From Aromatoleum toluclasticum ATCC 700605 (GTDB lineage Bacteria > Pseudomonadota > Gammaproteobacteria > Burkholderiales > Rhodocyclaceae): a stretch of 64,000 bases of DNA. The translations under genes were made by a program, and so were the position numbers. The notes beneath the pieces are model-generated. The model searched no databases. It was not told the DNA's origin and worked only from the letters and a program-made list of their open reading frames with translations. The DNA is taken from NCBI RefSeq assembly GCF_000378245.1, contig NZ_KB899492.1:248001-312000 (forward strand). The letters run 5' to 3'. This document shows, piece by piece, positions 1 to 64,000 of this stretch. Within the stretch, counting starts at the first letter, position 1, and each line of letters opens with the position of its first letter.

Positions 1-1505
<1,505 letters not shown>

Positions 1506-1569
1506 GTCAGCGCATCTTCGGGCAAAGGCGTTATTCTACTCATCCCCAACCCGACCGCCGCCGGACATC

Positions 1570-2235
1570 GTGCCCCCTCACTTGCGCCCTCTCCTGCCCA
1601 CTCACCTGCGTCCTCTCCTGCCCCTGCTGCTCGCCCTCGCCTGCGGAGGCGCCTTTGCCGCCGACGCCGCACCGGAAACCAACCCCGAGCTGGAGCGCGC
1701 CGCGAAGCTGCGCGACGAGGCCAAGGCCCTGCGCAAGCAGGCCGATGACACGCTCGCCGCCGAAGAGCGGAAATGCTATGACCGCTTCCTCGTAAATCGC
1801 TGCATCGCCCAGGCGAAGGACGCGCGCCTGGCGACCTTGAGCAAGGCGCGCACCCTCGAAGCCGAGGCGAGCCGCACCGAGCTCGCGCAGAAGCAGCGCG
1901 CGGCCGAGGAGAGCGGGCGCACCCGCAGCGACGCGCCGACCGAAGCGGCGAAGCCGGCGCCGGAAGGAGGCTTTGCGATCCAGCCCGATCCGATGGCGGA
2001 CAGCACGCGCCGCCAGCGCGAGGCCGACGCGGTGCGCGCGAAGGAGGCGCAGCAGGTGGAGCGCAAGCAGAAGGATGCGGACAAGGCCAAGGCGCGCGCG
2101 CAGGCCGAGGCCGAGGCGGCCGGCCGCGCGGACGCAGCGGCACGCGACCGTGCCCGCTACGAGGAACGCATCCGCAAGCGCGAGGCGGAAAAGGCCGAAG
2201 ACGCCGCGAAGGACGCGGCCAAGCCGGCCAACTGA
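1570..2235 (+). CDS. Hypothetical exported protein, Lys/Glu/Ala-rich coiled coil
   Basis: I do not recognise a family. The predicted product (about 221 residues) has a Leu-rich signal peptide ending near AFA-ADA. The rest is strongly charged and Ala-rich, with heptad-like Arg/Lys/Glu runs typical of periplasmic coiled coils, and it contains a Cys pair (KCYDRFLVNRC). GTG at 1570 or TTG at 1582 are the only sensible starts, because longer readings run into the oppositely transcribed yheS gene. The signal-peptide coding region contains an imperfect 24-bp tandem duplication (1577-1600 and 1601-1624). The gene is divergent from yheS and convergent with the isomerase gene, with a hairpin between them. 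Confidence 0.65.
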   Translation: MPPHLRPLLPTHLRPLLPLLLALACGGAFAADAAPETNPELERAAKLRDEAKALRKQADDTLAAEERKCYDRFLVNRCIAQAKDARLATLSKARTLEAEASRTELAQKQRAAEESGRTRSDAPTEAAKPAPEGGFAIQPDPMADSTRRQREADAVRAKEAQQVERKQKDADKAKARAQAEAEAAGRADAAARDRARYEERIRKREAEKAEDAAKDAAKPAN

Positions 2236-2258
2236 GATTCCGGCCGCCCGGATCCGGA

Positions 2259-2289
2259 GCGCAGGGCAGGATGGAATCCCGCCCTGCGC
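2259..2289. terminator. Candidate terminator hairpin between convergent genes
   Basis: A perfect 9-bp inverted repeat (GCGCAGGGC at 2259-2267, GCCCTGCGC at 2281-2289) with a 13-nt loop sits in the short gap between two convergent genes. There is no clear T run on either side, so it may act as a bidirectional or rho-assisted terminator. Confidence 0.5.
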
Positions 2290-2296
2290 CTGAAGC

Positions 2297-2902
2297 TCAG
2301 CCGCCCCTGTCGCGCGCCCACGCGAGCGCGTCTTCCAGCCTGTCGTTGCCCCAGAACAGCTCGTCGCCGACGCGGAAGCTCGGTGCGCCGAACATCCCGA
2401 GTTCGGCGGCACGTTCGGTCTGGCGCCGCAGCGCGCGCTTGTTGTCCTCCGTCACCGCAGCGGCCAGCAGCTCCCCGACCGGCAGGCCGAGTTCGGCGAG
2501 GATCGCCCCGATCACTTCGGGCTCGCCGATCTCGCGATCTTCGGCGAAGTTCGCGAGCATCACCTTGCGCGAGAATTCCGCGACCCAGCCCTGCTCCGCG
2601 CCCAGCAGCGCAACCCGCGCCGCGAGCAGGCCGCTGCGCGGAAAGCGGCTCGGCATGCGGAAGGGCAGTCCGTACTTGTCCGCGAGCCGCGCGAGGTCGC
2701 GCCACATGTAGCGCCCCTTGGGCGGGTAGATGTTGAACGGCGAATCGTTCCAGCCCATCGCGAGGAACACCGGGCCGAGCAGGAAGGGCTTCCACTCCAC
2801 CGCGACGCCGGCGTCACGCGCCAGCGCCTCGATGCGCATCACGGAGAGGTAGGAATACGAGCTCGCGAACTCGTACCAGAACTCGATCTTCGGACCTGAC
2901 AT
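2297..2902 (-). CDS. DsbA-fold 2-hydroxychromene-2-carboxylate isomerase-like protein
   Basis: The 201-residue product has the thioredoxin/DsbA fold of the HCCA isomerase / kappa-class GST family. These proteins use glutathione to isomerise hydroxychromene carboxylates in naphthalene-type degradation. The N-terminus carries the family strand followed by ASSYSYLS, with Ser in place of a CXXC Cys. The C-terminal GMFGAPSFRVGDELFWGNDRL is the characteristic cis-Pro and end motif. The ATG at 2902 has a good Shine-Dalgarno (GGGGAG). No aromatic degradation genes are nearby, so the substrate is unknown. The glutathione biosynthesis genes about 2 kb away fit a glutathione-dependent enzyme. Confidence 0.85.
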   Translation of the reverse strand: MSGPKIEFWYEFASSYSYLSVMRIEALARDAGVAVEWKPFLLGPVFLAMGWNDSPFNIYPPKGRYMWRDLARLADKYGLPFRMPSRFPRSGLLAARVALLGAEQGWVAEFSRKVMLANFAEDREIGEPEVIGAILAELGLPVGELLAAAVTEDNKRALRRQTERAAELGMFGAPSFRVGDELFWGNDRLEDALAWARDRGG

Positions 2903-2981
2903 CGTGCAGCTCCCCCTTTGACGAGGCGGACAGGCGATCACTTTAGCCGATCCGGGACGCGGATGCGCCTCCGGCGCGGAC

Positions 2982-3878
2982 TCAGTTCGCCCGCGCCGGG
3001 CGGTTGGCGATCCAGATGCCCGCGCCGACGAGCGCCAGCGCGAACCAGATTGCCGGAGTCATGGCCTCGCCGAGCACGACCACGCCCGCAATCACGCCCA
3101 TCACCGGGGTGAGGAAGGAAAACGAGGACAACCGGGTCGCCGGGTACTGCGAGATCAGCCAGAACCACGCGAGGTAGCTCGCCGCCGCGACGATCACGAC
3201 CTGGAAAGCGAAGGCCGACCATACGCGTGCATCGGCCGCGAACACACCCGGCTCGCCGAACGCACGCGACAGCGACGTCAGCACGAGGGCCGACACGCCG
3301 AGCTGGTACAGCAGGGTCTTTTCCGCCGACGCGCGCGCGAGCGGACTCACCTTCACCGTCAGCGTGGTCGCAGCCCACGCCACGGCCGCGCCGAGCATCA
3401 TCAGGTCACCGATCCAGGCCCGGCCGGACGAGCGCAGCAGGCCCTCGCCGAACAGCGCGAGCACGCCCGTGAACGCGAGGCTCATGCCGACCCACTGCGC
3501 GCGGCGCATGTGCTCGTGCGGCAGCAGCCACACGGCGCCGAGGGCGACCATGAAGGGCGCGGTGTAGAGGAAGATCACGCCGCGCGAGGCGCTGGTGTAC
3601 TGCAGCGCGGCGAAGATCAGCGCGAACTCGGCGGCGAACAGCAGGCCGGCGATCACGCCTGGCGCGAGCGTGCCGTCAGCCTCCGCGAGCCTTACCCCGC
3701 GCACGCGTGCCCACAGCAGGATCAGCGCCGTCGCGCCGGCAGAGCGCCAGCCGGCCTGCCACAGCGGCGAGATGCCGACGTTGGTGATCTTGATCGCGGC
3801 CTGCTGCATCCCCCAGATCGTGCACAGCACGATCATCATCGTGATCGCGAGGCGATCGAGGTGGGGACGCGGCGGCAT
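2982..3878 (-). CDS. EamA/DMT-family membrane transporter
   Basis: This 298-residue protein belongs to the drug/metabolite transporter superfamily. About ten hydrophobic segments arranged as two EamA repeats are apparent, including the internal YTSASRGVIFLYTAPF stretch typical of the first repeat and SFLTPVMGVIAGVVVLGE in the second. It is probably an inner-membrane metabolite exporter; the substrate cannot be read from sequence. The start ATG at 3878 shares one base with the apbE stop (TGATG), which implies translational coupling with apbE. Confidence 0.9.
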   Translation of the reverse strand: MPPRPHLDRLAITMMIVLCTIWGMQQAAIKITNVGISPLWQAGWRSAGATALILLWARVRGVRLAEADGTLAPGVIAGLLFAAEFALIFAALQYTSASRGVIFLYTAPFMVALGAVWLLPHEHMRRAQWVGMSLAFTGVLALFGEGLLRSSGRAWIGDLMMLGAAVAWAATTLTVKVSPLARASAEKTLLYQLGVSALVLTSLSRAFGEPGVFAADARVWSAFAFQVVIVAAASYLAWFWLISQYPATRLSSFSFLTPVMGVIAGVVVLGEAMTPAIWFALALVGAGIWIANRPARAN

Positions 3879-4945
3879 CAGTCGACGACGGTCACCAGCG
3901 CGATGCCGGGAGCGAACTGCAGGCGTGCGCGCAGCTCGCGCGTGACCTCGATGCGCCCGTCGGCGGCGACGCGCAGCGCGTGGTCGATGCCGTAGTTGCG
4001 GGTGTATCGGCGCCAGTTGTCGCCGGCGATGAAAGGCGGTTTGCTCGCGGCGTCGGAGAGCGTGCCGGCCGCCTCGCGCGGGGTCACGAGCACCGTCATG
4101 GACTGCGTCGCATCGGCCGGTCCGCCTGTCCTCGGGTCGAGCAGATGGGAGTAGCGCCTGCCGTCGAGCTCGAAGTAGCGCTGGTAGTCGCCCGAGGTGC
4201 CGATCGCCTCGCCGTCGTAGAGCGGCAGCGTCGCCAGCGGCTGCGGCTCGCGCGGGTGCTGCAGACCGATGCGCCACGGGCTGTCGCCCTTCCTGCCCAG
4301 GGCCATGACGTTGCCGCCGATGTTGATGAGCGCGTTCTCGATGCCCTTTGCGCGCAGGATCGCCGCCGCGCGGTCGAGCGCGTAGCCCTTCGCGTAGCCG
4401 CCGAGGTCGAGCTTCACGGCCGGATTGCGGCTTTCGACCTGGTTACCGTTGATGACGAGGTCGGACATGCGCGGCGCGGCGTCCAGCACCGCCTGCAGCG
4501 CGGCGGGATCGGGGCGGCGCGGCACGAATTCGTCGGCCTGGAAGCCCCACATCTCGATCAGCGCGCCCATCGCGGGGTTGAACAGGCCGTCGCCGATGTC
4601 CGACAGTCTGCGCGCATCCGTGAGCATGGTCGCGAGTTCGTTCGACACGGTCGCGACCTCGCCGCGCGCGATCGCGTCGTTCAGCGCCGTCAGCTCGGAC
4701 GGCTGCCAGGCGTGGTAGGCGCGGTGCAGGCGGTCGAACTCGCGCAGCACCTCGGCCATCGCCGTCTCGGCCGTCTCGCGCGTCTCGCCATATACGGTGA
4801 CGTCGACGCGCGTGCCGAACACATAGGCTTCCTGCTTGTGCAGCTCGCCATTGGTGCACGCCGCCAGCAGCGCCGCACACAGCAGCGCCAGCAGGACCGC
4901 GGCGCCACGTCGCGCCCCCTCGCGCACCACCTCCCGCACGCTCAT
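3878..4945 (-). CDS. apbE: FAD:protein FMN transferase (ApbE)
   Basis: ApbE flavinylates periplasmic redox proteins by transferring FMN from FAD to a Thr/Ser. The 355-residue product starts with a lipoprotein signal (lipobox LLAAC) and keeps the family landmarks: YVFGTRVDVTVYG near the N-terminus, the GGYAKGYALDRA segment, NIGGNVMALG, and the metal-binding SHLLDPRTG. The ATG at 4945 overlaps the gshB stop by four bases. No RnfG/NqrC-type acceptor is in the window. Confidence 0.92.
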   Translation of the reverse strand: MSVREVVREGARRGAAVLLALLCAALLAACTNGELHKQEAYVFGTRVDVTVYGETRETAETAMAEVLREFDRLHRAYHAWQPSELTALNDAIARGEVATVSNELATMLTDARRLSDIGDGLFNPAMGALIEMWGFQADEFVPRRPDPAALQAVLDAAPRMSDLVINGNQVESRNPAVKLDLGGYAKGYALDRAAAILRAKGIENALINIGGNVMALGRKGDSPWRIGLQHPREPQPLATLPLYDGEAIGTSGDYQRYFELDGRRYSHLLDPRTGGPADATQSMTVLVTPREAAGTLSDAASKPPFIAGDNWRRYTRNYGIDHALRVAADGRIEVTRELRARLQFAPGIALVTVVD

Positions 4946-5898
4946 CCGGCGCAGGCCTCCTCGAGCGCGTCGACGAGCAGCGCCGCCACGGAGAAGCCGC
5001 ACTGCTCGGCGATCTCGACGAAGCAGGTGGGGCTCGTGACATTGATCTCGGTAAGCCGGCCGCCGATCATGTCCAGCCCCACGATCAGCAGGCCTCGCCC
5101 CCACAGGATGGGTGCAAGGTAGGCGGCGACCTCGCGTTCGCGCTCGGTGAGCGGCATCGCGACGCCGCGCCCGCCTGCGGCGAGGTTGCCGCGCGTCTCG
5201 CCGGCCTTGGGGATGCGCGCGAGCGAATACGGCACGACCTCGCCGCCGACGATCAGCACGCGCTTGTCGCCCTCGGCGATCTCGGGCAGGAAACGCTGCG
5301 CCATGATCGTGCGCGCGCCCTCGTGCGTGAGGGTCTCGACAATCACGTTGCGGTTCGGGTCGTCGGCGCGCACGCGGAAGATCTGGCTGCCGCCCATGCC
5401 GTCCAACGGCTTGAGGATCACGTCGCCGAGCTCGTCGATGAAGGCATGCACGTCGGCGCCGTCGCGCGCGATCAGCGAGGTCGGGGCGAACTGCGGAAAT
5501 TCGCAGATCGCGAGCTTCTCCGAATGGTCGCGGATCGCGCGCGGGTCGTTGAAGACGCGCGCGCCGGCCGCGACCGCGCTCTCGAGCAGCCAGGTCGCGG
5601 TCACGTACTCGAAGTCGAAGGGGGGATCCTGACGCATCAGCACCGCGTCGAAGGCGGTCAGCGCCAGCGCCTCCTCCTCGCCCGGCACGTACCAGGCGTG
5701 GTCATCCGCCGTCAGGCCGATCGCCAGCGCGCGCGCCGACACGACGCCGTCGCGCCAGGTCAGCGCCTCGCGCCGGATCACGAACACCTCGTGCCCGCGC
5801 GCGTGCGCCTCGCGCATCATCGCGATGCTCGAATCCTTGTAAGCCTTCAGGCGGTCGAGCGGGTCGACGATGAAGGCGATCCTCAGTCGCTTGGCCAT
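4942..5898 (-). CDS. gshB: Glutathione synthetase
   Basis: GshB is an ATP-grasp enzyme that joins gamma-glutamylcysteine and glycine in the cytoplasm. The 318 residues match the usual bacterial length. Visible motifs are the N-terminal IAFIVDPLDRLKAYKDSS, MRQDPPFDFEY, the ATP-grasp KPLDGMGGSQIFR, the GETRGNLAAGGRG loop and the metal-binding LTEINVTSPT. It lies directly downstream of gshA (9-bp gap), so both steps of glutathione synthesis are co-transcribed. Confidence 0.97.
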   Translation of the reverse strand: MAKRLRIAFIVDPLDRLKAYKDSSIAMMREAHARGHEVFVIRREALTWRDGVVSARALAIGLTADDHAWYVPGEEEALALTAFDAVLMRQDPPFDFEYVTATWLLESAVAAGARVFNDPRAIRDHSEKLAICEFPQFAPTSLIARDGADVHAFIDELGDVILKPLDGMGGSQIFRVRADDPNRNVIVETLTHEGARTIMAQRFLPEIAEGDKRVLIVGGEVVPYSLARIPKAGETRGNLAAGGRGVAMPLTEREREVAAYLAPILWGRGLLIVGLDMIGGRLTEINVTSPTCFVEIAEQCGFSVAALLVDALEEACAG

Positions 5899-5907
5899 GA
5901 CCGCCCT

Positions 5908-7209
5908 TTATGCCGCGTCGGCTTCGGCGGGTTCGGCGGGTTCGGTCTCCTCGATCTCGACCGAGGCCGCGAGCAGCGCCAGCCGCGCGACCACACCGTA
6001 GGCGTAGAAGCGGTTCGGCGCGGCGTCCGGCGCCTGGCGGCAATCGGGCAGCGAGCAGCAGGTCTGGAACGCGAGCGGCTTGAAGTGCATGCCCGGCGCG
6101 TTGAGGTTCTCGTCGCGGCCGCGCTCGGTGTGCACGCGGTAGAAACCGCCGACGACGAAGCGGTCCATCATGTACACGACCGGTTCGGCGACCGCGTCAT
6201 CGACTGTCTCGAAAGTATGCACGCCTTCCTGGATGATGACCTCCTGCACCTGCAGACCTTCCTTCACGACGCTCATCTTGTTGCGCTGGCGGCGGTTCAG
6301 GCCGACCACCTCGGAGGCGTCGCGCACCGTCATCACGCCCATGCCGTAGGTGCCGGCGTCGGCCTTGACGACGACGAAGGGGGTCTCGTCGACTTCGTAT
6401 TCCTTGTACTTCTCGCGGATGCGCGTGAGCAGCTTGTCGACCTCGGCCGCGAGGCAGTCCTCGCCGGTGCGCTCCTGGAAGTTGATCTGCCCGCACACGC
6501 CGAACTCGGGGTTGATGCGCCACGGGTCGATGCCGATCACCTCGCCGAACTCGCGCGCGACACGATCATAGGCGGCGGCGTGACGCGTCTTGCGCCGCGT
6601 GTGCCAGCCGGCGTGCAGCGGCGGGATCAGCCACTGCTCGTCGAGGCCCTTGAGGATCGCCGGGGTGCCGCCCGAAAGGTCGTTGTTGAGCAGGATCGCG
6701 CAGGGATTGAAGCCGGCCAGCCCGACACGGTTGCCGGTGCGCACGAGCGGCTCCAGCGTCAGCGTGCCGCCGTTGGCGAGCTCCAGCGTCGTCGGCGCGG
6801 TGACCTCGGGCAGCAGGGAACCCACGCGCACGTCGAGGCCCGTGAGCTGCAGCACCGACACGAGCTTCGCGACGTTCTGCAGGTAGAACTGGTTGCGCGT
6901 GTGGTTCTCGGGAATCAGCAGCAGCTGGCGCGCGTCCGGACAGATGCGCTCGATCGCGTCCTGCGCGGCCTGCACGCACAGCGGCATGAACACGTCGTTG
7001 ATGTTGTTCCAGCCGCCGGGGAAGAGGTTGAGGTCGACCGGCGCGAGCTTGAAGCCCGAATTGCGCAGGTCGGTCGAGGCGTAGAAAGGCGGCATGTGGT
7101 CCTGCCACTGCACGCGCATCCAGCGCTCGATCTCCGTGGCATGGCCGAGGAAGTGCTTCTCCAGCTCCAGCAGCGGGCCGGTGAGGGCCGTCGTAAGGTG
7201 AGGAACCAT
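5908..7209 (-). CDS. gshA: Glutamate-cysteine ligase, proteobacterial type
   Basis: This enzyme catalyses the first and committed step of glutathione synthesis. The 433-residue protein belongs to the gshA family found in beta- and some gammaproteobacteria (the type first defined in Acidithiobacillus) and not to the E. coli GshA family. Recognisable stretches are the N-terminal MVPHLTTALTGPLLELE, FYASTDLRNSGFKLAPVDLN, the central VVKADAGTYGMGVMTV nucleotide-binding segment and MDRFVVGGFYRVHTERG. ATG at 7209 is preceded by a purine-rich stretch. It heads the gshA-gshB-apbE-EamA run. Confidence 0.95.
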   Translation of the reverse strand: MVPHLTTALTGPLLELEKHFLGHATEIERWMRVQWQDHMPPFYASTDLRNSGFKLAPVDLNLFPGGWNNINDVFMPLCVQAAQDAIERICPDARQLLLIPENHTRNQFYLQNVAKLVSVLQLTGLDVRVGSLLPEVTAPTTLELANGGTLTLEPLVRTGNRVGLAGFNPCAILLNNDLSGGTPAILKGLDEQWLIPPLHAGWHTRRKTRHAAAYDRVAREFGEVIGIDPWRINPEFGVCGQINFQERTGEDCLAAEVDKLLTRIREKYKEYEVDETPFVVVKADAGTYGMGVMTVRDASEVVGLNRRQRNKMSVVKEGLQVQEVIIQEGVHTFETVDDAVAEPVVYMMDRFVVGGFYRVHTERGRDENLNAPGMHFKPLAFQTCCSLPDCRQAPDAAPNRFYAYGVVARLALLAASVEIEETEPAEPAEADAA

Positions 7210-7298
7210 GGAATTTTTCCCGTAATGGATGCCGCTGGCGACACGCGCCAGCCGCGATGGATTTGCCCGAATACTACAACACCCTGCCCCGCAGGGAT

Positions 7299-8528
7299 TC
7301 AGACCGCGGCAAAGGCGCGAAAGTGCTCCGGCAGCGGCGCGTTCTCGAGGCTGCGCTGGGTGAAGAGGTAGCGCCCGTCACACACGAAGCCCAGATCGCC
7401 CCAGTCGACGCCATTGAGCATGTCACGGAAAGCCGCGAGATCGACGTCCTCGCGACGCGGAAACACCGCCAGCACGGCGCCGTCGTAGTGCGGGCAGTCG
7501 TGCAGGAAGAAGGGCTTCGACTGCCGCGTGCGGCCATTCACATACACGCGCGGGCGCCCGGACTGGAAATAGCCGCGCCCCCAGTGCCACCAGTTGCGTT
7601 CGTCGAAGTTGTTCACGCGGCGCGCGATCAGGCGGTCCTTGTGCGGCAGCAACGCGGCGGACGGCGCGTCCTGCGGCTCGACCCACAGCATGCGCCGGGT
7701 GCGGCCGGTCTTCACCGTCGCGGAACACACGAAGTCACGGTTGCCGGCGGCCTCGTCCGCGTAGATGTCGTCGGCACCCGACACGGCGCCGACCTTCACG
7801 AAGGCGACATCGGAGAGCCGCAGCGGGTAGTCGCCGCGCGCGAACATCAGGTGGCCGGCGCATTCGATCAGGTGGCGCGTCTGCCACGCGGGCGCAGCGA
7901 GCGCAGCGGCCAGGCGGTCGGCCACGCCGATCTCCGCGTAACGCACGCTGCGCTCAAGACAGCCCTTCTCGAAGCGCCAGATCAGGCAGTTCGGCACCGC
8001 GTCGTCGAACACGCGCGCGTCCCCGAGCTCGATCGCGTCGGTGATCGTGCCGCTCGCCATCAGCAGACGGTTGAGCTTCACGGCCGAGGTGACCTTGAGG
8101 AAGTCGCGTGGCGTGATGAAGATCAGCTCGCCGCCCGGCGCGAGGTGGCGCAGGCACTTCTCGATGAAGAAGAGGTACAGGTTGGAGCGGCCGTCGAAAT
8201 GTTCGTCGTGCAGCAGCGCGCGCGTCGCGGCCGGGATGTCCTGGAAGCGCACGTAGGGCGGATTGCCGATGATCGTGTCGAAGCGCTCGCCTTCCGGGTA
8301 CGCGAAGAAATCGATGTTCAGCGCATCCGGCGGGCAGTGCGCCGCGTCGTACTCGATACCGACCGCGCCCGGCAGGTGACGCAGGAAGGCGCCGTCGCCG
8401 CAGGACGGTTCCAGCACGCGGCCGTGCTTGCGGCGCAGCGCGAGCATTGCCCGTACCACGGCCTCGGGCGTGAACACCTGCCCGAGCAGGGCGACGTCGC
8501 GCGGGCGCGCGGGTGCGAGAACGCTCAT
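7299..8528 (-). CDS. Class I SAM-dependent N6-adenine DNA methyltransferase, solitary
   Basis: The 409-residue product has a gamma-type adenine methylase layout. SAM motif I (LEPSCGDGAFL) lies near residue 40, followed by the catalytic IGNPPYVRFQ (NPPY) and a C-terminal half that would hold the target-recognition region. It resembles Eco57I/TaqI-type methylases of medium length. No restriction nuclease gene adjoins it: the neighbours are gshA and the divergent ecsC-like gene. It therefore looks like an orphan methylase or one arm of a degraded restriction-modification unit on the core chromosome. Confidence 0.85.
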   Translation of the reverse strand: MSVLAPARPRDVALLGQVFTPEAVVRAMLALRRKHGRVLEPSCGDGAFLRHLPGAVGIEYDAAHCPPDALNIDFFAYPEGERFDTIIGNPPYVRFQDIPAATRALLHDEHFDGRSNLYLFFIEKCLRHLAPGGELIFITPRDFLKVTSAVKLNRLLMASGTITDAIELGDARVFDDAVPNCLIWRFEKGCLERSVRYAEIGVADRLAAALAAPAWQTRHLIECAGHLMFARGDYPLRLSDVAFVKVGAVSGADDIYADEAAGNRDFVCSATVKTGRTRRMLWVEPQDAPSAALLPHKDRLIARRVNNFDERNWWHWGRGYFQSGRPRVYVNGRTRQSKPFFLHDCPHYDGAVLAVFPRREDVDLAAFRDMLNGVDWGDLGFVCDGRYLFTQRSLENAPLPEHFRAFAAV

Positions 8529-8731
8529 GCGCCCGGTCGTCCCCGGTTTTCGAACGGCAGGTGGATCTTCCCCATCGCGGACTCGTGCAGTCGAAGCAAA
8601 ACCCGTGGAAGATAACCGCCCCGGTCACGTCGCGCAATCGTGGCAATGGCATGGGACGGCGCGCGAACGTTCGCGGCCGATCGCGGATCGAAAGCCCGGA
8701 TACCCGGACTGCGCAACGACATGGGACACGC

Positions 8732-9523
8732 ATGGTACTGACGACGGCAGAAATCGAGGAGTTGCGCGCAGCGAAGGCGCTGCTGGAGCATCCCGGCCTC
8801 GCCGCACGCATCAGCGACGCCCTCGGCTCGCCGATCGAGCGGGGCTTCGAGATGCTGCCGAAGCGCTGGAACGCCGCGGTGACGGGCGCAACGCACAAGG
8901 CCATCGAAACCGCCCTCGACGTCGCGCTGCGCACCCTGGACCACGAACGCGCGGACGCCCCCGCTAACCGCTGGCACAAGCTCGCCGCGGGCACGGCCGG
9001 CGCGGCCGGCGGGGCCTTCGGGCTCGCCGCGCTGGCGATCGAACTGCCCGTATCGACGACGATCATGTTGCGCTCGATCGCCGACATCGCCCGCAGCCAG
9101 GGCGAAGACCTGCGCGGGGTCGACGCGCGCCTGCAATGCCTGCAGGTGCTCGCGCTGGGCGGGCGCGCCGCCGGCGACGACGCGGCCGAAACCGCCTACT
9201 TCGCCGCCCGCGCCGCGATGGCGAAGGCCGTGTCGGAGGCCGCGCGCTACCTCGCACAGCAGGGCGCCGTGCAGCACGGCGCACCGGCCATCGTCCGCCT
9301 GATCGCGCAAATCGCCTCGCGCTTCTCGATCACCGTGTCGCAGAAGGTCGCGGCGCAGGCCGTGCCGGTGCTCGGCGCCGTCGGCGGTGCGCTGATCAAC
9401 ACCGTCTTCATCGACCACTTCCAGGACATGGCACGCGGGCATTTCGTCGTGCGGCGGTTCGAACGCAGTCACGGTGCGGAAGAGGTGCGGCGCGTATATA
9501 ACGAGATTGCGGGTCGCCGGTGA
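8732..9523 (+). CDS. EcsC family protein
   Basis: The product (263 residues) matches the EcsC family, named after a gene of the Bacillus ecs locus and of unknown biochemical role. Gly/Ala-rich hydrophobic stretches (AAGTAGAAGGAFGLAALAIELPVST, shortened here to its core) are followed by the family's RSIADIARSQGEDL and a second hydrophobic region near VLGAVGGALINTVFIDHFQ. ATG at 8732 gives the expected family N-terminus. About 200 bp separate it from the divergent methylase gene, enough for two promoters. Confidence 0.8.
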   Translation: MVLTTAEIEELRAAKALLEHPGLAARISDALGSPIERGFEMLPKRWNAAVTGATHKAIETALDVALRTLDHERADAPANRWHKLAAGTAGAAGGAFGLAALAIELPVSTTIMLRSIADIARSQGEDLRGVDARLQCLQVLALGGRAAGDDAAETAYFAARAAMAKAVSEAARYLAQQGAVQHGAPAIVRLIAQIASRFSITVSQKVAAQAVPVLGAVGGALINTVFIDHFQDMARGHFVVRRFERSHGAEEVRRVYNEIAGRR

Positions 9524-9559
9524 GGCCCGACGTGAAGCGTCGCACTGCGGAGGTGCGCG

Positions 9560-11143
9560 ATGGGGCAGAGCGCCGAGTGGCCGGATGTCATCCACCCCGA
9601 CGGGGCGCGGCTCGCCGTGCGTCGCCTTCTCGGGTGGCTGCTCGCTGCGCTGCTGACGGCAGCCGGGAGCCTGATCGGGTATCCATCGGCCGTCCATGCC
9701 CAGTCGCGCCCCTCGTGCGACCAGGTTCCGCTGGCCGAACGGGAGACGGCGCGCAGGCAAGGCACCTGTGCCGACGCCCCCCGGCCGGAGCGGACTCCGC
9801 CCGACCTGCGCCCTGAATTCCGGCCGGAGCTGCGCACCACGCCCGTCCAGCCTGCCGACGACGTCGCCCCGCCGCGGGTCCGCGTGCCCAGCTTCATCGG
9901 GCAGGATCAGCGCGAAGCGCGCCGCGTCCTGCAGGAAACCTTCCGCATGCGCGTCGTCACCGACACGCAGGCCTCCAGCCGCCCCCGTGGCGAAGTCCTC
10001 GACCAGAAACCGCGCGACACCGAGGTTCCGCGCGGCTCCACGGTGGAGCTCACCATGTCCGACGGCTCGCTCGTCGCAGTCCCGGCCGTGCGCCGCATGC
10101 CGGCGACGCGAGCACTCGAGGTGCTGAAGGCGAGCGGGCTCGTCGGCGAGGAAATCCCGCGCGAGTGGCACGCGGCCCCCGGCACGGTGATCGACCAGGA
10201 TCCGGACGCGGGCCACGAGGTCGCCCGCGGATCCCGCGTGCGCCTCACCGTCGCAAGCGCCCGGCCCGCGCCCGAGCCGGCGCCGCTCGTGTGGGTGCCG
10301 AATTACATCGGCCGGCCCGCGGATATCGCCCGGCGCGAACTGGCGCGCGAGCACCACCTCAGCGTGCGTACCGTGGCACGCCCTTCCGGCGTCGCGCGCG
10401 ACGAAGTGATCGACCAGTCGCCGGTCGAGACGCGCGTGCCGACCGGAACGATGGTAACGCTGTACGTCTCCGACGCCTCGCTCGTCCACGTCCCGGCAGT
10501 GCGCAAGCGCGACGAAGCGCTCGCCGTAGCGATGCTGCGCAAGAGCGGGCTGCAGGCGAGCATCGCGCGGGAGGCCGCGCAGGCGCGCCCCGGAACCGTC
10601 GTTGCGCAAGACCCCGAAGCCGAGTCCGAAGTGCCGCGCGGCAGCGTCGTGCGCCTGACGGTCGCTGGCGAGCCCGCCCCGCCTCCGCAATCTGCTCCGC
10701 CCGAACCGCGGCCCGAACCTCCGCCCTCTGACACGCCTCCACCGCCCGAAGACGTGTCTCCGCCCCCTGCACCGGAGCCGCCCACCCCTGCCCCACCTGC
10801 GCCCGAACCGCCGCCACCGGAGGCGCCTTCATCGGCACCAGCGGCGACCTTGCCTCCGATATCGGAGCCCGTTGCGCCGTCCGGCCCCAACCCGCTGTGG
10901 TGGATGCTCGGCCCCTTGCCGGCGATCGGCGCCGCAGCGTGGTGGCTGCGGACGCGCGGCGCGGGCGGGCGACCCGCCGCGCCGCTGAAACCGACGGTCA
11001 GCGCAAGCCTTGCCGGCCCCGCGGAATGCCCGCGCTGCGTGCCGCTGGAGGGACCGCCGCTGCGCGCCGAGATCGCCGTCACACCCCTGCTTCCAGCGGC
11101 GCAACCGGTTGCAGACCTATCACGGGAGCCCGGCAATGACTGA
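9560..11143 (+). CDS. PASTA-repeat membrane-anchored protein
   Basis: The 527-residue protein has an N-terminal signal or membrane segment (about residues 18-48), then four consecutive PASTA-like repeats (about residues 110-375). Each begins with VPxxxG- or VPAVR-type strands and ends with xVxDQxP...VPRGSxVxLTV. A Pro-rich linker (about 375-440) follows, then a membrane segment (NPLWWMLGPLPAIGAAAWWL) and a cytoplasmic tail of about 65 residues with one CPRC pair. PASTA domains normally sense cell-wall fragments on Ser/Thr kinases or penicillin-binding proteins, but no catalytic domain is present here. The next gene overlaps by 8 bp, so the two are probably translated together. Confidence 0.85.
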   Translation: MGQSAEWPDVIHPDGARLAVRRLLGWLLAALLTAAGSLIGYPSAVHAQSRPSCDQVPLAERETARRQGTCADAPRPERTPPDLRPEFRPELRTTPVQPADDVAPPRVRVPSFIGQDQREARRVLQETFRMRVVTDTQASSRPRGEVLDQKPRDTEVPRGSTVELTMSDGSLVAVPAVRRMPATRALEVLKASGLVGEEIPREWHAAPGTVIDQDPDAGHEVARGSRVRLTVASARPAPEPAPLVWVPNYIGRPADIARRELAREHHLSVRTVARPSGVARDEVIDQSPVETRVPTGTMVTLYVSDASLVHVPAVRKRDEALAVAMLRKSGLQASIAREAAQARPGTVVAQDPEAESEVPRGSVVRLTVAGEPAPPPQSAPPEPRPEPPPSDTPPPPEDVSPPPAPEPPTPAPPAPEPPPPEAPSSAPAATLPPISEPVAPSGPNPLWWMLGPLPAIGAAAWWLRTRGAGGRPAAPLKPTVSASLAGPAECPRCVPLEGPPLRAEIAVTPLLPAAQPVADLSREPGND

Positions 11144-11693
11144 AACCGGTATCACGATCAGCCAGCTGCTCAACGTCGCCGCCGACGACCTCAAGGACAC
11201 CTTGCGCGATCACGTGCGCGCTAATGCCACGCACGCCGACTTCCCGGCCACTCTGCTCGGCTTCGTCGCCGAGGAAGCCGCCGAGGCGATCGCCGGGCAG
11301 TTGCGCCTCGACGTCTTCGAGCTCGCATTCAAGGCCTGGGCGGCCGTCGATGAACTGCGCGAATACGCGGACCCGGCAAAGCACCCGCCCGGCGAGAGCG
11401 CGGTCGTGCAATGGGGCAAGTGCCGCATCCGTGCTCCGCAGGCGATCGACATCCGCATCGGCATCGCCGGTATCAGCCTGCCGGTGCTGCGGCTCACGAT
11501 AGAGCTCGACGCCGAATTCCACAGCCTCGCGCTGACGATACGCGACGGCGCGATCCGCAAGCTCAGCCCCGGCACCGCAAGTGCCTCGGTCGCACTCAAA
11601 TACGGCGCAGCAACCCTGATCGAACCATGCCGTACGCCCGAGATCACTTTCCGGCGCGGCGTCGAGTTCGCGGACGGTCTGCGCATCGCTTGA
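11136..11693 (+). CDS. Hypothetical protein, partner of the PASTA protein
   Basis: This 185-residue protein is of a family I do not recognise. It begins MTETGITISQLLNVAADDL and has an amphipathic helical N-terminal half and a beta-rich C-terminal half (RIRAPQAIDIRIGIAGISLP, then LRLTIELDAEFHSLALTIRDG). No signal peptide or membrane helix is seen, so it is probably cytoplasmic. ATG at 11136 overlaps the end of the PASTA gene, which argues for a shared function with that protein's cytoplasmic tail. Confidence 0.7.
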   Translation: MTETGITISQLLNVAADDLKDTLRDHVRANATHADFPATLLGFVAEEAAEAIAGQLRLDVFELAFKAWAAVDELREYADPAKHPPGESAVVQWGKCRIRAPQAIDIRIGIAGISLPVLRLTIELDAEFHSLALTIRDGAIRKLSPGTASASVALKYGAATLIEPCRTPEITFRRGVEFADGLRIA

Positions 11694-11771
11694 CGGACAC
11701 GGCGCGCGTAAGATGCCCGCATTCACGGCCCGGCCCGCCCTGAGCAGCCGGAAACGACAAGGAGAACCATC

Positions 11772-12188
11772 GTGGCCCTGCGCATTGTCCGCCTGGGTAC
11801 GCCGCGCGCGGTCGACGAAGGCCTGCGCATCGGCACCGTTCGCCGCCCGCCGCGCGGCGTACCCAAGGCCGAGTTCGCGTCGCAGAACTGGTACGACGTG
11901 TGGTATCCCAACCTCGCGCCCAGCGTCGAGACGATGAAGCTCGCGCAGCAGGCGCAGTCTCCGGCCGAGTGGCAGGCTTTCACGAAGCGCTACCGCGCCG
12001 AGATGTCGACACCGGACAACAGCCGCTCGCTCGACGTGCTGGCCGCGCTGTCGCACCAGACGAATTTCTCGATGGGCTGCTACTGCGCCGAGGAGTCGCA
12101 CTGCCACCGCTCGGTGCTGCGCGTACTGCTCGCGGAGCGAGGCGCGGCGATCGCGCCGGTCGGCCCGGATACGGACCACGCGGCATGA
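11772..12188 (+). CDS. DUF488 family protein
   Basis: The 138-residue product shows the DUF488 pattern: an early LGTPR strand, NWYDVWYPNLAPS, a central KRYRAEM segment and the diagnostic MGCYCAEESHCHRSVLR Cys/His cluster near the C-terminus. The role of the family is not established. The start is a GTG at 11772 preceded by AAGGAG. The downstream gene overlaps by four bases (ATGA). Confidence 0.85.
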   Translation: MALRIVRLGTPRAVDEGLRIGTVRRPPRGVPKAEFASQNWYDVWYPNLAPSVETMKLAQQAQSPAEWQAFTKRYRAEMSTPDNSRSLDVLAALSHQTNFSMGCYCAEESHCHRSVLRVLLAERGAAIAPVGPDTDHAA

Positions 12189-12523
12189 ACGGCATCCCCT
12201 TCGCGCGCACGCCAGAGCCGCCCTATTGCGCCGTGATCTTCTCGTCGCAGCGCACGCCGGGCGACAGCGGCTACGCCGAGATGGCCGAGCGCATGGTCGA
12301 CCTCGCGGCCCGGCAGCCGGGATTCCTCGGCGTCGAGAGCGTGCGCGGCGAGGACGGCTTCGGCATCACCGTGTCGTACTGGCGCGACGAGCAGGCGATC
12401 GCGGCTTGGAAAGCCGAAGTCGAGCACGTCGCGGCGCAGCGGCTGGGCATGCGCAACTGGTATGCGCACTACGAGGTGCGCGTCGCGAAGGTCGAGCGCG
12501 CCTACGGGAAACAGCAGGGGTAA
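12185..12523 (+). CDS. Antibiotic biosynthesis monooxygenase-like (ABM) protein
   Basis: This small (112 residues) ferredoxin-fold protein of the dimeric alpha-beta barrel superfamily is usually annotated as an antibiotic biosynthesis monooxygenase. The features seen are YCAVIFSSQRT as the first strand, the PGFLGVESVRGEDGFGITVSYW segment, and the terminal WYAHYEVRVAKVERAY. In primary metabolism such proteins are often heme- or quinone-related, and none of these roles can be chosen here. It is translationally coupled to the DUF488 gene and followed by a strong hairpin. Confidence 0.85.
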   Translation: MNGIPFARTPEPPYCAVIFSSQRTPGDSGYAEMAERMVDLAARQPGFLGVESVRGEDGFGITVSYWRDEQAIAAWKAEVEHVAAQRLGMRNWYAHYEVRVAKVERAYGKQQG

Positions 12524-12525
12524 GA

Positions 12526-12550
12526 CCCCGCCGCACAGGGTGCGGCGGGG
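12526..12550. terminator. Strong convergent terminator hairpin
   Basis: A perfect 10-bp GC-only stem (CCCCGCCGCA at 12526-12535, TGCGGCGGGG at 12541-12550) with a 5-nt loop starts two bases after the stop of the ABM gene. It lies 12 bp before the stop of the convergent subtilase gene. It lacks a T tract but is well placed to stop both transcripts. Confidence 0.65.
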
Positions 12551-12562
12551 CTGACACTGGAA

Positions 12563-13702
12563 TCAGCGGTGACAGATCGGATCGGGATTGCTGTCCGGAT
12601 CCCCGTTGGCAGTGCCGCTATAGGTCGGAGTACCAAGCAGCAGAATGCCGGCGACATGAGGCGCGGCCATCGAAGTACCAGAGAAGGTGGTGACGCCGCC
12701 GCCGTTCTTGGTTGACACGACGCCCACACCCGGTGCGGCGCAGTCGACCGGCGGATTGCCGTAGTTCGAGAACCACGCGAAGGTATCGCTTCCATCGATC
12801 GCGGACACCGTGTAGATGTTGTCGCCGCTGGCGCTCGCCGGCGAGTACTTCGCCGCGTCGTCGGTCTCGTTGCCCGCCGCGAGCGCGAAGAAGATGCCCT
12901 TAGCCGCAGCGTTTTCTACCGCTGCGTTGAGCGACGCGCTGTACCCCCCGCCCAGACTCATGTTGGCGACATCACCCGTCTTCGCGTTTAACGCGACGTA
13001 GTCGACCCCCTTGATCACGCCCGAATAGCTGCCCGAACCGCTGTTGTCGAGCACGCGCACCGCAACCAGCGTCGCACCGGCCGCCACGCCGACCACGTCG
13101 CACTCGTTGTTCTTCGCGCCAATCGTTCCGGCGACATGCGTGCCGTGGCCGTTGCCGTCGTCGGCCGTCGTCTTGCCGCGCAGCAGGAAGCTCTTGCTGC
13201 GCGCGGTATCGACGTTCAGGTCGGGGTGCTCGAAATCGATGCCTGTGTCGATGACCCAGGCGGTACGCCCGGTGCCGTCGCCGGCCCCCCCGACGCGCGT
13301 GACACCCCACGGCGTCTGCGGGGTGGTACAGGTGTAGGCCCCAGCCGTCACCGGCTTGCCGAAGGCGTAAGCGATTGCATCGGGCTCGTAGGACGCGATC
13401 AGCGGATTGGCCGCGAGCATGCGCGCGGCAGCCTCGTCGGGCATCTTCGCCGCGAAACCCTTGAGCGCCGTCGTGTAGGTGTGGGTGACCCTGCCACCAG
13501 CCCCGGCCGCGAGCGCATTGGCGTGACGCGCTACTTCGTTCGCGGGCACGTCGTCGCGCAGCACGAAGATGAAGCTGTTGCGCACTTCGTCGCGCACTTC
13601 CACCGACACGCCGAGATTCGCCGGCTGCGTCTGCGCCGCAACACCGGCGGACAAGCCGGCGAGACTGCAGATCACGGTTGCCGCAAGTATTCCGTTCCTC
13701 AT
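12563..13702 (-). CDS. Secreted S8 (subtilisin-like) serine protease
   Basis: The 379-residue product has a signal peptide (cleavage near AAQ-TQ), an inhibitor I9-type propeptide (about residues 30-115) and a catalytic domain with the full subtilase set: Asp152 in VIDTGID, His186 in GHGTHVAGT, Asn278 in AAGN and Ser344 in SGTSMAAPHVAG. The protein ends about 35 residues after the catalytic Ser in TPTYSGTANGDPDSNPDPICHR, shorter than most subtilases, and this Ser/Asp/Asn-rich tail holds the last Cys. It is probably an extracellular or periplasmic protease. ATG at 13702 follows a GGAG. Confidence 0.92.
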   Translation of the reverse strand: MRNGILAATVICSLAGLSAGVAAQTQPANLGVSVEVRDEVRNSFIFVLRDDVPANEVARHANALAAGAGGRVTHTYTTALKGFAAKMPDEAAARMLAANPLIASYEPDAIAYAFGKPVTAGAYTCTTPQTPWGVTRVGGAGDGTGRTAWVIDTGIDFEHPDLNVDTARSKSFLLRGKTTADDGNGHGTHVAGTIGAKNNECDVVGVAAGATLVAVRVLDNSGSGSYSGVIKGVDYVALNAKTGDVANMSLGGGYSASLNAAVENAAAKGIFFALAAGNETDDAAKYSPASASGDNIYTVSAIDGSDTFAWFSNYGNPPVDCAAPGVGVVSTKNGGGVTTFSGTSMAAPHVAGILLLGTPTYSGTANGDPDSNPDPICHR

Positions 13703-13907
13703 TTTCTGCTCCGTTCGATAGCTGGGCGGGGACGCCGCTCCGCATGGCACGGGATGCGCCCATAACACTCTAATCATGGTCGCAAACACCGCCCTGCGCG
13801 AGAAAAATCCTCGCAATCATGCGGCGTTCCACACGTCGGCGCAAACATTTTAATGTCATAATTTATGTGCATGGCGCGGCATTCCATCCGCACACACAGG
13901 AGCATCG

Positions 13908-14042
13908 ATGGTCCGGCATATCGACTCGGCACAAACAAAGGCGGAAGCGTCCTTCGACGGAGGACTGTATTGCGCGGAAAGCGTGGTGCGGGCGCTCGTG
14001 GGCACGAGCGAGGACGCGGACGCGGACGCGCCCGGACGCTGA
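13908..14042 (+). CDS. Small ORF, possible C_GCAxxG_C_C family remnant
   Basis: A 44-codon ORF in an otherwise gene-poor 384-bp gap (13703-14086). The ATG at 13908 has AGGAG six bases upstream and an AT-rich, promoter-like stretch about 50 bp before it (around 13848-13868). The predicted peptide contains FDGGLYCAESVVRAL, which resembles the start of C_GCAxxG_C_C redox proteins (a Phe-x-x-Gly-x-x-Cys-Ala-x-Ser-Val pattern). The rest of that family is missing, and the acidic tail ends in DADADAPGR. It could be a genuine small protein or the relic of a truncated gene. Confidence 0.35.
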   Translation: MVRHIDSAQTKAEASFDGGLYCAESVVRALVGTSEDADADAPGR

Positions 14043-14086
14043 CGGAGACCGGGCGGAAACGGCCCGCCGCGCGGGCCTTGGGGTGC

Positions 14087-14953
14087 TTACTCGATGTTTT
14101 GCACCTGCTCCCGCATCTGCTCGATCAACACCTTCATCTCCATCGCGATGCCGGTGACCTCGGTCGCGGCGGACTTCGACGCGAGCGTATTGGCCTCGCG
14201 GTTGAGTTCCTGCATCAGGAAGTCGAGGCGCTTGCCGGCGGCGCCGCCGGCCTTGAGGATGCGCTGCACCTCGTCGATGTGGGCGGTGAGGCGCGACAGC
14301 TCCTCGGCGACGTCGATGCGCTGGGCAAAAAGGGCCACCTCCTGGCGGATGCGGTCCTCGTCGAGCGAGGCGACCGCTTCGCGCAGGCGCGTCGTAAGCT
14401 TCTCCTGGTACTCCGCGACCAGCGCGGGGACACGCGGCTGCGCCTGGGCGACGAGTTCGCGCATGCGATCGAGGCGCTCGCGGATCATCGCCGCGAGCTT
14501 GTCGCCTTCGCGACGGCGCGTCGCGACCAGTTCGTCGAGCGCGGCCTTGGCGAGTTCGAGCACCGTCGGCTGCAGTTCGTCGAAGCCGACGCTGTCGTCG
14601 GCCAGCATGCCGGGCCAGCGCAGGACCTCGGCCACCGACAGGTGGGCGGCGGAAGGCAGGCGGTCGCGCACGCGGGCTTCCGCGTCGCCCAGCTGGTCGA
14701 GCAGCGCGGCATTGAGCGCGAGGCTGCGCGGGGCGCCGCCGTTGGTCTGCAGATTCAGCCGGCATTCGACCTTGCCGCGGGTCAGGCGCGCGGAGATCAG
14801 TTCGCGTACCGACGGTTCGGCCTGACGCAGTTCGTCGCCGATGCGGAAAAACAGGTCGAGGTAGCGCGAATTCACACTGCGCAGCTCGAGGTGGATGCTG
14901 ACGCGACCGAGGTCGCGGGTCTGCACGGCGAAGCCGGTCATGCTGTGGATCAT
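14087..14953 (-). CDS. yicC: YicC family endoribonuclease-like protein
   Basis: YicC proteins are conserved RNA-processing proteins; E. coli YicC was reported as an endoribonuclease affecting small RNA decay. The 288-residue product starts with the diagnostic MIHSMTGFA and continues with the ELRSVNSRYLDLFFRI segment. It ends with the C-terminal DUF1732-type region RLDFLMQELNREANTLASK followed by the MKVLIEQMREQVQNIE terminus. It is divergent from the kinase gene about 90 bp away, a conserved layout in related bacteria. Confidence 0.95.
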   Translation of the reverse strand: MIHSMTGFAVQTRDLGRVSIHLELRSVNSRYLDLFFRIGDELRQAEPSVRELISARLTRGKVECRLNLQTNGGAPRSLALNAALLDQLGDAEARVRDRLPSAAHLSVAEVLRWPGMLADDSVGFDELQPTVLELAKAALDELVATRRREGDKLAAMIRERLDRMRELVAQAQPRVPALVAEYQEKLTTRLREAVASLDEDRIRQEVALFAQRIDVAEELSRLTAHIDEVQRILKAGGAAGKRLDFLMQELNREANTLASKSAATEVTGIAMEMKVLIEQMREQVQNIE

Positions 14954-15046
14954 CGGTAGTGTCTCCGGGAACCCGCCGCGATCCTGTACACTGCGGGTTC
15001 CAAACAAGAAATTGCCGCGGAAAGCCGGGTTCCAGCCTTCCTCCAA

Positions 15047-15997
15047 ATGCCTGCGCAAACAAACTGCCCTCTTCCCGCCGGTTTCCAGCTGGACCAGTAC
15101 CGGATCGAGCGGCAGCTTTCGCTGGGCGGTTTCTCCATCGTCTACCTTGCCGACGACCAGGAAGGCACGCCGGTCGCGATCAAGGAGTATCTGCCCAACT
15201 CGCTCGCCCTGCGCAAGGACGGCGAGTTCGAGCCGCAGGTTGCCGATGAGCACATGCCCGCGTTCCGCTACGGGATGAAGTGCTTTTTCGAAGAAGGCCG
15301 CTCGCTCGCCAAACTGATGCACCCCAACGTCGTGCAGGTGCTGAACTTCTTTCGCGCCAACGGCACAGTTTACATGGTGATGAAGTTCGAGCGCGGGCGC
15401 ACGCTGCACGACTATATCCAGAAACACCGCGGCGAGGTGAGCGAACGCTTCATCCGCGTCGTGTTCACGCGCATGCTGAACGGCCTGCGCGAGGTGCATG
15501 CGCACAAGCTGCTGCACCTCGACATCAAGCCGTCTAACATCTACCTGCGCAATGACGGCACGCCGGTGCTGCTCGATTTCGGCGCGGCGCGGCAGACGCT
15601 GTTGAGCGACCAGCCCATCCTGAAGCCGATGTACACGCCCGGCTTCGCGTCGCCCGAACAGTTCGAGCACCGCGACGCGCTGGGGCCGTGGAGCGACATC
15701 TACAGCGTCGGTGCGAGCCTGCATGCGTGCATCACCGGCAGCCCGCCGCCGCGCTCGGACGAACGCCTCAAGGACGACACGCTCGTGCCGCTGCGCAAGA
15801 CGCACGGCGCACAGTATTCCTCGCAGCTGCTGGAAACCATCGACTGGTGCCTGAAGCTCGACCCGCTCGCCCGCCCGCAGAGCGTGTATTCGCTGCAGAA
15901 GGCGCTGCTCCGGCGCGAAGAGGACGGCGACAAGGTGCATGCGGGGCTGTTCGGCGACATCGGTGCACGGCTGAAGTCGTTTATCGGACGTACATAA
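15047..15997 (+). CDS. Hanks-type serine/threonine protein kinase
   Basis: This is a 316-residue soluble kinase domain with no membrane segment. Visible are the glycine loop (LSLGGFSIVYLA), Lys46 in VAIKEY, a Glu in the following helix, HLDIKPSN with Asp159, Lys161 and Asn164, and DFG at 177-179. The usual HRD Arg is Leu (HLD), so it is a non-RD kinase and probably does not depend on activation-loop phosphorylation. The PP2C phosphatase gene starts 10 bp downstream, a kinase/phosphatase pair as in type VI secretion regulation, although no T6SS genes are present here. Confidence 0.92.
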   Translation: MPAQTNCPLPAGFQLDQYRIERQLSLGGFSIVYLADDQEGTPVAIKEYLPNSLALRKDGEFEPQVADEHMPAFRYGMKCFFEEGRSLAKLMHPNVVQVLNFFRANGTVYMVMKFERGRTLHDYIQKHRGEVSERFIRVVFTRMLNGLREVHAHKLLHLDIKPSNIYLRNDGTPVLLDFGAARQTLLSDQPILKPMYTPGFASPEQFEHRDALGPWSDIYSVGASLHACITGSPPPRSDERLKDDTLVPLRKTHGAQYSSQLLETIDWCLKLDPLARPQSVYSLQKALLRREEDGDKVHAGLFGDIGARLKSFIGRT

Positions 15998-16007
15998 GGA
16001 AGCGACC

Positions 16008-16925
16008 GTGAAATTCACGATCTACCAGGAAAGCCGCATCGGCCGGCGCAAGAACAACCAGGACCGGCTTGCCTACAGCTATTCGCGCGACGCGCTGCTG
16101 ATGGTGGTGGCCGACGGCATGGGCGGACACCTCCACGGCGAGGTCGCCTCGCACATCTGCGTGCAGTTCATCACCGAAGCCTTCCAGCGCGACGCACGGC
16201 CGGTGCTGAAGGATCCGTCGATGTTCCTGTCGCGCGCGCTGACGAACGCCCACAACGCGATCCTCGACTACGCCTTCGACAAGAACCTCGACGAGGCGCC
16301 GCGCACGACCGTGGTCGCGTGCGTCGTGCAGGACGGCTTCGCCTACTGGGCGCATGCGGGCGATTCGCGCCTGTACGTGCTGCGCCAGGGGAAGATCGCG
16401 ATGCACACGCGCGACCATTCGCGCGTGCAGCTGATGATGGACCAGGGCCTGCTCAATGCCGACGAGGCTGCCCACCACCCGGGGCGCAACCGCGTCTATA
16501 GTTGCCTCGGCGGCAACCACGCCCCGCAGGTCGATTTCTCCAAGCGCCTGCCGCTGCGCAACGGCGACGTGCTCGCGCTGTGCACCGACGGCGTGTGGGG
16601 GCCGCTCGGCGATGCGGCGCTGACCGCGGCGCTGTCGGCGCCCGACATCATGCAGGCGGTCCCCGCCCTGCTCGGCCGTGCCGAGGATCTCGCGGGACCG
16701 AGCTGCGACAATCTGTCGATGATCGCGATGCGCTGGCACGACGACGTCACCGAGCCGCACGCCGACGCGGTCTCGACACAGACGATGGCGCTCGACAACT
16801 TCACCACGCAGCTCGAGAGCTTCGACACTTCGCGCACGCCCGCTTCGCGCTACGACATCAGCGACGACGACATCGAAAAGGCGATTGCCGAAATCAACTC
16901 CGCCATCCAGAAATTCAGCAAATAG
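16008..16925 (+). CDS. PP2C-family serine/threonine phosphatase
   Basis: The 305-residue product has the PPM/PP2C metal-binding motifs: GRRKNNQDR near the N-terminus, VVADGMGGHLHGE, AHAGDSRLYVLRQG, LCTDGVWGPLGD, and GPSCDNLSMI near residue 230. The last 60 residues form a charged extension outside the catalytic core. It is expected to remove phosphates placed by the adjacent kinase. The rph start lies 9 bp after its stop, so kinase, phosphatase, rph, rdgB and hemW may form one transcript. Confidence 0.93.
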   Translation: MKFTIYQESRIGRRKNNQDRLAYSYSRDALLMVVADGMGGHLHGEVASHICVQFITEAFQRDARPVLKDPSMFLSRALTNAHNAILDYAFDKNLDEAPRTTVVACVVQDGFAYWAHAGDSRLYVLRQGKIAMHTRDHSRVQLMMDQGLLNADEAAHHPGRNRVYSCLGGNHAPQVDFSKRLPLRNGDVLALCTDGVWGPLGDAALTAALSAPDIMQAVPALLGRAEDLAGPSCDNLSMIAMRWHDDVTEPHADAVSTQTMALDNFTTQLESFDTSRTPASRYDISDDDIEKAIAEINSAIQKFSK

Positions 16926-16934
16926 GAAACCCGC

Positions 16935-17654
16935 ATGCGCCCGAGCCACCGCCACGCCGACGAACTGCGTATCGTCAGGATCACCCGCAACTTCACCTGC
17001 CACGCCGAGGGATCGGTGCTGGTCGAATTCGGCGCGACGCGCGTGCTGTGCACGGCCACCGTAGAAGAGAACGTGCCGCCCTTCCTGCGCGGCAAGGGCC
17101 AGGGCTGGGTGACCGCCGAGTACGGCATGCTGCCGCGTTCGACCCACACGCGCAGCGCGCGCGAAGCCGCGAAGGGCAAGCAGAGCGGTCGCACGCAGGA
17201 GATCCAGCGCCTGATCGGGCGCAGCCTGCGCGCGGTGGTCGATCTCGCCGCGCTGGGCGAACGCCAGATCATCGTCGACTGCGATGTGCTGCAGGCCGAC
17301 GGCGGCACGCGCACCGCTGCGATCACCGGCGCCTGCGTCGCCGTGCATGACGCGATCGCGAAGCTGATCACCGCCGGCAGGCTCAAGGCGAGCCCGATGC
17401 GCGACTTCGTCGCCGCGGTGTCGGTGGGCATCCACCAGGGCGTGCCGGTGCTGGACCTCGACTACGCCGAGGATTCGCACTGCGACACCGACATGAACGT
17501 CGTGATGACCGCCGCCGGCGGTTTCGTCGAGGTGCAGGGCACGGCCGAGGGCACGCCCTTCACGCGCAAGGAACTCGACGCGCTGCTGGCACTCGCAGAA
17601 GGAGGCATTCGCCAGCTGTTCGTCGCGCAGCGCGCGGCCATTGCGGAGCAGTGA
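16935..17654 (+). CDS. rph: Ribonuclease PH
   Basis: RNase PH trims tRNA 3' ends by phosphorolysis. The 239 residues match the family length exactly. Landmarks are the N-terminal [31 protein letters not shown], the active-site [33 protein letters not shown] and [19 protein letters not shown]. It is intact, with no frameshift such as the one known in E. coli K-12. Confidence 0.98.
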
Positions 17655-17658
17655 CACG

Positions 17659-18255
17659 ATGAGCAAACGACTGGTACTCGCAAGCAACAACGCCAAGAAG
17701 GCCGCCGAGATGGCGGCTCTCCTCGCCCCCCTCGGCATCGAGGTGATGCCGCAGTCGGCCTTCGATATCCCGGAGGCGGACGAGCCGCACAACACCTTCG
17801 TCGAGAATGCGCTCGCGAAGGCGCGCCACGCCGCGAAGCTGAGCGGGCTGCCGGCGGTCGCGGACGACTCCGGCCTGTGCGTGATGGCGCTCAACGGCGC
17901 CCCGGGCGTGCAGTCCGCACGCTATGCCGGCGAACCCAAGTCCGACGCGCGCAACAACGCGCTGCTGATCGAGCACCTGGCCGACGTCAGCGACCGGCGT
18001 GCCTTCTTCTACTCGGTCGTCGTGCTGGTGCGCCACGCCGACGACCCGCGCCCGCTGATCGCCGACGGCGAATGGCACGGCGCGATCCTCGACGCGCCGC
18101 GCGGCGAGGCCGGCTTCGGCTACGACCCGCTGTTCTACGTTCCGCAACTGGGCCAGACCGCCGCCGAACTCGACGCGCAGCTGAAGAACACGCTGAGCCA
18201 CCGCGGCGCGGCGATGCGCCACCTGCTGCAAAGGCTGGAAACCGACCCGCTGTGA
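17659..18255 (+). CDS. rdgB: dITP/XTP pyrophosphatase (RdgB/HAM1 family)
   Basis: It hydrolyses non-canonical purine triphosphates (ITP, dITP, XTP) to protect the nucleotide pool. The 198-residue protein shows the N-terminal LVLASNNAKKAAEM phosphate-binding segment, NTFVENALAKARHAAKLSGLPAVADDSGLCV, and GFGYDPLFYVPQLGQTAAEL. ATG at 17659 lies five bases after the rph stop. It overlaps hemW by four bases. Confidence 0.97.
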   Translation: MSKRLVLASNNAKKAAEMAALLAPLGIEVMPQSAFDIPEADEPHNTFVENALAKARHAAKLSGLPAVADDSGLCVMALNGAPGVQSARYAGEPKSDARNNALLIEHLADVSDRRAFFYSVVVLVRHADDPRPLIADGEWHGAILDAPRGEAGFGYDPLFYVPQLGQTAAELDAQLKNTLSHRGAAMRHLLQRLETDPL

Positions 18256-19478
18256 ACGAACGCCGCATCATCCCGCTCGCGGTCGCCCCGGCCGCGGGCA
18301 AGGCGTCGGGCGAACCGCCCGAGCGCCCGCAGCTCGCTTCCCCGCCGCCGCTCGCGCTGTACGTGCATTACCCGTGGTGCGTGAAGAAGTGCCCGTATTG
18401 CGATTTCAACTCGCACGCCCCGCGCGGCGGCGAGATTCCCGAGGGCGCCTACATCGACGCGCTGCTCGCCGACCTCGAAACCGCCCTCCCGCAGGTGTGG
18501 GGGCGGCGCGTGCATTCGATCTTCTTCGGCGGCGGCACGCCCAGCCTGATGTCGGCGCAGGGGCTGGACCGGCTGCTGACCGGCATCCGCAGGCTGCTGC
18601 CGCTCGATCCGATGGCCGAGGTCACGCTGGAGGCCAACCCCGGCACCGTCGAGGCGGGCCGCTTCCGCGACTATCGCGCGGCGGGCGTGAATCGCCTGTC
18701 GCTGGGCATCCAGAGCTTCGACGACCGCCATCTCGCGCAGCTCGGCCGCATCCACGGCGGCGACGAGGCGCGCCGCGCGATCGACACGGCGCTCGCGCAC
18801 TTCGAGCGCGTGAATCTCGACCTGATGTACGCGCTGCCCGAGCAGACGCCGGACGAAGCGCTCGGCGACCTCGACACCGCGCTGGCTTTCGGCGTGACGC
18901 ACCTGTCGTGCTACCACCTGACGCTGGAGCCGAACACGCCCTTCGCGCACGATCCGCCGCCGCTGCCCGACGACGACCTGTCCGCCGACATGCAGGAGGC
19001 GATCGAGGAGCGGCTCGCCGGAGCGGGTTTCCGCCACTATGAAACGTCCGCGTTCGCGAAGCCGGGCCAGGAGTGCCGCCACAACCTCAACTACTGGACC
19101 TTCGGCGACTATCTCGGCATCGGCGCCGGCGCGCACGGCAAGCTCTCCAGCCACGAGGGCATCGTGCGCGAGATGCGCCACAAGCATCCACTGCGCTACC
19201 TCGAAGGCGCGCAGCGGCGCGAATTCGTGCAGGAACGCCGCGAGGTCGGCGTCGTGGAGCTGCCCTTCGAGTTCATGATGAACGCGCTGCGCCTCACCGG
19301 CGGCTTCCCGCGGCGTCTGTTCACCGAGCGTACCGGCCTGCCCTTCGCGGAGATCGAGGCGGAGCTGATGGCGGCGCGGCGGCGCGGGCTGGTCGAGGTC
19401 GACGGCGACGCGATCCGCCCCACCGAACAGGGGCGGCGCTTCCTCAACGACCTGCTGACGCTGTTCCTGCGCGACTAG
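18252..19478 (+). CDS. hemW: Radical SAM heme chaperone HemW
   Basis: HemW binds and delivers heme and is related to coproporphyrinogen oxidase HemN. The 408-residue product starts at a GTG overlapping rdgB. It has the radical-SAM CxxxCxxC in YPWCVKKCPYCDFNSH, FFGGGTPSLM, TLEANPGTVE, RLSLGIQSFD and the C-terminal HemN-type domain with FEFMMNALRLTGGF. The SAM cluster has the HemW form, lacking the extra Cys of HemN. It is convergent with the SppA gene, with only 3 bp between stops. Confidence 0.95.
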   Translation: MNERRIIPLAVAPAAGKASGEPPERPQLASPPPLALYVHYPWCVKKCPYCDFNSHAPRGGEIPEGAYIDALLADLETALPQVWGRRVHSIFFGGGTPSLMSAQGLDRLLTGIRRLLPLDPMAEVTLEANPGTVEAGRFRDYRAAGVNRLSLGIQSFDDRHLAQLGRIHGGDEARRAIDTALAHFERVNLDLMYALPEQTPDEALGDLDTALAFGVTHLSCYHLTLEPNTPFAHDPPPLPDDDLSADMQEAIEERLAGAGFRHYETSAFAKPGQECRHNLNYWTFGDYLGIGAGAHGKLSSHEGIVREMRHKHPLRYLEGAQRREFVQERREVGVVELPFEFMMNALRLTGGFPRRLFTERTGLPFAEIEAELMAARRRGLVEVDGDAIRPTEQGRRFLNDLLTLFLRD

Positions 19479-19481
19479 GTC

Positions 19482-21293
19482 CTACGGCGCGTCGCACAGG
19501 CAATGGCCGTACAGGTGCTGCGGGTCGTTCCAGCGCAGCAGGTCGGCGGCCTGCGCCTGCACGCCGGTGACGAGGCGCGCGAGCGGTGATTCGGCGGTAA
19601 TGCCAACGGGGCCGGCGACCGACATCAGGCGGCGCAGCAGCAGGTGGCGCAGGTTGACCTCGCCGGTGGGCCACACCGTCTCGTAGCGGTCGAGCTGCGC
19701 GCGCTTGGCGGCGGCGGCGATCGCATCCTCGATCCCGCCGAGCTTGTCGACGAGCCCCAGGCGCAGCGCGGCCTCGCCGGTCCACACGCGGCCGCGCGCG
19801 ACGTTGTCGACCTCGGCGATGTCCTTCCTGCGCGCCGCGGCGACGATCTCGAGGAAGCGCCGGTAGCTGTGCTCGACGCCCAGTTGCATCGCCTTGGCCA
19901 GCGCGGGCTCGAGCGGACGGCGCGGGTCCAGCGTGCCGGCGAGCGGGCCGGTGGCGACGCGGTCGGTGGTGACGCCGAGGCGGGCCAGCGGCTCGGTGAA
20001 TTCGGGGAACATCGCGAACACACCGATCGAGCCGGTGAGCGTCTCCTGCCGCGCCCAGATCTCGTCCGCACCGGCCGCGACCCAATAGCCGCCGGACGCG
20101 GCGACCGAACTCATCGACGCGACGACCGGCTTGCCCGCGCGGCGCGTGAGCTCCAGCTCGCGGCGGATCACTTCCGAGGCCCAGGCGCTGCCGCCGGGGC
20201 TGTCGATGCGCAGGACCACCGCCTTCACGCGCTCATCCTCGCGCGCCGCGCGGATCTGCGCCGCAAGGCTGTCGCCGCCGACGGAATCCTCGTCCGCCGC
20301 ACCATCCACGATCGAGCCCTGGGCGACCAGCACCGCAACGTGCGCCTTTTCGTGCGGGGTCGCGGCGCGCACCGCGGCAAGGTAGTCGTCCGCGTCGATG
20401 CGCCGGTAGTCCTTGCCGTCGCCCCCCTCGCCGATGCGCGCCTTCAGCAGCTCGTGCCATTCGTCGCGCTGGCTCAGCGCGTCGACGAGGCCCGCGTCGC
20501 GCGCGACCCGGGCAGCGTCGCCGCCAGCGGCCTGCAACAGCCCCGCGTAGTCGTCGACATAGCGGTTCAGCGCCTCGGGCGCGAGCTTGCGGCTGCCGGC
20601 CAGTTGCTCGCGCATGCCCTTCCACAGCGCCTCGATCAACTCGCGCGAGGATTCGCGGTCCTCGTCGGACATGTCCGTGCGCGTGAAGGGTTCGCTGAAG
20701 GACTTGTACTCGCCGACGCGGAACACATGCACCTTCACGCCCAGCGCGTCGAGGGCGCCCTTGAAATAGCTGACGTTGCGCGCGAGGCCGGGCAGCAGCA
20801 CGAAGCCGTCCGGCGCAAGATGAACCTCGTCGGCGATGCTGGCGAGGAAGTACTGCCCCTGCATGAAGCGCTCGCCGCGTGCATACACGGGCTTGCCGCC
20901 GCTCTTGAAGTCGAGCACCGCCTCGCGCAGCTCCGCGAGCTTGGACAAGCCGCCCTGGCCGAGGAGATCGGTCTCGATGACCAGCGCCTTGATGCGCTTG
21001 TCCTCGCGTGCGGCGCGGACCGCCTCGAGCAGGTCGGGCAGCGAAGTCTGGGCGACGGAGGCGCCGCCCGAACGGATGATGCCCAGCGGATCATCGACGC
21101 GCACGCGCTCGACCAGGGTGCCTGCAGGCCGCAGCACCAGCGCCGCGCCGTCGGGCACGGACGGCCCCGGATGCAGCGCGAACGCCAGGATCAGCCCGAG
21201 CACCAGCACGAAGACGAGCGTGAGCACGACGCGCCGCAGCATGTCGAGCGCCCGCCAGATCCATGCCAAAATCCTGCCCAGAAACGCAAACAT
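19482..21293 (-). CDS. sppA: Signal peptide peptidase SppA, 67K type (family S49)
   Basis: SppA digests cleaved signal peptides at the inner membrane. The 603-residue length is that of the duplicated (67 kDa) form. A membrane anchor occupies about residues 17-45, an N-terminal S49 repeat follows with the Lys-bearing VGEYKSFSEPFTR, then a C-terminal repeat with the catalytic Ser in SSVAASGGYWVAAGAD. The protein continues about 40 residues past the usual end in a Leu-rich tail (NLRHLLLRRLMSVAGP) ending in GHCLCDAP. Confidence 0.92.
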   Translation of the reverse strand: MFAFLGRILAWIWRALDMLRRVVLTLVFVLVLGLILAFALHPGPSVPDGAALVLRPAGTLVERVRVDDPLGIIRSGGASVAQTSLPDLLEAVRAAREDKRIKALVIETDLLGQGGLSKLAELREAVLDFKSGGKPVYARGERFMQGQYFLASIADEVHLAPDGFVLLPGLARNVSYFKGALDALGVKVHVFRVGEYKSFSEPFTRTDMSDEDRESSRELIEALWKGMREQLAGSRKLAPEALNRYVDDYAGLLQAAGGDAARVARDAGLVDALSQRDEWHELLKARIGEGGDGKDYRRIDADDYLAAVRAATPHEKAHVAVLVAQGSIVDGAADEDSVGGDSLAAQIRAAREDERVKAVVLRIDSPGGSAWASEVIRRELELTRRAGKPVVASMSSVAASGGYWVAAGADEIWARQETLTGSIGVFAMFPEFTEPLARLGVTTDRVATGPLAGTLDPRRPLEPALAKAMQLGVEHSYRRFLEIVAAARRKDIAEVDNVARGRVWTGEAALRLGLVDKLGGIEDAIAAAAKRAQLDRYETVWPTGEVNLRHLLLRRLMSVAGPVGITAESPLARLVTGVQAQAADLLRWNDPQHLYGHCLCDAP

Positions 21294-21315
21294 GTGTCTT
21301 ACCTCGGTGTGCCCG

Positions 21316-21387
21316 GTGGGAGCGGCTTCAGCCGCGAAGGCGCGGTATGCCGAATGCTACCCGATTCGCGGCCGAAGCCGCTTCCAC
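21316..21387. repeat. Inverted pair of REP-like elements
   Basis: A 23-base copy at 21316-21338 (starting GTGGGAGCGGC and ending CCGCGAA) is followed by its near-perfect inverse at 21365-21387 (starting TTCGCGGCC and ending CCGCTTCCAC). Each arm contains its own short GC stem. The arrangement resembles the REP pairs (BIMEs) of pseudomonads and related bacteria. It occupies most of the 121-bp gap between trmB and sppA. Confidence 0.75.
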
Positions 21388-21414
21388 TGCCATCTTCCAA
21401 GGTACTGCGGGCCT

Positions 21415-22185
21415 TCACCCGCGCCGCCGGAACACCAGATCCCATACGCCGTGGCCGAGCCTGAGGCCGCGGTTCTCGAACTTCGTCAGCGGCCGGTAGT
21501 CCGGGCGCGGCGCGAAGCCGTCGGCGGTGTTCGCCAGCATCGGTTCGGCGGAGAGGATCTCCATCATCCAATGTGCATACTCCTCCCAGTCCGTCGCGCA
21601 GTGCAGGTAGCCGCCCGGGGCGAGGCGCGAGGCGATCAGCGCAACGAAATCGGACTGGATGATGCGCCGCTTGTGATGGCGCTTCTTGTGCCAGGGGTCG
21701 GGGAAGAACACGTGCACACCGGCGAGCGAACCCTCCGGGATCATGTCGCGCAGCACCTCGACGGCGTCGTGCTGCATGATGCGCAGGTTGGCGAGGCCGT
21801 TGTCGGCGATCAGCTTGCACAGGCTGCCGACGCCGGGGCCGTGCACCTCGATGCCGAGGAAATCCTTGTCGGGCAGCGCCGCGGCGATCTTCGCGGTGGT
21901 CTCGCCCATGCCGAAGCCGATCTCGACGATCTTGGGCGCGCTGCGGCCGAACGCGGCGTCGAGGTCGAGCGGCGCTACGCGATAGGGAATCGAGACCTTG
22001 GGGAAGGTCTCCTCCATGTGGCGCTGCTGGGCGACGGACATCCGCCCCTGGCGCAGCACGAAGCTGCGGATCGAGCGGCTGGAGAAGCGCGCCTCGGGGT
22101 CGCCGGAGGCCATGTGGGGGGCCTCGGCAGGGTTTGCGGAGGCGGGCGGATCGGAATCCGGCAGGTCGGGAGTCGTTGCGGTCAT
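21415..22185 (-). CDS. trmB: tRNA (guanine-N7-)-methyltransferase
   Basis: TrmB makes m7G46 in tRNA variable loops. The 256-residue product has a charged, low-complexity N-terminus of about 40 residues, then [11 protein letters not shown], the SAM motif [23 protein letters not shown], and the family signature [16 protein letters not shown] followed by TDWEEYA. The C-terminus [18 protein letters not shown] is typical. It is downstream of thiG on the same strand. Confidence 0.96.
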
Positions 22186-22296
22186 CGTGTATGGGCGGGA
22201 GGCGACGGACGCGGAAGCGGTCGCGCCCCGCAGGCGGAACGGAAATGGGGAATGCGGAGGTCGCAGCGGCCCGCGGCGCGCGCCGCTGCGACGGGA

Positions 22297-23082
22297 CTAC
22301 GAGCCGATCAGGCCGCTCGTCGGCGAGCTCGGGTCGGCGGAGTAGAACTTGCGCGGCATGCGGCCGGCGAGGAAGGCTTCGCGGCCGGCTTCGACCGCCT
22401 TCTTCATCGCGCTGGCCATCAGGACAGGGTTCTTCGCGTGGGCGATCGCAGTGTTCATCAGCACGCCGTCACAGCCCAGTTCCATCGCGATCGCCGCGTC
22501 GGACGCGGTGCCGACGCCGGCGTCGACGAGCACCGGCACCGTCGCCTGGTCGATGATCAGGCGCAGGTTCCACGGGTTGAGGATGCCCATGCCGGAGCCG
22601 ATCAGCGACGCGAGCGGCATCACCGCGGCGCAGCCCATGTCTTCCAGCATCTTCGCCTGGATCGGGTCGTCGGCGCAGTACACCATCACGTCGAAGCCGT
22701 CCTTCACGAGAGTCTCGGCGGCCTTGAGCGTTTCGGGCATGTTCGGGAACAGCGTCTTCGGGTCGCCCAGCACCTCGAGCTTCACCAGCGCGTGGCCGTC
22801 GAGCAGCTCGCGCGCGAGGCGCAGCGTGCGTACCGCGTCGTCGGCCGTGTAGCAGCCGGCGGTGTTGGGCAGGATCGTGAAGCGATCGGGCGGCAGCACG
22901 TCGAGCAGGTTGGGCTCGCCGGGGTTCTGGCCGATGTTGGTGCGGCGGATCGCGACGGTGACGATTTCGGCGCCGCTCGCGTCGATCGCTGCGCGCGTCT
23001 CGTCGAAATCCTTGTACTTGCCGGTGCCGACGAGGAGGCGGGAGCCGTAGGACTTGCCGGCGATGACCAGGGAGTCGTTCAT
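22297..23082 (-). CDS. thiG: Thiazole synthase
   Basis: ThiG builds the thiazole ring of thiamine from deoxyxylulose phosphate, dehydroglycine and ThiS thiocarboxylate. The 261 residues show [14 protein letters not shown], the VTVAIRRTN strand, the Schiff-base Lys region [23 protein letters not shown] and [26 protein letters not shown] at 23082 gives the standard N-terminus. thiS lies 85 bp upstream on the same strand. Confidence 0.97.
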
Positions 23083-23167
23083 GTTCGACCTGCGGGAATG
23101 CGGAAGTGGGAAAAGGAACCGGGCAAGGGAACCGGGAAAGGAGTCGGAAAGCGGTGTTGCGCGGGCG

Positions 23168-23371
23168 TTAACCGCCCCCGACGGCGACGACGATCTCCAG
23201 CCGGTCGCCGTCCGCGAGCAGGGTCTCGGCGTGCCGCCCCTTCGGGACGATCTCGCCGTTGCGCTCGACCGCCAGCCGCTTGCCGGCAAGCTGGCGCACC
23301 TCGAGCAGGGCATGCACGGTCAGCGCCTGTTCGAGGCGTTCCGGCTGGCCGTTGATGATGAGCTGGATCAT
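23168..23371 (-). CDS. thiS: Sulfur carrier protein ThiS
   Basis: A 67-residue ubiquitin-fold carrier that delivers sulfur to ThiG as a C-terminal thiocarboxylate. It has the expected [10 protein letters not shown] start, the [13 protein letters not shown] strand pair and the functional C-terminal Gly-Gly (VAVGGG, one Gly beyond the usual GG). I saw no TPP riboswitch in the roughly 125 bp between its start and the tRNA gene. Confidence 0.93.
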
Positions 23372-23498
23372 GAGGAAACTGTCTGAAGCGTCGAACGAAA
23401 ATCTTACCACGGCCTGCCGCACCGCCCCGACCACGCATTGCGTCGCACTGCGCCAGTCATTAGAATGGCGCCCTGCCCGATGCAAACCGGGCCGCCGA

Positions 23499-23572
23499 GC
23501 GGGCGTCGTATAATGGTAATACCCTAGCTTCCCAAGCTAGAGCCGTGGGTTCGATTCCCATCGCCCGCTCCA
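23499..23572 (+). tRNA. tRNA-Gly (anticodon CCC), ICE attachment site
   Basis: A complete cloverleaf can be folded: acceptor GCGGGCG (23499-23505) pairs with CGCCCGC (23562-23568), followed by T and an encoded CCA. The anticodon arm is CTAGC-TTCCCAA-GCTAG with anticodon CCC, and the T arm carries GGTTCGATTCC. The 3' end is the known type of integration target for ICEclc/PAGI-like integrases, and an integrase gene follows directly. The gene is intact, as expected when the element restores the 3' end. Confidence 0.97.
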
Positions 23573-23811
23573 CTGCACATTTTCCACGGAGCTCCGTGGA
23601 CGTCCAAGAAGCTCATCAAGTCGTTGATAAAAAACGCTTTTAAAGCGCAGCGATGTTCCATGGACATCCACCGAAATCCACCTGAAGCCGCGACTTTTAT
23701 GTCCATAATTGTGTCCATTTTTGCGGGCACGGCGGCTTCCGGATTGTTCGTGGAGCGCCAAGGTCGATGGGTTGAGCATCTGGCTCCTGACTCAAGTTCA
23801 GGAGCTGGAAC
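23573..23811. other. ICE left-end region with palindrome and TGTCCA-type repeats
   Basis: This 239-bp stretch between tRNA-Gly and the integrase gene has no gene. It holds a perfect 18-bp palindrome (TCCACGGAG/CTCCGTGGA, 23583-23600). Several short TGTCCA/TGGACA copies occur in both orientations, including two direct copies in the AT-rich stretch around 23699-23721. Such clusters at an att end could be arm-type integrase or excisionase sites, and the AT-rich part may also contain the integrase promoter. Confidence 0.45.
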
Positions 23812-25662
23812 ATGGCACTCTCAGACTTGGAGGTGCGCCGGGCCAAGGCCACCGGCAAGGCCTACACCCTCAGGGACATGGATGGCCTCTTTCTGGCCGT
23901 CACGGCCACCGGGGGCAAGAGCTGGCACTTTCGCTACTACTGGCTGAAAGAACCCAAACGGATGTCGCTGGGTACCTACCCGGAGGTTTCCCTTCGCGCG
24001 GCACGCGCCCTGCGCGACGAAGCACGAGCCTTGGTGGCCAAGGACATCAACCCTCGCATCCATCGCAAGCAAAGTCGCGGCGCGGCCAAGCTCGCCGGTG
24101 AGAACACCTTCGAGGCGATATACAGGAAGTGGCTGGCCCACCGCGAACTCAGCCTCAAGAAGGGCCGCCAGACCACCCTCTCGATCCTCCCCCGCGTCTT
24201 CGCCAAGGATGTGTTGCCGTTTCTGGGCAAGCGTTCGATCTACGAGATCAAGCGGCCTGACCTGCTGGAGATGATCGCCAGGATCGAGCGGCGCAAGGCG
24301 CTCTCCGTCGCCGAGAAGGTCCGGACTTGGTTCAACCAGATGTTCCGCTACGCGCTGGTGATCGTGCCGGGCCTGGAACAGAACCCGGCCTCCGATCTCG
24401 ACGTGGTGGCATTGCCGCTGCCCCCCGTCAACCACAACCCGTTCCTGCGCATGGCCGATCTGCCGAGGCTGTTGCAGCGTCTGCGCAAGTACCGTGGCCG
24501 GTTGCAGACCCAGCTCGGCCTGCGGCTGTTGCTACTGACCGGTGTGCGAACCGGCGAGCTGCGCCTGGCCACACCGGATCAGTTCGATCTCGATCGGGGC
24601 CTCTGGATCATCCCGCCGGACGTCGTGAAGCAACTCCAGATGGACATGCGCAAGAAGCGCCAGTTGCCCAAGGACATGCCGCCCTACATCGTGCCTCTGT
24701 CGGTGCAGGCCATCGAGATCGTTCGCCACATGCTGGAGCAATTCAAACCGGCCCAGCACTACCTCTTCCGGCACGACAGCGAAATGAAGAAGCGCATGAG
24801 CGAGAACACGCTCAACAGTGCCCTCAAGCGCATGGGCTATCGCGACCTGCTGACCGGACATGGCCTCCGGGCCACGATGTCCACCGCGCTCAACGAGATC
24901 GGCTACCCGAAGGTGTGGGTGGATGCGCAGCTCTCTCACGTCGATCCCAACAAGGTCAGTGCCACGTACAACCACGCTGAGTACGTGGAGCAGCGGCGGC
25001 GAATGATGCAGGACTGGGCCGACCGGCTCGACCTGTTTGAGCAGAACCTGGTCGAACAGGCGAGCATGCCGCTCACCGTGCATCTGGAAGGCGTGCCCGT
25101 CATTTCGGACGCGGAAGCCGGCAGCGCGCCGCCCAAGCCTGCAGTGGCGCCGCTGCTGATCGTGACGAAGCCCGGGGACGCAATGCCGCTGGTATCGGCC
25201 GCAACGCATCGGTTGCCCGCGGTCACGTCGCCACGGTCGGTGATGGAGCAGCCGCTTTCCGACATTCAGCGCGAGCGGATGGAACTGGTCGATGTCTTCG
25301 AGGCACCGCACAATCTGCCGGTTGCCGAGTACGCGAAGATGGCGGGCAAGTCCCGCCGGTGGATCAGCTACGAGATCAAGGCGGGCAACCTGCTGGCACT
25401 GAACCTCGGCAACCGTGGCCAGCGCGTGCCGGATTGGCATCTCGATCCAGTCAAGCATGCCCTGATTCAGGCCGTCCTCAAGCTGACCCAGGGCTCAGAC
25501 CCCTGGCAGATCTACCACGCGCTCCTGCAGCCCCGCGCAATGCTGCGCGGCCGCTCAGCCCTGGAAAGCGCCACCGCCACCAACCTCGACAAGCTCATCA
25601 TGGCGGTGAGCACGACCGTGAAGGAGAGCGAGTGGTCCCCGCAGCAGTTGAGGCTCGCATAA
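23812..25662 (+). CDS. ICE tyrosine integrase with C-terminal antitoxin-like domain
   Basis: This site-specific recombinase integrates and excises the element at tRNA-Gly. The 616-residue protein has an N-terminal DUF4102-type arm-binding domain (about 1-95), a core-binding domain (about 95-200) and the catalytic domain with Arg246, His350-x-x-Arg353, His376 and nucleophile Tyr386. Beyond about residue 480 is an extra domain. Ungapped over 60 positions (497-556) it matches the ICE antitoxin (residues 101-160) at about 35 identical residues counted by eye, and similarity continues to the end. It starts at ATG 23812 with a GGAG upstream. Confidence 0.95.
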   Translation: MALSDLEVRRAKATGKAYTLRDMDGLFLAVTATGGKSWHFRYYWLKEPKRMSLGTYPEVSLRAARALRDEARALVAKDINPRIHRKQSRGAAKLAGENTFEAIYRKWLAHRELSLKKGRQTTLSILPRVFAKDVLPFLGKRSIYEIKRPDLLEMIARIERRKALSVAEKVRTWFNQMFRYALVIVPGLEQNPASDLDVVALPLPPVNHNPFLRMADLPRLLQRLRKYRGRLQTQLGLRLLLLTGVRTGELRLATPDQFDLDRGLWIIPPDVVKQLQMDMRKKRQLPKDMPPYIVPLSVQAIEIVRHMLEQFKPAQHYLFRHDSEMKKRMSENTLNSALKRMGYRDLLTGHGLRATMSTALNEIGYPKVWVDAQLSHVDPNKVSATYNHAEYVEQRRRMMQDWADRLDLFEQNLVEQASMPLTVHLEGVPVISDAEAGSAPPKPAVAPLLIVTKPGDAMPLVSAATHRLPAVTSPRSVMEQPLSDIQRERMELVDVFEAPHNLPVAEYAKMAGKSRRWISYEIKAGNLLALNLGNRGQRVPDWHLDPVKHALIQAVLKLTQGSDPWQIYHALLQPRAMLRGRSALESATATNLDKLIMAVSTTVKESEWSPQQLRLA

Positions 25663-25836
25663 CGGCAGGCGCTGACTGGGACAGCTGCATGGCGTCAGAA
25701 CGCCGGCCAAGCGTCGGCTGCGAAACGATGCCATGGACGAGTCTCGCGTGGGGCTCGGCCTCGCCTCTCTCGGCACAATGCCTAGCAAACCAGGGATTAA
25801 GCACGACTTTGCCAAGCACGAGTGGCGCCGGAGGCG

Positions 25837-26463
25837 TCAGGACACGGATCGGGCGCGGCGCGCAAACCTCGCTTGGGGCTCGGTCAACGACGCATGGGGA
25901 CGCAGCAGGTAGGCCATCACGACGGTCGGTGCGCCTGCCAGCGGCCGCACAGCGATGCCTCGGCGCTGGTAGCCGGTCAGCCTCACGGCCGGCGCGACGG
26001 CGATGCCATATCCCGCAGAGACGAGCGTCATCGCCATGTCGAAGGTGCTGACCGTCTGCTCGCGATCCTGAAGCGCATCCTCGAATAGACGTTGTGCCAC
26101 CGCGCGCCATGGCTCGTCGGCCGTTGACTGTGCGCAGATCAAGGGCTGTTTGAGCACTTCGCAGCAAGGCACTTCGTGGTAAGCCAGCAAGTGCGAGCGC
26201 TTGGCCACTGCGACCGCCAGCGTGTCATGCCACAGCGCCTCGCATACCCAGCCCGGCCACTGCCAAGCAGCCGTGGACAAGGCGAAGTCGAAGCCTTCGC
26301 CTGGCTGCTGTGTGGCCTGGTCATCGGCCGTGCAGCCGACGAGAGCTGCGGGGATCTCCGGCTCTTCGGCGCGCTGCAGTGCGAGCACATCAGCAAGCTG
26401 GGGCGGCACCCATTCGCCAAGGACGGCCACTCGAATTTCGGTGGAGGCATCGCTCGATTTCAC
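25837..26463 (-). CDS. LysR-type effector-binding domain without a DNA-binding domain
   Basis: The 208-residue product aligns only with the ligand-binding half of LysR regulators: an early RVAVLGEW strand, FDFALSTAAW, LAVAVAKRSHLL and the VSAGYGIAVAPAV motif of the second lobe. The winged-helix N-terminus is absent, and I see no helix-turn-helix coding sequence in the roughly 100 bp upstream. The GTG start at 26463 has a strong Shine-Dalgarno (GGAGGGAG), so the short form seems to be a real translated gene and not simply a broken one. It is divergent from the XRE gene. Confidence 0.75.
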   Translation of the reverse strand: MKSSDASTEIRVAVLGEWVPPQLADVLALQRAEEPEIPAALVGCTADDQATQQPGEGFDFALSTAAWQWPGWVCEALWHDTLAVAVAKRSHLLAYHEVPCCEVLKQPLICAQSTADEPWRAVAQRLFEDALQDREQTVSTFDMAMTLVSAGYGIAVAPAVRLTGYQRRGIAVRPLAGAPTVVMAYLLRPHASLTEPQARFARRARSVS

Positions 26464-26517
26464 GTCCAGCTCCCTCCAGGCAGTGGATTCGCGGCGACTG
26501 GGGCGCCGCTGGATTGA

Positions 26518-26529
26518 GTTAAGTTTAAC
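26518..26529. promoter_or_regulatory. Candidate operator between lysR-like and xre genes
   Basis: The inverted repeat GTTAA-GT-TTAAC lies in the 103-bp divergent intergenic region, about 40 bp before the XRE start. The surrounding sequence is visibly more AT-rich than the flanking genes. It is a plausible autoregulatory site for the XRE protein. Confidence 0.35.
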
Positions 26530-26566
26530 GTGGTTTAGATCGTGGCTGTATTCGACGCTTTTGACA

Positions 26567-26863
26567 ATGCAAAAGCGATCGATTCAACGAGGCCGGCCTA
26601 CCGGCACCACCACCTACGAAGCGGAACCCGCCATCGCGTTTGGGGCGGCCGTGCGCGAAGAAAGAATGAACCAGGCCATCTCCCAAGAGGCGCTGGCCCA
26701 TCTGGCCGGGATCGAGCGCTCGCACATGGGCAAGATCGAGCGTGGCGAACACGTTCCCACGCTCCCCCTGATCCTCAAGATCGCCCGTGCGCTGAAATGC
26801 AGTTCTGCCCATCTGATGGCACTCACCGAGGACAAGCTGGCATCGCCCAATTCCTCGGACTGA
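26567..26863 (+). CDS. XRE-family transcriptional regulator
   Basis: The 98-residue protein has a basic N-terminus and a Cro/CI-type helix-turn-helix (about residues 27-85): REERMNQAISQEALAHLAG, then IERSHMGKIERGEHVP as the recognition helix, then LPLILKIARALKCS. No effector domain is present. ATG at 26567 is chosen because longer readings run through the upstream regulatory region. It is convergent with traI, about 26 bp away, and is probably a repressor of nearby ICE genes. Confidence 0.88.
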   Translation: MQKRSIQRGRPTGTTTYEAEPAIAFGAAVREERMNQAISQEALAHLAGIERSHMGKIERGEHVPTLPLILKIARALKCSSAHLMALTEDKLASPNSSD

Positions 26864-26889
26864 AGCCGACCTGTATTGCGGCGGCAGGT

Positions 26890-28761
26890 CTATTCCTGGT
26901 CGTCGTTCCTGCCCCCCAAGGCTGAATTTTCGCGCTTTGCGGTTTCGTCGGCGAGACGCAGGTGCGGATTGTTCGGAGGCACCTCCTGGAACAGCGTCTG
27001 GGGATCGGTCAACAGGTAGCCGTGCAGCCGCCGTGACTTGCGCGGCCCTGTGACTTCACAGGTCCAGATGTTCAGCCCGCTGGCCTGCTTGCGGTGCAGG
27101 CCCAGCTTTTCGAAACGCTTCTGCACCCACTGCCATCCCTCCAGCTTTTCCGGCTTGGCCAGCGCGGCGACCAGCAGGTGTTCCTGCGCATAGCGCTGAA
27201 AGACACCAGGGCTGACGAGGTAGGTCGTTCCATCGACGGTGTGCACCAGCGCCTTGGCATCGTTGATGATGAGTTTGCGCGTCTGGATGCCCTGACGCAG
27301 CCAGGCCATGAAGTGGGTGCCGGAAGGTTCGGCGCGCTCCTGGGCCGCTGTGTGGCTCGCCGTGGCCGACAGCGCGGTTGCCGGCATCGGTACGGGGTCA
27401 GCCTCGACGCCAACATCTGTGCCGACCTCGGGCTCGGATGCGATCGGTAGCGTCGATGGTGTGGGCGTGACGTCCAGCAGATCGAGCAGCGCCGCCACGT
27501 CGTTGTCCGCGGTCATCGGTGCGACCGGCATGACCGCTGGAGCCGCTGCCGCGTGTTCCACGCGATGGGCTTCAGGCTCAACGGGCGTCTGCGGCACCGT
27601 CTCTTCCTGTTCCTCCTGATCGACCAACACACGGCCTGCGAAGGAAGCCGGCCGGTCGGCGTGTTCCCAGATCGCCGCGGGCGACAGCTTCAGGAAGGTG
27701 AAGCTGTGCGACCAGCCGGCGTCGCTCGTGACGGTGGCCTTCCAGATCGCCTTGCCGTCCGGCGTGGCCAAGGCAATGCCATGGTCCTGCAGCACGTTGA
27801 ACACGGCCGTGTTGCTCGACGGAATGCCGTCGATGCCCTGCGACAGCAGGTGCGCGCGCAACTTGTCGGAGACGGTCTTGCTCACCAGCCAGAGGGCGTC
27901 CTGGGTCAGCCAGCCATCCGAGGCCTGGGGTTGGTTCAGCTTGAATTCTTCCTTGAGTAGATAGCGCAGGCCGTCCAGCAGTTTGCGTTGCAGCGCGTGC
28001 CGGGGCGCCGCCAGCGCTTTGCCGGGATCGCCGCCGAGTTCCTGGGCCACCGATGCCTGGTCGGCCTGCACCACCAGCTCGCCGAGCGTGCCGGCGTGCT
28101 CGTACTGGCCGGCGAGGACGTAGAGCAAGGCAGCCCAGAGGTCGGGGTAGCCGCTCAGCCAGTCGAAGATGTCGCGATCGAGCAGGCGGGCATAGAGCAG
28201 TCCGGTGGCGGCGCTGTGCAGCCGGTACTCGCGGTCCTTGCGGTATCGGAATCGGTACGGTCGCCGCAGTGGCCCATGCCAGGGGTGCCAGACCGCGCCG
28301 TCGTCGTACTCCACATGCAGGTCGACGGCGATCTTGCCGATGTCGTGCAGCAGCGCCGCGTAGGCGGTGCCGGCGGTCCAGGCCTCGGCTTGGGCCGCCT
28401 GGGCTTCCGGTGTGGCGCCGGCGGGCAGCAGGTGCGACTGCCGCAGCTTGAGCGCATAGGCGACGATCTCCAGGCCGTGGTCCAGCATGCCACCCGGATA
28501 GGCATGGTGATGGCTTTCGGAAGCTGGGAACTGCTGGACCAGCTCGACGTAGCGTTCCAGCGGTGCGAGATACAGCGTGGCAAACTGGCGGCGCGACAGC
28601 GAGGTGCGCTGCCAGATGTGTTCCAGCAGCTTCTGCCGACGCGGCGTCGCCAGCAGCGATGTGGCCGACTCCGGCCGCATCAGCCCTTTGGACGCTTCGG
28701 TGGGAGTGGGCTGCACGCTGACGGCGGGGCGTACCCGTTTGCGTTGGAACAGCGAGAGCAT
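26890..28761 (-). CDS. traI: MobH-family relaxase (TraI)
   Basis: The relaxase is expected to nick the ICE at oriT and pilot the single strand. From ATG 28761 the product has 623 residues. The MobH signature is clear: three consecutive His in HHHAYPGGMLDHG (84-96) and an HD-type LLHDIGKI near residue 139. The C-terminal quarter contains the DUF1528-type segment with GTHFMAWLRQGIQTRKLIINDAKA and a conserved VQKRFEKLGLHRK. An acidic, low-complexity linker separates the two parts. Longer readings upstream of 28761 have unlikely composition. Confidence 0.92.
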   Translation of the reverse strand: MLSLFQRKRVRPAVSVQPTPTEASKGLMRPESATSLLATPRRQKLLEHIWQRTSLSRRQFATLYLAPLERYVELVQQFPASESHHHAYPGGMLDHGLEIVAYALKLRQSHLLPAGATPEAQAAQAEAWTAGTAYAALLHDIGKIAVDLHVEYDDGAVWHPWHGPLRRPYRFRYRKDREYRLHSAATGLLYARLLDRDIFDWLSGYPDLWAALLYVLAGQYEHAGTLGELVVQADQASVAQELGGDPGKALAAPRHALQRKLLDGLRYLLKEEFKLNQPQASDGWLTQDALWLVSKTVSDKLRAHLLSQGIDGIPSSNTAVFNVLQDHGIALATPDGKAIWKATVTSDAGWSHSFTFLKLSPAAIWEHADRPASFAGRVLVDQEEQEETVPQTPVEPEAHRVEHAAAAPAVMPVAPMTADNDVAALLDLLDVTPTPSTLPIASEPEVGTDVGVEADPVPMPATALSATASHTAAQERAEPSGTHFMAWLRQGIQTRKLIINDAKALVHTVDGTTYLVSPGVFQRYAQEHLLVAALAKPEKLEGWQWVQKRFEKLGLHRKQASGLNIWTCEVTGPRKSRRLHGYLLTDPQTLFQEVPPNNPHLRLADETAKRENSALGGRNDDQE

Positions 28762-29037
28762 GGCGAACTCCGGATGGTGGGCTGGTCGGGGGAGCCTTTT
28801 GGCGTTTTCGGGCAGGGCCTTTCCCCTTGCTCCCGTTCCCTTCCCCCTTCGCGACCTTTTAGCCTTCGATCCTTTGGGATTTAGGGCATTTGGCTTGATG
28901 ACTCCAGGGTCAATGCGTGGCGGACCCAGACCGGATTGGATGACCACCACGTTCCCGGATGGGCTTACCCTACGTGACCCCATTGGCCACCTGGATGATG
29001 TGTGCATGACATGGGGTGGCGCAGGGCGTTGACATAA
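28762..29037. other. Intergenic region upstream of traI (possible oriT / promoters)
   Basis: Roughly 275 bp between the relaxase start and the toxin-antitoxin promoter hold no convincing gene. On the minus strand it includes a purine-rich run (28800-28860) made of degenerate GGGAA-type repeats, and AT-richer segments around 28855-28900. In MobH elements oriT is often close to the relaxase gene, so this region is a candidate, but no established nic motif was recognised. Confidence 0.3.
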
Positions 29038-29066
29038 TTGACAAGAGAGACATGGGAGACTAGATT
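29038..29066 (+). promoter_or_regulatory. Sigma70-type promoter of the RES toxin-antitoxin operon
   Basis: A consensus -35 (TTGACA at 29038-29043) is followed after exactly 17 bp by TAGATT (29061-29066, four of six matches to the -10 consensus). It lies 35 bp upstream of the antitoxin start. A second TTGACA at 29029-29034 overlaps upstream. Confidence 0.6.
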
Positions 29067-29100
29067 GCTGTTGTCTCAGTCCCGTTTACGGGGGATGACC

Positions 29101-29733
29101 ATGCCCAAGACCCTCGAATTCATCGCCGATCACCTGCCGCGCGTCACGGTGGATGATGTCGTGCGCCGCTTCTCCGCCAGCGTCGAAATCCGGGATGCCC
29201 GGGCCTTTGCAGCCGAACTGCAGGCGTTTGTGCATGAACGTGTGGAAGCGGTGGCGCTTCCGCCTTCCCTCGAAATGCCACTGGTGGAAACCACGGAGCA
29301 GACCTTGGCGCGCAAGGCGGCTGCGCTGCGCGCCAGCACCCGTTGGGTGCCGGGCGAGACCGACATCCAGCGCGGTCGCGCCGCGATGCTGGAAGCCTTC
29401 GATCAGTCGCACAATCTGCCGCTGCCCGAGTTCGCCCGGCTGGCAAATAAGTCGCGACAGCAGATCTACAAGGACATCGATGCACGCCGGTTGCTGGCAC
29501 TGAACGTCGGGCCTCGCGGCCAGAAGTTGCCCGACTGGCAACTTGATCCCGTGAAGCAACGGTTGACGCAGGCCGTGCTGCAAGGGGCGGTCGAGGTCGA
29601 CAACTGGACGCTGTACCGCGCCCTGTCCGAGCCGCTCGAGAGTCTGGACGCTCGCTCGCCGGTGGAGGCCGTGACTGCCGATTCGGTCAGTGAGGTGGCC
29701 AGGGCGGTGCTCAACGTGCTGAGCATCCATTGA
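29101..29733 (+). CDS. Antitoxin of RES-type toxin-antitoxin system (Xre/MbcA/ParS-like)
   Basis: The 210-residue product precedes a RES toxin gene by 12 bp, the usual order for these modules. Its central region (about 95-160) holds a helix-turn-helix-like segment (FARLANKSRQQIYKDIDARR). The C-terminal part (YRALSEPLESLDARSPVEA and the following helices) resembles the Xre/MbcA/ParS toxin-binding domain with its W/Y..L..P...L...SP pattern. It should neutralise the toxin and repress its own promoter. ATG at 29101 has GGGGG at good spacing; ATG 29095 is an alternative. Its second half is a paralogue of the integrase C-terminus. Confidence 0.8.
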   Translation: MPKTLEFIADHLPRVTVDDVVRRFSASVEIRDARAFAAELQAFVHERVEAVALPPSLEMPLVETTEQTLARKAAALRASTRWVPGETDIQRGRAAMLEAFDQSHNLPLPEFARLANKSRQQIYKDIDARRLLALNVGPRGQKLPDWQLDPVKQRLTQAVLQGAVEVDNWTLYRALSEPLESLDARSPVEAVTADSVSEVARAVLNVLSIH

Positions 29734-29745
29734 GGTGGGGTTGGC

Positions 29746-30366
29746 GTGAGTATCGGGTTGACCTCGTTCCGAATCGAGACGGGCACACTGCTCCAGCATG
29801 TGAGTCGCGTGGTCTACCGGGGCCAGCCACTGTACTTCGGCCGTGACGGCACCAACCGTTACGACGCGCCAGCCCGGGACTACGGCGTGCTCTACCTGGG
29901 CCGCGACCTCCCCACGGCATTGATGGAGTCCGTATTCCACAAGCACCTGTGGGACAAGGACTCCAAGCGCTCGATCGCACTGGCAGAAGTCCAGAGCCGT
30001 CTGGTACGCGCGGTCGGCGTGCGGGAAGAACTGCATTTGGTCGACCTGACGGCCGAAGGCGTGATGGCCGGCTACTTTGGCTTGAACCTGGAGCAGTTGG
30101 CCAGTCGCGGCTACACGCACACGCAGCAGGTGTCCAGTCTGGTGCATGCGATGCAGGGGAGCGATGGTGTGCCATTGTTCGACGGTGTGCGCTATCCGTC
30201 GCGCAACAACTACCCCGCCACCAGCATCGCCCTGTTCGAGCGGGCCGAGCGGAAGGTCAAGCTGATCGAGGACATCGACTTGCCTGGCCATGCAGGCTGG
30301 CCTCGTTTCGTTGCGGACTACCGCATCGGCGTGGAGCCCGATCCTGGTCCGGTAGAACGATCCTGA
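29746..30366 (+). CDS. RES-domain toxin (NAD+ phosphorylase family)
   Basis: RES toxins such as MbcT and ParT deplete NAD+ or modify metabolic enzymes. The 206-residue product shows the RES pattern: VYRGQPLYFGRDGTNRYDAP near the N-terminus with the conserved Arg and Tyr, GVLYLGRDLPTALMESVFH with the conserved Glu, and a C-terminal FDGVRYPSRNNYPATSIALF with the conserved Ser/Asn. It starts at GTG 29746 after an AGGTGGGG. It may stabilise the ICE by killing or arresting cells that lose it. Confidence 0.88.
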   Translation: MSIGLTSFRIETGTLLQHVSRVVYRGQPLYFGRDGTNRYDAPARDYGVLYLGRDLPTALMESVFHKHLWDKDSKRSIALAEVQSRLVRAVGVREELHLVDLTAEGVMAGYFGLNLEQLASRGYTHTQQVSSLVHAMQGSDGVPLFDGVRYPSRNNYPATSIALFERAERKVKLIEDIDLPGHAGWPRFVADYRIGVEPDPGPVERS

Positions 30367-30390
30367 GCCAAGTTTGGAAAAGTATCCACG

Positions 30391-30759
30391 ATGAAGCCCG
30401 CCGTACACACCACCTTCGCAGAGCGCGTCGGCCGGATGCTGGGCCGGACGTGGCGGGGATTCGTGCGCCTGGATCGTAAGGCGCACGGGCGGCTGGCGGC
30501 ACTGGGATGGGTGCCTGGCATGGCCGGTGCGGCATTGCTGGCCCTCCAACTTGTCGTACTTAGCGTACTGGCCTACACCGCGTTCTGGTTGGCGTTGTTG
30601 CTCGCGGTTATTGTGGTTGCAGCCTGGATGGCACGAGACTCCGAGGGCGACGAAACAGAAGAATGGGCGATTGGGGAACAGGCTGAGCACAAGCATAACC
30701 CGGGGTACGACCCAATCCTATACAACGACGCTCCAGACCCACGATACGATAAAGACTGA
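30391..30759 (+). CDS. DUF3742 family ICE membrane protein
   Basis: A 122-residue protein with a basic N-terminus, two close hydrophobic helices (about residues 42-80) and a charged tail that includes NPGYDPILYNDAPDPRYD. This matches the DUF3742 family regularly found in ICEclc-type elements next to the traG end of the transfer operon. The function is unknown. It is convergent with the TraG-like gene, with only 26 bp between stops. Confidence 0.8.
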   Translation: MKPAVHTTFAERVGRMLGRTWRGFVRLDRKAHGRLAALGWVPGMAGAALLALQLVVLSVLAYTAFWLALLLAVIVVAAWMARDSEGDETEEWAIGEQAEHKHNPGYDPILYNDAPDPRYDKD

Positions 30760-30785
30760 GTGCTTTGAGCACGGGAAAGACTCGC

Positions 30786-32303
30786 TCACCGAAGTCTATT
30801 TGACACGGTTCCGGATCCTTTTCCGCCGGCTTGGCCGGCCGGTCGCGTGGCGTCTGAAAGGCCCTGAAGTGCCCCACCTGCCCGCACCCCAACCCACCCC
30901 AACGCGGCTACCCAAAACGTTGGCAGCACAATGAACATCGTTGCCATGACAAAGTTCAGCAGCATGTCCCCGAAGGCATTGTTCAGGCCGATCAAGGGAT
31001 CGAAGTTGCTGTGCGGCCGATTCGCACCGAATCCCCAGCCGTAGAGCGCATCGAGGATCGTGCTGTCGAGCCAGCGCGCGAGCTGGAACCAGAAGTCCAC
31101 GAAGAACAGCGCAAACTCCACGCAGCTCACCGCGACCAAGGCCTTCAGCTCGTAGGTTCCGAACAGCAGCACCAGCGGAATGCAGATGACGAGCGCCATC
31201 TTGAGCAGCGACAGCACCATCGGCAGCGCCTGGCGCACCACGTCCATAGCGGGGAAGAAACCCAGCGATCCAGCGGCCATTCCGAGGTCGCCGGCACCGC
31301 GCGTCACGATGTTGGGCAGCGTCTTCTCGATCTGGCCGCCGTAGTCCGTATAGACAGCGCCCTGGTTCATCTTCTGCTGCCGGGGCGAGACGACGGCGCG
31401 GATCACCGAGTCGTTGACCTCGTTCTGCGACAGGAATCCCGCCCAGCGGCCCATGCGCGACAGCAGATCGGGATCGACCTGGGACAGCAGGCGCGTACGC
31501 AGCCCGCTGCTGCCGTCAGACCACCACTGTTGGCAGGTCGGATAGCCGCCACCGCTGTCCACTTGGGCGAGCCCCGCGTCGCGGGTCGCGTCATAGGGCC
31601 AGGCCGTGCGCGGCGTGCTCGAATGGTAGGTGTCGTAGAAGCCCGTCGTGTCGAGGAAGTAGCTCGAACCGATCCAAGTCACGTCGTTCATCTGCTCGTC
31701 GGAGAGCGTCGGCCGGTTCATGAACAGTTTGGCGCGCGAGGGGGCGTAGCAGTCGTGCACGAAATCGCCGACTTCCTGCGCCAGCACCGCGTCATCGATA
31801 CGCGTGGCATCCACGTCCATGCGCATCTGCCGCAGATCCGTTCCGCAGGGGATCGCTGCCACCGCGGCCCCGGTGACGGCCTTCGAGATGGCGTGCATGA
31901 AGAACCACCACACGGGCACCAGCGCGTTCTGGTTGTTGAGCGTGGTGTAGGCGTTGGACCACCCCGTGTCGGCCGGCTGCGGCACATTGACTTGGCATTG
32001 CGCAGAGCGGCTCGTATCGAACGCGATCGTGTTCAGATCCACCGGAATGAACGGGATGCCGGCGAACATGATGACCATGATCGCCACCCACACGCGGTTC
32101 TCGATGCGCATCGAGGACAGTACGCCCTTGTTGCCTTCGTCCGCGCCTTCCGCCCGCGCCCGGAGCCATTCCTGGATGACGATGGCGACGAAAGGTAGCG
32201 CGAACACGCCGCTGGCCACGAGGATGCTCCAGATGCCGTTGTTGACCACCCAACCCACCAGGGTCAGGTAGTACTCCAGGTAGTCCGTCGTGTAGAGGGT
32301 CAT
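30786..32303 (-). CDS. traG: Conjugal transfer protein TraG, N-terminal type
   Basis: The 505-residue inner-membrane protein is related to the N-terminal part of F-plasmid TraG, needed for mating-pair formation. It starts MTLYTTDYLEYYLTLVGW, with an early membrane helix. A large periplasmic loop includes conserved Cys-containing FVHDCYAPSRAK and YPTCQQWW, and about four membrane segments lie in the last 180 residues. It is the last gene of the minus-strand transfer operon. Confidence 0.88.
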   Translation of the reverse strand: MTLYTTDYLEYYLTLVGWVVNNGIWSILVASGVFALPFVAIVIQEWLRARAEGADEGNKGVLSSMRIENRVWVAIMVIMFAGIPFIPVDLNTIAFDTSRSAQCQVNVPQPADTGWSNAYTTLNNQNALVPVWWFFMHAISKAVTGAAVAAIPCGTDLRQMRMDVDATRIDDAVLAQEVGDFVHDCYAPSRAKLFMNRPTLSDEQMNDVTWIGSSYFLDTTGFYDTYHSSTPRTAWPYDATRDAGLAQVDSGGGYPTCQQWWSDGSSGLRTRLLSQVDPDLLSRMGRWAGFLSQNEVNDSVIRAVVSPRQQKMNQGAVYTDYGGQIEKTLPNIVTRGAGDLGMAAGSLGFFPAMDVVRQALPMVLSLLKMALVICIPLVLLFGTYELKALVAVSCVEFALFFVDFWFQLARWLDSTILDALYGWGFGANRPHSNFDPLIGLNNAFGDMLLNFVMATMFIVLPTFWVAALGWVGVRAGGALQGLSDATRPAGQAGGKGSGTVSNRLR

Positions 32304-32318
32304 GACGTCCTCCTCCCC

Positions 32319-32672
32319 TCAGCCGTTGCGCAGCCATTGGCTGCCTTCGAGCAACACGACGGTGACCACGGCCGCGATCTCGACCCGCAGCAAGCGTTGA
32401 TACGTCTCAGCCGTCGGTTCGCGTTGCCGCAGGCGCTGCCGCATCCACCACCAGCCATAGGCCGTCGCCGCGTAGAGAACCAGGCGCCACGCCAGGAAGT
32501 GGGTCGAGTGCGCGTGCAGCCAATGCTCCCAACCATCGATGCTGCCGACGACATGGATGCCCGCGACGTTTACGGTCACCGCAACGCCGCAGATCAACAG
32601 CGCCCACAGCAGCGCAACGCCCATGCGGCGACTGAACAGCCGCGAAGGCCGCAGCCAAGTCGGCCAGGTCAT
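32319..32672 (-). CDS. ICE hypothetical membrane protein
   Basis: A 117-residue protein with three likely membrane helices (about residues 15-40, 55-78 and 95-112) and a basic QRLRQREP loop. I recognise it only by position, as a small membrane protein regularly found between the TraG-like gene and the PFL_4711-type gene in this ICE family. Its start overlaps the upstream gene's stop by four bases. Confidence 0.7.
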   Translation of the reverse strand: MTWPTWLRPSRLFSRRMGVALLWALLICGVAVTVNVAGIHVVGSIDGWEHWLHAHSTHFLAWRLVLYAATAYGWWWMRQRLRQREPTAETYQRLLRVEIAAVVTVVLLEGSQWLRNG

Positions 32673-34072
32673 GGGGTACTCCGGGGCTTCTGAACCTCCT
32701 TGAGCCGGTCGCGCGTGGTGTCGCCCTCGAAGATACCGCGCGAGCCACCGGCACGGGTGCCGTGGCGCTGGACGATCGCCATCGCGGAATTGCCCGCCAG
32801 CGTGCGACGCAGTTCCAGTTCGGTCTTGAGGTTGTTGATCTCCTGCTCCAGCGCACTGTTTTCCTGATCGACCGCCTTGACGGCCAGTTCGTTGGCCGCG
32901 ACGTTCGGTTCCTTCTTGCCGGTGAGCAGCGTGCGCTGCAACAGCAGAGCCTTCTCCAGCACGCTGGACAGAGCTGCCTCGGAGGCCAGGCGCTTACCCA
33001 GCAGATCCTGGTCGGGCTCGTCGCGCAAAGCCTCGATCACGCCGCGGGTGATCGGCAGCGAATTGCTGCCGGCCGCTTCGAGGTTCGCCACCGTCGTCGG
33101 CTTCGCGCCCGTCACCAGTTCCTGCAGCGCCTGAAGTTTGGTCTCGTACTCCTCCTGGATCACCGGCGTGAGGCCGACACCGGGCGTGGTCTGGGTCTTG
33201 GTGCAACTTTCGCAGGTGCGTTGCTCACGCTCGCCCAGCACGCGGGTCGCCCAAGTCGCAGCCACAGCAGGCGAGGACCAGGTCTGGCAGGTCAGCCGGT
33301 TGCCGCAGGAAGCGCGTGGGATCGACGAGGAGTCCGTGACGCTGCGTCCGTTGAGCAGGTTGTAGCCCGCGCGCGTCACATCGCCTACCACCTTGATCGA
33401 ACTCTGGCCCGCGCCGCCCGCGTTGCCGCCGCCGACCCAGGGCACGCCGTTGTTGCCCTTGTTCGACTCGGCCTGCTCAATGGCCGACACGGCGTCGTTA
33501 CTGCTGACCGCATCCCGCAGCGCCATGCCCTCGGCGAGCTGGTCCCAGCCGGCCTGGCCGCCGGCCATGTCCGCCATCCGATTGGCGATGGCACGACAAC
33601 TCATCTTCGAGCGATCGAAGTCCAGGCGGGCTTGCAGGACGCCGTTGGTGAGCAGGTTGTAGAGGCCGGGGTCGGCGCGCTGGATGATCAGCGCCGGCAG
33701 CGACGCCACGGCGCTGGTGGCGCTCTGGATCACCGAGCTCATGATTGCCTGGAAACCGTTGGTGATGCCGTTGAGCTGGTTCTGCAGCGTCGTCGTGATG
33801 CTCATGTCGCCGCAGATCAGGTTGCTGTTCCAGCCGATCCCGACGCCGATGCTCTGCATGTTCCCGGCGCCGCCCATGGACACGGCCCGGCCGCCGCCGA
33901 TGCTGTAGAGCACGTCGTCGCCGATGACGCTGCCGCTCACGCTGGCGCCGTTGCGGTCGATGCGGGTCTGTGCCCAGGCGACGCTTGCCATTGCCGTTAC
34001 AGTGCAGGCGAGCGCGACGGCCAGGGTATGCGGCTTGGTCCGCCGAGCAAAGCGGGAAAGGGACGCTTTCAT
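32669..34072 (-). CDS. Integrating conjugative element protein, TIGR03755/PFL_4711 family (TraH-like)
   Basis: From ATG 34072 the product is 467 residues with a signal peptide (cleavage near VAWA-Q). Family features are the Gly-rich YSIGGGRAVSMGGAGNM, GWNSNLICGDMSIT, a PALIIQRADPGLYNLLTNG segment, Cys pairs (CRAI, CESCTKT) and a long C-terminal coiled coil (about 385-450). The PFL_4711 group is generally compared with periplasmic TraH-type pore components. It works with the following TraU-like gene. Confidence 0.87.
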   Translation of the reverse strand: MKASLSRFARRTKPHTLAVALACTVTAMASVAWAQTRIDRNGASVSGSVIGDDVLYSIGGGRAVSMGGAGNMQSIGVGIGWNSNLICGDMSITTTLQNQLNGITNGFQAIMSSVIQSATSAVASLPALIIQRADPGLYNLLTNGVLQARLDFDRSKMSCRAIANRMADMAGGQAGWDQLAEGMALRDAVSSNDAVSAIEQAESNKGNNGVPWVGGGNAGGAGQSSIKVVGDVTRAGYNLLNGRSVTDSSSIPRASCGNRLTCQTWSSPAVAATWATRVLGEREQRTCESCTKTQTTPGVGLTPVIQEEYETKLQALQELVTGAKPTTVANLEAAGSNSLPITRGVIEALRDEPDQDLLGKRLASEAALSSVLEKALLLQRTLLTGKKEPNVAANELAVKAVDQENSALEQEINNLKTELELRRTLAGNSAMAIVQRHGTRAGGSRGIFEGDTTRDRLKEVQKPRSTP

Positions 34073-34082
34073 CGGTGGCACC

Positions 34083-35033
34083 TCACATGAAATCAACGCT
34101 GCCGAGGAAGATCTGCCCCCGGCGCTGGCAGCAGGCATAGGGCCGCCACAGCGCCCAGGCGTAGTCGCCCTGTTGGGCCTGCACGCGCGTATTGCCGTGC
34201 GGGAAGACCGCGCAGGTGGTCGAGAGGGTCGGCGTCAACTCCTGCCACTTGCCGGTGGAGGCGTCGCCCTCCACCAGGGCGCCAGCGGGCCAGTAGCCGG
34301 CGCGCGCACTCGCGAGCAGCGGCTGGTAGACGTGGGGCTGGGCGCGCCGCGTCACGACGTCGCCCGCGCGCTGCGCCACCACGGCACCGCTTTTGTAGTC
34401 GTCGGTCTGATGCAGGAAACCGCCGCGCGGATAGACGTTGCCCCACAGGTTCAGCGTCGCGCGGCTGCCGATCTCGCGCATGCCGGGGATCAAGGCCTCC
34501 GGGTAGGCCAGCTCCGGGATGTTGTAGCGCCAGGCCAGCGTATCGAACGTGCTCAGCAGGTACGGCATGAAGGCCGTGCCCGCACCCTGGCAGGTATAGC
34601 CGGATGCGCTGACGAACCGGCTGAACACCAAGCCGGCGGGATGCCCGATCACATCCGCATTTTTGAACTTGGCCAGGTTGTTCTCGTTGTCGTGGTTGGT
34701 CGTGCCATCACCGCCGGCCCGAGCGGTGGGATTGGGCATGCTCATCGCCCGCACTTCTATCCACGGGTTCTCGCCGGTGTTCGAGTAGCTCGAAACCACG
34801 GCATCGGGAACGTAGTGGCGGACCTTGACTGAGGTACGGACCGAGCAACCGAACATGGTGCAGAACAACCAGTAGCAGATGCCGACGACACGATACTCCA
34901 GGCAATTCGGCGACAAGGCCGAGGCAACGATGGTTACCGTGTCCAGGGCGAAGGTCGACGTGGCGCCGCACAGCAGCAGCGAGGCCATGGCCGCCCGCAA
35001 GCGCCGGGACAGCCCGGTCAGCAGGCAGGTCAT
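34083..35033 (-). CDS. Integrating conjugative element protein, TIGR03756/PFL_4710 family (TraU-like)
   Basis: This 316-residue exported protein (signal near STFA-LD) starts from ATG 35033. It is Cys-rich, with LSPNCLEYRVVGICYWLFCTMFGC followed by VRHYVPDAVVSSY (core shown only), and the C-terminal WRPYACCQRRGQIFLG. The pattern matches TraU-like periplasmic DNA-transfer proteins of ICEs. The many Cys need disulfide formation, consistent with the DsbA-like gene in the same operon. The start overlaps the upstream stop by four bases. Confidence 0.88.
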   Translation of the reverse strand: MTCLLTGLSRRLRAAMASLLLCGATSTFALDTVTIVASALSPNCLEYRVVGICYWLFCTMFGCSVRTSVKVRHYVPDAVVSSYSNTGENPWIEVRAMSMPNPTARAGGDGTTNHDNENNLAKFKNADVIGHPAGLVFSRFVSASGYTCQGAGTAFMPYLLSTFDTLAWRYNIPELAYPEALIPGMREIGSRATLNLWGNVYPRGGFLHQTDDYKSGAVVAQRAGDVVTRRAQPHVYQPLLASARAGYWPAGALVEGDASTGKWQELTPTLSTTCAVFPHGNTRVQAQQGDYAWALWRPYACCQRRGQIFLGSVDFM

Positions 35034-35476
35034 GGCCTCGCGCTCCGATAGGCATCTATACGGGCGACGGCGCGCGCCACGTCGGGCTCGCCATAGACCA
35101 CGTAGCGTCGATCGACCACCACCGCGGGAATCTTGGCGATGCCCAGGCCCCAGGCATCGGCGACACCTTGGTAGGCGCCTCCGATCCGGCGTTGCAGTTC
35201 GTCTTTGCCCTCGCCCAGCCGCTGGCGCACGATGGCTGCGGCTTGGCCGGGATTGGCGGGCAGGCCTGCGGACAGCTCGGCCTCGATCCGGGCGGGCAGA
35301 TCCAGTTCGACGACCCGCGCATCGGCCATCGACTGAACCGAATGGTGGCTGTCGGTGACGACGAGCACGTCGGCGGCGAACGCGGCCGTGCGGAACGAGG
35401 ACAGTGTGGCCAGCAGAGCGGCGGCGATGCCGAGGGCCGGCCAACCCGGCGAGGATTTGAGGAGGAAGGCCGGCAT
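35030..35476 (-). CDS. Integrating conjugative element protein, TIGR03757/PFL_4709 family
   Basis: The 148-residue protein has a signal segment ending near AFA-ADV and a thioredoxin-like core without a CXXC pair (DVLVVTDSHHSV, then IPAVVVDRRYVVYGEPDV with a cis-Pro-like IPAVV). It resembles TrbC/TraW-type periplasmic partners of TraU. It is translationally coupled to the TraU-like gene. Confidence 0.83.
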   Translation of the reverse strand: MPAFLLKSSPGWPALGIAAALLATLSSFRTAAFAADVLVVTDSHHSVQSMADARVVELDLPARIEAELSAGLPANPGQAAAIVRQRLGEGKDELQRRIGGAYQGVADAWGLGIAKIPAVVVDRRYVVYGEPDVARAVARIDAYRSARP

Positions 35477-35597
35477 CTTGGTCGCCCTTGGCGTTGATCA
35501 GGCCCGTAGTCAAACGCCGACGAGGACATCGCTGCGACAAACAAAGCGCACTGCGCGCGCTCCGTTTATTGAGATGCCGCCGCTCCTTGAACCGAAG

Positions 35598-35624
35598 GCA
35601 AAGAAACGGGAGCCGAAGCTCCCG
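35598..35624 (-). terminator. Rho-independent terminator of radC
   Basis: Read on the minus strand, a perfect 7-bp stem CGGGAGC-TTCG-GCTCCCG (35607-35624) with a UUCG tetraloop is followed by TTTCTTTG. It lies 34 bp after the radC stop, so the upstream and downstream parts of the transfer operon are probably partly separate transcripts. Confidence 0.8.
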
Positions 35625-35658
35625 CGGGGATGGAACAAACGCACCTGGGCAGGTGCTG

Positions 35659-36153
35659 CTATAGCAGGCCCGACTCAGCGAACGAGTACGGTGTGCCCTT
35701 GCCGATGACGAAGTGGTCCACCACCCTGATGTCGACCAGCGCCAAGGCTGCTTTCAGTCGGTCCGTGAGCGCGCAATCAGCGGCCGAGGGCTCGGTCACA
35801 CCGGACGGGTGCTGGTGCGCCAGGATGAGCGCCGAGGCGTTGAGGGCCAAGGCGCGCTGAACGACCACCCGCGGATACACCGAGGTCTGGTCGACCGTGC
35901 CCTTGAACAGCGGCTCGTAGGCGAGCACCTGGTGCCGGCTGTCGAGGAACACGACGGCGAAGACTTCGTTGGGTTCCACGACCAGCTTCATGCGAAGGTA
36001 GTCGCGCACGGCGGCGGGACTGGACACCGCTGGACCGGCCTTGAAGACGCGGTTCTCGAGCAGGGTGAGGGCCTGCTGGATGATCCAGTCTTCGTGCTGG
36101 GCTGCGATCAGGGTGAGCGATTCCGGTCTGGAATCGGCGATGACGCAAGACAT
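35659..36153 (-). CDS. radC: RadC-like JAB-domain protein
   Basis: The 164-residue protein contains only the JAB/MPN metalloprotease-like domain of RadC, with [20 protein letters not shown] giving the H-x-H-P-S-G metal site and a downstream Asp, and lacks the N-terminal HhH domain. Such short RadC proteins are common in ICEs and other mobile elements. Despite the name, a repair function is not established. ATG at 36153 is preceded by TTGGAGG. It sits between the DsbA-like gene and a terminator. Confidence 0.9.
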
Positions 36154-36348
36154 GGCGAACCTCCAATGGATGAGATCGGAGGGCGCCTGCCCCGGGAGGG
36201 CAAACCCTCCAGGGGACGACGGGATGAGGCAGGCGACGAGTGGGCATCCGCCACCGCGGGTGCGGTGGGCGTTCGCGGCGAGGGATGCGATGCGAACGGG
36301 TTTTCGATCAGCGCGGTCGAGCCGCACCGTAGCCTTGAAGATCGAGGG

Positions 36349-37119
36349 CTACCTGGGCATGTCGCCGACGGACGCGGCGGGCATGTCTGGGGATCGGGAC
36401 GGCTCGACGGTCGCCATGTCGCCTGCGGCAAGCAGATCGAGTGCCGAAAGCAAGGCATCGCCTTCCACGGGACCGTGCAGCAAGAGGGCCTTGCCGGTGT
36501 CGCGGTCGCGAAGCCGCAGGGCTGGCGTGGCGGTGACGCCGTTCTTCGCGGCCTCTGCGGCCTGGGTGCGGATGAAAGCATCGGGCCGATCGCTGTCGAG
36601 ACACTGCTGTGCGGCAGGCGTGAGGTCGGGATAACGCAGCCCTTCGGGCAAACCCTGTCCATCGCCGCGCGTGTGGGCATAGACCCATTCCACGGCTTGC
36701 CAGAACGCGGCGTGGCCGCCGGCTTCGCCGACGCACTCAATCAGGCGCGCTCCGGCCGAGGCCGCCGGTCCGTGCATCGCCAGCGGCAGGTGGTGCCACT
36801 GCCAGTCCACCTCGGGGTGTTCGTCGATCCAGCGCTTGAGTACCGGGAAGTAGGTCCGGCAGAACGGGCATTCCAGGTCGGCGTACTCGACCACGGTGAA
36901 GCGCGCTTCAGGACGGCCGTAGCGCCAGGGCGGCCCGAAAACCGCCGACGGGGAAGACGCCGTTGGCATCGTTTCGACATGGGGCCGGGGCTGAACCGCG
37001 GCCGGAGCAGTGACCGTCGGGCGCAGCACCAGCCAGATCGCCACACTCATCAGCACTGTCGTCGCCAGCAGAGCGAAGAGGAAGGATCTGGATCGAGCGA
37101 GTCCGGGCAAGGGCATCAT
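36349..37119 (-). CDS. Membrane-anchored DsbA/DsbG-like thioredoxin protein
   Basis: The 256-residue product has an N-terminal membrane anchor (about residues 10-33), a flexible Pro/Ala linker and a DsbA-type domain with the redox site Cys84-Pro-Phe-Cys87 in LECPFCRTYF and the cis-Pro ATPALRL. It probably forms or reshuffles disulfides in the Cys-rich periplasmic transfer proteins encoded nearby. ATG at 37119 follows GGGGAGA, 10 bp after the ATPase stop. Confidence 0.88.
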   Translation of the reverse strand: MMPLPGLARSRSFLFALLATTVLMSVAIWLVLRPTVTAPAAVQPRPHVETMPTASSPSAVFGPPWRYGRPEARFTVVEYADLECPFCRTYFPVLKRWIDEHPEVDWQWHHLPLAMHGPAASAGARLIECVGEAGGHAAFWQAVEWVYAHTRGDGQGLPEGLRYPDLTPAAQQCLDSDRPDAFIRTQAAEAAKNGVTATPALRLRDRDTGKALLLHGPVEGDALLSALDLLAAGDMATVEPSRSPDMPAASVGDMPR

Positions 37120-37129
37120 GGTCTCCCCG

Positions 37130-40024
37130 TCAGGCCAGCGCATCGAGCGGCAGCGACTCGATGCCCCGGGCACGGTCGATCTTCTCGGCCACCCTGAAGG
37201 CCGCATCCAGCTCGCCGATGCCGTACTGCCGCATCAACTGGAAGCGCTCGGCCTTCTCTTCCGGCTCGGTCTGGGCCAGCGCCAGGTACAGGCTGGGGGG
37301 CACCGCGCGGAACAGCACCTCCATCGACTTGGACAGGATCACGCCCTCACTGAACTTGCCGGCCTCCTTGCGCGCGGAGAGCATCAGCGCCTTCTGCGCC
37401 GGGTTCAACTCCCGGAAGCGCGCGATCTTCTCCACCTCGTCCGGCGGCATCGAGAGGCAGATCCACCACTCGATCATGTTGAGCATCGGCTCGGCCGCCT
37501 TGGGCAGGTCGTCGATGTTCTGGGTCGCCAGCCAGTACCAGGCGCCGAGCTTGCGCCACATCTTGGTGATCTTGACCACGTAGGGCGCGAGCAGCGGGTT
37601 CCTGGTGATGATGTGGCCCTCGTCGGTGACGTTGATGATCGGCCGACCAAGGAACTGGTCGCGCTCTGCGATGTTGTTCACCGTGGTGATGAGGCTGATG
37701 TAGGCGATCGAGAGCTGGGCGTTGTAGCCCTCGCGCGCGAAGGTCGCCAGATCGACGATCGTGAGGTCGGCCTCGGGCCACGGGCTGCCGGGACAGTCGA
37801 ACATCTCGCCGTCGACGCCCTGGCAGAACATGTCCATGGCGTCGGCCATCTCCAGCAGCCGGGCGCGGCGCACTTCGGGTAGCGTGGTGTCGTGGGCGCG
37901 CTCACGCAGCGCGTCGCGCACGTCGCGCGTGAGCACAGTGCGTTCGTTCGCCACGCAGCGGCGGGCCGCATCGAGAATGCACTGGCGAATCAGGCTGCGG
38001 TCGGCGCGCGTCATGCGGGCCTCTTCCTTGTCCTCGCCGCCGGTGATCATCAGCCGCGCGGTGATTTCCAGCTCGCCCAGCACGTCACGCTGCTCGTCCG
38101 CATCGGCGACCTGCGCTGTTTCGTCGCGGTCTTCGTCCAGGTCGTCGGCATCCAGCGTCTGCACTTGGCTGGGCGTTTCCACCAGGCGGTGTGCGTCGGC
38201 GAACGGGGCTAGGCTGACCCCTGCGCCGGGTGCGAGCTTCACACGATGCACCGTGAGGCCCAGCCGGGTCGCGAAGTCGCCGAACAGGCCGAAGCTGTTG
38301 CCCGCCTCGACGATGAACAGCCGAGGCCGGTAGATCGCCGTCACCTGGTTCAGGATGTTGTTGAGGGTTGCGCTCTTGCCCGAGCCGGTGGGGCCGAACA
38401 GGAACAGGTGCGCGTTCATCTGCCGGTCGAGCCGATTCAGGGGATCGAAGGTGATCGGCCCGCCGCCGCGGTTGAAGAAGGTGATGCCGGGATGCCCCGT
38501 TCCCTGGCTGCGGCCCCAGACCGGCGCGAGATTCGCGGCATGCTGCGCGAACATGATATGGGTATACCACTGCCGCTCGTCGAGGGCCGGGTCGAACACA
38601 CAAGGCAGCCAGCGCAGGTAGCTGTTGAGCGGCGCCACCTCGTCTTCCTCGCGCACCGGCTGCAGGCCGGCGTTGAGCATGACGTTGACGAGCTGCAGGC
38701 CGCGGGTTTCGAGCTGATGCAGATCGCGACCGCGCAGGTAGAACGCCAGCGCGCCGCGATAGAGCTTGTGCGCGCTGCCGATCAGGCTGCGCGCCTGCTG
38801 CACATCCTGCCGGGTCTGCTCCGAGGCGAGCGTCTCGCCGACCGACTTCTTGCTCAAATGGTTCAGGTGCGCTTCCAGCACGTCCTGAGGCGTGGCGACC
38901 AGGGTCAGGCACATCACCGTGTCCTCCGGCATCTGGTCGAACAGCGCATTGACCGCATCGCCGCCCTTGCGGGTCTCGCCGGTGATGTGGCCGGTCGAGG
39001 GCGGCATGCGCAGCCGGTCCATCACGATCACCCGATGCGGGAGGCCATCAAAGAGCCAGGTGCCGCTGTCCACGTCCGAGCGCGGCTGGCCGAAGAACAG
39101 GCGCTGTGCGAAGTCGCCACTTGCGAGTTCTATTTCCAGCTCAATCTCGCCCGCTTCCTGCTCCTCGGGGTAACGGGTCAGCGCGTAGAAGCGATCCCGA
39201 TCCTCGGCGGTCGGACCGAGCATCGTCGGATGGGGGTTGAACCACCGTAACAGCCAGTCGTGGATGTCGGCGGCATCCATGCGGCGGGCCTTCACGCCTG
39301 CGTTCGCGAGCCCGCTCGCGAGCCGGTCGCCGATGGTCGTCAGGGCCTGCTCGGGGGACTGGCCCCGGCGAGATGAAGCTGACGCGGGTGAGCGACGATA
39401 AACCACCATGCGCACGCGCCGGATCTGGCCGCGCCACGGCAGGCGCGTCACCGTCGTGTCCTCGAACAGCCCGCCGGGCTTGGCAATGGCGCGCAGGTGA
39501 TGCGCGAAGAAGCGCAGGTAGAACTCGCTGAAGGCGCTGCCCTGGGCGCGCGAACGCACATAGCTCGCCAGCCCGCGCAGATAGCCGTCCCAGTTCGACT
39601 CGTCCTGGGCGTAGAGCTGGACCACCCAGGGGTTCTCGTCGAGTTCGTCGAAGGAATCCTGCAGCGCGTTCTCCAGCGCATCGCGCGCCTGCCACAGCCA
39701 GGCCAGCTCGCGGCCCTCGGTGCCGACCGGCGCCAGCTCGAAGAAAGCCGCGACCGACTGGCCGTCCTCCAGCAGCATGCTCCTGGAGTTCGGCAGGTAT
39801 TCCACCCAAGGCAGCAGGTCGGCAAAGGACGGCGCCACGTCGTAGAGCGCCTGGGCATCCGCTTCGGTGGCGGGCTTGCGTTGGTGGCTGTCCAGGGCGC
39901 TGCCGGGCTCGGCAATGCCCTGCGCCGCCAGGGCCGACACGTGCCGCGTCCAGGCGTCGTCGGCTGGCGCTTCGGTGCTGGCGTACGCCGCTGCCTTGCG
40001 CGGCCAGGGCAAGGTCCAGGCCAT
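37130..40024 (-). CDS. Conjugative transfer ATPase, VirB4/TraC family (TIGR03744/PFL_4706)
   Basis: This 964-residue cytoplasmic ATPase powers assembly of the type IV secretion channel. Walker A is GPTGSGKS with Lys550, Walker B-like NVTDEGHII and the downstream LATQNIDDLPKA are present, and the N-terminal half has the usual VirB4 beta-rich region with RMVVYRRSP. An acidic DADDLDEDRDE insertion lies between the nucleotide-binding motifs (about residue 620). The ATG at 40024 shares one base with the lipoprotein stop. Confidence 0.94.
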   Translation of the reverse strand: MAWTLPWPRKAAAYASTEAPADDAWTRHVSALAAQGIAEPGSALDSHQRKPATEADAQALYDVAPSFADLLPWVEYLPNSRSMLLEDGQSVAAFFELAPVGTEGRELAWLWQARDALENALQDSFDELDENPWVVQLYAQDESNWDGYLRGLASYVRSRAQGSAFSEFYLRFFAHHLRAIAKPGGLFEDTTVTRLPWRGQIRRVRMVVYRRSPASASSRRGQSPEQALTTIGDRLASGLANAGVKARRMDAADIHDWLLRWFNPHPTMLGPTAEDRDRFYALTRYPEEQEAGEIELEIELASGDFAQRLFFGQPRSDVDSGTWLFDGLPHRVIVMDRLRMPPSTGHITGETRKGGDAVNALFDQMPEDTVMCLTLVATPQDVLEAHLNHLSKKSVGETLASEQTRQDVQQARSLIGSAHKLYRGALAFYLRGRDLHQLETRGLQLVNVMLNAGLQPVREEDEVAPLNSYLRWLPCVFDPALDERQWYTHIMFAQHAANLAPVWGRSQGTGHPGITFFNRGGGPITFDPLNRLDRQMNAHLFLFGPTGSGKSATLNNILNQVTAIYRPRLFIVEAGNSFGLFGDFATRLGLTVHRVKLAPGAGVSLAPFADAHRLVETPSQVQTLDADDLDEDRDETAQVADADEQRDVLGELEITARLMITGGEDKEEARMTRADRSLIRQCILDAARRCVANERTVLTRDVRDALRERAHDTTLPEVRRARLLEMADAMDMFCQGVDGEMFDCPGSPWPEADLTIVDLATFAREGYNAQLSIAYISLITTVNNIAERDQFLGRPIINVTDEGHIITRNPLLAPYVVKITKMWRKLGAWYWLATQNIDDLPKAAEPMLNMIEWWICLSMPPDEVEKIARFRELNPAQKALMLSARKEAGKFSEGVILSKSMEVLFRAVPPSLYLALAQTEPEEKAERFQLMRQYGIGELDAAFRVAEKIDRARGIESLPLDALA

Positions 40025-40458
40025 CAGTAGTCCTCCAGACGCTCGCCCGGCATCGCGTACTGCACGCGCTGGTACAGCGGGAACACGGTCGTGTAGCCGG
40101 GCACCGGCACGGGGTCGCTGCCGGCCAGGTGCGGGAAGACGTACATGACCAGGTCCGGGTTTGGTAGCCGGTGGAACTGACGGTAAATCTCGTTGGCGGC
40201 GGTCCGGGTGTAGGCCGCGTTGGCTGCGGGGGCGCTCTGCACGTCGGCCTCGGTCAGCGGCCGGCGCAGGCTCTGGCGCGCATCGAGCAGTTGCCGGGCG
40301 GGCTGGCCACCGCCCGCGCCGCCGCCGGTTTCCTGGTTCCAGACGTCGAGCATGGTTTGCGGGCCATGCGGCATCAACTCGTCCTTGCTGGTGGCACAGC
40401 CACCCAGCACCATGGCAGCGAGCAGGGTCGCGGCTGTTTCAATCCAGATCCGACGCAT
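40024..40458 (-). CDS. Conjugal transfer lipoprotein, TIGR03751 family
   Basis: From ATG 40458 (Shine-Dalgarno GGAGAAG) the product is 144 residues. It starts with a lipoprotein signal whose lipobox is LGGC, followed by a Gly-rich stretch and a conserved IYRQFHRLPNPDLVMYVFPHL segment ending in PVYTTVFPLYQRVQY-like sequence (VPGYTTVFPLYQ). It is probably a TraV-type outer-membrane component of the transfer pore. It overlaps the preceding gene by 20 bp. Confidence 0.87.
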   Translation of the reverse strand: MRRIWIETAATLLAAMVLGGCATSKDELMPHGPQTMLDVWNQETGGGAGGGQPARQLLDARQSLRRPLTEADVQSAPAANAAYTRTAANEIYRQFHRLPNPDLVMYVFPHLAGSDPVPVPGYTTVFPLYQRVQYAMPGERLEDY

Positions 40459-41884
40459 GGGCTTCTCCGAGGCGGTGATTGACCCGGCGCCCCTTGGCGT
40501 CGTAGTCGATGTTGAGCGGCTGCTCCAGGTGGACGGCGACCTTCGCGCCGGGCTGCACGTAGATGGCGGCGAAGGCCTGCCCGTAGAGCTTGTTGACCCA
40601 ATCGGCCATGTCACGCACGCCGCCGGCCAGGATGCGACCCATGGCATCAACGCCGCTGATGCCGACCGTCCCGAGCGAGCCGTTGCTGTTGGCGACCACG
40701 GCCACGCTGCCGTTGTCGGACTTGATGAGCGATGCTGCGCCCGCCCCCGCCGCGGTGATCAGTGCCTGCGAGCCGAGATATTGCTGAGCGTTGCTGCGCC
40801 GCTCGCCGGAAACGCACGGGATGCCGTAGGGGTCGCTGATCCAGCCGAGACCGCCCTGGGTCGTGCCGTTGCCAGTGGCTTGGCTGCCAGTGCCGCTCTG
40901 CCCCCTGCTGCCGTCCTCCGGCACCGTGCGAATGGTGCCGTCCTGGAAGACGAAGGTGACGCTGCGGATCTGGCCGCGCACGCAGGAAAGCGCCCAGTCG
41001 CCCGAGGCGGTGCCGCTGACCACGGCGCCGGCCACGTCGGGAATGTCGATGCCGTTGGCGGTGAGGTTGTCCGGGCCGATCAGCACCTTGAACGGATACG
41101 GGTCGTTGACGGTGCCATCGATCGGCACGCGGCCGATCAGCGCAGTCATGGCGATGGAGCCCATCAACGTCGAGTTCGACGGCACCGTGTAGACCGGCTT
41201 GATGGAGGCGCCCACGGCGCGACTCCCTGCGGCGGCGACAGTATCCGCCGCGTTCGACAGCGTTTTCTGCGCCGGCCCGAAACTCGTCGGAAAGCTCGGT
41301 CCGCTGCCGGCGCTGCCATTCTTGGCCTGGAGCTTCGCGTCGTCCGGCTCCATCCAGCGCGTGCTGTTGCTGCCACGGCCGGTGCCGAAGCTCTTGCCGT
41401 CGCCATCTTCCAGGCCCAGTCCGACGGGCAGATCGGCCTGACCGCCCTTGCTGGAGAGGCCATCGAGGCGCCGCTGCAGGTCTTGCAACAGGCCCTGGGC
41501 CTGCTGGCGGTCGCTGGTCACCTGCTCGCGATCCTGCTGCAAGCGGCCGCGTTCGCCGTCCAGCGCGGTCTGGATACGCTGATCGATTGCGCTTTCGCGG
41601 GCGCGCATGCGCTCGTTCTCGGCCTTCTGGTTCTTGTTGTCGGTGAGGGCCGTCTGCAGTTCGTTGCGCAACTGCTTGACCTGGGCCACCAGGGTGGCGA
41701 CGGTATCGCGAGGCGTGTCGCCCTCGATGCCCAGGGCCTTCATCTCTTCGGGCGTAAGCTGGCTGGCAGCGCCCGGCGGCGCGGACTTAACGCCTCGATC
41801 ACCGGAGAAGAGCTTGATGCCAATGAACACCAGCAGCAGCGCCATCGGGATCAGCAGCCACTTGAGCAGCGGATTACTTTTCAT
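40439..41884 (-). CDS. Integrating conjugative element protein, TIGR03752 family (TraB-like)
   Basis: The 481-residue protein is bitopic. A membrane helix near the N-terminus (about residues 8-25) is followed by a long coiled coil (about 55-150: LVAQVKQLRNELQTAL) and a beta-rich C-terminal domain with the TrbI/TraB-like SNSTLMGSIAMTALIGRVP and an ADNLTANGIDIP-like stretch (PDNLTANGIDIP). It would span the periplasm and form the channel core with the TraK- and TraV-type partners. Confidence 0.88.
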   Translation of the reverse strand: MKSNPLLKWLLIPMALLLVFIGIKLFSGDRGVKSAPPGAASQLTPEEMKALGIEGDTPRDTVATLVAQVKQLRNELQTALTDNKNQKAENERMRARESAIDQRIQTALDGERGRLQQDREQVTSDRQQAQGLLQDLQRRLDGLSSKGGQADLPVGLGLEDGDGKSFGTGRGSNSTRWMEPDDAKLQAKNGSAGSGPSFPTSFGPAQKTLSNAADTVAAAGSRAVGASIKPVYTVPSNSTLMGSIAMTALIGRVPIDGTVNDPYPFKVLIGPDNLTANGIDIPDVAGAVVSGTASGDWALSCVRGQIRSVTFVFQDGTIRTVPEDGSRGQSGTGSQATGNGTTQGGLGWISDPYGIPCVSGERRSNAQQYLGSQALITAAGAGAASLIKSDNGSVAVVANSNGSLGTVGISGVDAMGRILAGGVRDMADWVNKLYGQAFAAIYVQPGAKVAVHLEQPLNIDYDAKGRRVNHRLGEAHASDLD

Positions 41885-42797
41885 CGCCAGTGGCTCCTCT
41901 GGGCTGACCTGCCGCCGCTGCCGGCGGCAGGTTCACCGTGGCATCGATGGGGGCCAGGGCCGGCAGCAGCGACTCGGCCAGGCCACGGCCGCGGGTGACG
42001 AGGTAGACCACCGTGGTGTCGGCCGACCGACCCGCCGGCCCGAGGGTCGGATGCTGAAAGGTCGCCGCGACGAAATCGCCCTGGAGCGCGCGCGGGTCGA
42101 GATCCAGCCAGCGCGCGGCGGTGTTGGTGAGCCGTACCGCCGTTACCCACTGATCTTCCAGCCGCCACGCGGCCAGCGCCCATGCGCGCACGGGCAGCGT
42201 GGGCAACAGGCTGCCCAGTGCGAGGTTGCGGCGCAGGCTGACGCGAACGATGCCGGCGACGGGCTCGACAGTGCGCAGCGGCACGTACAGGTTCTGCGCC
42301 GCATAGCGCGTCAGAACCACGGACACAGGGGTTGTGCGCCGGGCTGTCGACGTCTGCGTACCGGGTCCGGGTTCTTCATCCGCGTTGGCCGAGTCACCGG
42401 CCTGGTCGCGACGCCGGCCGGCTGGCTCGTCACCCTCGACGATGCGCACCGGCTCCAGCAGGGCCTGGCCCGCCTTTGCCGGCTCGGCCGCGATGTCGAG
42501 CAGGATCAGCGCGCCGGATTCCACGTCCTGCAGTTGCAGCCGCGTCGGCGGGATCGGCTCGCTCGCACGCAGGTAGATCGCGCCGCCCGCGCTCTGCACG
42601 CGCAGGTGCTCGCCGATGCTTTCCGGCACACCGATGCGCACGTTGCGGTCGATGAAGACCACGCGCTCCTGACCGACCACGAGGGGCACGGCCAGCGGCA
42701 GACGCTCCCAGCGCAGGATCTCCACGGCTTGGCTGGCAGAGATGAGACCGATGCTGAGCAGGAGGCCGGCCAGGGCCGGCAGGACAAGGCGCTTCAT
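41874..42797 (-). CDS. Integrating conjugative element protein, TIGR03749 family (TraK-like)
   Basis: From ATG 42797 the product is 307 residues with a signal peptide (near SQA-VEILRW). A beta-rich body contains ERLPLAVPLVVGQERVVFID and RVQSAGGAIYLRAS, an acidic/Arg linker (about 145-165), and a second domain with YAAQNLYVPLRT. This is the secretin-like TraK component of the pore. It overlaps the TraE-type gene by four bases. Confidence 0.87.
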   Translation of the reverse strand: MKRLVLPALAGLLLSIGLISASQAVEILRWERLPLAVPLVVGQERVVFIDRNVRIGVPESIGEHLRVQSAGGAIYLRASEPIPPTRLQLQDVESGALILLDIAAEPAKAGQALLEPVRIVEGDEPAGRRRDQAGDSANADEEPGPGTQTSTARRTTPVSVVLTRYAAQNLYVPLRTVEPVAGIVRVSLRRNLALGSLLPTLPVRAWALAAWRLEDQWVTAVRLTNTAARWLDLDPRALQGDFVAATFQHPTLGPAGRSADTTVVYLVTRGRGLAESLLPALAPIDATVNLPPAAAAGQPRGATGDEK

Positions 42798-43486
42798 GGG
42801 GCTTCCCCCTGCAGATGAGGTCCAGCATTGGCGGGTTGACTGGCGGGCGATGGGGCCGATGGCGGCTCGATGCGCTGCGGTGCGCTCGCGTAGCAGTCCA
42901 ATGCCAGGCCGAAGGGGTTGCGCTCGGGGTCGACGTCCATGCGCACGACTTTCAGCGCGTAGCGCACCAGTGCGCGCTTGACCTGCTCGGAGCCCAGGTA
43001 CTCGTCGGCGCTCATGTCCAGCGTGACGACCCAGTTGCTTGCCGACACGGCCCGTACGCGCGACGTGGGATCGTCGCCGTAGCCTCGCCCGGGAATCTCG
43101 TAGATGCCGCGCACACGTTGGCGCAGCTCGCCGTTGCTGCGCCGGAACTCGTAGTCCTGTTGCAGGAAGGACCGACAGCTCGGTGTGAGGTAGGCGGACA
43201 GCGCATGCAGGTTGCGTGGGTAGTCCTGCTCCCCATTCGTCGGCCAGCGCTGTGCCTGCTGCCAGATGTAGAACGTGAAGGCATAGACGCTTTCCGGTGG
43301 CACGTCCCACCATTTGCGGGTGCTGCCGGAACGCAGGTCCGGAGGTACATGGATGGTCAGGCTCTTGGGCGCGCTCCACCAGCCGAAACCGAGCAGCAGC
43401 GCCACCACGAACAGCGCGGCGGCACCGAGACGCAGGGTCTTCACATGGGCCTGCAGGTGGGTGACCTCGTTCTTGAATCGGCTCAA
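42794..43486 (-). CDS. Integrating conjugative element protein, TIGR03746/PFL_4703 family (TraE-like)
   Basis: The 230-residue protein has one membrane helix (about residues 20-38) and a periplasmic domain with YAFTFYIWQQAQRWP, and resembles TraE/VirB8-type proteins. The start appears to be TTG at 43486: it overlaps the upstream stop as TTGA and has GGAGGG 8 bases before, whereas no ATG fits. Confidence 0.87.
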   Translation of the reverse strand: MSRFKNEVTHLQAHVKTLRLGAAALFVVALLLGFGWWSAPKSLTIHVPPDLRSGSTRKWWDVPPESVYAFTFYIWQQAQRWPTNGEQDYPRNLHALSAYLTPSCRSFLQQDYEFRRSNGELRQRVRGIYEIPGRGYGDDPTSRVRAVSASNWVVTLDMSADEYLGSEQVKRALVRYALKVVRMDVDPERNPFGLALDCYASAPQRIEPPSAPSPASQPANAGPHLQGEAP

Positions 43487-43974
43487 TGGACAACCCTCCG
43501 CACTGCGTGCTCCGGGACTTGCGCTTGGGAACGGTCCGGCGCGCTCGCTGGACTACCTTCCACTCGGGCGGCTCTGGCGAAACGCTGGCGCCGGGTGCTC
43601 CACCAGCCCGAGCGGGTGATGATCTGGCATCCCCCCACGTAGGCCGTCAGTGCGGGGTAGCGCAGTGCGAGCCGCCACTGGAGCTGGCGGTAGAGCCAGG
43701 TGTCGGGGCGGCCGCGCTTTTGTCGCCGCAGGAATTCGCCGCCCACGAAGACACCAATCCCGATCCCGGCGACGATCAGCGTGGGCACCATGGCAATACT
43801 GTGAGTCAGCCAGGCCAACGGCACGCCAACCGAGAACCCGGCCACAGCCGACAGGCCGGCACAGATCCACAACTCGTCTGCCGTCAGCCCACGCACGACC
43901 ACCGGGTGTCGGTTCAGGCGGTGCGGCAAGAAGGTCACGAGCCCGTCGCGCGGACTCTCCGGGAGGCCGGCCAT
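43483..43974 (-). CDS. Conjugal transfer protein, TIGR03750 family (TraL-like)
   Basis: The 163-residue inner-membrane protein begins with the conserved FLPHRLNRHPVVVRGLTADEL and has two membrane helices (about 38-60 and 63-82). A basic segment GEFLRRQKRGRPDTWLYRQLQ follows and a charged tail ends the protein. It corresponds to TraL/VirB3-type proteins. Confidence 0.88.
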   Translation of the reverse strand: MAGLPESPRDGLVTFLPHRLNRHPVVVRGLTADELWICAGLSAVAGFSVGVPLAWLTHSIAMVPTLIVAGIGIGVFVGGEFLRRQKRGRPDTWLYRQLQWRLALRYPALTAYVGGCQIITRSGWWSTRRQRFARAARVEGSPASAPDRSQAQVPEHAVRRVVH

Positions 43975-43986
43975 CGGTCCCGGCCC

Positions 43987-44355
43987 TTACAGCACGCCGG
44001 TGGCCTTGGTCAGCAGCCAGATGCCGACGACCAGCAGGATGGCCCCCACTGCCACGGTCAGGCCGAACTGGCCCCAGGTGGCGCGGCCGGTGTGGATCTC
44101 CGAGTAGCGCGTGTAGGCGTGGTAGCAGACGCCGACGAACATCGAAGCGACCACGAGCAGCGCGATGAGCAGCACGATGTCGTAGCCGTAGTTCTGCAGC
44201 GTCTGCATGATGCCGCTGCCCGCGCCGCGCGACGGGTCTTCCATGGTGGGCAGGCCGGCCGCGAGCGCGGACAGGGGGAGGGCCGCAACCGTCAGCGGCA
44301 GGACGGCACCGGTGATGCGACGGGACATGGGTTGCGGAATAGACAAAGCGTTCAT
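43987..44355 (-). CDS. ICE membrane protein, TIGR03745 family (pilin-like)
   Basis: From ATG 44355 this is a 122-residue protein with a signal segment (near LSALAA-GLP), the conserved GIMQTLQNYGYDI stretch and two membrane helices (about 60-80 and 98-118). Size and layout suggest a TraA/VirB2-type pilin or an associated membrane subunit. Confidence 0.87.
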   Translation of the reverse strand: MNALSIPQPMSRRITGAVLPLTVAALPLSALAAGLPTMEDPSRGAGSGIMQTLQNYGYDIVLLIALLVVASMFVGVCYHAYTRYSEIHTGRATWGQFGLTVAVGAILLVVGIWLLTKATGVL

Positions 44356-44377
44356 GGCGATACACCCTTCGTGGTGG

Positions 44378-44611
44378 TCAGGACAGGAGGAAGAAGCCCA
44401 GTACCAGATACATCGCGACGAAACGCACGATGACGCCGAGGAACTGGCCTTGGGTGAGGTGACGCTCGGCCCAGCCGACATAGGCGGTGCGCATCGCCCA
44501 AACGCCCCACAGCAGGAGGACGGCGAAGATGAAACTGAGCACGGCGACGGAGACGGCCGCCGGAGTGAAACCGCCGTTGGCCTGGAAGGCGCTGATCTGG
44601 GTGGCGTTCAT
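44378..44611 (-). CDS. ICE membrane protein, TIGR03758 family
   Basis: A 77-residue protein with two hydrophobic helices (about 18-42 and 58-76) around RTAYVGWAERHLTQGQF, the conserved core of this small ICE family. Its ATG overlaps the RAQPRD stop by four bases. It is possibly a second pilin-like subunit. Confidence 0.86.
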   Translation of the reverse strand: MNATQISAFQANGGFTPAAVSVAVLSFIFAVLLLWGVWAMRTAYVGWAERHLTQGQFLGVIVRFVAMYLVLGFFLLS

Positions 44612-44970
44612 CGGGCCTCCTCTGCATCGGAGGGGCGGACGGACTGGCGGTAGTCACCAAGCAGCTCGACCGGGTCGCGCGGCTGGGCACGCGGTGGCGT
44701 CAGGTAGTCGTGGATGCCTGCACGGACGCGCTGGACGTCCTTGCGTAGGCGGGCATGGTCGAAGTAATAGCGCTCACCGGCAGCCGGTTGGTAGGAAGAC
44801 GCGACAGTCGCGATGAAGCGATCCAGTGCCTCGATCTGGCGCAATGCGGCGGCCAGCTCACGCCGATGAACATCCGCATCGGTGGCAAACGCTGAAGACG
44901 CCGTGCCCAGCAGCGCTGCCAGCAGCAACGCTGACGTGAGGCAATGAATGTCCGGATGGGGGAACTGCAT
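44608..44970 (-). CDS. RAQPRD family ICE protein
   Basis: The family is named for the motif seen here (PPRAQPRDPVEL, near residue 95 of 120). The product has a signal peptide (near AFA-TDA) and a helical body (RRELAAALRQIEALDRFI). It is the first gene of the minus-strand mating-pore operon, preceded by the 294-bp region that separates it from the divergent defence operon. The ATG at 44970 has an AAGGAA upstream. Confidence 0.9.
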   Translation of the reverse strand: MQFPHPDIHCLTSALLLAALLGTASSAFATDADVHRRELAAALRQIEALDRFIATVASSYQPAAGERYYFDHARLRKDVQRVRAGIHDYLTPPRAQPRDPVELLGDYRQSVRPSDAEEAR

Positions 44971-45264
44971 CGCGCCATTCCTTCCAGCTAAGGCAATGGC
45001 GTGATGGTGTGGAAGAGCGGATGTCCATGCTGCAAAGAATCGGAACCGGTGCCGTACCGGATTCCCGGTCTCACCTCGATATGTCAGGCCCGAAGCTTCA
45101 CGTGATGACTGGCTGCGTCTACACACTGAGCCCCAGGCGAGAGATGAGGCTGTTAAGCCGGTGAAATCACTTCAAACCTGGGCCAATCCGGCTAAATCGG
45201 CTGTTCAAGTGGGTTGATTGATGTAATCATTTTAAAATTGCCCTTACTCCGCCACCCCTCTGTG
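44971..45264. promoter_or_regulatory. Divergent control region between transfer and defence operons
   Basis: About 290 bp without a gene, clearly more AT-rich towards the right. It contains the inverted repeat TGATT-GATGT-AATCA (45215-45229), immediately followed by TAAAAT (45233-45238, five of six matches to a -10 box), and CGGCT-AAAT-CGGCT direct repeats around 45189-45203. An operator overlapping the defence promoter is the simplest reading, and the excisionase-like HTH protein encoded next is a candidate binder. Confidence 0.4.
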
Positions 45265-45279
45265 ATGGAACCCCGTGTC

Positions 45280-45477
45280 ATGTCAGATCGCTGGTTGTCG
45301 GTCGAGGAGATCGCAGAGTACCTCGGCGTCAGTAAGGACACCGTCTATGCATGGATCAGCAAACGGAACATGCCGGCTCACCGTATCGGCCGGCTGTGGA
45401 AGTTCAAGACCGAAGAAGTGGATGAATGGGTCCGTTCTGGAGGGGCGGCGGATGCCGAGAGTAAGGGCAAGAAATGA
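45280..45477 (+). CDS. Excisionase-type helix-turn-helix protein
   Basis: The product (65 residues from ATG 45280; ATG 45265 is an alternative) is a single winged-helix domain of the MerR/excisionase family: WLSVEEIAEYLGVSKDTVYAWISK, then RIGRLWKFKTEEVDEWVR. Such proteins bind DNA to bend it for excision or to regulate neighbouring genes. Standing alone at the head of the defence operon, it could be its regulator or an ICE excision factor. Confidence 0.8.
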   Translation: MSDRWLSVEEIAEYLGVSKDTVYAWISKRNMPAHRIGRLWKFKTEEVDEWVRSGGAADAESKGKK

Positions 45478-45543
45478 AGTGCTGGTTTGCCATGGGTTTC
45501 GCCCACTTCGTTCAAACATCGAAGTGGAAGCAGGGGATGTGAT

Positions 45544-46587
45544 GTGACAACGATTTCTTGTGTGGATTTGTTCTGCGGCGCGGGCGGGCTGACGCATGGC
45601 TTCGTCCTGGAGGGGCTCCCCGTGGTCGCCGGTATCGATCTGGACCCTGCGTGCCGCTTCCCTTATGAGGCCAACAACCAGGCCCGATTCGTCGAACGGG
45701 ATATCAGCAAGGTCACCGCGTCTGAACTGAAAGCGCTGTTCGGCGACGCCGACCTGACGATTCTCGCGGGCTGCGCCCCGTGCCAACCCTTCTCGACCTA
45801 CGCACAGCGCTACGAATTGGACGGGAAGGATGGCAAGTGGGGCTTGCTGTATGAGTTCGCGCGTCTCGCCAAAGGCGCCAAACCCGATGTCATCACGATG
45901 GAAAACGTCCCTACCGTCGCGAAGCACGAAGTGTTTCATGACTTCGTCGATACGCTGAAACGGCTCGGCTACAACGTCTGGTTCGATGTCGTCGACAGCT
46001 CCCGCTATGGCGTGCCGCAGATGCGGCGACGCATGGTGCTGCTGGCATCGAAACATGGCGCCATCAAAATGATCGAGCCGACCCACGAAAAACCAAAGAC
46101 GGTTCGTCAAGCCATTGGCCGCTTACGCCCATTGAGTGCAGGCGAGGCGGCGCCGAGAGACAAATTGCACGTCACCTCGACGCTGTCGGAAAAGAATCTC
46201 AAGCGGATCAAGGTATCGAAACCCGGTGGCACTTGGCGCGATTGGCCGGATGATCTGGTCGCCGACTGTCACCGCGCAGAGAGCGGGCGTACCTATCCGG
46301 GCGTCTACGGCCGCATGGAGTGGGACAAGCCAGCGCCCACGATGACGACCCAGTGCTACGGCTTCGGAAACGGCCGTTTCGGGCACCCGGAGCAAGATCG
46401 CGCCATCTCATTGAGAGAGGCTGCGATCCTCCAGAGTTTCCCGCGCGACTACGCTTTCGTTCCCGACGGCGGCGAAGTGAGTTTCACGGTTCTAGGGAGG
46501 CTCATCGGCAACGCGGTACCCGTCGATCTCGGCCGTGCCATCGCGCGCAGCATCAACACCCATCTCGCAGCGGTTGCGACCCGATGA
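45544..46587 (+). CDS. DNA C5-cytosine methyltransferase
   Basis: The 347-residue product carries the ordered C5-methylase motifs: I (VDLFCGAGGLTHGF), IV with the catalytic Cys80 in CAPCQPF, VI with ENVP at 120-123, VIII (SRYGVPQMRRRM), a target region with KVSKPGGTWRDWP, and X (IGNAVPVDLGRA). The GTG at 45544 is the likely start because motif I follows at once and AGGGG lies upstream. It is followed by vsr 21 bp later. It could self-protect the defence system (class 2 DISARM uses a C5 methylase) or be a dcm/vsr-like cassette placed in front. Confidence 0.92.
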   Translation: MTTISCVDLFCGAGGLTHGFVLEGLPVVAGIDLDPACRFPYEANNQARFVERDISKVTASELKALFGDADLTILAGCAPCQPFSTYAQRYELDGKDGKWGLLYEFARLAKGAKPDVITMENVPTVAKHEVFHDFVDTLKRLGYNVWFDVVDSSRYGVPQMRRRMVLLASKHGAIKMIEPTHEKPKTVRQAIGRLRPLSAGEAAPRDKLHVTSTLSEKNLKRIKVSKPGGTWRDWPDDLVADCHRAESGRTYPGVYGRMEWDKPAPTMTTQCYGFGNGRFGHPEQDRAISLREAAILQSFPRDYAFVPDGGEVSFTVLGRLIGNAVPVDLGRAIARSINTHLAAVATR

Positions 46588-46608
46588 CGAACTGACGAGT
46601 GCCTCCCG

Positions 46609-47064
46609 ATGTCGCGCATTCAGCCATCATCCCCGGAGACCAGTCGCCGCATGGCGAAGGTTCGGCAGAAGGGAACTAATGCCGAGATCGCACTGCGAAG
46701 AGAGCTTTATCGCAGAGGGCTGCGCTACCGGGTCGACTACGAGGTCCTGAAGAAACCTCGCCGCGTGGCGGACGTGGCCTTCCCGGCGTTGAAGATCGCC
46801 ATCTTCGTCGACGGGTGCTTCTGGCACGGTTGCCCGGAGCATGCCACCTGGCCAAAGCAGAACGCAGAGTTCTGGCGGCAGAAGATCGAGGCGAATCGCC
46901 TCAGGGATGCCGACACGAATTCGAGGCTTCTCGAGGTCGGTTGGACGGTACTGCGATTCTGGGCGCACGAGTCACCGATCGAAGCCACAGAAACCGTCGT
47001 ACAGACGGTGGCCATGGCGAGAGCGAAGCGCTGTGCATCGACTGGCGTACACGAGAAGAACTGA
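46609..47064 (+). CDS. vsr: Very short patch repair endonuclease (Vsr)
   Basis: Vsr nicks T:G mismatches left by deamination of 5-methylcytosine. The 151-residue protein has the Vsr core: RRMAKVRQKGTNAEIALR, RRVADVAFPALKIAIFVDG, and the zinc and active-site region FVDGCFWHGCPEH, followed by NRLRDADTNSRLLEVGW. It sits directly after the C5 methylase whose mutagenic product it would repair, and 8 bp before the helicase gene. Confidence 0.94.
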   Translation: MSRIQPSSPETSRRMAKVRQKGTNAEIALRRELYRRGLRYRVDYEVLKKPRRVADVAFPALKIAIFVDGCFWHGCPEHATWPKQNAEFWRQKIEANRLRDADTNSRLLEVGWTVLRFWAHESPIEATETVVQTVAMARAKRCASTGVHEKN

Positions 47065-47072
47065 ACAGGAAG

Positions 47073-50000
47073 ATGGCAGACCGCATGGAAATCTCGAACG
47101 ATCAGAAGCACGAGACCTACCGTGCTCGTCCGGAGCCCGGCCAGCTGGTCGAGGTTCGCCGGCGCCAGTGGGTCGTGGCGGATGTCGCCTCCTCGAAATT
47201 GGAGTCGGCTTCGGCGTCGCAGAACTGCGTGACGCTTTCATCCATCGACGAGGACGGCCTCGGCGAGGAGCTGGAGGTCATCTGGGAGATCGAGCCCGGC
47301 GCACAAGTCATCGAACGCGCAGGCTTGCCATCCATCACAGGGCAGGACGACTCGGACACGCTGGAAGCCTTTCTCGATGCAGTCCGTTGGGGCGCCGCAA
47401 CCAACGCCGACAGAGGATTTCTGCAGGCGCCGTTCCGTAGTGGCGTCAGCATCGAGGACTTCCAGCTCGACCCTCTGGTACGCGCCATCGACATGGCTCG
47501 CGTCAACCTGCTCATCGCCGACGACGTCGGTCTGGGTAAGACCATCGAAGCCGGGCTGGTCATCCAGGAGATGCTGCTCCGGCACCGCGCTCGTACCGTA
47601 TTGATCATCTGTCCCGCCTCGCTCCAGGAGAAATGGCGTGTCGAGATGCTCGAGAAGTTCGGCCTCGAATTCCGCGTGGTTGACACCACCTACATCAAGC
47701 AATTGCGGCGCGAACGCGGCATCCACGCCAACCCGTGGACGTCCCACCCACGTCTCATCGCCTCGATGGACTGGGTCAAGAGTGGCGAAGGCCTGCGCGC
47801 CATGCGCGATGTTCTTCCGCCGCATGCCGGCCATCCGCGCAAGTTCGACCTTCTGGTCGTGGACGAGGCGCACAACATCGCCCCCGCCGCCGGCGCGCAT
47901 TACGCGCTCGAGAGCCAACGTACGCGCTTCATCCGTGCGATCAGCCCGCACTTCCAGCATCGGCTGTTCCTGACCGCGACACCGCACAACGGCTATACCG
48001 AGTCGTTCACCTCGCTACTGGAGTTGCTGGACGACCAGCGATTCGCCCGCAACATCCTTCCCGACGAGAAGCAGCTGAGTCAGGTGATGATCCGTCGCCT
48101 GAAGAGCGACCTGGTCGACGCCGACGGCAAGCCGCTGTATGCCCAGCGCAAGCTGCAGGCGCTGGCGGTTCCGTACACGGATGAGGAACGGGAGATCCAC
48201 CAGAAGCTGAACGATTACTGTGCAAGTCGCGAAAAAGACGCGGAGAAGGCTGGCAGCACATTCGGCACGTCGTTCGTCAATCAACTGCTCAAGAAGCGCC
48301 TGTTCTCGTCGCCCGCTGCGTTCGCTTCCACGCTAGAAAAACACATCGCCTCGCTGTCGAGTGGGGCCAAGCCCAAGGTGCAGGACGCCATGGCCGAGCG
48401 CATCCTGCGCAAGGCCATCCTGAAAGTCGACGAGGACTACGCCAACGACCAGGAGGTCGAGAACGCCCAATCGGAGGCCGTCGAGGAGGCTTCGCGCCGA
48501 GCCCAGCCGCTGACTCAGGAACAGCAACGGATGTTGGCCGAGCTGAGGGGATGGGCGCAACGAGCCAAGAACCAGGCCGATTCCAAGGCCAAGGCCATCA
48601 TCGAATGGCTCTCAGCCAACCTGAAACCGGGCGGCCAGTGGAACGATTGCCGGGTGATCCTGTTCACCGAATACCGCACCACGCACCAGTGGATGCACGA
48701 GATCCTCGCCAGCCATGGTTTCGGTGGCGAACGCCTTGGCCTGCTCCACGGCGGACTCACTCAGGATGAGCGGGAGCCCATCAAAGCCGCGTTCCAGGCC
48801 TCCCCCAAGGATTCCCCCGTCCGCATCCTGCTCGCCACCGATGCGGCCTCCGAAGGTATCGATCTGCAGAACCACTGTAACTGCCTCATCCACTTGGAGA
48901 TCCCCTACAACCCCAACGTGATGGAGCAGCGAAACGGGCGCATCGACCGTCACGGGCAACGAGAGAAAGAGGTACTGATCTGGCACCCGGTCGATGGCGG
49001 AGACAAGGGCCATGCATCGGTCGGTGGCCACGGCGATGACATCCTCCGCGCCCTGCGCAAACTGGAGTCGATGCGCGCCGATATGGGCAGCGTCAATCCA
49101 GTGATCGCGCCCCAGATATCCGGCCTCATCGAAGGCTCGCTGAAGGACCTCGACACCCGCCTGGCAGAGGCCAAGATCGCCAAGTCCCGGCGCTTCGTGC
49201 GCGCCGAACGCGAACTGAAGGAGCGCGTCGCCAAACTGCACGAACGTCTCTTGGCCACGCAGCAGGATTTTCACCTCACGCCGGATCACATCCAGATGGC
49301 GGTAAAAACCAGTCTCGCGCTGGCGGGCCGTCCTCCACTGGAACCCGTCGCCCTGCCGGATGCTCCCGGGGGCAGCATATTCAGAATGCCGGCACTGTCC
49401 GGTTCGTGGGCGCGCTGTCTGGAAGGCTTGCGTCACCCCCACACCCAGCAGATACGTCCCATCACCTTCGACCACGCCGTGGCAAAGGGACGAGACGATG
49501 TCGTACTCGTCCACCTGAACCATCGCCTGGTGCAGATGTGCCTGCGCCTGTTGCGTGCCGAAGTCTGGGCGCAGGACGACGTCAAAAAACTGCATCGAAT
49601 CACCGTGCGCACGGTGCCGGATGGACGCATCGAAGGTCCGGCCGTGGTCGTTGTCTCGCGTCTGGTCATCACCGGCGGCAACCACCATCGACTGCATGAG
49701 GAATTGACCGTCTCAGGCGGCTATCTGCGCGATCAGACGTTTAGGCGCGAAGAGGCTGTCACTCGTTTCCAGCAGTGGCTGGACGAGGCGCAGCCGGTCA
49801 CGGCGAACGAGTCGCTGTTCGATGCCCTCCGGGTGCGGTTCGATCGCGCCCAGCCAGCCATCCTGCAAACCGTCGATGCTCGCTCCAAGGATCGACTCAA
49901 GTTTCTGGCCAACACCCTGAAGGCCCGCAAGCAGCAGGAAATTGACGACATCGGCGCCGTGCTCGACGAACTCGAAAGGGCAATCCAGAACGAGCTGAAG

Positions 50001-50219
50001 AAAGATCAGCAGCCCGAGCAGCTCTCACTGTTCACCGAGGACGAACGCACCCAGCTCCGACGCGACACCGCCGCGCTGGAGGCCCGCCTCGCACGCATCC
50101 CGGCCGAACGCATCCAGGAGGTCCAGGCCATCGAAACCCGCTACGCCAAGCTCGATGACCGCACCTTCCCGGTCGCCGTCGTCTTCCTCGTTCCCGAGTC
50201 TGCGGGAGGGCTGGCGTGA
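47073..50219 (+). CDS. drmD: SNF2-family helicase, DISARM DrmD-like
   Basis: The 1048-residue protein starts with a small beta-rich module (PGQLVEVRRRQWVVADV) and has a full SNF2 motor: Walker A DDVGLGKT with Lys156, DEAH at 264-267, SATPHNG-type motif III (TATPHNG), and motif VI RNGRIDRHGQ near residue 622. The C-terminal third is helical and charged. Length, N-terminus and the immediately overlapping large adenine methylase gene fit DrmD of class 1 DISARM. ATG 47073 lies close to its AGGA; ATG 47085 is possible. Confidence 0.8.
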   Translation: MADRMEISNDQKHETYRARPEPGQLVEVRRRQWVVADVASSKLESASASQNCVTLSSIDEDGLGEELEVIWEIEPGAQVIERAGLPSITGQDDSDTLEAFLDAVRWGAATNADRGFLQAPFRSGVSIEDFQLDPLVRAIDMARVNLLIADDVGLGKTIEAGLVIQEMLLRHRARTVLIICPASLQEKWRVEMLEKFGLEFRVVDTTYIKQLRRERGIHANPWTSHPRLIASMDWVKSGEGLRAMRDVLPPHAGHPRKFDLLVVDEAHNIAPAAGAHYALESQRTRFIRAISPHFQHRLFLTATPHNGYTESFTSLLELLDDQRFARNILPDEKQLSQVMIRRLKSDLVDADGKPLYAQRKLQALAVPYTDEEREIHQKLNDYCASREKDAEKAGSTFGTSFVNQLLKKRLFSSPAAFASTLEKHIASLSSGAKPKVQDAMAERILRKAILKVDEDYANDQEVENAQSEAVEEASRRAQPLTQEQQRMLAELRGWAQRAKNQADSKAKAIIEWLSANLKPGGQWNDCRVILFTEYRTTHQWMHEILASHGFGGERLGLLHGGLTQDEREPIKAAFQASPKDSPVRILLATDAASEGIDLQNHCNCLIHLEIPYNPNVMEQRNGRIDRHGQREKEVLIWHPVDGGDKGHASVGGHGDDILRALRKLESMRADMGSVNPVIAPQISGLIEGSLKDLDTRLAEAKIAKSRRFVRAERELKERVAKLHERLLATQQDFHLTPDHIQMAVKTSLALAGRPPLEPVALPDAPGGSIFRMPALSGSWARCLEGLRHPHTQQIRPITFDHAVAKGRDDVVLVHLNHRLVQMCLRLLRAEVWAQDDVKKLHRITVRTVPDGRIEGPAVVVVSRLVITGGNHHRLHEELTVSGGYLRDQTFRREEAVTRFQQWLDEAQPVTANESLFDALRVRFDRAQPAILQTVDARSKDRLKFLANTLKARKQQEIDDIGAVLDELERAIQNELKKDQQPEQLSLFTEDERTQLRRDTAALEARLARIPAERIQEVQAIETRYAKLDDRTFPVAVVFLVPESAGGLA

Positions 50220-53200
50220 GCGCCAACGACCTGCACCACGATTGGCTGGCGCTCATCGAGATCTCCGGCCCGTTCCTCGCCGTTCCCGTCCTCAAGGAAG
50301 TCTTTCCTCAAGGGCTGGAAGAACTCGACGGACTCAAACGCAAGCGGCTGCGCCAGGCCTACGAGGAATGGCGTGAGGCACTCGAGACGGATGACTCACA
50401 GTTCCCCGAGCTGCACGCCGCCTGGATCGACGAGGTGCTGTCGCGCGGTCTGGAACTTGATGAGGATGGCCGAGGCGACGTCCTGAAGCGCGCCGATTGG
50501 TGTGCGGCCAACCTGAATACCAGTCTGCCCGAGCATGGGGTGACCTCGTCTCCGGACCTCGCGGTCGTCGACGAGCAGCGCGCCGACAAGCCGCTGATGC
50601 TCATCCACACCTATTCGCAGGACGTCGACCTCGATGCGACCCTGAAGCCGGACGGATGGGCCAGCACCCCGGCCGATCGCATGGTCCAACTGTGCCGCGC
50701 CACCGGTTGCCGCCTCGGGCTGGTGAGCAATGGCGAGCGCTGGATGCTGGTCGACGCCCCGGTAGGCGCCGTCACTACCTTCGCCAGCTGGTACGCCCGC
50801 ATCTGGAGCCAGGAGCCCATCACCCTACAGGCCTTCGTGCACGTGCTGGGGATTCGTCGCTTTTTCGTCGGTGAAGCCGAACAACTGCCGGCGCTTTTCG
50901 ACCGATCCCTGAAGTATCAGGACGAGGTCACCGACGCCCTCGGTGAGCAGGTGCGGCGCGCTGTCGAAGTGCTGATCCAAGCGCTCGACAAGGCCGACCA
51001 GGACCGCGATCGCGAGTTGCTGCGCGACGTGAAAGAGCCAGTGCTCTACGAAGCCGCGCTGACGGTGATGATGCGGTTGGTGTTCCTGCTCTCCGCCGAG
51101 GAGCGTGGCTTGCTGCTGCTTGGCGACGAGCGCTACGAGGCCAATTACGCGCTCTCGACGCTGCGCATGCAGTTGCGCAAAGAATCCGAGGAGATCCTCG
51201 AACGCCGCTGGGATGCCTGGTCGCGCCTGCTGGCGAACTTCCGCGCCGTGTTCGGTGGCATCGAACACGAGAACCTACGCCTGCCCGCGCTGGGTGGTTC
51301 GCTGTTCGACCCGGATCGTTTCCCTTTCCTCGAGGGCCGTGCCAAAGGCTCCGACTGGCGCACCGATACCGCCAAACCGCTACCGATCGACAACCGCACC
51401 GTGCTGCTGTTGCTCGAGGCCATCCAGCAGTTCCAGGGTCGGACGCTGTCCTACCGCGCGCTGGATGTCGAACAGATCGGCTACGTCTACGAGGGCCTGC
51501 TGGAGCGCACCGTCAAGCGCACCGCCGAGGTCACGCTGGAACTCGACGGCACCAAGAGTGCCAAGGCCCCCTGGGTCAAGTTGGCCGAGCTGGAGTCTGC
51601 CCGGCTGGACGGCGCAGAACGCCTCGCCGAGTTGCTTCAGGAGCGTTCCGGCAGTTCCCTCAGCCGCGTGCGCAACGATCTGGCCAAGCCCGTCGATGAC
51701 ACGCTCGCCGATCGCCTACTTGCAGCCTGCCATGGGGATACGGCACTGCGTAATCGCATCAAGCCCTTTGCCCACCTCGTGCGCACCGATCCGTGGGGCT
51801 ATCCGCTGATCTATCCCGCCGGTGCCTTCGTCGTCACCACCGGCTCCGACCGGCGCGAGACTGGCACCCACTACACCCCGAAGTCGCTGACCGAGGCCAT
51901 CGTCACCGAGACGCTCACCCCGGCCGCCTACTTTGGGCCAGCGGAAGGCAAGTCACGCGAAGAGTGGGTGTTGAAGTCACCCCCCGAACTGCTCGACCTC
52001 AAGATCTGCGACCCGGCCATGGGCTCGGGCGCCTTCCTTGTGAAAGCCTGCCGTTGGTTGGCCGACCGTCTGGTCGAGGCCTGGGCGCTGGCCGAAGACA
52101 ATGGCCACGCCGTCAGCGTCGATGGCCAAGTGCTGCCCGATGCCAGCGGCAAGGAGCTTTTGCCGCGCGATGCCGAGGCCCGTACCGTGATCGCCCTACG
52201 CCTCATCGCCGAGCGCTGTCTCTATGGTGTGGATCTGAACCCGCTGGCGGTCGAACTCGCCAAGCTCTCGATTTGGCTGGTGACGCTGGCCAAGGGGCGC
52301 CCGTTCGGCTTCCTCGACCACAACCTGCGTTGTGGCGACAGCCTGCTCGGCATCCACCGGCTGGACCAGCTCACCGAACTCTCCATGACGCCGACTGGCA
52401 AGGGCCAGCAGCGCTTGTTCGGGAAGAACATCGAACAGGCGGTGCATGAAGCGATCGAGCTGCGCCAGCGGCTGCGTGAGATGCCGATACGTGACATCCA
52501 CGACGTCGAGGCGATGGCGCGGCTGGATGCCGATGCACGCCGCCGACTCGAAGTCCCGGAGCGGATCGCAGACGCCTTCATCGGAGAAGTATTCAGCACT
52601 TGCGGCAGCGGATCAGTCCTAGAAACCGCGTTCGCGTCGCTCGCCATCCAGGCCGAGCATGCGATCGACGGTGACCAAAATGCGCTCAAGGGGGTCATGG
52701 ACCGCGCGCTTAGCGCGCTCTCGGTCGACATGCCACAAGGACAATCAAAACGCAGACCATTCCATTGGGCTCTCGAATTTCCCGAAGTATTCGGGCGGCG
52801 GAATGGAGGTTTCGATGCGTTCGTCGGCAATCCGCCGTTCCTCGGTGGCAAGAGGATCAGCACCGTCCTGGGCACGACGTTCAACACCTACCTTTCCGTT
52901 CTTCATCCACCGGCAAGCAAGAATACCGACCTGTCCGCTCACTTTTTCCGACGAGCGTTCAGCACACTCCGGGATGCCGGCAATTTTGGTCTGCTCGCCG
53001 TCAACACCATAGCCGAGGGTGACACCAGGCAAGGTGGCCTCGAATGGATGACGAAAAACGGGGCGACGATCTATGCCGCATTCCCCAATGAACCCTGGCC
53101 GGGTAAGGCCGCGGTGGTGACGAGCCGCGTACACGTGCACAAAGGGAGTTGGAGCGGAACCAAGACTCTATCCGGCAGACCGGCAGCCTTCGTTTCTGCC

Positions 53201-54601
53201 TTCCTGTCGGATCAGGATGAGTGGACTCCCAAGCCTTTGAAGGTTAATGAAGGGAAGGCGTTTATCGGCTCATTCGTCAACGGCATGGGCTTCGTGGTGA
53301 CCGAGGCCGAGGCGCAGGCGATGATCCAACGCGATCCGAGGAATGCGGATGTCCTCTTCCCCTATCTCAATGGTGAAGACCTCAATTCCAGCCATGATCA
53401 ACATACCAGTCGGTGGGTGATCAACTTTTGGGACTGGCCGGAGGAAAAAGCGGCGACGTATCCAGAACCCTATGAATGGATCAAGCAGCGCGTCTATCTG
53501 GAGCGGTTGGAGAAGAGCAAGGAAAAGTCGTATCGGAACATCATGTCGATGTGGTGGCAGCACTGGAACGTTCGTCCTGGCCTCTACCACGCAGTAGGCC
53601 GTGGGCATCATTTTATGCAGCATCCGTCCAGTTGGAATCGCTTGGCACGGGGCTTGACACGGGTATTGATCGTTGCTCGGGTAAGCAAGACTCTTGCTCT
53701 CACGTTCGCCGATACTCGATCGATATTTTCCGATCAAACGGTCGTATTCGCATTTGACCAGGCGTGTTACTTCGCTCTGCTGCAATCCAACATTCACGCC
53801 GTGTTCGCTTGGCAGTACTCATCAAAGATGAAGAGCGACCTCAGGTATAGCCCATCAGATGTATTCGAGACTTTCCCCTTTCCGCCAACCGAAAAACTCG
53901 GCGATGGGTGTGCTCTGGATGTGCTGGGGCCCTCGTACCATGACCGCAGAGTTGGAATAATGCGATCAGAAGGGATCGGCCTCACCCGTCTGTACAAGCG
54001 TTTTCATGATCCGAAGGAAATCAATCCCGAAGTGGGGAAGTTGCGTGACCTGCACCGCCGAGTCGACGAGGCCGTCGCCGATGCCTACGGCTGGAGCGAT
54101 ATAGATCTGGATCATGGCTTCCACGAAGTACCTTATTTGCCCGAAAGCGATCGGGTTCGATTCACGATTTCCGAGGAGGCCAGAATCGAGGTGCTTGGGC
54201 GTCTGGCGGCGTTGAATCGGCAGCGTTGGAGTGCCGAGCAGGTGGCGGGCGGCAATAGAACGCAGGGCGCGAAGGGAGCATCGAGCTCAACTGCTGATCC
54301 CCGCAAAGTAGCCGACGCGAAGCATCAGGGACAGCTGTTCGCAGAACGCCCGGTCGCAGTGCAGACGAATGGCGAGGCGGACAACCCTTGGGGTGTGACA
54401 GCGGTCGACCAAATCTTGGCGTGGCTCGAAGCTCACGACGGCTGGTATCCAAAGGCCGTCATCTTGAATGGTTGTGGAGCACTACCTGATGCATGGAACG
54501 ATGCCATCGAAGAACTGCTGACCGATGAGTTCGTCGAGATTCGCGGTGAAGGCGATGCGGTGCGGTATCGGGCGATAGGCGATGGGAGAACGACATTGTG
54601 A
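50216..54601 (+). CDS. drmMI: Large Eco57I/MmeI-type adenine methyltransferase, DISARM DrmMI-like
   Basis: The 1461-residue protein has a helical N-terminal region, SAM motif I DPAMGSG (599-605), GVDLNPLAVELAKLSIW and catalytic NPPF (872-875). A target-recognition region ends in the typical SDVFETFPFP. The 267-residue spacing between motifs I and IV is large. The last 70 residues look like a winged helix (ILAWLEAHDGWYPKAV). In DISARM class 1 the methylase marks self DNA. GTG 50216 overlaps the drmD stop, so the two are coupled. Confidence 0.82.
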   Translation: MSANDLHHDWLALIEISGPFLAVPVLKEVFPQGLEELDGLKRKRLRQAYEEWREALETDDSQFPELHAAWIDEVLSRGLELDEDGRGDVLKRADWCAANLNTSLPEHGVTSSPDLAVVDEQRADKPLMLIHTYSQDVDLDATLKPDGWASTPADRMVQLCRATGCRLGLVSNGERWMLVDAPVGAVTTFASWYARIWSQEPITLQAFVHVLGIRRFFVGEAEQLPALFDRSLKYQDEVTDALGEQVRRAVEVLIQALDKADQDRDRELLRDVKEPVLYEAALTVMMRLVFLLSAEERGLLLLGDERYEANYALSTLRMQLRKESEEILERRWDAWSRLLANFRAVFGGIEHENLRLPALGGSLFDPDRFPFLEGRAKGSDWRTDTAKPLPIDNRTVLLLLEAIQQFQGRTLSYRALDVEQIGYVYEGLLERTVKRTAEVTLELDGTKSAKAPWVKLAELESARLDGAERLAELLQERSGSSLSRVRNDLAKPVDDTLADRLLAACHGDTALRNRIKPFAHLVRTDPWGYPLIYPAGAFVVTTGSDRRETGTHYTPKSLTEAIVTETLTPAAYFGPAEGKSREEWVLKSPPELLDLKICDPAMGSGAFLVKACRWLADRLVEAWALAEDNGHAVSVDGQVLPDASGKELLPRDAEARTVIALRLIAERCLYGVDLNPLAVELAKLSIWLVTLAKGRPFGFLDHNLRCGDSLLGIHRLDQLTELSMTPTGKGQQRLFGKNIEQAVHEAIELRQRLREMPIRDIHDVEAMARLDADARRRLEVPERIADAFIGEVFSTCGSGSVLETAFASLAIQAEHAIDGDQNALKGVMDRALSALSVDMPQGQSKRRPFHWALEFPEVFGRRNGGFDAFVGNPPFLGGKRISTVLGTTFNTYLSVLHPPASKNTDLSAHFFRRAFSTLRDAGNFGLLAVNTIAEGDTRQGGLEWMTKNGATIYAAFPNEPWPGKAAVVTSRVHVHKGSWSGTKTLSGRPAAFVSAFLSDQDEWTPKPLKVNEGKAFIGSFVNGMGFVVTEAEAQAMIQRDPRNADVLFPYLNGEDLNSSHDQHTSRWVINFWDWPEEKAATYPEPYEWIKQRVYLERLEKSKEKSYRNIMSMWWQHWNVRPGLYHAVGRGHHFMQHPSSWNRLARGLTRVLIVARVSKTLALTFADTRSIFSDQTVVFAFDQACYFALLQSNIHAVFAWQYSSKMKSDLRYSPSDVFETFPFPPTEKLGDGCALDVLGPSYHDRRVGIMRSEGIGLTRLYKRFHDPKEINPEVGKLRDLHRRVDEAVADAYGWSDIDLDHGFHEVPYLPESDRVRFTISEEARIEVLGRLAALNRQRWSAEQVAGGNRTQGAKGASSSTADPRKVADAKHQGQLFAERPVAVQTNGEADNPWGVTAVDQILAWLEAHDGWYPKAVILNGCGALPDAWNDAIEELLTDEFVEIRGEGDAVRYRAIGDGRTTL

Positions 54602-56382
54602 TGGAACAGTCCTGGTTTGAGATGGCCGAGATTCGGCGGCGCAAGTTTGCCAACGGGGTCTGGATTCCCTTGCGCGCCATCCATTCTGTGCAGGAACTGG
54701 GAGCGCGCGGCCATTCTGGATTCAAAGAGGAATTCTTCGGCGCAGGCTCGCTTGCTGTGCCTGTCGATCAGAAGGACGAGGCGCTCAATCTCGAATGGAT
54801 GGATGTCGGCATCAGCCGTGAGCACGGCGCATCTGTCGATTCGGGGCGCTATATCCCGTCCGACATCTACGAAGTGACACGCGGACAGCCGCTGGGACTC
54901 GCCTTGGTCCTCGAGCAACGGCTGAACCGCACTGAACATCCTGTCTGGCATCTGCATCAAGATATCGTCTTGGCGCTACATCTCAAGCGCGAAGGAGACC
55001 GGTGGGTATGCCCGGACGAGGGCTATGTCGAGGTTGCCAAACTTTCTCGCCACAGTGACGGTCGCCCGTATCTCCTAGTGATGCGCGCCGAGTTTCTGTT
55101 CGACTACCTCTGTGCTCGAAAAATGGGGCTATACATCACCTCTTACCGAAATCGGGAGGAGGTCGTAGAGGATGTCAGCCACATCAAGTGGACGAATGAT
55201 CCCGAGAGCGACAAACGAGAAGGCGAACGCTGGGAAGGCCGAATCATCGCCATCCATGAGGGTGGCATGCCTTTCGGCGCAGAAACCGCAGTCTTTCATG
55301 TTTCCAGAACGGACGTCGACCCTGAGGAAGATGTTCCGACCTTTGGCTTTCCGACTGATGACACCACCGCGTCGAAGTCATGGTCCTTCAAACGGCGCGA
55401 GAGAAAGCTGTTCATCGTCCAAGGCGAGTATTGGCGGGATGAATGGATCGACCCAGGGACGTACAGCCCGCGCATCCGTGGCGATTCCGTGCCGGGGTCG
55501 GTGTTTTTCATCACTGATACTGCCGGTACTCGCGAGTCCAAGGACACTTTGGACAAGGAGAGTCGTTGGTTATGGTTTCGTCCCGACGTCATTACTGCGC
55601 TGGTCGATCGGCGCGGTGGCAACTTGCGTTGGTACACGCGGGATACCGGTTCGGTTTCGTGCTCACCTGACTACGGCGTGCATTTCGGTGTCAATTCGCT
55701 TGGGCTGATCAACGGCTACGCCAAAGACATCGGACTCCTGCCCGATTGGCAACAGCGGATCTGGTCTGGGTTCAATGTGAGCCCAGAAGGTGGTGTATCC
55801 GAGGAATTGCTCGCTTCGCAGATGCGAGCCGACCCAGCCAACACCGAGGCACCTGAATCTCGGTTTGTTGCGGCGCTCTCCTCAATGGACGAGTCTTTCC
55901 GCGCAGCTACTGGCAAACCACTGCTTCGTGAGCATCCATATCGCCCGGAGGTTCTCGGACGCATTCATCGGTTCCGTGCGATCGATCAGAAAGGACTGTT
56001 CGCGCTGGCCAAGGACATCGCCAGACTCACTGCTGACAGCATTGACGTCGCAGTTCTCCACGAGATCGTGGCTCCTCCGAAGGGCGAAAAATGGGGCTCT
56101 TTGAAATCTCTGGAAAAGGGCCTCACTTCAATCTGCCCAGTCGAGCAAGCACGTTCGACCCTGACCCCGCTCGTCGGCGCATATGAGCTCCGCCACGCAG
56201 ACGCTCACCTGCCAGGTAGTGAACTTGCCCAAGTCATGAAGATGGCTGGCATGGACGAATCAAGCGCACCGATGCAACAAGGCATCGCGCTCATAGAGAA
56301 TTGTGCTAATTCTATCGAAGCGATCACCGAGGTGCTTCCCAGCTTGGCACCGAAGGCATCTGTGGAGGGCACCCATGAGTGA
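54598..56382 (+). CDS. Unrecognised defence-operon protein with possible C-terminal HEPN motif
   Basis: I do not recognise the 594-residue product. It is acidic, soluble and rich in aromatic residues, with no signal or membrane helix. The first 450 residues seem mixed alpha/beta (KSWSFKRRERKLFIVQGEYW; SRWLWFRPDVITALVDRRGG). The last 110 are helical and contain RHADAH (532-537), matching the R-[NDHK]-x-x-x-H motif of HEPN ribonuclease domains such as Abi-C types. The start is GTG 54598 (4-bp overlap) or ATG 54601. It ends overlapping the GHKL gene. Toxin effector or sensor are possible roles. Confidence 0.75.
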   Translation: MMEQSWFEMAEIRRRKFANGVWIPLRAIHSVQELGARGHSGFKEEFFGAGSLAVPVDQKDEALNLEWMDVGISREHGASVDSGRYIPSDIYEVTRGQPLGLALVLEQRLNRTEHPVWHLHQDIVLALHLKREGDRWVCPDEGYVEVAKLSRHSDGRPYLLVMRAEFLFDYLCARKMGLYITSYRNREEVVEDVSHIKWTNDPESDKREGERWEGRIIAIHEGGMPFGAETAVFHVSRTDVDPEEDVPTFGFPTDDTTASKSWSFKRRERKLFIVQGEYWRDEWIDPGTYSPRIRGDSVPGSVFFITDTAGTRESKDTLDKESRWLWFRPDVITALVDRRGGNLRWYTRDTGSVSCSPDYGVHFGVNSLGLINGYAKDIGLLPDWQQRIWSGFNVSPEGGVSEELLASQMRADPANTEAPESRFVAALSSMDESFRAATGKPLLREHPYRPEVLGRIHRFRAIDQKGLFALAKDIARLTADSIDVAVLHEIVAPPKGEKWGSLKSLEKGLTSICPVEQARSTLTPLVGAYELRHADAHLPGSELAQVMKMAGMDESSAPMQQGIALIENCANSIEAITEVLPSLAPKASVEGTHE

Positions 56383-58330
56383 CACCTACAAGATGACGGT
56401 CGACCTGAACGTGCTCGACCACCTCGGGATCAACCTCTACAGCAACATCGCCGCCGTTCTGACCGAAGCCGTCGCGAACGCATGGGATGCCGACGCGGAG
56501 ACCGTCGACATAAAGATCGACCCGAACGGAAACTTGATCGAGATCGTCGATGACGGCATCGGAATGTCGGTCGAGGACATGAACGGCAAGTACCTGCGAG
56601 TTGGTTACCGGCGGCGTGATGAAGACGTCGAGCATGGCAAGACCACGGCGAAGAGCCGCCCCGTGATGGGTCGCAAGGGGCTCGGCAAGCTCTCCCTGTT
56701 TTCGATCGCCAATATCATCGAGGTCGAGTCGGCCAGGGATGAAGTGGCGCACGGCCTTCGTATGACCGTGGCTGGAATCCATGAATCGGTTCGGAGGAAG
56801 GAACCGTTCTACAGCCCCGAGTCCCTACCTCCAGAACAAATCACCGTCGCAAAGGGCACCCGAATCGTCCTACGCGACATCAAGCGGCAGCGCCTCGGCC
56901 GTGGAGCGCTGGCGCTGCGCAAGCGCCTGGCTCGCCGCTTCTCCGTGATCGGTGAGGCGCACGGATTCAAGATCGACCTCGACGGCCAACCCATCACGTC
57001 TTCCGATCGTGGCGACCTGCCGATGGTGCAGTTCCTCTGGCAGTTCGGCGATGACGTGCTCGACCTGACTCCCGCCAGTCAGCTTCTGGAGCAGGAATCG
57101 CTGCCAAACCGCTTCGATGCCTGGGACACCGGGTGGAAGGTCAGCGGCTGGATCGGTACAGCCAGGTTCCCCAAGCAACTCGACAGTGAGGATGCCGGCA
57201 ATTTGAATGGCATCGTCGTGTTCGCCCGTGGCCGCTTGTTCCACGAGAACATCCTCGACAAGTTGAATGACGGGCGGCTCTACACGAAGTACCTCACCGG
57301 GCAGATCGAGGCCGATTTCCTTGATGCCGATGATGCACCAGATATCGCGACCAGCGATCGCCAGCGTGTCCAGGAGGATGACCCCCGATATGCGCAGTTG
57401 ATCGCTTTCCTGAAGTCGCGCCTGACGCAGGTCGAGAAGCGCTGGACGGAATGGCGCAAGAAACACGAGGTCGAGAAGGCTAAGGAGACGTCTCCCGCCC
57501 TAGCCGAGTGGCTCGACACGCTCCCCGAGGGATACAAGAAGAGTGCGGAGACACTGATCGCCAAGCTCAGTGCGCTGCCGGTCGATGAGGAAGAGGACCG
57601 GAAGCTCATGTATCGGCATGGGATCCTGGCATTCGAGCGCATGAAGCTGCGCGGCTCGACCGAGGAGTTCGTGACGAGCATCGAGAGTGCGGACAGGCTC
57701 CTGGCAGTGCTCGCCGACAGGGACTCTCTCGAAGCCTCCCTCTACCGGGACATCGTGAAGTCCCGTCTGGATGCGATCCGGGATTTCCAGACCATCATCG
57801 ATGAGGACGCGAAAGAACGCGTGCTCCAGAAGTACCTGTTCGACCATCTCTGGTTGCTGGACCCGGCATGGGAGCGCGCCACGGGCAGCGAGCTCATGGA
57901 ATCGCGTCTGACGAAGGAAGGCGTGCTCGTCGACAACCTGACCGAGAAAGAGCGTTTGGGGCGTGTCGACATCGCCTACCGCACCAATGCCGGTAAGCAC
58001 GTCATCGTCGAACTCAAGAAGGTCGGTCGCAGGATGGGATTGCTTGAGCTGGTGGAGCAAGGCCAGACCTACGTCGACAAGCTGAAAAAGATCCTGCGCG
58101 AGCAAAACGATGTCAGCCCCAACATCGAGGTGATCTTCGTCCTTGGCAAATGCGTCGACGAAGAGGCATCGAACCCCGACCGTCTCAAGTCATCGATGAC
58201 GTCGATCTCGCCGGGCAGCCGCATCGTCCATTACGACACCCTGATTCGGGGTGCTCAAGAGGCCTATTCGGCATACATCGAAAAGAGCAAGTCACTCGAC
58301 AAGCTCGAAAAGATCGTGGACAGGATTTGA
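56375..58330 (+). CDS. GHKL (Hsp90/MutL/MORC-type) ATPase fused to a PD-(D/E)XK-like nuclease domain
   Basis: The 651-residue protein opens with a complete Bergerat ATP site: Glu31/Asn35/Asp38 in EAVANAWDAD, DDGIG at 59-63 and GRKGLGK at 99-105. A transducer-like domain and a coiled stretch (about 330-490) follow. The C-terminal 150 residues contain RVDIAY...VIVELKK with Asp532, Glu546 and Lys548 spaced as in PD-(D/E)XK nucleases. GHKL-nuclease proteins beside SNF2 helicases and methylases have been predicted in MORC-like restriction systems. It overlaps the previous gene by 8 bp. Confidence 0.85.
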   Translation: MSDTYKMTVDLNVLDHLGINLYSNIAAVLTEAVANAWDADAETVDIKIDPNGNLIEIVDDGIGMSVEDMNGKYLRVGYRRRDEDVEHGKTTAKSRPVMGRKGLGKLSLFSIANIIEVESARDEVAHGLRMTVAGIHESVRRKEPFYSPESLPPEQITVAKGTRIVLRDIKRQRLGRGALALRKRLARRFSVIGEAHGFKIDLDGQPITSSDRGDLPMVQFLWQFGDDVLDLTPASQLLEQESLPNRFDAWDTGWKVSGWIGTARFPKQLDSEDAGNLNGIVVFARGRLFHENILDKLNDGRLYTKYLTGQIEADFLDADDAPDIATSDRQRVQEDDPRYAQLIAFLKSRLTQVEKRWTEWRKKHEVEKAKETSPALAEWLDTLPEGYKKSAETLIAKLSALPVDEEEDRKLMYRHGILAFERMKLRGSTEEFVTSIESADRLLAVLADRDSLEASLYRDIVKSRLDAIRDFQTIIDEDAKERVLQKYLFDHLWLLDPAWERATGSELMESRLTKEGVLVDNLTEKERLGRVDIAYRTNAGKHVIVELKKVGRRMGLLELVEQGQTYVDKLKKILREQNDVSPNIEVIFVLGKCVDEEASNPDRLKSSMTSISPGSRIVHYDTLIRGAQEAYSAYIEKSKSLDKLEKIVDRI

Positions 58331-58340
58331 GGACGCCACC

Positions 58341-61300
58341 ATGCCTTGGAACCCCGGCCAACTAGTTCGCCACATCGACGATCCCGCGAAGGTCGGTACG
58401 GTCACCGACCAGACCAGGACGCGCGCCTCTGGCTCGCAGTCCCGAGTGAACTGGAACGGTCGCATGGACTGGCATTTCGAGGGTGAGCTGATCGCGGCTG
58501 ATGGGACTGATGATGACCCCTACGAGCTGATGCGTGAGGGGCGCTACGGTCGCGTGGATGACCTGCGGCGCCTGCTCACCCACGTCCACCTTGCCGGCCG
58601 CCTGGCGAACGTGGTCTATGCCATGGGGCTGACGCAGACCGACTTCTACCCGCACCAGTATAAGCCGCTGCTCACTCTGCTCGACTCGCCAGTCAATGGC
58701 CTATTGATCGCCGACGAGGTGGGTTTGGGTAAGACGATCGAGGCGGGGCTGATCTGGACCGAACTGCGCGCTCGCTACGACATGCGCCGGCTGATGGTGG
58801 TGTGTCCGGCAATGCTGCGCGAGAAGTGGCGCCTGGAACTCGCCAACCGCTTCGGTGTGGAAGCGCGTGCAGTGGACTCGGCCACGTTGTTGCAGGAACT
58901 TGAGACCGGTGACCACCGCGAACGGGCGTGGATCGTGAGCTACCAGGGCATCCGGGTGCCCAGCGGTTGGGATCCCGACGAGGCCGACGGGCCCAAGCGC
59001 GCAGTCCGTGCCCAGCTCGCAGACTTCCTCTGGCGTCGCGCGGACGCGGAGCCGCTGTTCGATCTAGTGATTTTCGACGAGGCGCACTACATGCGCAACG
59101 AGGAAACCGGCGCGTGGCGCACCGGAAGCCTGCTGCGCGATGTCAGCACGCATCAGGTGATGTTGTCAGCCACACCGATCAACCTCGGGGCGGAGGACTT
59201 GTTCAACGTGTTGAGGCTGCTTGACCCCGACCATTTCGAGTATCCCGAGGACTTCCGCAACGTCGTCCAGGCCAACCGCCCGGTGATCGCCGCCAGCGAC
59301 GTCGTACGCGACCCGTCGAGCGACGGTGATCGCATTTTGGAGGCGATCCGCGAGATCGCCTCGTCGCGCTGGTTCGAGCGTTCGGAACGCGTCGACAACC
59401 TGATCGAGGAGGCGGAAAGCGTCGATGACTGGACGCGAGTGCGTCGCGTGGAGTTCGCCGCCAAGATCGAGCGGCTCAATCTGCTCGCACATATCGTCAC
59501 CCGCACGCGCAAGCGCGAGGTGCAGGCCGAGCGGGTGGTGCGCGACGCGACCGTCTTCGAGGCCGAGATGTCGCCCGTCGAGCGGTCGCTCTACCGGGCG
59601 ATCACCGAGGGCACGCGCGACTATGCGCTGGCCAACGGCATCGAGCACGGGTTCCTTCTTTCTACACCGCAGCGGATGGTTGCGTCCAGTCCGGCTGCGT
59701 TACTACGGACCTGGCGCGACGACGCAATCGACGACGACGCCATGGCGTCCGCGATGGACGAGAACGACGAGGACGAAGAGCATCTGCGCAAGTCGTCATC
59801 TGGGCTCAAGAGCTGGCTGGCAGAGAATGTGCTGCGCGACTTCGATCCCGGCGAACTGACCCGGTACGACTCGAAGTTCGCTGAGCTCTCCCAAGCGATG
59901 AAGCGCTTCCTGAAGGACGACCGCGAAGGTAAGGCGATCGTATTCACCACATTCCGGGGCACCGCGCGCTATCTCGTCGATCGCCTGCCCACCGAGAACA
60001 TCGAGGCGGGGCTCCTGATGGGCGGTGCGGAGTTCGACAAGGAGGCGGTCGTGAACGCCTTCCGCGACGACCGTAGTTGCCGCGTGCTGGTCTGTACCGA
60101 TGTCGCGGCCGAAGGCTTGGACCTGCAATTCTGCCGTCTCGTTGTCAACTACGACCTGCCCTGGAATCCGATGCGCATCGAACAGCGGATCGGTCGTATC
60201 GACCGGATCGGACAGCAGTCCAAGCGCATCCTGGTGTGGAACTTCGTACACAAGGACACTATCGACGCGCTTATCCTCACGAGACTCGCGAAACGTATCG
60301 GCGTCTTCGAGAGCACTTTAGGCGAGACCGAAGAGATCCTCGGCCAGGTCCGACGGCTTGAGGACATCCTCCTGTCCAGGCGCTTGACGACGGAGGAAGA
60401 GGAACGGCTGATCGAGGAAGTGGCGCTGGCGATCGAGAACGTCAAGCGTAAACAGGAGGAGCTCGAACGCGAGGCGATCCAGTTGGTCGCGCACGGCCAA
60501 CAGTTGCTGGCGCAGATCGAGGCGGCACGGGGTGAGGGAAAGGTCGTGACCCGACACGACCTGATCCGATATGTCGCGGGTTGGATTGGGGCCGTTCAGG
60601 GTTGCCGTTTCCTCGCGGTCCGTGCTGAGGAAGACACGTTCGACGTACAACTCGCACCCGCCGTGGCGGCGGAATTCGACGAGTTCCTCCGGCGCGAGCG
60701 CCTGGCCGGCAGGACCGCGCTCGCCAGCGGCCAAGTGCGTCGCTGCCGCTTCGCCGACCGGATCACCGACAAACCCAGGCCCGGGGAAGAGGTCGTCCAT
60801 CGCTTCCACCCCTTGGTGCGCTTCGTGTCGCGCAAGGCAGACGACGACGGAGAGCCTTTCCCTCTGTATGCGTCCAGGGTCGCGGTCGAAGGGGTCTCAC
60901 CAGGGCAATGGGTGTTGCTCGCAAAGCTCGCGAGCTTCTCGGGGGTCAAGGACGAAGAGCGTCTGCTCGTCTCGGCCGTACCACTCTGGGGCGGCACGCC
61001 GATGGACGGCCAGGACGCGGAAAGCCTGCTTGATGCGGTGAGGAAGTCGGGCGGAGACTGGCCGAGCGTAGCGGTCGACATCGAAGCCGGGGTCGCGGCA
61101 GCTGGCCTCGAGCGTTGTGAGGAAGCAGTCAGGGCCCGCTACGCCGCGCTAAGAGATGCCACGAAACGCGAAAACCGTGACCGTGCCGACGTGCTCGCGC
61201 AAATCTTGGAAGATCACGTCAGCAAGAAGCGCGAGGGTTTCGAGCGGCGCATCCAGAGTCACGAGTTTTTCGCCAGCCTTAATGGCAATTCCCCTGACGG

Positions 61301-61466
61301 CAAGCGGCGCAAGGGTCTGGCAAACGCGGAGCGTAAGAAGCTCGAGAATTTCCTCGCGAGGATGGAAACCCGCCGTGCCGCGTTGATACGCAAGAGTGAG
61401 TCTTTCTCGGCCGACACGCGTGATATCTGCGCGCTGGTGGTGCATGTGGTACGGGAAGGGGGATAG
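58341..61466 (+). CDS. Second SNF2-family helicase of the defence operon
   Basis: A 1041-residue SNF2 protein distinct from the DrmD-like one. Its N-terminus (GQLVRHIDDPAKVGTV) looks like a small barrel, followed by LTHVHLAGRLANVVYAMGLTQTDFYPHQ. The motor has Walker A DEVGLGKT with Lys131, DEAH at 246-249, SATPINL, and motif VI QRIGRIDRIGQ near 615. A charged DENDEDEEH insertion lies between the lobes and a long coiled C-terminus follows. DpdE-like helicases of DNA-modification systems have similar layout, so assignment to one named family is uncertain. It starts 10 bp after the GHKL gene. Confidence 0.85.
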   Translation: MPWNPGQLVRHIDDPAKVGTVTDQTRTRASGSQSRVNWNGRMDWHFEGELIAADGTDDDPYELMREGRYGRVDDLRRLLTHVHLAGRLANVVYAMGLTQTDFYPHQYKPLLTLLDSPVNGLLIADEVGLGKTIEAGLIWTELRARYDMRRLMVVCPAMLREKWRLELANRFGVEARAVDSATLLQELETGDHRERAWIVSYQGIRVPSGWDPDEADGPKRAVRAQLADFLWRRADAEPLFDLVIFDEAHYMRNEETGAWRTGSLLRDVSTHQVMLSATPINLGAEDLFNVLRLLDPDHFEYPEDFRNVVQANRPVIAASDVVRDPSSDGDRILEAIREIASSRWFERSERVDNLIEEAESVDDWTRVRRVEFAAKIERLNLLAHIVTRTRKREVQAERVVRDATVFEAEMSPVERSLYRAITEGTRDYALANGIEHGFLLSTPQRMVASSPAALLRTWRDDAIDDDAMASAMDENDEDEEHLRKSSSGLKSWLAENVLRDFDPGELTRYDSKFAELSQAMKRFLKDDREGKAIVFTTFRGTARYLVDRLPTENIEAGLLMGGAEFDKEAVVNAFRDDRSCRVLVCTDVAAEGLDLQFCRLVVNYDLPWNPMRIEQRIGRIDRIGQQSKRILVWNFVHKDTIDALILTRLAKRIGVFESTLGETEEILGQVRRLEDILLSRRLTTEEEERLIEEVALAIENVKRKQEELEREAIQLVAHGQQLLAQIEAARGEGKVVTRHDLIRYVAGWIGAVQGCRFLAVRAEEDTFDVQLAPAVAAEFDEFLRRERLAGRTALASGQVRRCRFADRITDKPRPGEEVVHRFHPLVRFVSRKADDDGEPFPLYASRVAVEGVSPGQWVLLAKLASFSGVKDEERLLVSAVPLWGGTPMDGQDAESLLDAVRKSGGDWPSVAVDIEAGVAAAGLERCEEAVRARYAALRDATKRENRDRADVLAQILEDHVSKKREGFERRIQSHEFFASLNGNSPDGKRRKGLANAERKKLENFLARMETRRAALIRKSESFSADTRDICALVVHVVREGG

Positions 61467-61469
61467 AAC

Positions 61470-63113
61470 ATGAATGGCTGGAAGGATCAGCTACGCAATG
61501 TCAAACGTGCCTTGCGGCAGGCAGGCCCGTTCGAGAAACATGACGATAAACCAGCAAGCGTCGATTTCGTGCCACCGAAGTCGTGGGTGGACAGTGCCTC
61601 GACCGAACGTGGGTCGGGGCCGAAACGAACTGCCTCGCCAACGCACGCCAATCGACCGTCTAGCGGCAATCGTACAGCCTCGGGACTGCAGGCCACCGGG
61701 AAGCCAGGTAGTTGGCCGAGTGACGCGAGATCCGCGGCGTCCCTACCTGTATTCCAGCCCCGGATCGATGGCTCGCAATTTTTGACTATTCCCGACTGGG
61801 CAGGAGTCGGCAAAGCCTTGCAACACCCCGAATCCCGCGGCGGTGCCCCCCTGTTGGTCAGGCTCGGTATCGATTTCGGCACCGCATTCACCAAGGCCGC
61901 TCTCCGCGCAGGTCCAGACCTGGTGACCGTGGATTGGTCCACAGTGACCGGTGACGATTCGCCTGCGGGGCGCTGGATCGTGCCGGGCTTCGTATGTCGG
62001 GGATCCGGCGGTGAGTTCGGCTGGCGACGTTTCGAAGGGGGTGAATGGCAGGGCAACTTGAAGCTCCCGCTCGTTGAAAGCCCACCGAGTGCCTCTTGCC
62101 CCTATTCTGCGCTGGCCTATATGGCCGAGGTCATCCGCTATTCGCGGGCATTTCTGTACCGACATCCGGAGGTCGGTCGCAAGCTGGCGAATCGGTCGTT
62201 ACGATGGGAGTTGAATCTCGGTTGCCCGACTGAACCACACGAAAACTCGGAGATCGTCGAACGGTTCCGACACGTGGCGCGCACTGCGTGGTGGCTCGCC
62301 GGCCGTGACGATCTCGACGAGGCGGCCATCCGTGCCGCATGGGACCGCCGCGATCTCGACACCGGACTCGAAACCCAGCCAGGTGTCGTTCCCGAGTTCG
62401 TCGCCCAGATTGCAGGCTATCTGAAGTCACCACAGGTCACCGAAGGACTGCATGCGCTCATCGACGTCGGCGCCGCCACGTTGGACGTTGCGACGTTCAA
62501 TGTCGTGCTCCCCAAGCAGGACACCGTGCCTCGCGTTCCGATCTTCTTCTCAGCGGTCAAGCAGCTCGGCACCCACTTCCTCTCACACGAACGCCACGCG
62601 AGACTCGGTCTCGAACTCGTCTGGAACGACGCAACGCCGATAGAAACCGCCGCCGAATTCGTGCGCCGTCATGGCAGGGATGTGACGGAGGTCGACGTGA
62701 TTGATGTGGAGTTCGCAAACAGAGTCGCCAGTTGCATCGCCAGCGTGATGAATGGAACGCGTACGAACGCTCGAGGCGACCCACGGAGTGCCGCTTGGAG
62801 AGAAGGTCTGCCGGTTTTCGTGACGGGCGGAGGGTCGGCTTGCGAAGTCTATGGTCGAGCCATCAGGGAAAGCGAAACCAAGCTGAAGGGTTGGATCTGT
62901 TCGAAGGAGCGCTTCAGATTCATCGAGATGGATTTGGCCCCGGCAACCTCAACCGACGTCGACCCCGCTGCGGCAGTCAGACTAACGGTTGCGATCGGCT
63001 TGACGGAGGACGCGGAGGACATCGCGCGCATCGTTCCGCATTTCGACATTGAGCCTATCACAAGAACGGCCAATGCACTGCGTCCAGATAGGGACGAACT
63101 TTACCCGCAATGA
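61470..63113 (+). CDS. Hsp70/actin-fold (ASKHA) ATPase of the defence operon
   Basis: The 547-residue protein has a disordered, Ser/Thr/Pro-rich start (about 1-125) and then an ASKHA fold: phosphate-1 loop GIDFGTAFTKA with Asp135, phosphate-2 IDVGAATLDVATF with Asp332, and adenosine loop VTGGGSA (451-457). It lacks the Hsp70 substrate-binding domain. The helix-rich insertion around 200-320 is not one I can assign. It begins 3 bp after the helicase stop. A chaperone-like assembly or switch role is likely, but the true function is unknown. Confidence 0.8.
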   Translation: MNGWKDQLRNVKRALRQAGPFEKHDDKPASVDFVPPKSWVDSASTERGSGPKRTASPTHANRPSSGNRTASGLQATGKPGSWPSDARSAASLPVFQPRIDGSQFLTIPDWAGVGKALQHPESRGGAPLLVRLGIDFGTAFTKAALRAGPDLVTVDWSTVTGDDSPAGRWIVPGFVCRGSGGEFGWRRFEGGEWQGNLKLPLVESPPSASCPYSALAYMAEVIRYSRAFLYRHPEVGRKLANRSLRWELNLGCPTEPHENSEIVERFRHVARTAWWLAGRDDLDEAAIRAAWDRRDLDTGLETQPGVVPEFVAQIAGYLKSPQVTEGLHALIDVGAATLDVATFNVVLPKQDTVPRVPIFFSAVKQLGTHFLSHERHARLGLELVWNDATPIETAAEFVRRHGRDVTEVDVIDVEFANRVASCIASVMNGTRTNARGDPRSAAWREGLPVFVTGGGSACEVYGRAIRESETKLKGWICSKERFRFIEMDLAPATSTDVDPAAAVRLTVAIGLTEDAEDIARIVPHFDIEPITRTANALRPDRDELYPQ

Positions 63114-63155
63114 ATGGCACTTTGCCCTTAACAAGTACCGGGTGTAAGCGGAGGA

Positions 63156-64000
63156 ATGATGGACATAAGACGTGAAAACAAAACGAGTCGGTCGGACGTC
63201 GCGCCCAACGCTTGGCTCGCCATCGATCACGGACTCGGCACCGACCACAGGCTCGAGCCCTTCATCCTGGTTCTGAAGGGTGAGCGTTCTCTCTATCAAA
63301 GTATCGAGGAGGACGACTGGGTCCTGGTCCTGAACCCCGCTGGCGGCATCACCCGTGTCGGGCGTGTGCTGCGGGTTCGCTCCGATCTCGAAACCACCGC
63401 ACTCCATTTCGACCGAGTGCTGTCGGTCACAGAACCCGCCTTGATCGGCCTCACTGCACTCACGCCGCCGTCATCGGGAAGCATCGGCCGCGTCCAGTGG
63501 ACCGATTTCGTCGAAGCCCTGCCCAAGGCGCTGCACAAGACCATCGCCGAGGTGCCGACGATCGGTTCCGACACCAGCTCGCCCCAGTATCAGCAGGAGC
63601 TCGCCTACATCCGCGAACTGCTGCAACTGGCCGTGATCGACGATCTGCTCGGCCCGGCCGGTGGCCCTCATGAACGCATTGTCGACATGGGCGTTCGGGA
63701 TCGCTATCTGGTCGGCAAGCTCGCCCCACGCGAGGCGGCAAAGGGTGGCACCGAGGGGCTCGAAGGAGCTCTGGCGAACGATGATGTCGAGGAGCCCATC
63801 GATCCGAAGCCGCCCGGCCAGCATGAACCGGGAGCAGAGTTCGGCACGGCGACTGGCCGTGTCGAGCCTGAATCCGATGCAACCGATGAGATCGACGCGG
63901 CCAGCAATCAATCGCTGGTGCCAAGCAGTCTCGGCATGACCTTTTGTGTGGATGGTGACGCCGAACGGATCGAGGTCGAGGTGCGCTGGGGGCGCTATGA
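63156..64000 (+). CDS. drmA: N-terminus of DISARM DrmA-like helicase (3' end outside window)
   Basis: An open frame from ATG 63156 (or 63159; GGAGGA just upstream) runs off the window after 281 codons. Residues about 20-95 form a beta-rich module (WVLVLNPAGGITRVGRVLRV) resembling PUA/EVE-like folds. Residues about 145-280 show IDDLLGPAGG, VRDRYLVGKLAPR, an acidic linker and SSLGMTFCVD followed by VEVRWGRY. This matches my memory of the N-terminal region of DrmA (L-x-GP, RYL-x-G-x-L-x-P, SSxG-x-x-F). The helicase motor itself would lie outside, so the call rests on the N-terminus. Confidence 0.6.
   Translation, partial: MMDIRRENKTSRSDVAPNAWLAIDHGLGTDHRLEPFILVLKGERSLYQSIEEDDWVLVLNPAGGITRVGRVLRVRSDLETTALHFDRVLSVTEPALIGLTALTPPSSGSIGRVQWTDFVEALPKALHKTIAEVPTIGSDTSSPQYQQELAYIRELLQLAVIDDLLGPAGGPHERIVDMGVRDRYLVGKLAPREAAKGGTEGLEGALANDDVEEPIDPKPPGQHEPGAEFGTATGRVEPESDATDEIDAASNQSLVPSSLGMTFCVDGDAERIEVEVRWGRY

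Follow-up and report, generated by a model that had tools for sequence, protein, structure and literature searches.

The 64,000-nucleotide stretch of Aromatoleum toluclasticum DNA analysed here (the window) runs at its right end into a restriction operon that is, by predicted gene content and order, a complete class 1 DISARM system. We put the probability at roughly 70% that this operon is cargo of an ICE, that it carries a four-gene accessory block in the slot between drmMI and drmA, and that it works in the manner proposed below. Class 1 DISARM has the gene order drmD-drmMI-drmA-drmB-drmC. The locus resembled it in having these five genes in that order, but differed in its four-gene insert, which breaks the adjacency of drmMI and drmA by 8.5 kb, in the C5 methyltransferase and Vsr genes in front, and in a 488-aa gene behind. 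The resulting arrangement, drmD-drmMI-[insert]-drmA-drmB-drmC, bore out the initial annotation, which had seen both ends of the class 1 order separated from each other.

As the initial annotation had described, ten + strand genes were packed up to the right edge of the window; they had no internal stops in the frame check, and their spacings were 66, 21, 8, −4, −4, −8, 10, 3 and 42 bp. The window covers positions 248001-312000 of the source contig (539,437 bases), which runs on beyond window position 64,000, and the 1,001-base overlap between the window and the next stretch was identical. Extension past the edge, which had been suggested as a search for drmB (DUF1998) and drmC (PLD), gave the rest of drmA followed by drmB, drmC and the 488-aa gene on the same strand (gaps of −4, 1 and 34 bp), with products of 1351, 621, 253 and 488 aa, respectively. 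The full operon has 13 genes, all on the + strand, with intact frames and gaps of −8 to +66 bp. Scans for promoters (1, shuffle mean 3.6) and terminators (13, mean 13.0) showed no excess. The operon was flanked by conjugation genes of a PFGI-1-class element, and all ten ICE proteins tested, five to its left and five to its right, scored above their cut-offs, in agreement with the proposed cargo setting.

The drmD gene (47073..50219, + strand; start at about 47073 chosen by us) encoded a SNF2-family helicase with GLGKT, DEAH and RIDRHGQ motifs, which scored 1431 bits with NCBIfam NF038317 (cut-off 610). The product of drmMI (50216..54601, +) was a predicted MmeI/Eco57I-like adenine methyltransferase, type IIG-like, with an NPPF motif and matches to Pfam Eco57I and MmeI; it scored 1949 bits with PADLOC PDLC02643 (DrmMI) and slightly more (2057 bits) with the PADLOC type IIG model, and had no match to an NCBIfam DrmMI model. 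The YprA-like helicase gene drmA (+) occupies 63156..64000, where it is cut by the edge, and continues to 67211 in extended numbering (L002:157-4212); its product reached 1491 bits with NF038325 (cut-off 950). Scores for drmB (DUF1998/MZB; 67208-69073 extended, L002:4209-6074, +) were 778 bits with NF038324 (cut-off 240) and 43.6 with MZB (24.2), and those for the PLD nuclease gene drmC (69075-69836 extended, L002:6076-6837, +) were 258 bits with NF038319, DrmC_I (133), and 59.6 with PLDc_2 (27). DrmA and DrmB matched chain A and the DrmB of 7S9V over nearly their full length (2343 and 1263 bits); 7S9V/7S9W are solved DrmA-DrmB structures from Serratia sp., according to the accessible part of the source (PMC9142583). 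Membership in DISARM, previously drawn from family resemblance, is supported by these curated model scores and by the 7S9V matches. Searches of PADLOC, Pfam and NCBIfam gave no family match for the operon's last gene (69871-71337 extended, L002:6872-8338, +), nor for the 594-aa and ASKHA proteins of the insert.

Three genes precede drmD. The first (45280..45477, +) encoded a small, MAD1-like DNA-binding protein of the HTH_17/excisionase type (Pfam HTH_17, 66 bits; NCBIfam MADS1, 81.1 bits, cut-off 80), a possible regulator of the operon; the ATG at 45280 was our choice of start, the longest frame beginning at 45214. Membership in MADS was rejected since the HTH protein alone passes, and mad1 together with other mad genes is required; among the PADLOC matches listed (at most 25 per protein), no mad model hit other operon proteins, and the mad8 match in the region was the TraD of the ICE, not an operon protein. 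The second gene (45544..46587, +; GTG start chosen by us) encoded a predicted DrmMII-like C5-cytosine DNA methyltransferase with PCQPF, ENV and QxRRR motifs (PF00145, 194 bits; PADLOC DrmMII, 299 bits), and the third a Vsr very-short-patch endonuclease (46609..47064, +; TIGR00632, 110 bits, cut-off 98). With 1,400–2,057 bits for the big Drm and SNF2 proteins in profile searches, 299 for the C5 enzyme and 110 for Vsr, chance is no concern for the family assignments.

The insert begins with the gene of the 594-aa protein (54598..56382, +), for which the family searches gave no match. RHADAH occurs near its C-terminus, and R-x4-H was kept in all eight intact homologues inspected. The predicted model was poor (mean pLDDT 53, weak outside the C-terminal helices), and none of its fold matches reached E 0.001; the fourth-ranked was a HEPN toxin (E 0.12), behind two Avs3 chains. 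Together, R-x4-H and this weak fold match hint at a HEPN-like domain. The second insert gene (56375..58330, +; start chosen by us) encoded a predicted BbrUII/HgiDII-family restriction enzyme with a GHKL ATPase and a D-x(n)-ExK motif (NF050001, 861 bits, cut-off 550; PADLOC REase_II, 373 bits). It resembles BbrUII/HgiDII type II R-M systems in this score but differs in being embedded in DISARM, with the C5 enzyme as candidate partner. The site of M.HgiDII is GTCGAC, as given in the accessible part of PMC5867850. GTCGAC occurred 30 times in the operon's 26.2 kb vs. 31 times in the preceding 45 kb, without depletion, and counts of GTCGAC and CCWGG sites were uninformative. The recognition domain of the C5 methyltransferase was 47–83% identical to those in 17 other loci and about equally conserved in the 15 of them with no BbrUII-type enzyme in the available stretch.

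Two results go beyond the initial annotation: insertions recur between drmMI and drmA, and the inserted SNF2-ASKHA family also occurs apart from DISARM. Relatives were sampled as the best 80 matches to a four-row DrmA query plus three plasmid loci (83 in all), a non-random set biased towards relatives of the window's DrmA, with many MAGs and flanks of at most 10 kb. Twenty-one loci were dropped: 18 with less than 4.4 kb of sequence before drmA, two with no DrmMI within 10 kb (L088, L090) and one with DrmMI elsewhere (L099). Among the matches listed, the drmMI|drmA junction exceeded 500 bp in 47 of 62 assessable relatives, compared to 5/49, 2/82 and 0/71 at other junctions (Fisher p at most 1.2e-12, the loci not being independent). 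This junction is a recurrent insertion slot among these relatives. Its content was very diverse, with family names taken from a single scanned member of each cluster and singletons mostly unscanned. On the DrmA tree, built by a quick method without bootstrap and with slot labels assigned by hand, labels changed 27 times, the least possible being 5; here the label ‘GHKL only’ pools subfamilies as well as loci that have additional genes, ‘other’ covers a heterogeneous set of 20, and L025, which also has a DUF4209 gene, was labelled HATPase+Methyltransf_35. In the window, the slot holds the 594-aa gene and the BbrUII/HgiDII-type enzyme, followed by a second SNF2 motor (SNF2b) and an ASKHA ATPase.

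SNF2b (58341..61466, +; start chosen by us) had GLGKT, DEAH and RIDRIGQ motifs and scored 2007 bits with PADLOC PDLC02623, which is named DrmD, and 698 bits with the NCBIfam DrmD model (cut-off 610). The product of the adjoining gene (61470..63113, +) has an ASKHA, Hsp70-like nucleotide-binding fold: the best Foldseek match of its predicted model (pLDDT 69) was DnaK (E 3.1e-10, probability 1.00, TM 0.3–0.5), two phosphate motifs and the adenosine motif were present, and D135, K198, E309, D332, T337 and G453-455 were invariant in 13/13 aligned sequences. There was no Pfam match, and a search of PDB sequences with its profile was not significant (best E 0.26). No relative was returned for the protein alone from a genome contig database or for its alignment from a viral contig database; among 200 genomes from the order, matches came from its own genome only, and among 369 from the class, from its own genome and one other. 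An ASKHA neighbour was found in all 14 loci with a close SNF2b, which include near-copies from Shinella (L005) and G451 (L103; SNF2b 99%) and two Sphingobium plasmids with the same identities. In the Shinella record, a DrmA relative lay about 47 kb from the pair.

Embedded pairs were rare, occurring in 3 of the 62 assessable relatives among the matches listed: L027, L054 (Luteimonas wenzhouensis) and L061. These were like the window in their SNF2b (75–79%) and ASKHA (49–55%), placed directly before drmA; unlike the window, L054 shows no GHKL gene, and the GHKL protein of L027 and L061 is a different one, at about 30% to the window's. DrmD accompanied SNF2b in two of the four embedded loci (L054 and the window), the stretches of L027 and L061 beginning inside drmMI. 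The four DrmA proteins were scattered on the DrmA tree, and the four SNF2b formed one clade. A 26-row tree of the SNF2 proteins, with L105 flagged for its long branch and three rows for their deviating composition, placed all 12 DrmD on one side (100/100) and grouped SNF2b with free-standing SNF2b proteins having ASKHA partners (97/98); within it, the embedded clade (100/100) was apart from all nine free-standing ones. The inserted pair belongs to a family also occurring apart from DISARM.

From this gene set we infer every activity and all cooperation between the operon parts as follows. Host DNA would be marked by DrmMI (adenine) and the C5 methyltransferase, and Vsr may limit mutation at methylated cytosines. 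DrmA-DrmB would load onto incoming DNA that lacks these marks and offers free or single-stranded ends, and then travel along it, a behaviour taken from the accessible part of PMC9142583, and cutting would fall to DrmC or other nucleases. The slot would add a second layer, in which the BbrUII/HgiDII-type enzyme probably cuts a site shielded on host DNA by the C5 methyltransferase (GTCGAC in the named family). SNF2b-ASKHA may act as an ATP-driven DNA motor with a nucleotide-switched Hsp70-fold partner, remodelling or holding the target for nucleases, and both the 594-aa and the 488-aa protein may have HEPN-like ends and serve as back-up RNases.

A shared operon is no proof of joint action between the nested genes and DrmABC; the former may be independent systems. 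We give a substantial chance, somewhat under even, to the slot being a parking place with a shared promoter, where SNF2b-ASKHA, the BbrUII-type enzyme and the 594-aa gene work alone without touching DrmABC. The diversity of slot content is consistent with this, as are the BbrUII-type enzymes that follow drmC in L075, L069 and, at a weaker 35%, L063, the presence of the 594-aa family away from DISARM, on plasmids and once within a type I R-M gene cluster, and the pair relatives, whose stretches (18–41 kb) were without drmA, drmB and drmC in 10/10 cases. However, the separation of the embedded SNF2b clade from the free-standing proteins is what would be expected upon adaptation to DISARM, and the pair stood immediately before drmA in 4/4 embedded cases.

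SNF2b-ASKHA could be a portable two-gene unit, a DNA motor together with an Hsp70-fold ATPase switch, plugging into DISARM, McrBC-like, RecB-like and perhaps PLD and Mre11/Rad50-like nucleases, with drmMI|drmA as a dedicated slot on a class 1 DISARM chassis; we hold this to be just short of an even bet. Current annotation would conceal such a pair, since it lists the motor under DrmD and the partner as hypothetical. The matches of SNF2b to DrmD-named models could also be explained by duplication of drmD within the window's operon. This was rejected as very improbable: although the model score is reached, SNF2b lies outside the DrmD clade and with the ASKHA-partnered proteins, two free-standing SNF2b, with scores of 423 and 416, miss the DrmD cut-off of 610, and both DrmD and SNF2b are present in L054 and the window. 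A decayed or non-functional mosaic, in which a chance insertion of four genes split drmMI from drmABC, is likewise very improbable, because the 13 closely spaced frames are intact with catalytic motifs kept and the slot recurs among relatives.

The nested arrangement points to class 1 DISARM as a chassis whose middle part can be exchanged, not a fixed five-gene system, and the reason why DISARM operons differ in the phages they stop thereby becomes testable. The conserved motor-ATPase pair is a candidate defence module unrecognised by the annotation models used, and DrmD counts may be off, since DrmD-named models cover two clades. The first DISARM paper is reportedly that of Ofir (2018), and Payne and others are said to treat defences embedded in immune systems in a 2024 preprint, the title of which suggests that the embedding idea is already published. 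The open-licence literature, in the parts accessible and apart from these two, gave no description of SNF2b-ASKHA in DISARM; the accessible parts of articles on ARMADA, DISARM relatives (PMC12458937), and on BREX (PMC12839542) made no mention of a nested arrangement and of DISARM or Hsp70, respectively. ShdA (Shield) is a precedent for a further defence gene in DISARM-like operons, with about 70 homologues, all in Pseudomonas, but a different inserted gene (PMC10270631, accessible part). Like the window's ASKHA protein, CnuD of CoCoNuT McrBC systems has an Hsp70-like fold and is linked to a restriction system (PMC11090510). The Walker A-like motifs of CnuD are degenerate according to that paper, whereas the window's protein keeps its putative catalytic positions and has a SNF2 neighbour. 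The accessible text of that paper announces McrBC associations with a DISARM-like system for a forthcoming paper. The DISARM locus of Microvirga terrae plasmid pR24_2 (L008) was like the window in having HTH, C5 methyltransferase, Vsr, DrmD, MmeI-like, DrmA, DrmB and DrmC genes in the same order; unlike the window, its slot held a GHKL-type ATPase and a Methyltransf_35 protein.

The window (bases 248,001-312,000 on a contig of 539 kb; genome size, 5.9 Mb) contained all ten genes listed for the defense locus in the initial annotation, and a 20-kb extension brought the run to 13 genes, all on the + strand, with neighbor spacings of −8 to +66 bp and no internal stops. Their order was HTH, C5 methyltransferase, Vsr, DrmD, DrmMI, an unknown 594-aa protein, GHKL-nuclease, SNF2b (the second SNF2 motor), ASKHA (a predicted Hsp70-fold ATPase), DrmA, DrmB, DrmC, and an unknown 488-aa protein. 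Both flanks of the operon consisted of conjugation genes on the opposite strand; all ten of those tested exceeded their cut-offs, and the proposal that the operon occupies an ICE cargo site therefore stands. The small HTH gene at the operon front (45280-45477) passed the NCBIfam model MAD1 by 1 bit (81.1 vs. 80), and similar HTH genes lay upstream of the C5 methyltransferase gene in six compared loci (L008, on Microvirga terrae plasmid pR24_2, L041, L048, L058, L071, and L075).

Membership in DISARM, previously suggested from family resemblance, was borne out by Drm profiles over their cut-offs and by drmB and drmC found past 64 kb. NCBIfam scores vs. curated cut-offs were 1431 vs. 610 for DrmD, 1491 vs. 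950 for DrmA, 778 vs. 240 for DrmB, and 258 vs. 133 for DrmC_I. DrmA (2343 bits) and DrmB (1263 bits) matched the solved DrmA-DrmB pair 7S9V, whose chain was in each case the sole PDB sequence at E ≤ 0.001. The DrmMI protein, with Eco57I and MmeI domains, scored 1949 bits with the PADLOC DrmMI model and 2057 bits with a PADLOC type IIG model. The operon is thus a complete class 1 DISARM, the core of which is itself already known. Since the C5 methyltransferase was DrmMII-like (299 bits), the operon has DISARM methyltransferases of both kinds. The GHKL-nuclease belonged to the BbrUII/HgiDII family of restriction enzymes (NCBIfam, 861 vs. a cut-off of 550); M.HgiDII is reported as an m5C enzyme for GTCGAC (PMC5867850).

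GTDB-species genomes were scanned with a four-row DrmA alignment, yielding at least 80 loci among the matches listed; three plasmid loci were added, and the window proteins were mapped onto all of them. For each junction, the interval between the stop of the upstream gene and the extrapolated start of the downstream gene was measured. Among the matches listed and the three plasmid loci, the drmMI-drmA distance exceeded 500 bp in 47/62 loci, vs. 5/49 for drmD-drmMI, 2/82 for drmA-drmB, and 0/71 for drmB-drmC (Fisher p ≤ 1.2e-12 against each other junction, with related loci not independent). The slot was closed (≤150 bp) in 14 of the same 62 loci. Its families, named from one scanned member per larger cluster and counted among the matches listed and plasmid loci, included a GHKL-type ATPase together with a Methyltransf_35 protein (15 loci), GHKL proteins of other sorts (9), a DUF7380/DUF4209 protein (PDC-S39; 4), an AspBHI-N/Mrr-type enzyme (4), UvrD helicases (4), GmrSD-like proteins (3), and KAP ATPases (2); further families exist. 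Across the 63 rows of a DrmA tree, six hand-set slot labels required 27 changes (minimum possible, 5). The labels were overall more clustered than shuffles (mean 36.2; 0/200 as low), and the SNF2b-ASKHA, GHKL-only, and DUF4209 labels were not clustered above chance. Given the 27 changes and the three unclustered labels, the middle of class 1 DISARM therefore appears to be exchanged often. The sample of loci was biased, which bears on slot turnover as well as on pairing. In the slot of an Oscillatoria (L012:18749-19527), XisH/XisI-type genes lay on the opposite strand. In L033 (6405-8012), the C-terminal half of DrmMI (the recognition part; PADLOC DrmMI, 664 bits) was a frame of its own that overlapped a DrmMI at its end; this DrmMI matched residues 7-925 only. 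The arrangement represents either a frameshift or a split DrmMI, the detached half resembling a stand-alone specificity subunit.

SNF2b-ASKHA lay immediately upstream of drmA in the window and in 3/62 relatives among the matches listed and plasmid loci, namely a Haliea MAG (L027), Luteimonas wenzhouensis (L054), and a proteobacterial MAG (L061). Identity of L054 to the window was 79% for SNF2b vs. 60% for DrmA, 62% for DrmMI, and 43% for DrmC; with ASKHA at 55% and DrmB at 69%, the cassette was not closer than the backbone throughout. For L027 and L061, DrmA (80 and 84%) was nearer than SNF2b (76 and 75%). In a tree of 26 SNF2 proteins, flagged for a long branch at locus L105 and for the odd composition of three rows, the four embedded SNF2b formed one clade (100/100) and 12 canonical DrmD another (100/100), and nine free-standing SNF2b grouped with the embedded ones (97/98). 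The four embedded-pair rows were scattered on the DrmA tree, where they needed 4 changes, no fewer than 3 of which starred branches forced. A single SNF2b clade with scattered DrmA positions is consistent with one cassette having moved between DISARM backbones.

The pair also recurred elsewhere. ASKHA neighbored SNF2b in 14/14 loci with a close SNF2b, some of them near-copies: the four embedded loci, all six plasmid records whose match spanned 80% or more of SNF2b, and, leaving aside the genome of the window, all four sampled genomes in which SNF2b scored at least 535 bits. Three weaker SNF2b genome matches (284-303 bits) showed no ASKHA in the stretches seen. In a fifth genome, found via ASKHA, the two genes overlapped by 4 bp and lay ~420 bp downstream of two candidate frames whose first residues resemble those of an Mre11-type exonuclease and of a Rad50-type ATPase. 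McrB-like AAA and McrC genes adjoined the free-standing pair in L006 (Pfam score of 241 for McrC, vs. 24) and also, judged from their resemblance to the L006 genes, in L101 and L104; RecB-like or SF1 helicase-nucleases lay beside it in L006, L101, and L102. The L102 neighborhood (268-6471) is perhaps Azaca-related, with a weak PLD-like protein (25 bits, below the Pfam cut-off of 27) that was also ZacB-like at 57 bits; next to the pair there were in addition an SNF2-like frame and a protein of 434 aa. Relatives of the window DrmA, DrmB, and DrmC were absent at E 1e-4 from 10/10 free-standing stretches (18-41 kb). A DrmA relative lay ~47 kb from the pair in the Shinella record. In L104 (78-7959), distant DrmMI-like (29%) and DrmD-like (30%) genes adjoined the pair and the McrB/McrC-like genes, on the opposite strand.

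The ASKHA protein had no match in Pfam, PADLOC, or NCBIfam searches. When modeled with AlphaFold (mean pLDDT of 69, with residues 17-103 below 50), it retrieved DnaK/Hsp70 nucleotide-binding domains with Foldseek (E 3.1e-10, probability 1.00) at modest TM-scores of 0.3-0.5. D135, T138, K198, E309, D332, G334, T337, and G453-455 were invariant in 13/13 aligned sequences, a pattern resembling an intact active site of the Hsp70 type; the positions presumably equate with DnaK residues. A substrate-binding domain was not evident in the protein.

According to PMC9142583, DrmAB is autoinhibited, engages unmodified 5′-overhang DNA, hydrolyzes ATP more slowly on methylated DNA, and possibly recruits DrmC or other nucleases. 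By analogy, DrmAB would act likewise here, host DNA being protected by the two methyltransferases and the BbrUII-type enzyme serving as a putative added endonuclease. SNF2b-ASKHA may be a motor powered by ATP and equipped with a nucleotide switch, and would ready target DNA for the adjoining nuclease; because the neighbors of the free-standing pair vary, a putative general helper role is supported.

Defenses embedded in immune operons are reportedly the topic of a preprint. ShdA homologs within DISARM-like operons have been published (PMC10270631) and Hsp70-like proteins are known in McrBC systems (PMC11090510); within the partial texts returned by literature searches, no account of a measured drmMI-drmA slot or of the SNF2b-ASKHA pair was found. 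Models named DrmD in PADLOC and NCBIfam matched SNF2b (PADLOC PDLC02623: 58341-61466, full length, 2007 bits), and one PADLOC model named DrmA (PDLC02572) matched canonical DrmD (47073-50219, 1757 bits). PADLOC-DB labels look mixed, and automatic annotation can therefore hide the pair.

The 488-aa gene closing the operon (L002, the continuation of the window, 6872-8338; extended coordinates 69871-71337; + strand) carried RNRMIH near its C-terminus, matched no Pfam, PADLOC, or NCBIfam profile, and had a relative in only three plasmid records. In the 594-aa protein, a C-terminal R-x4-H was kept in 8/8 other intact homologs examined. These C-terminal motifs hint that both proteins are possible HEPN-type RNases. 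In the slot of Aquabacterium commune (L051:4652-5248), a 198-aa frame directly before drmA matched residues 1-81 and 480-583 of the 594-aa protein, of which it is an internally deleted remnant.
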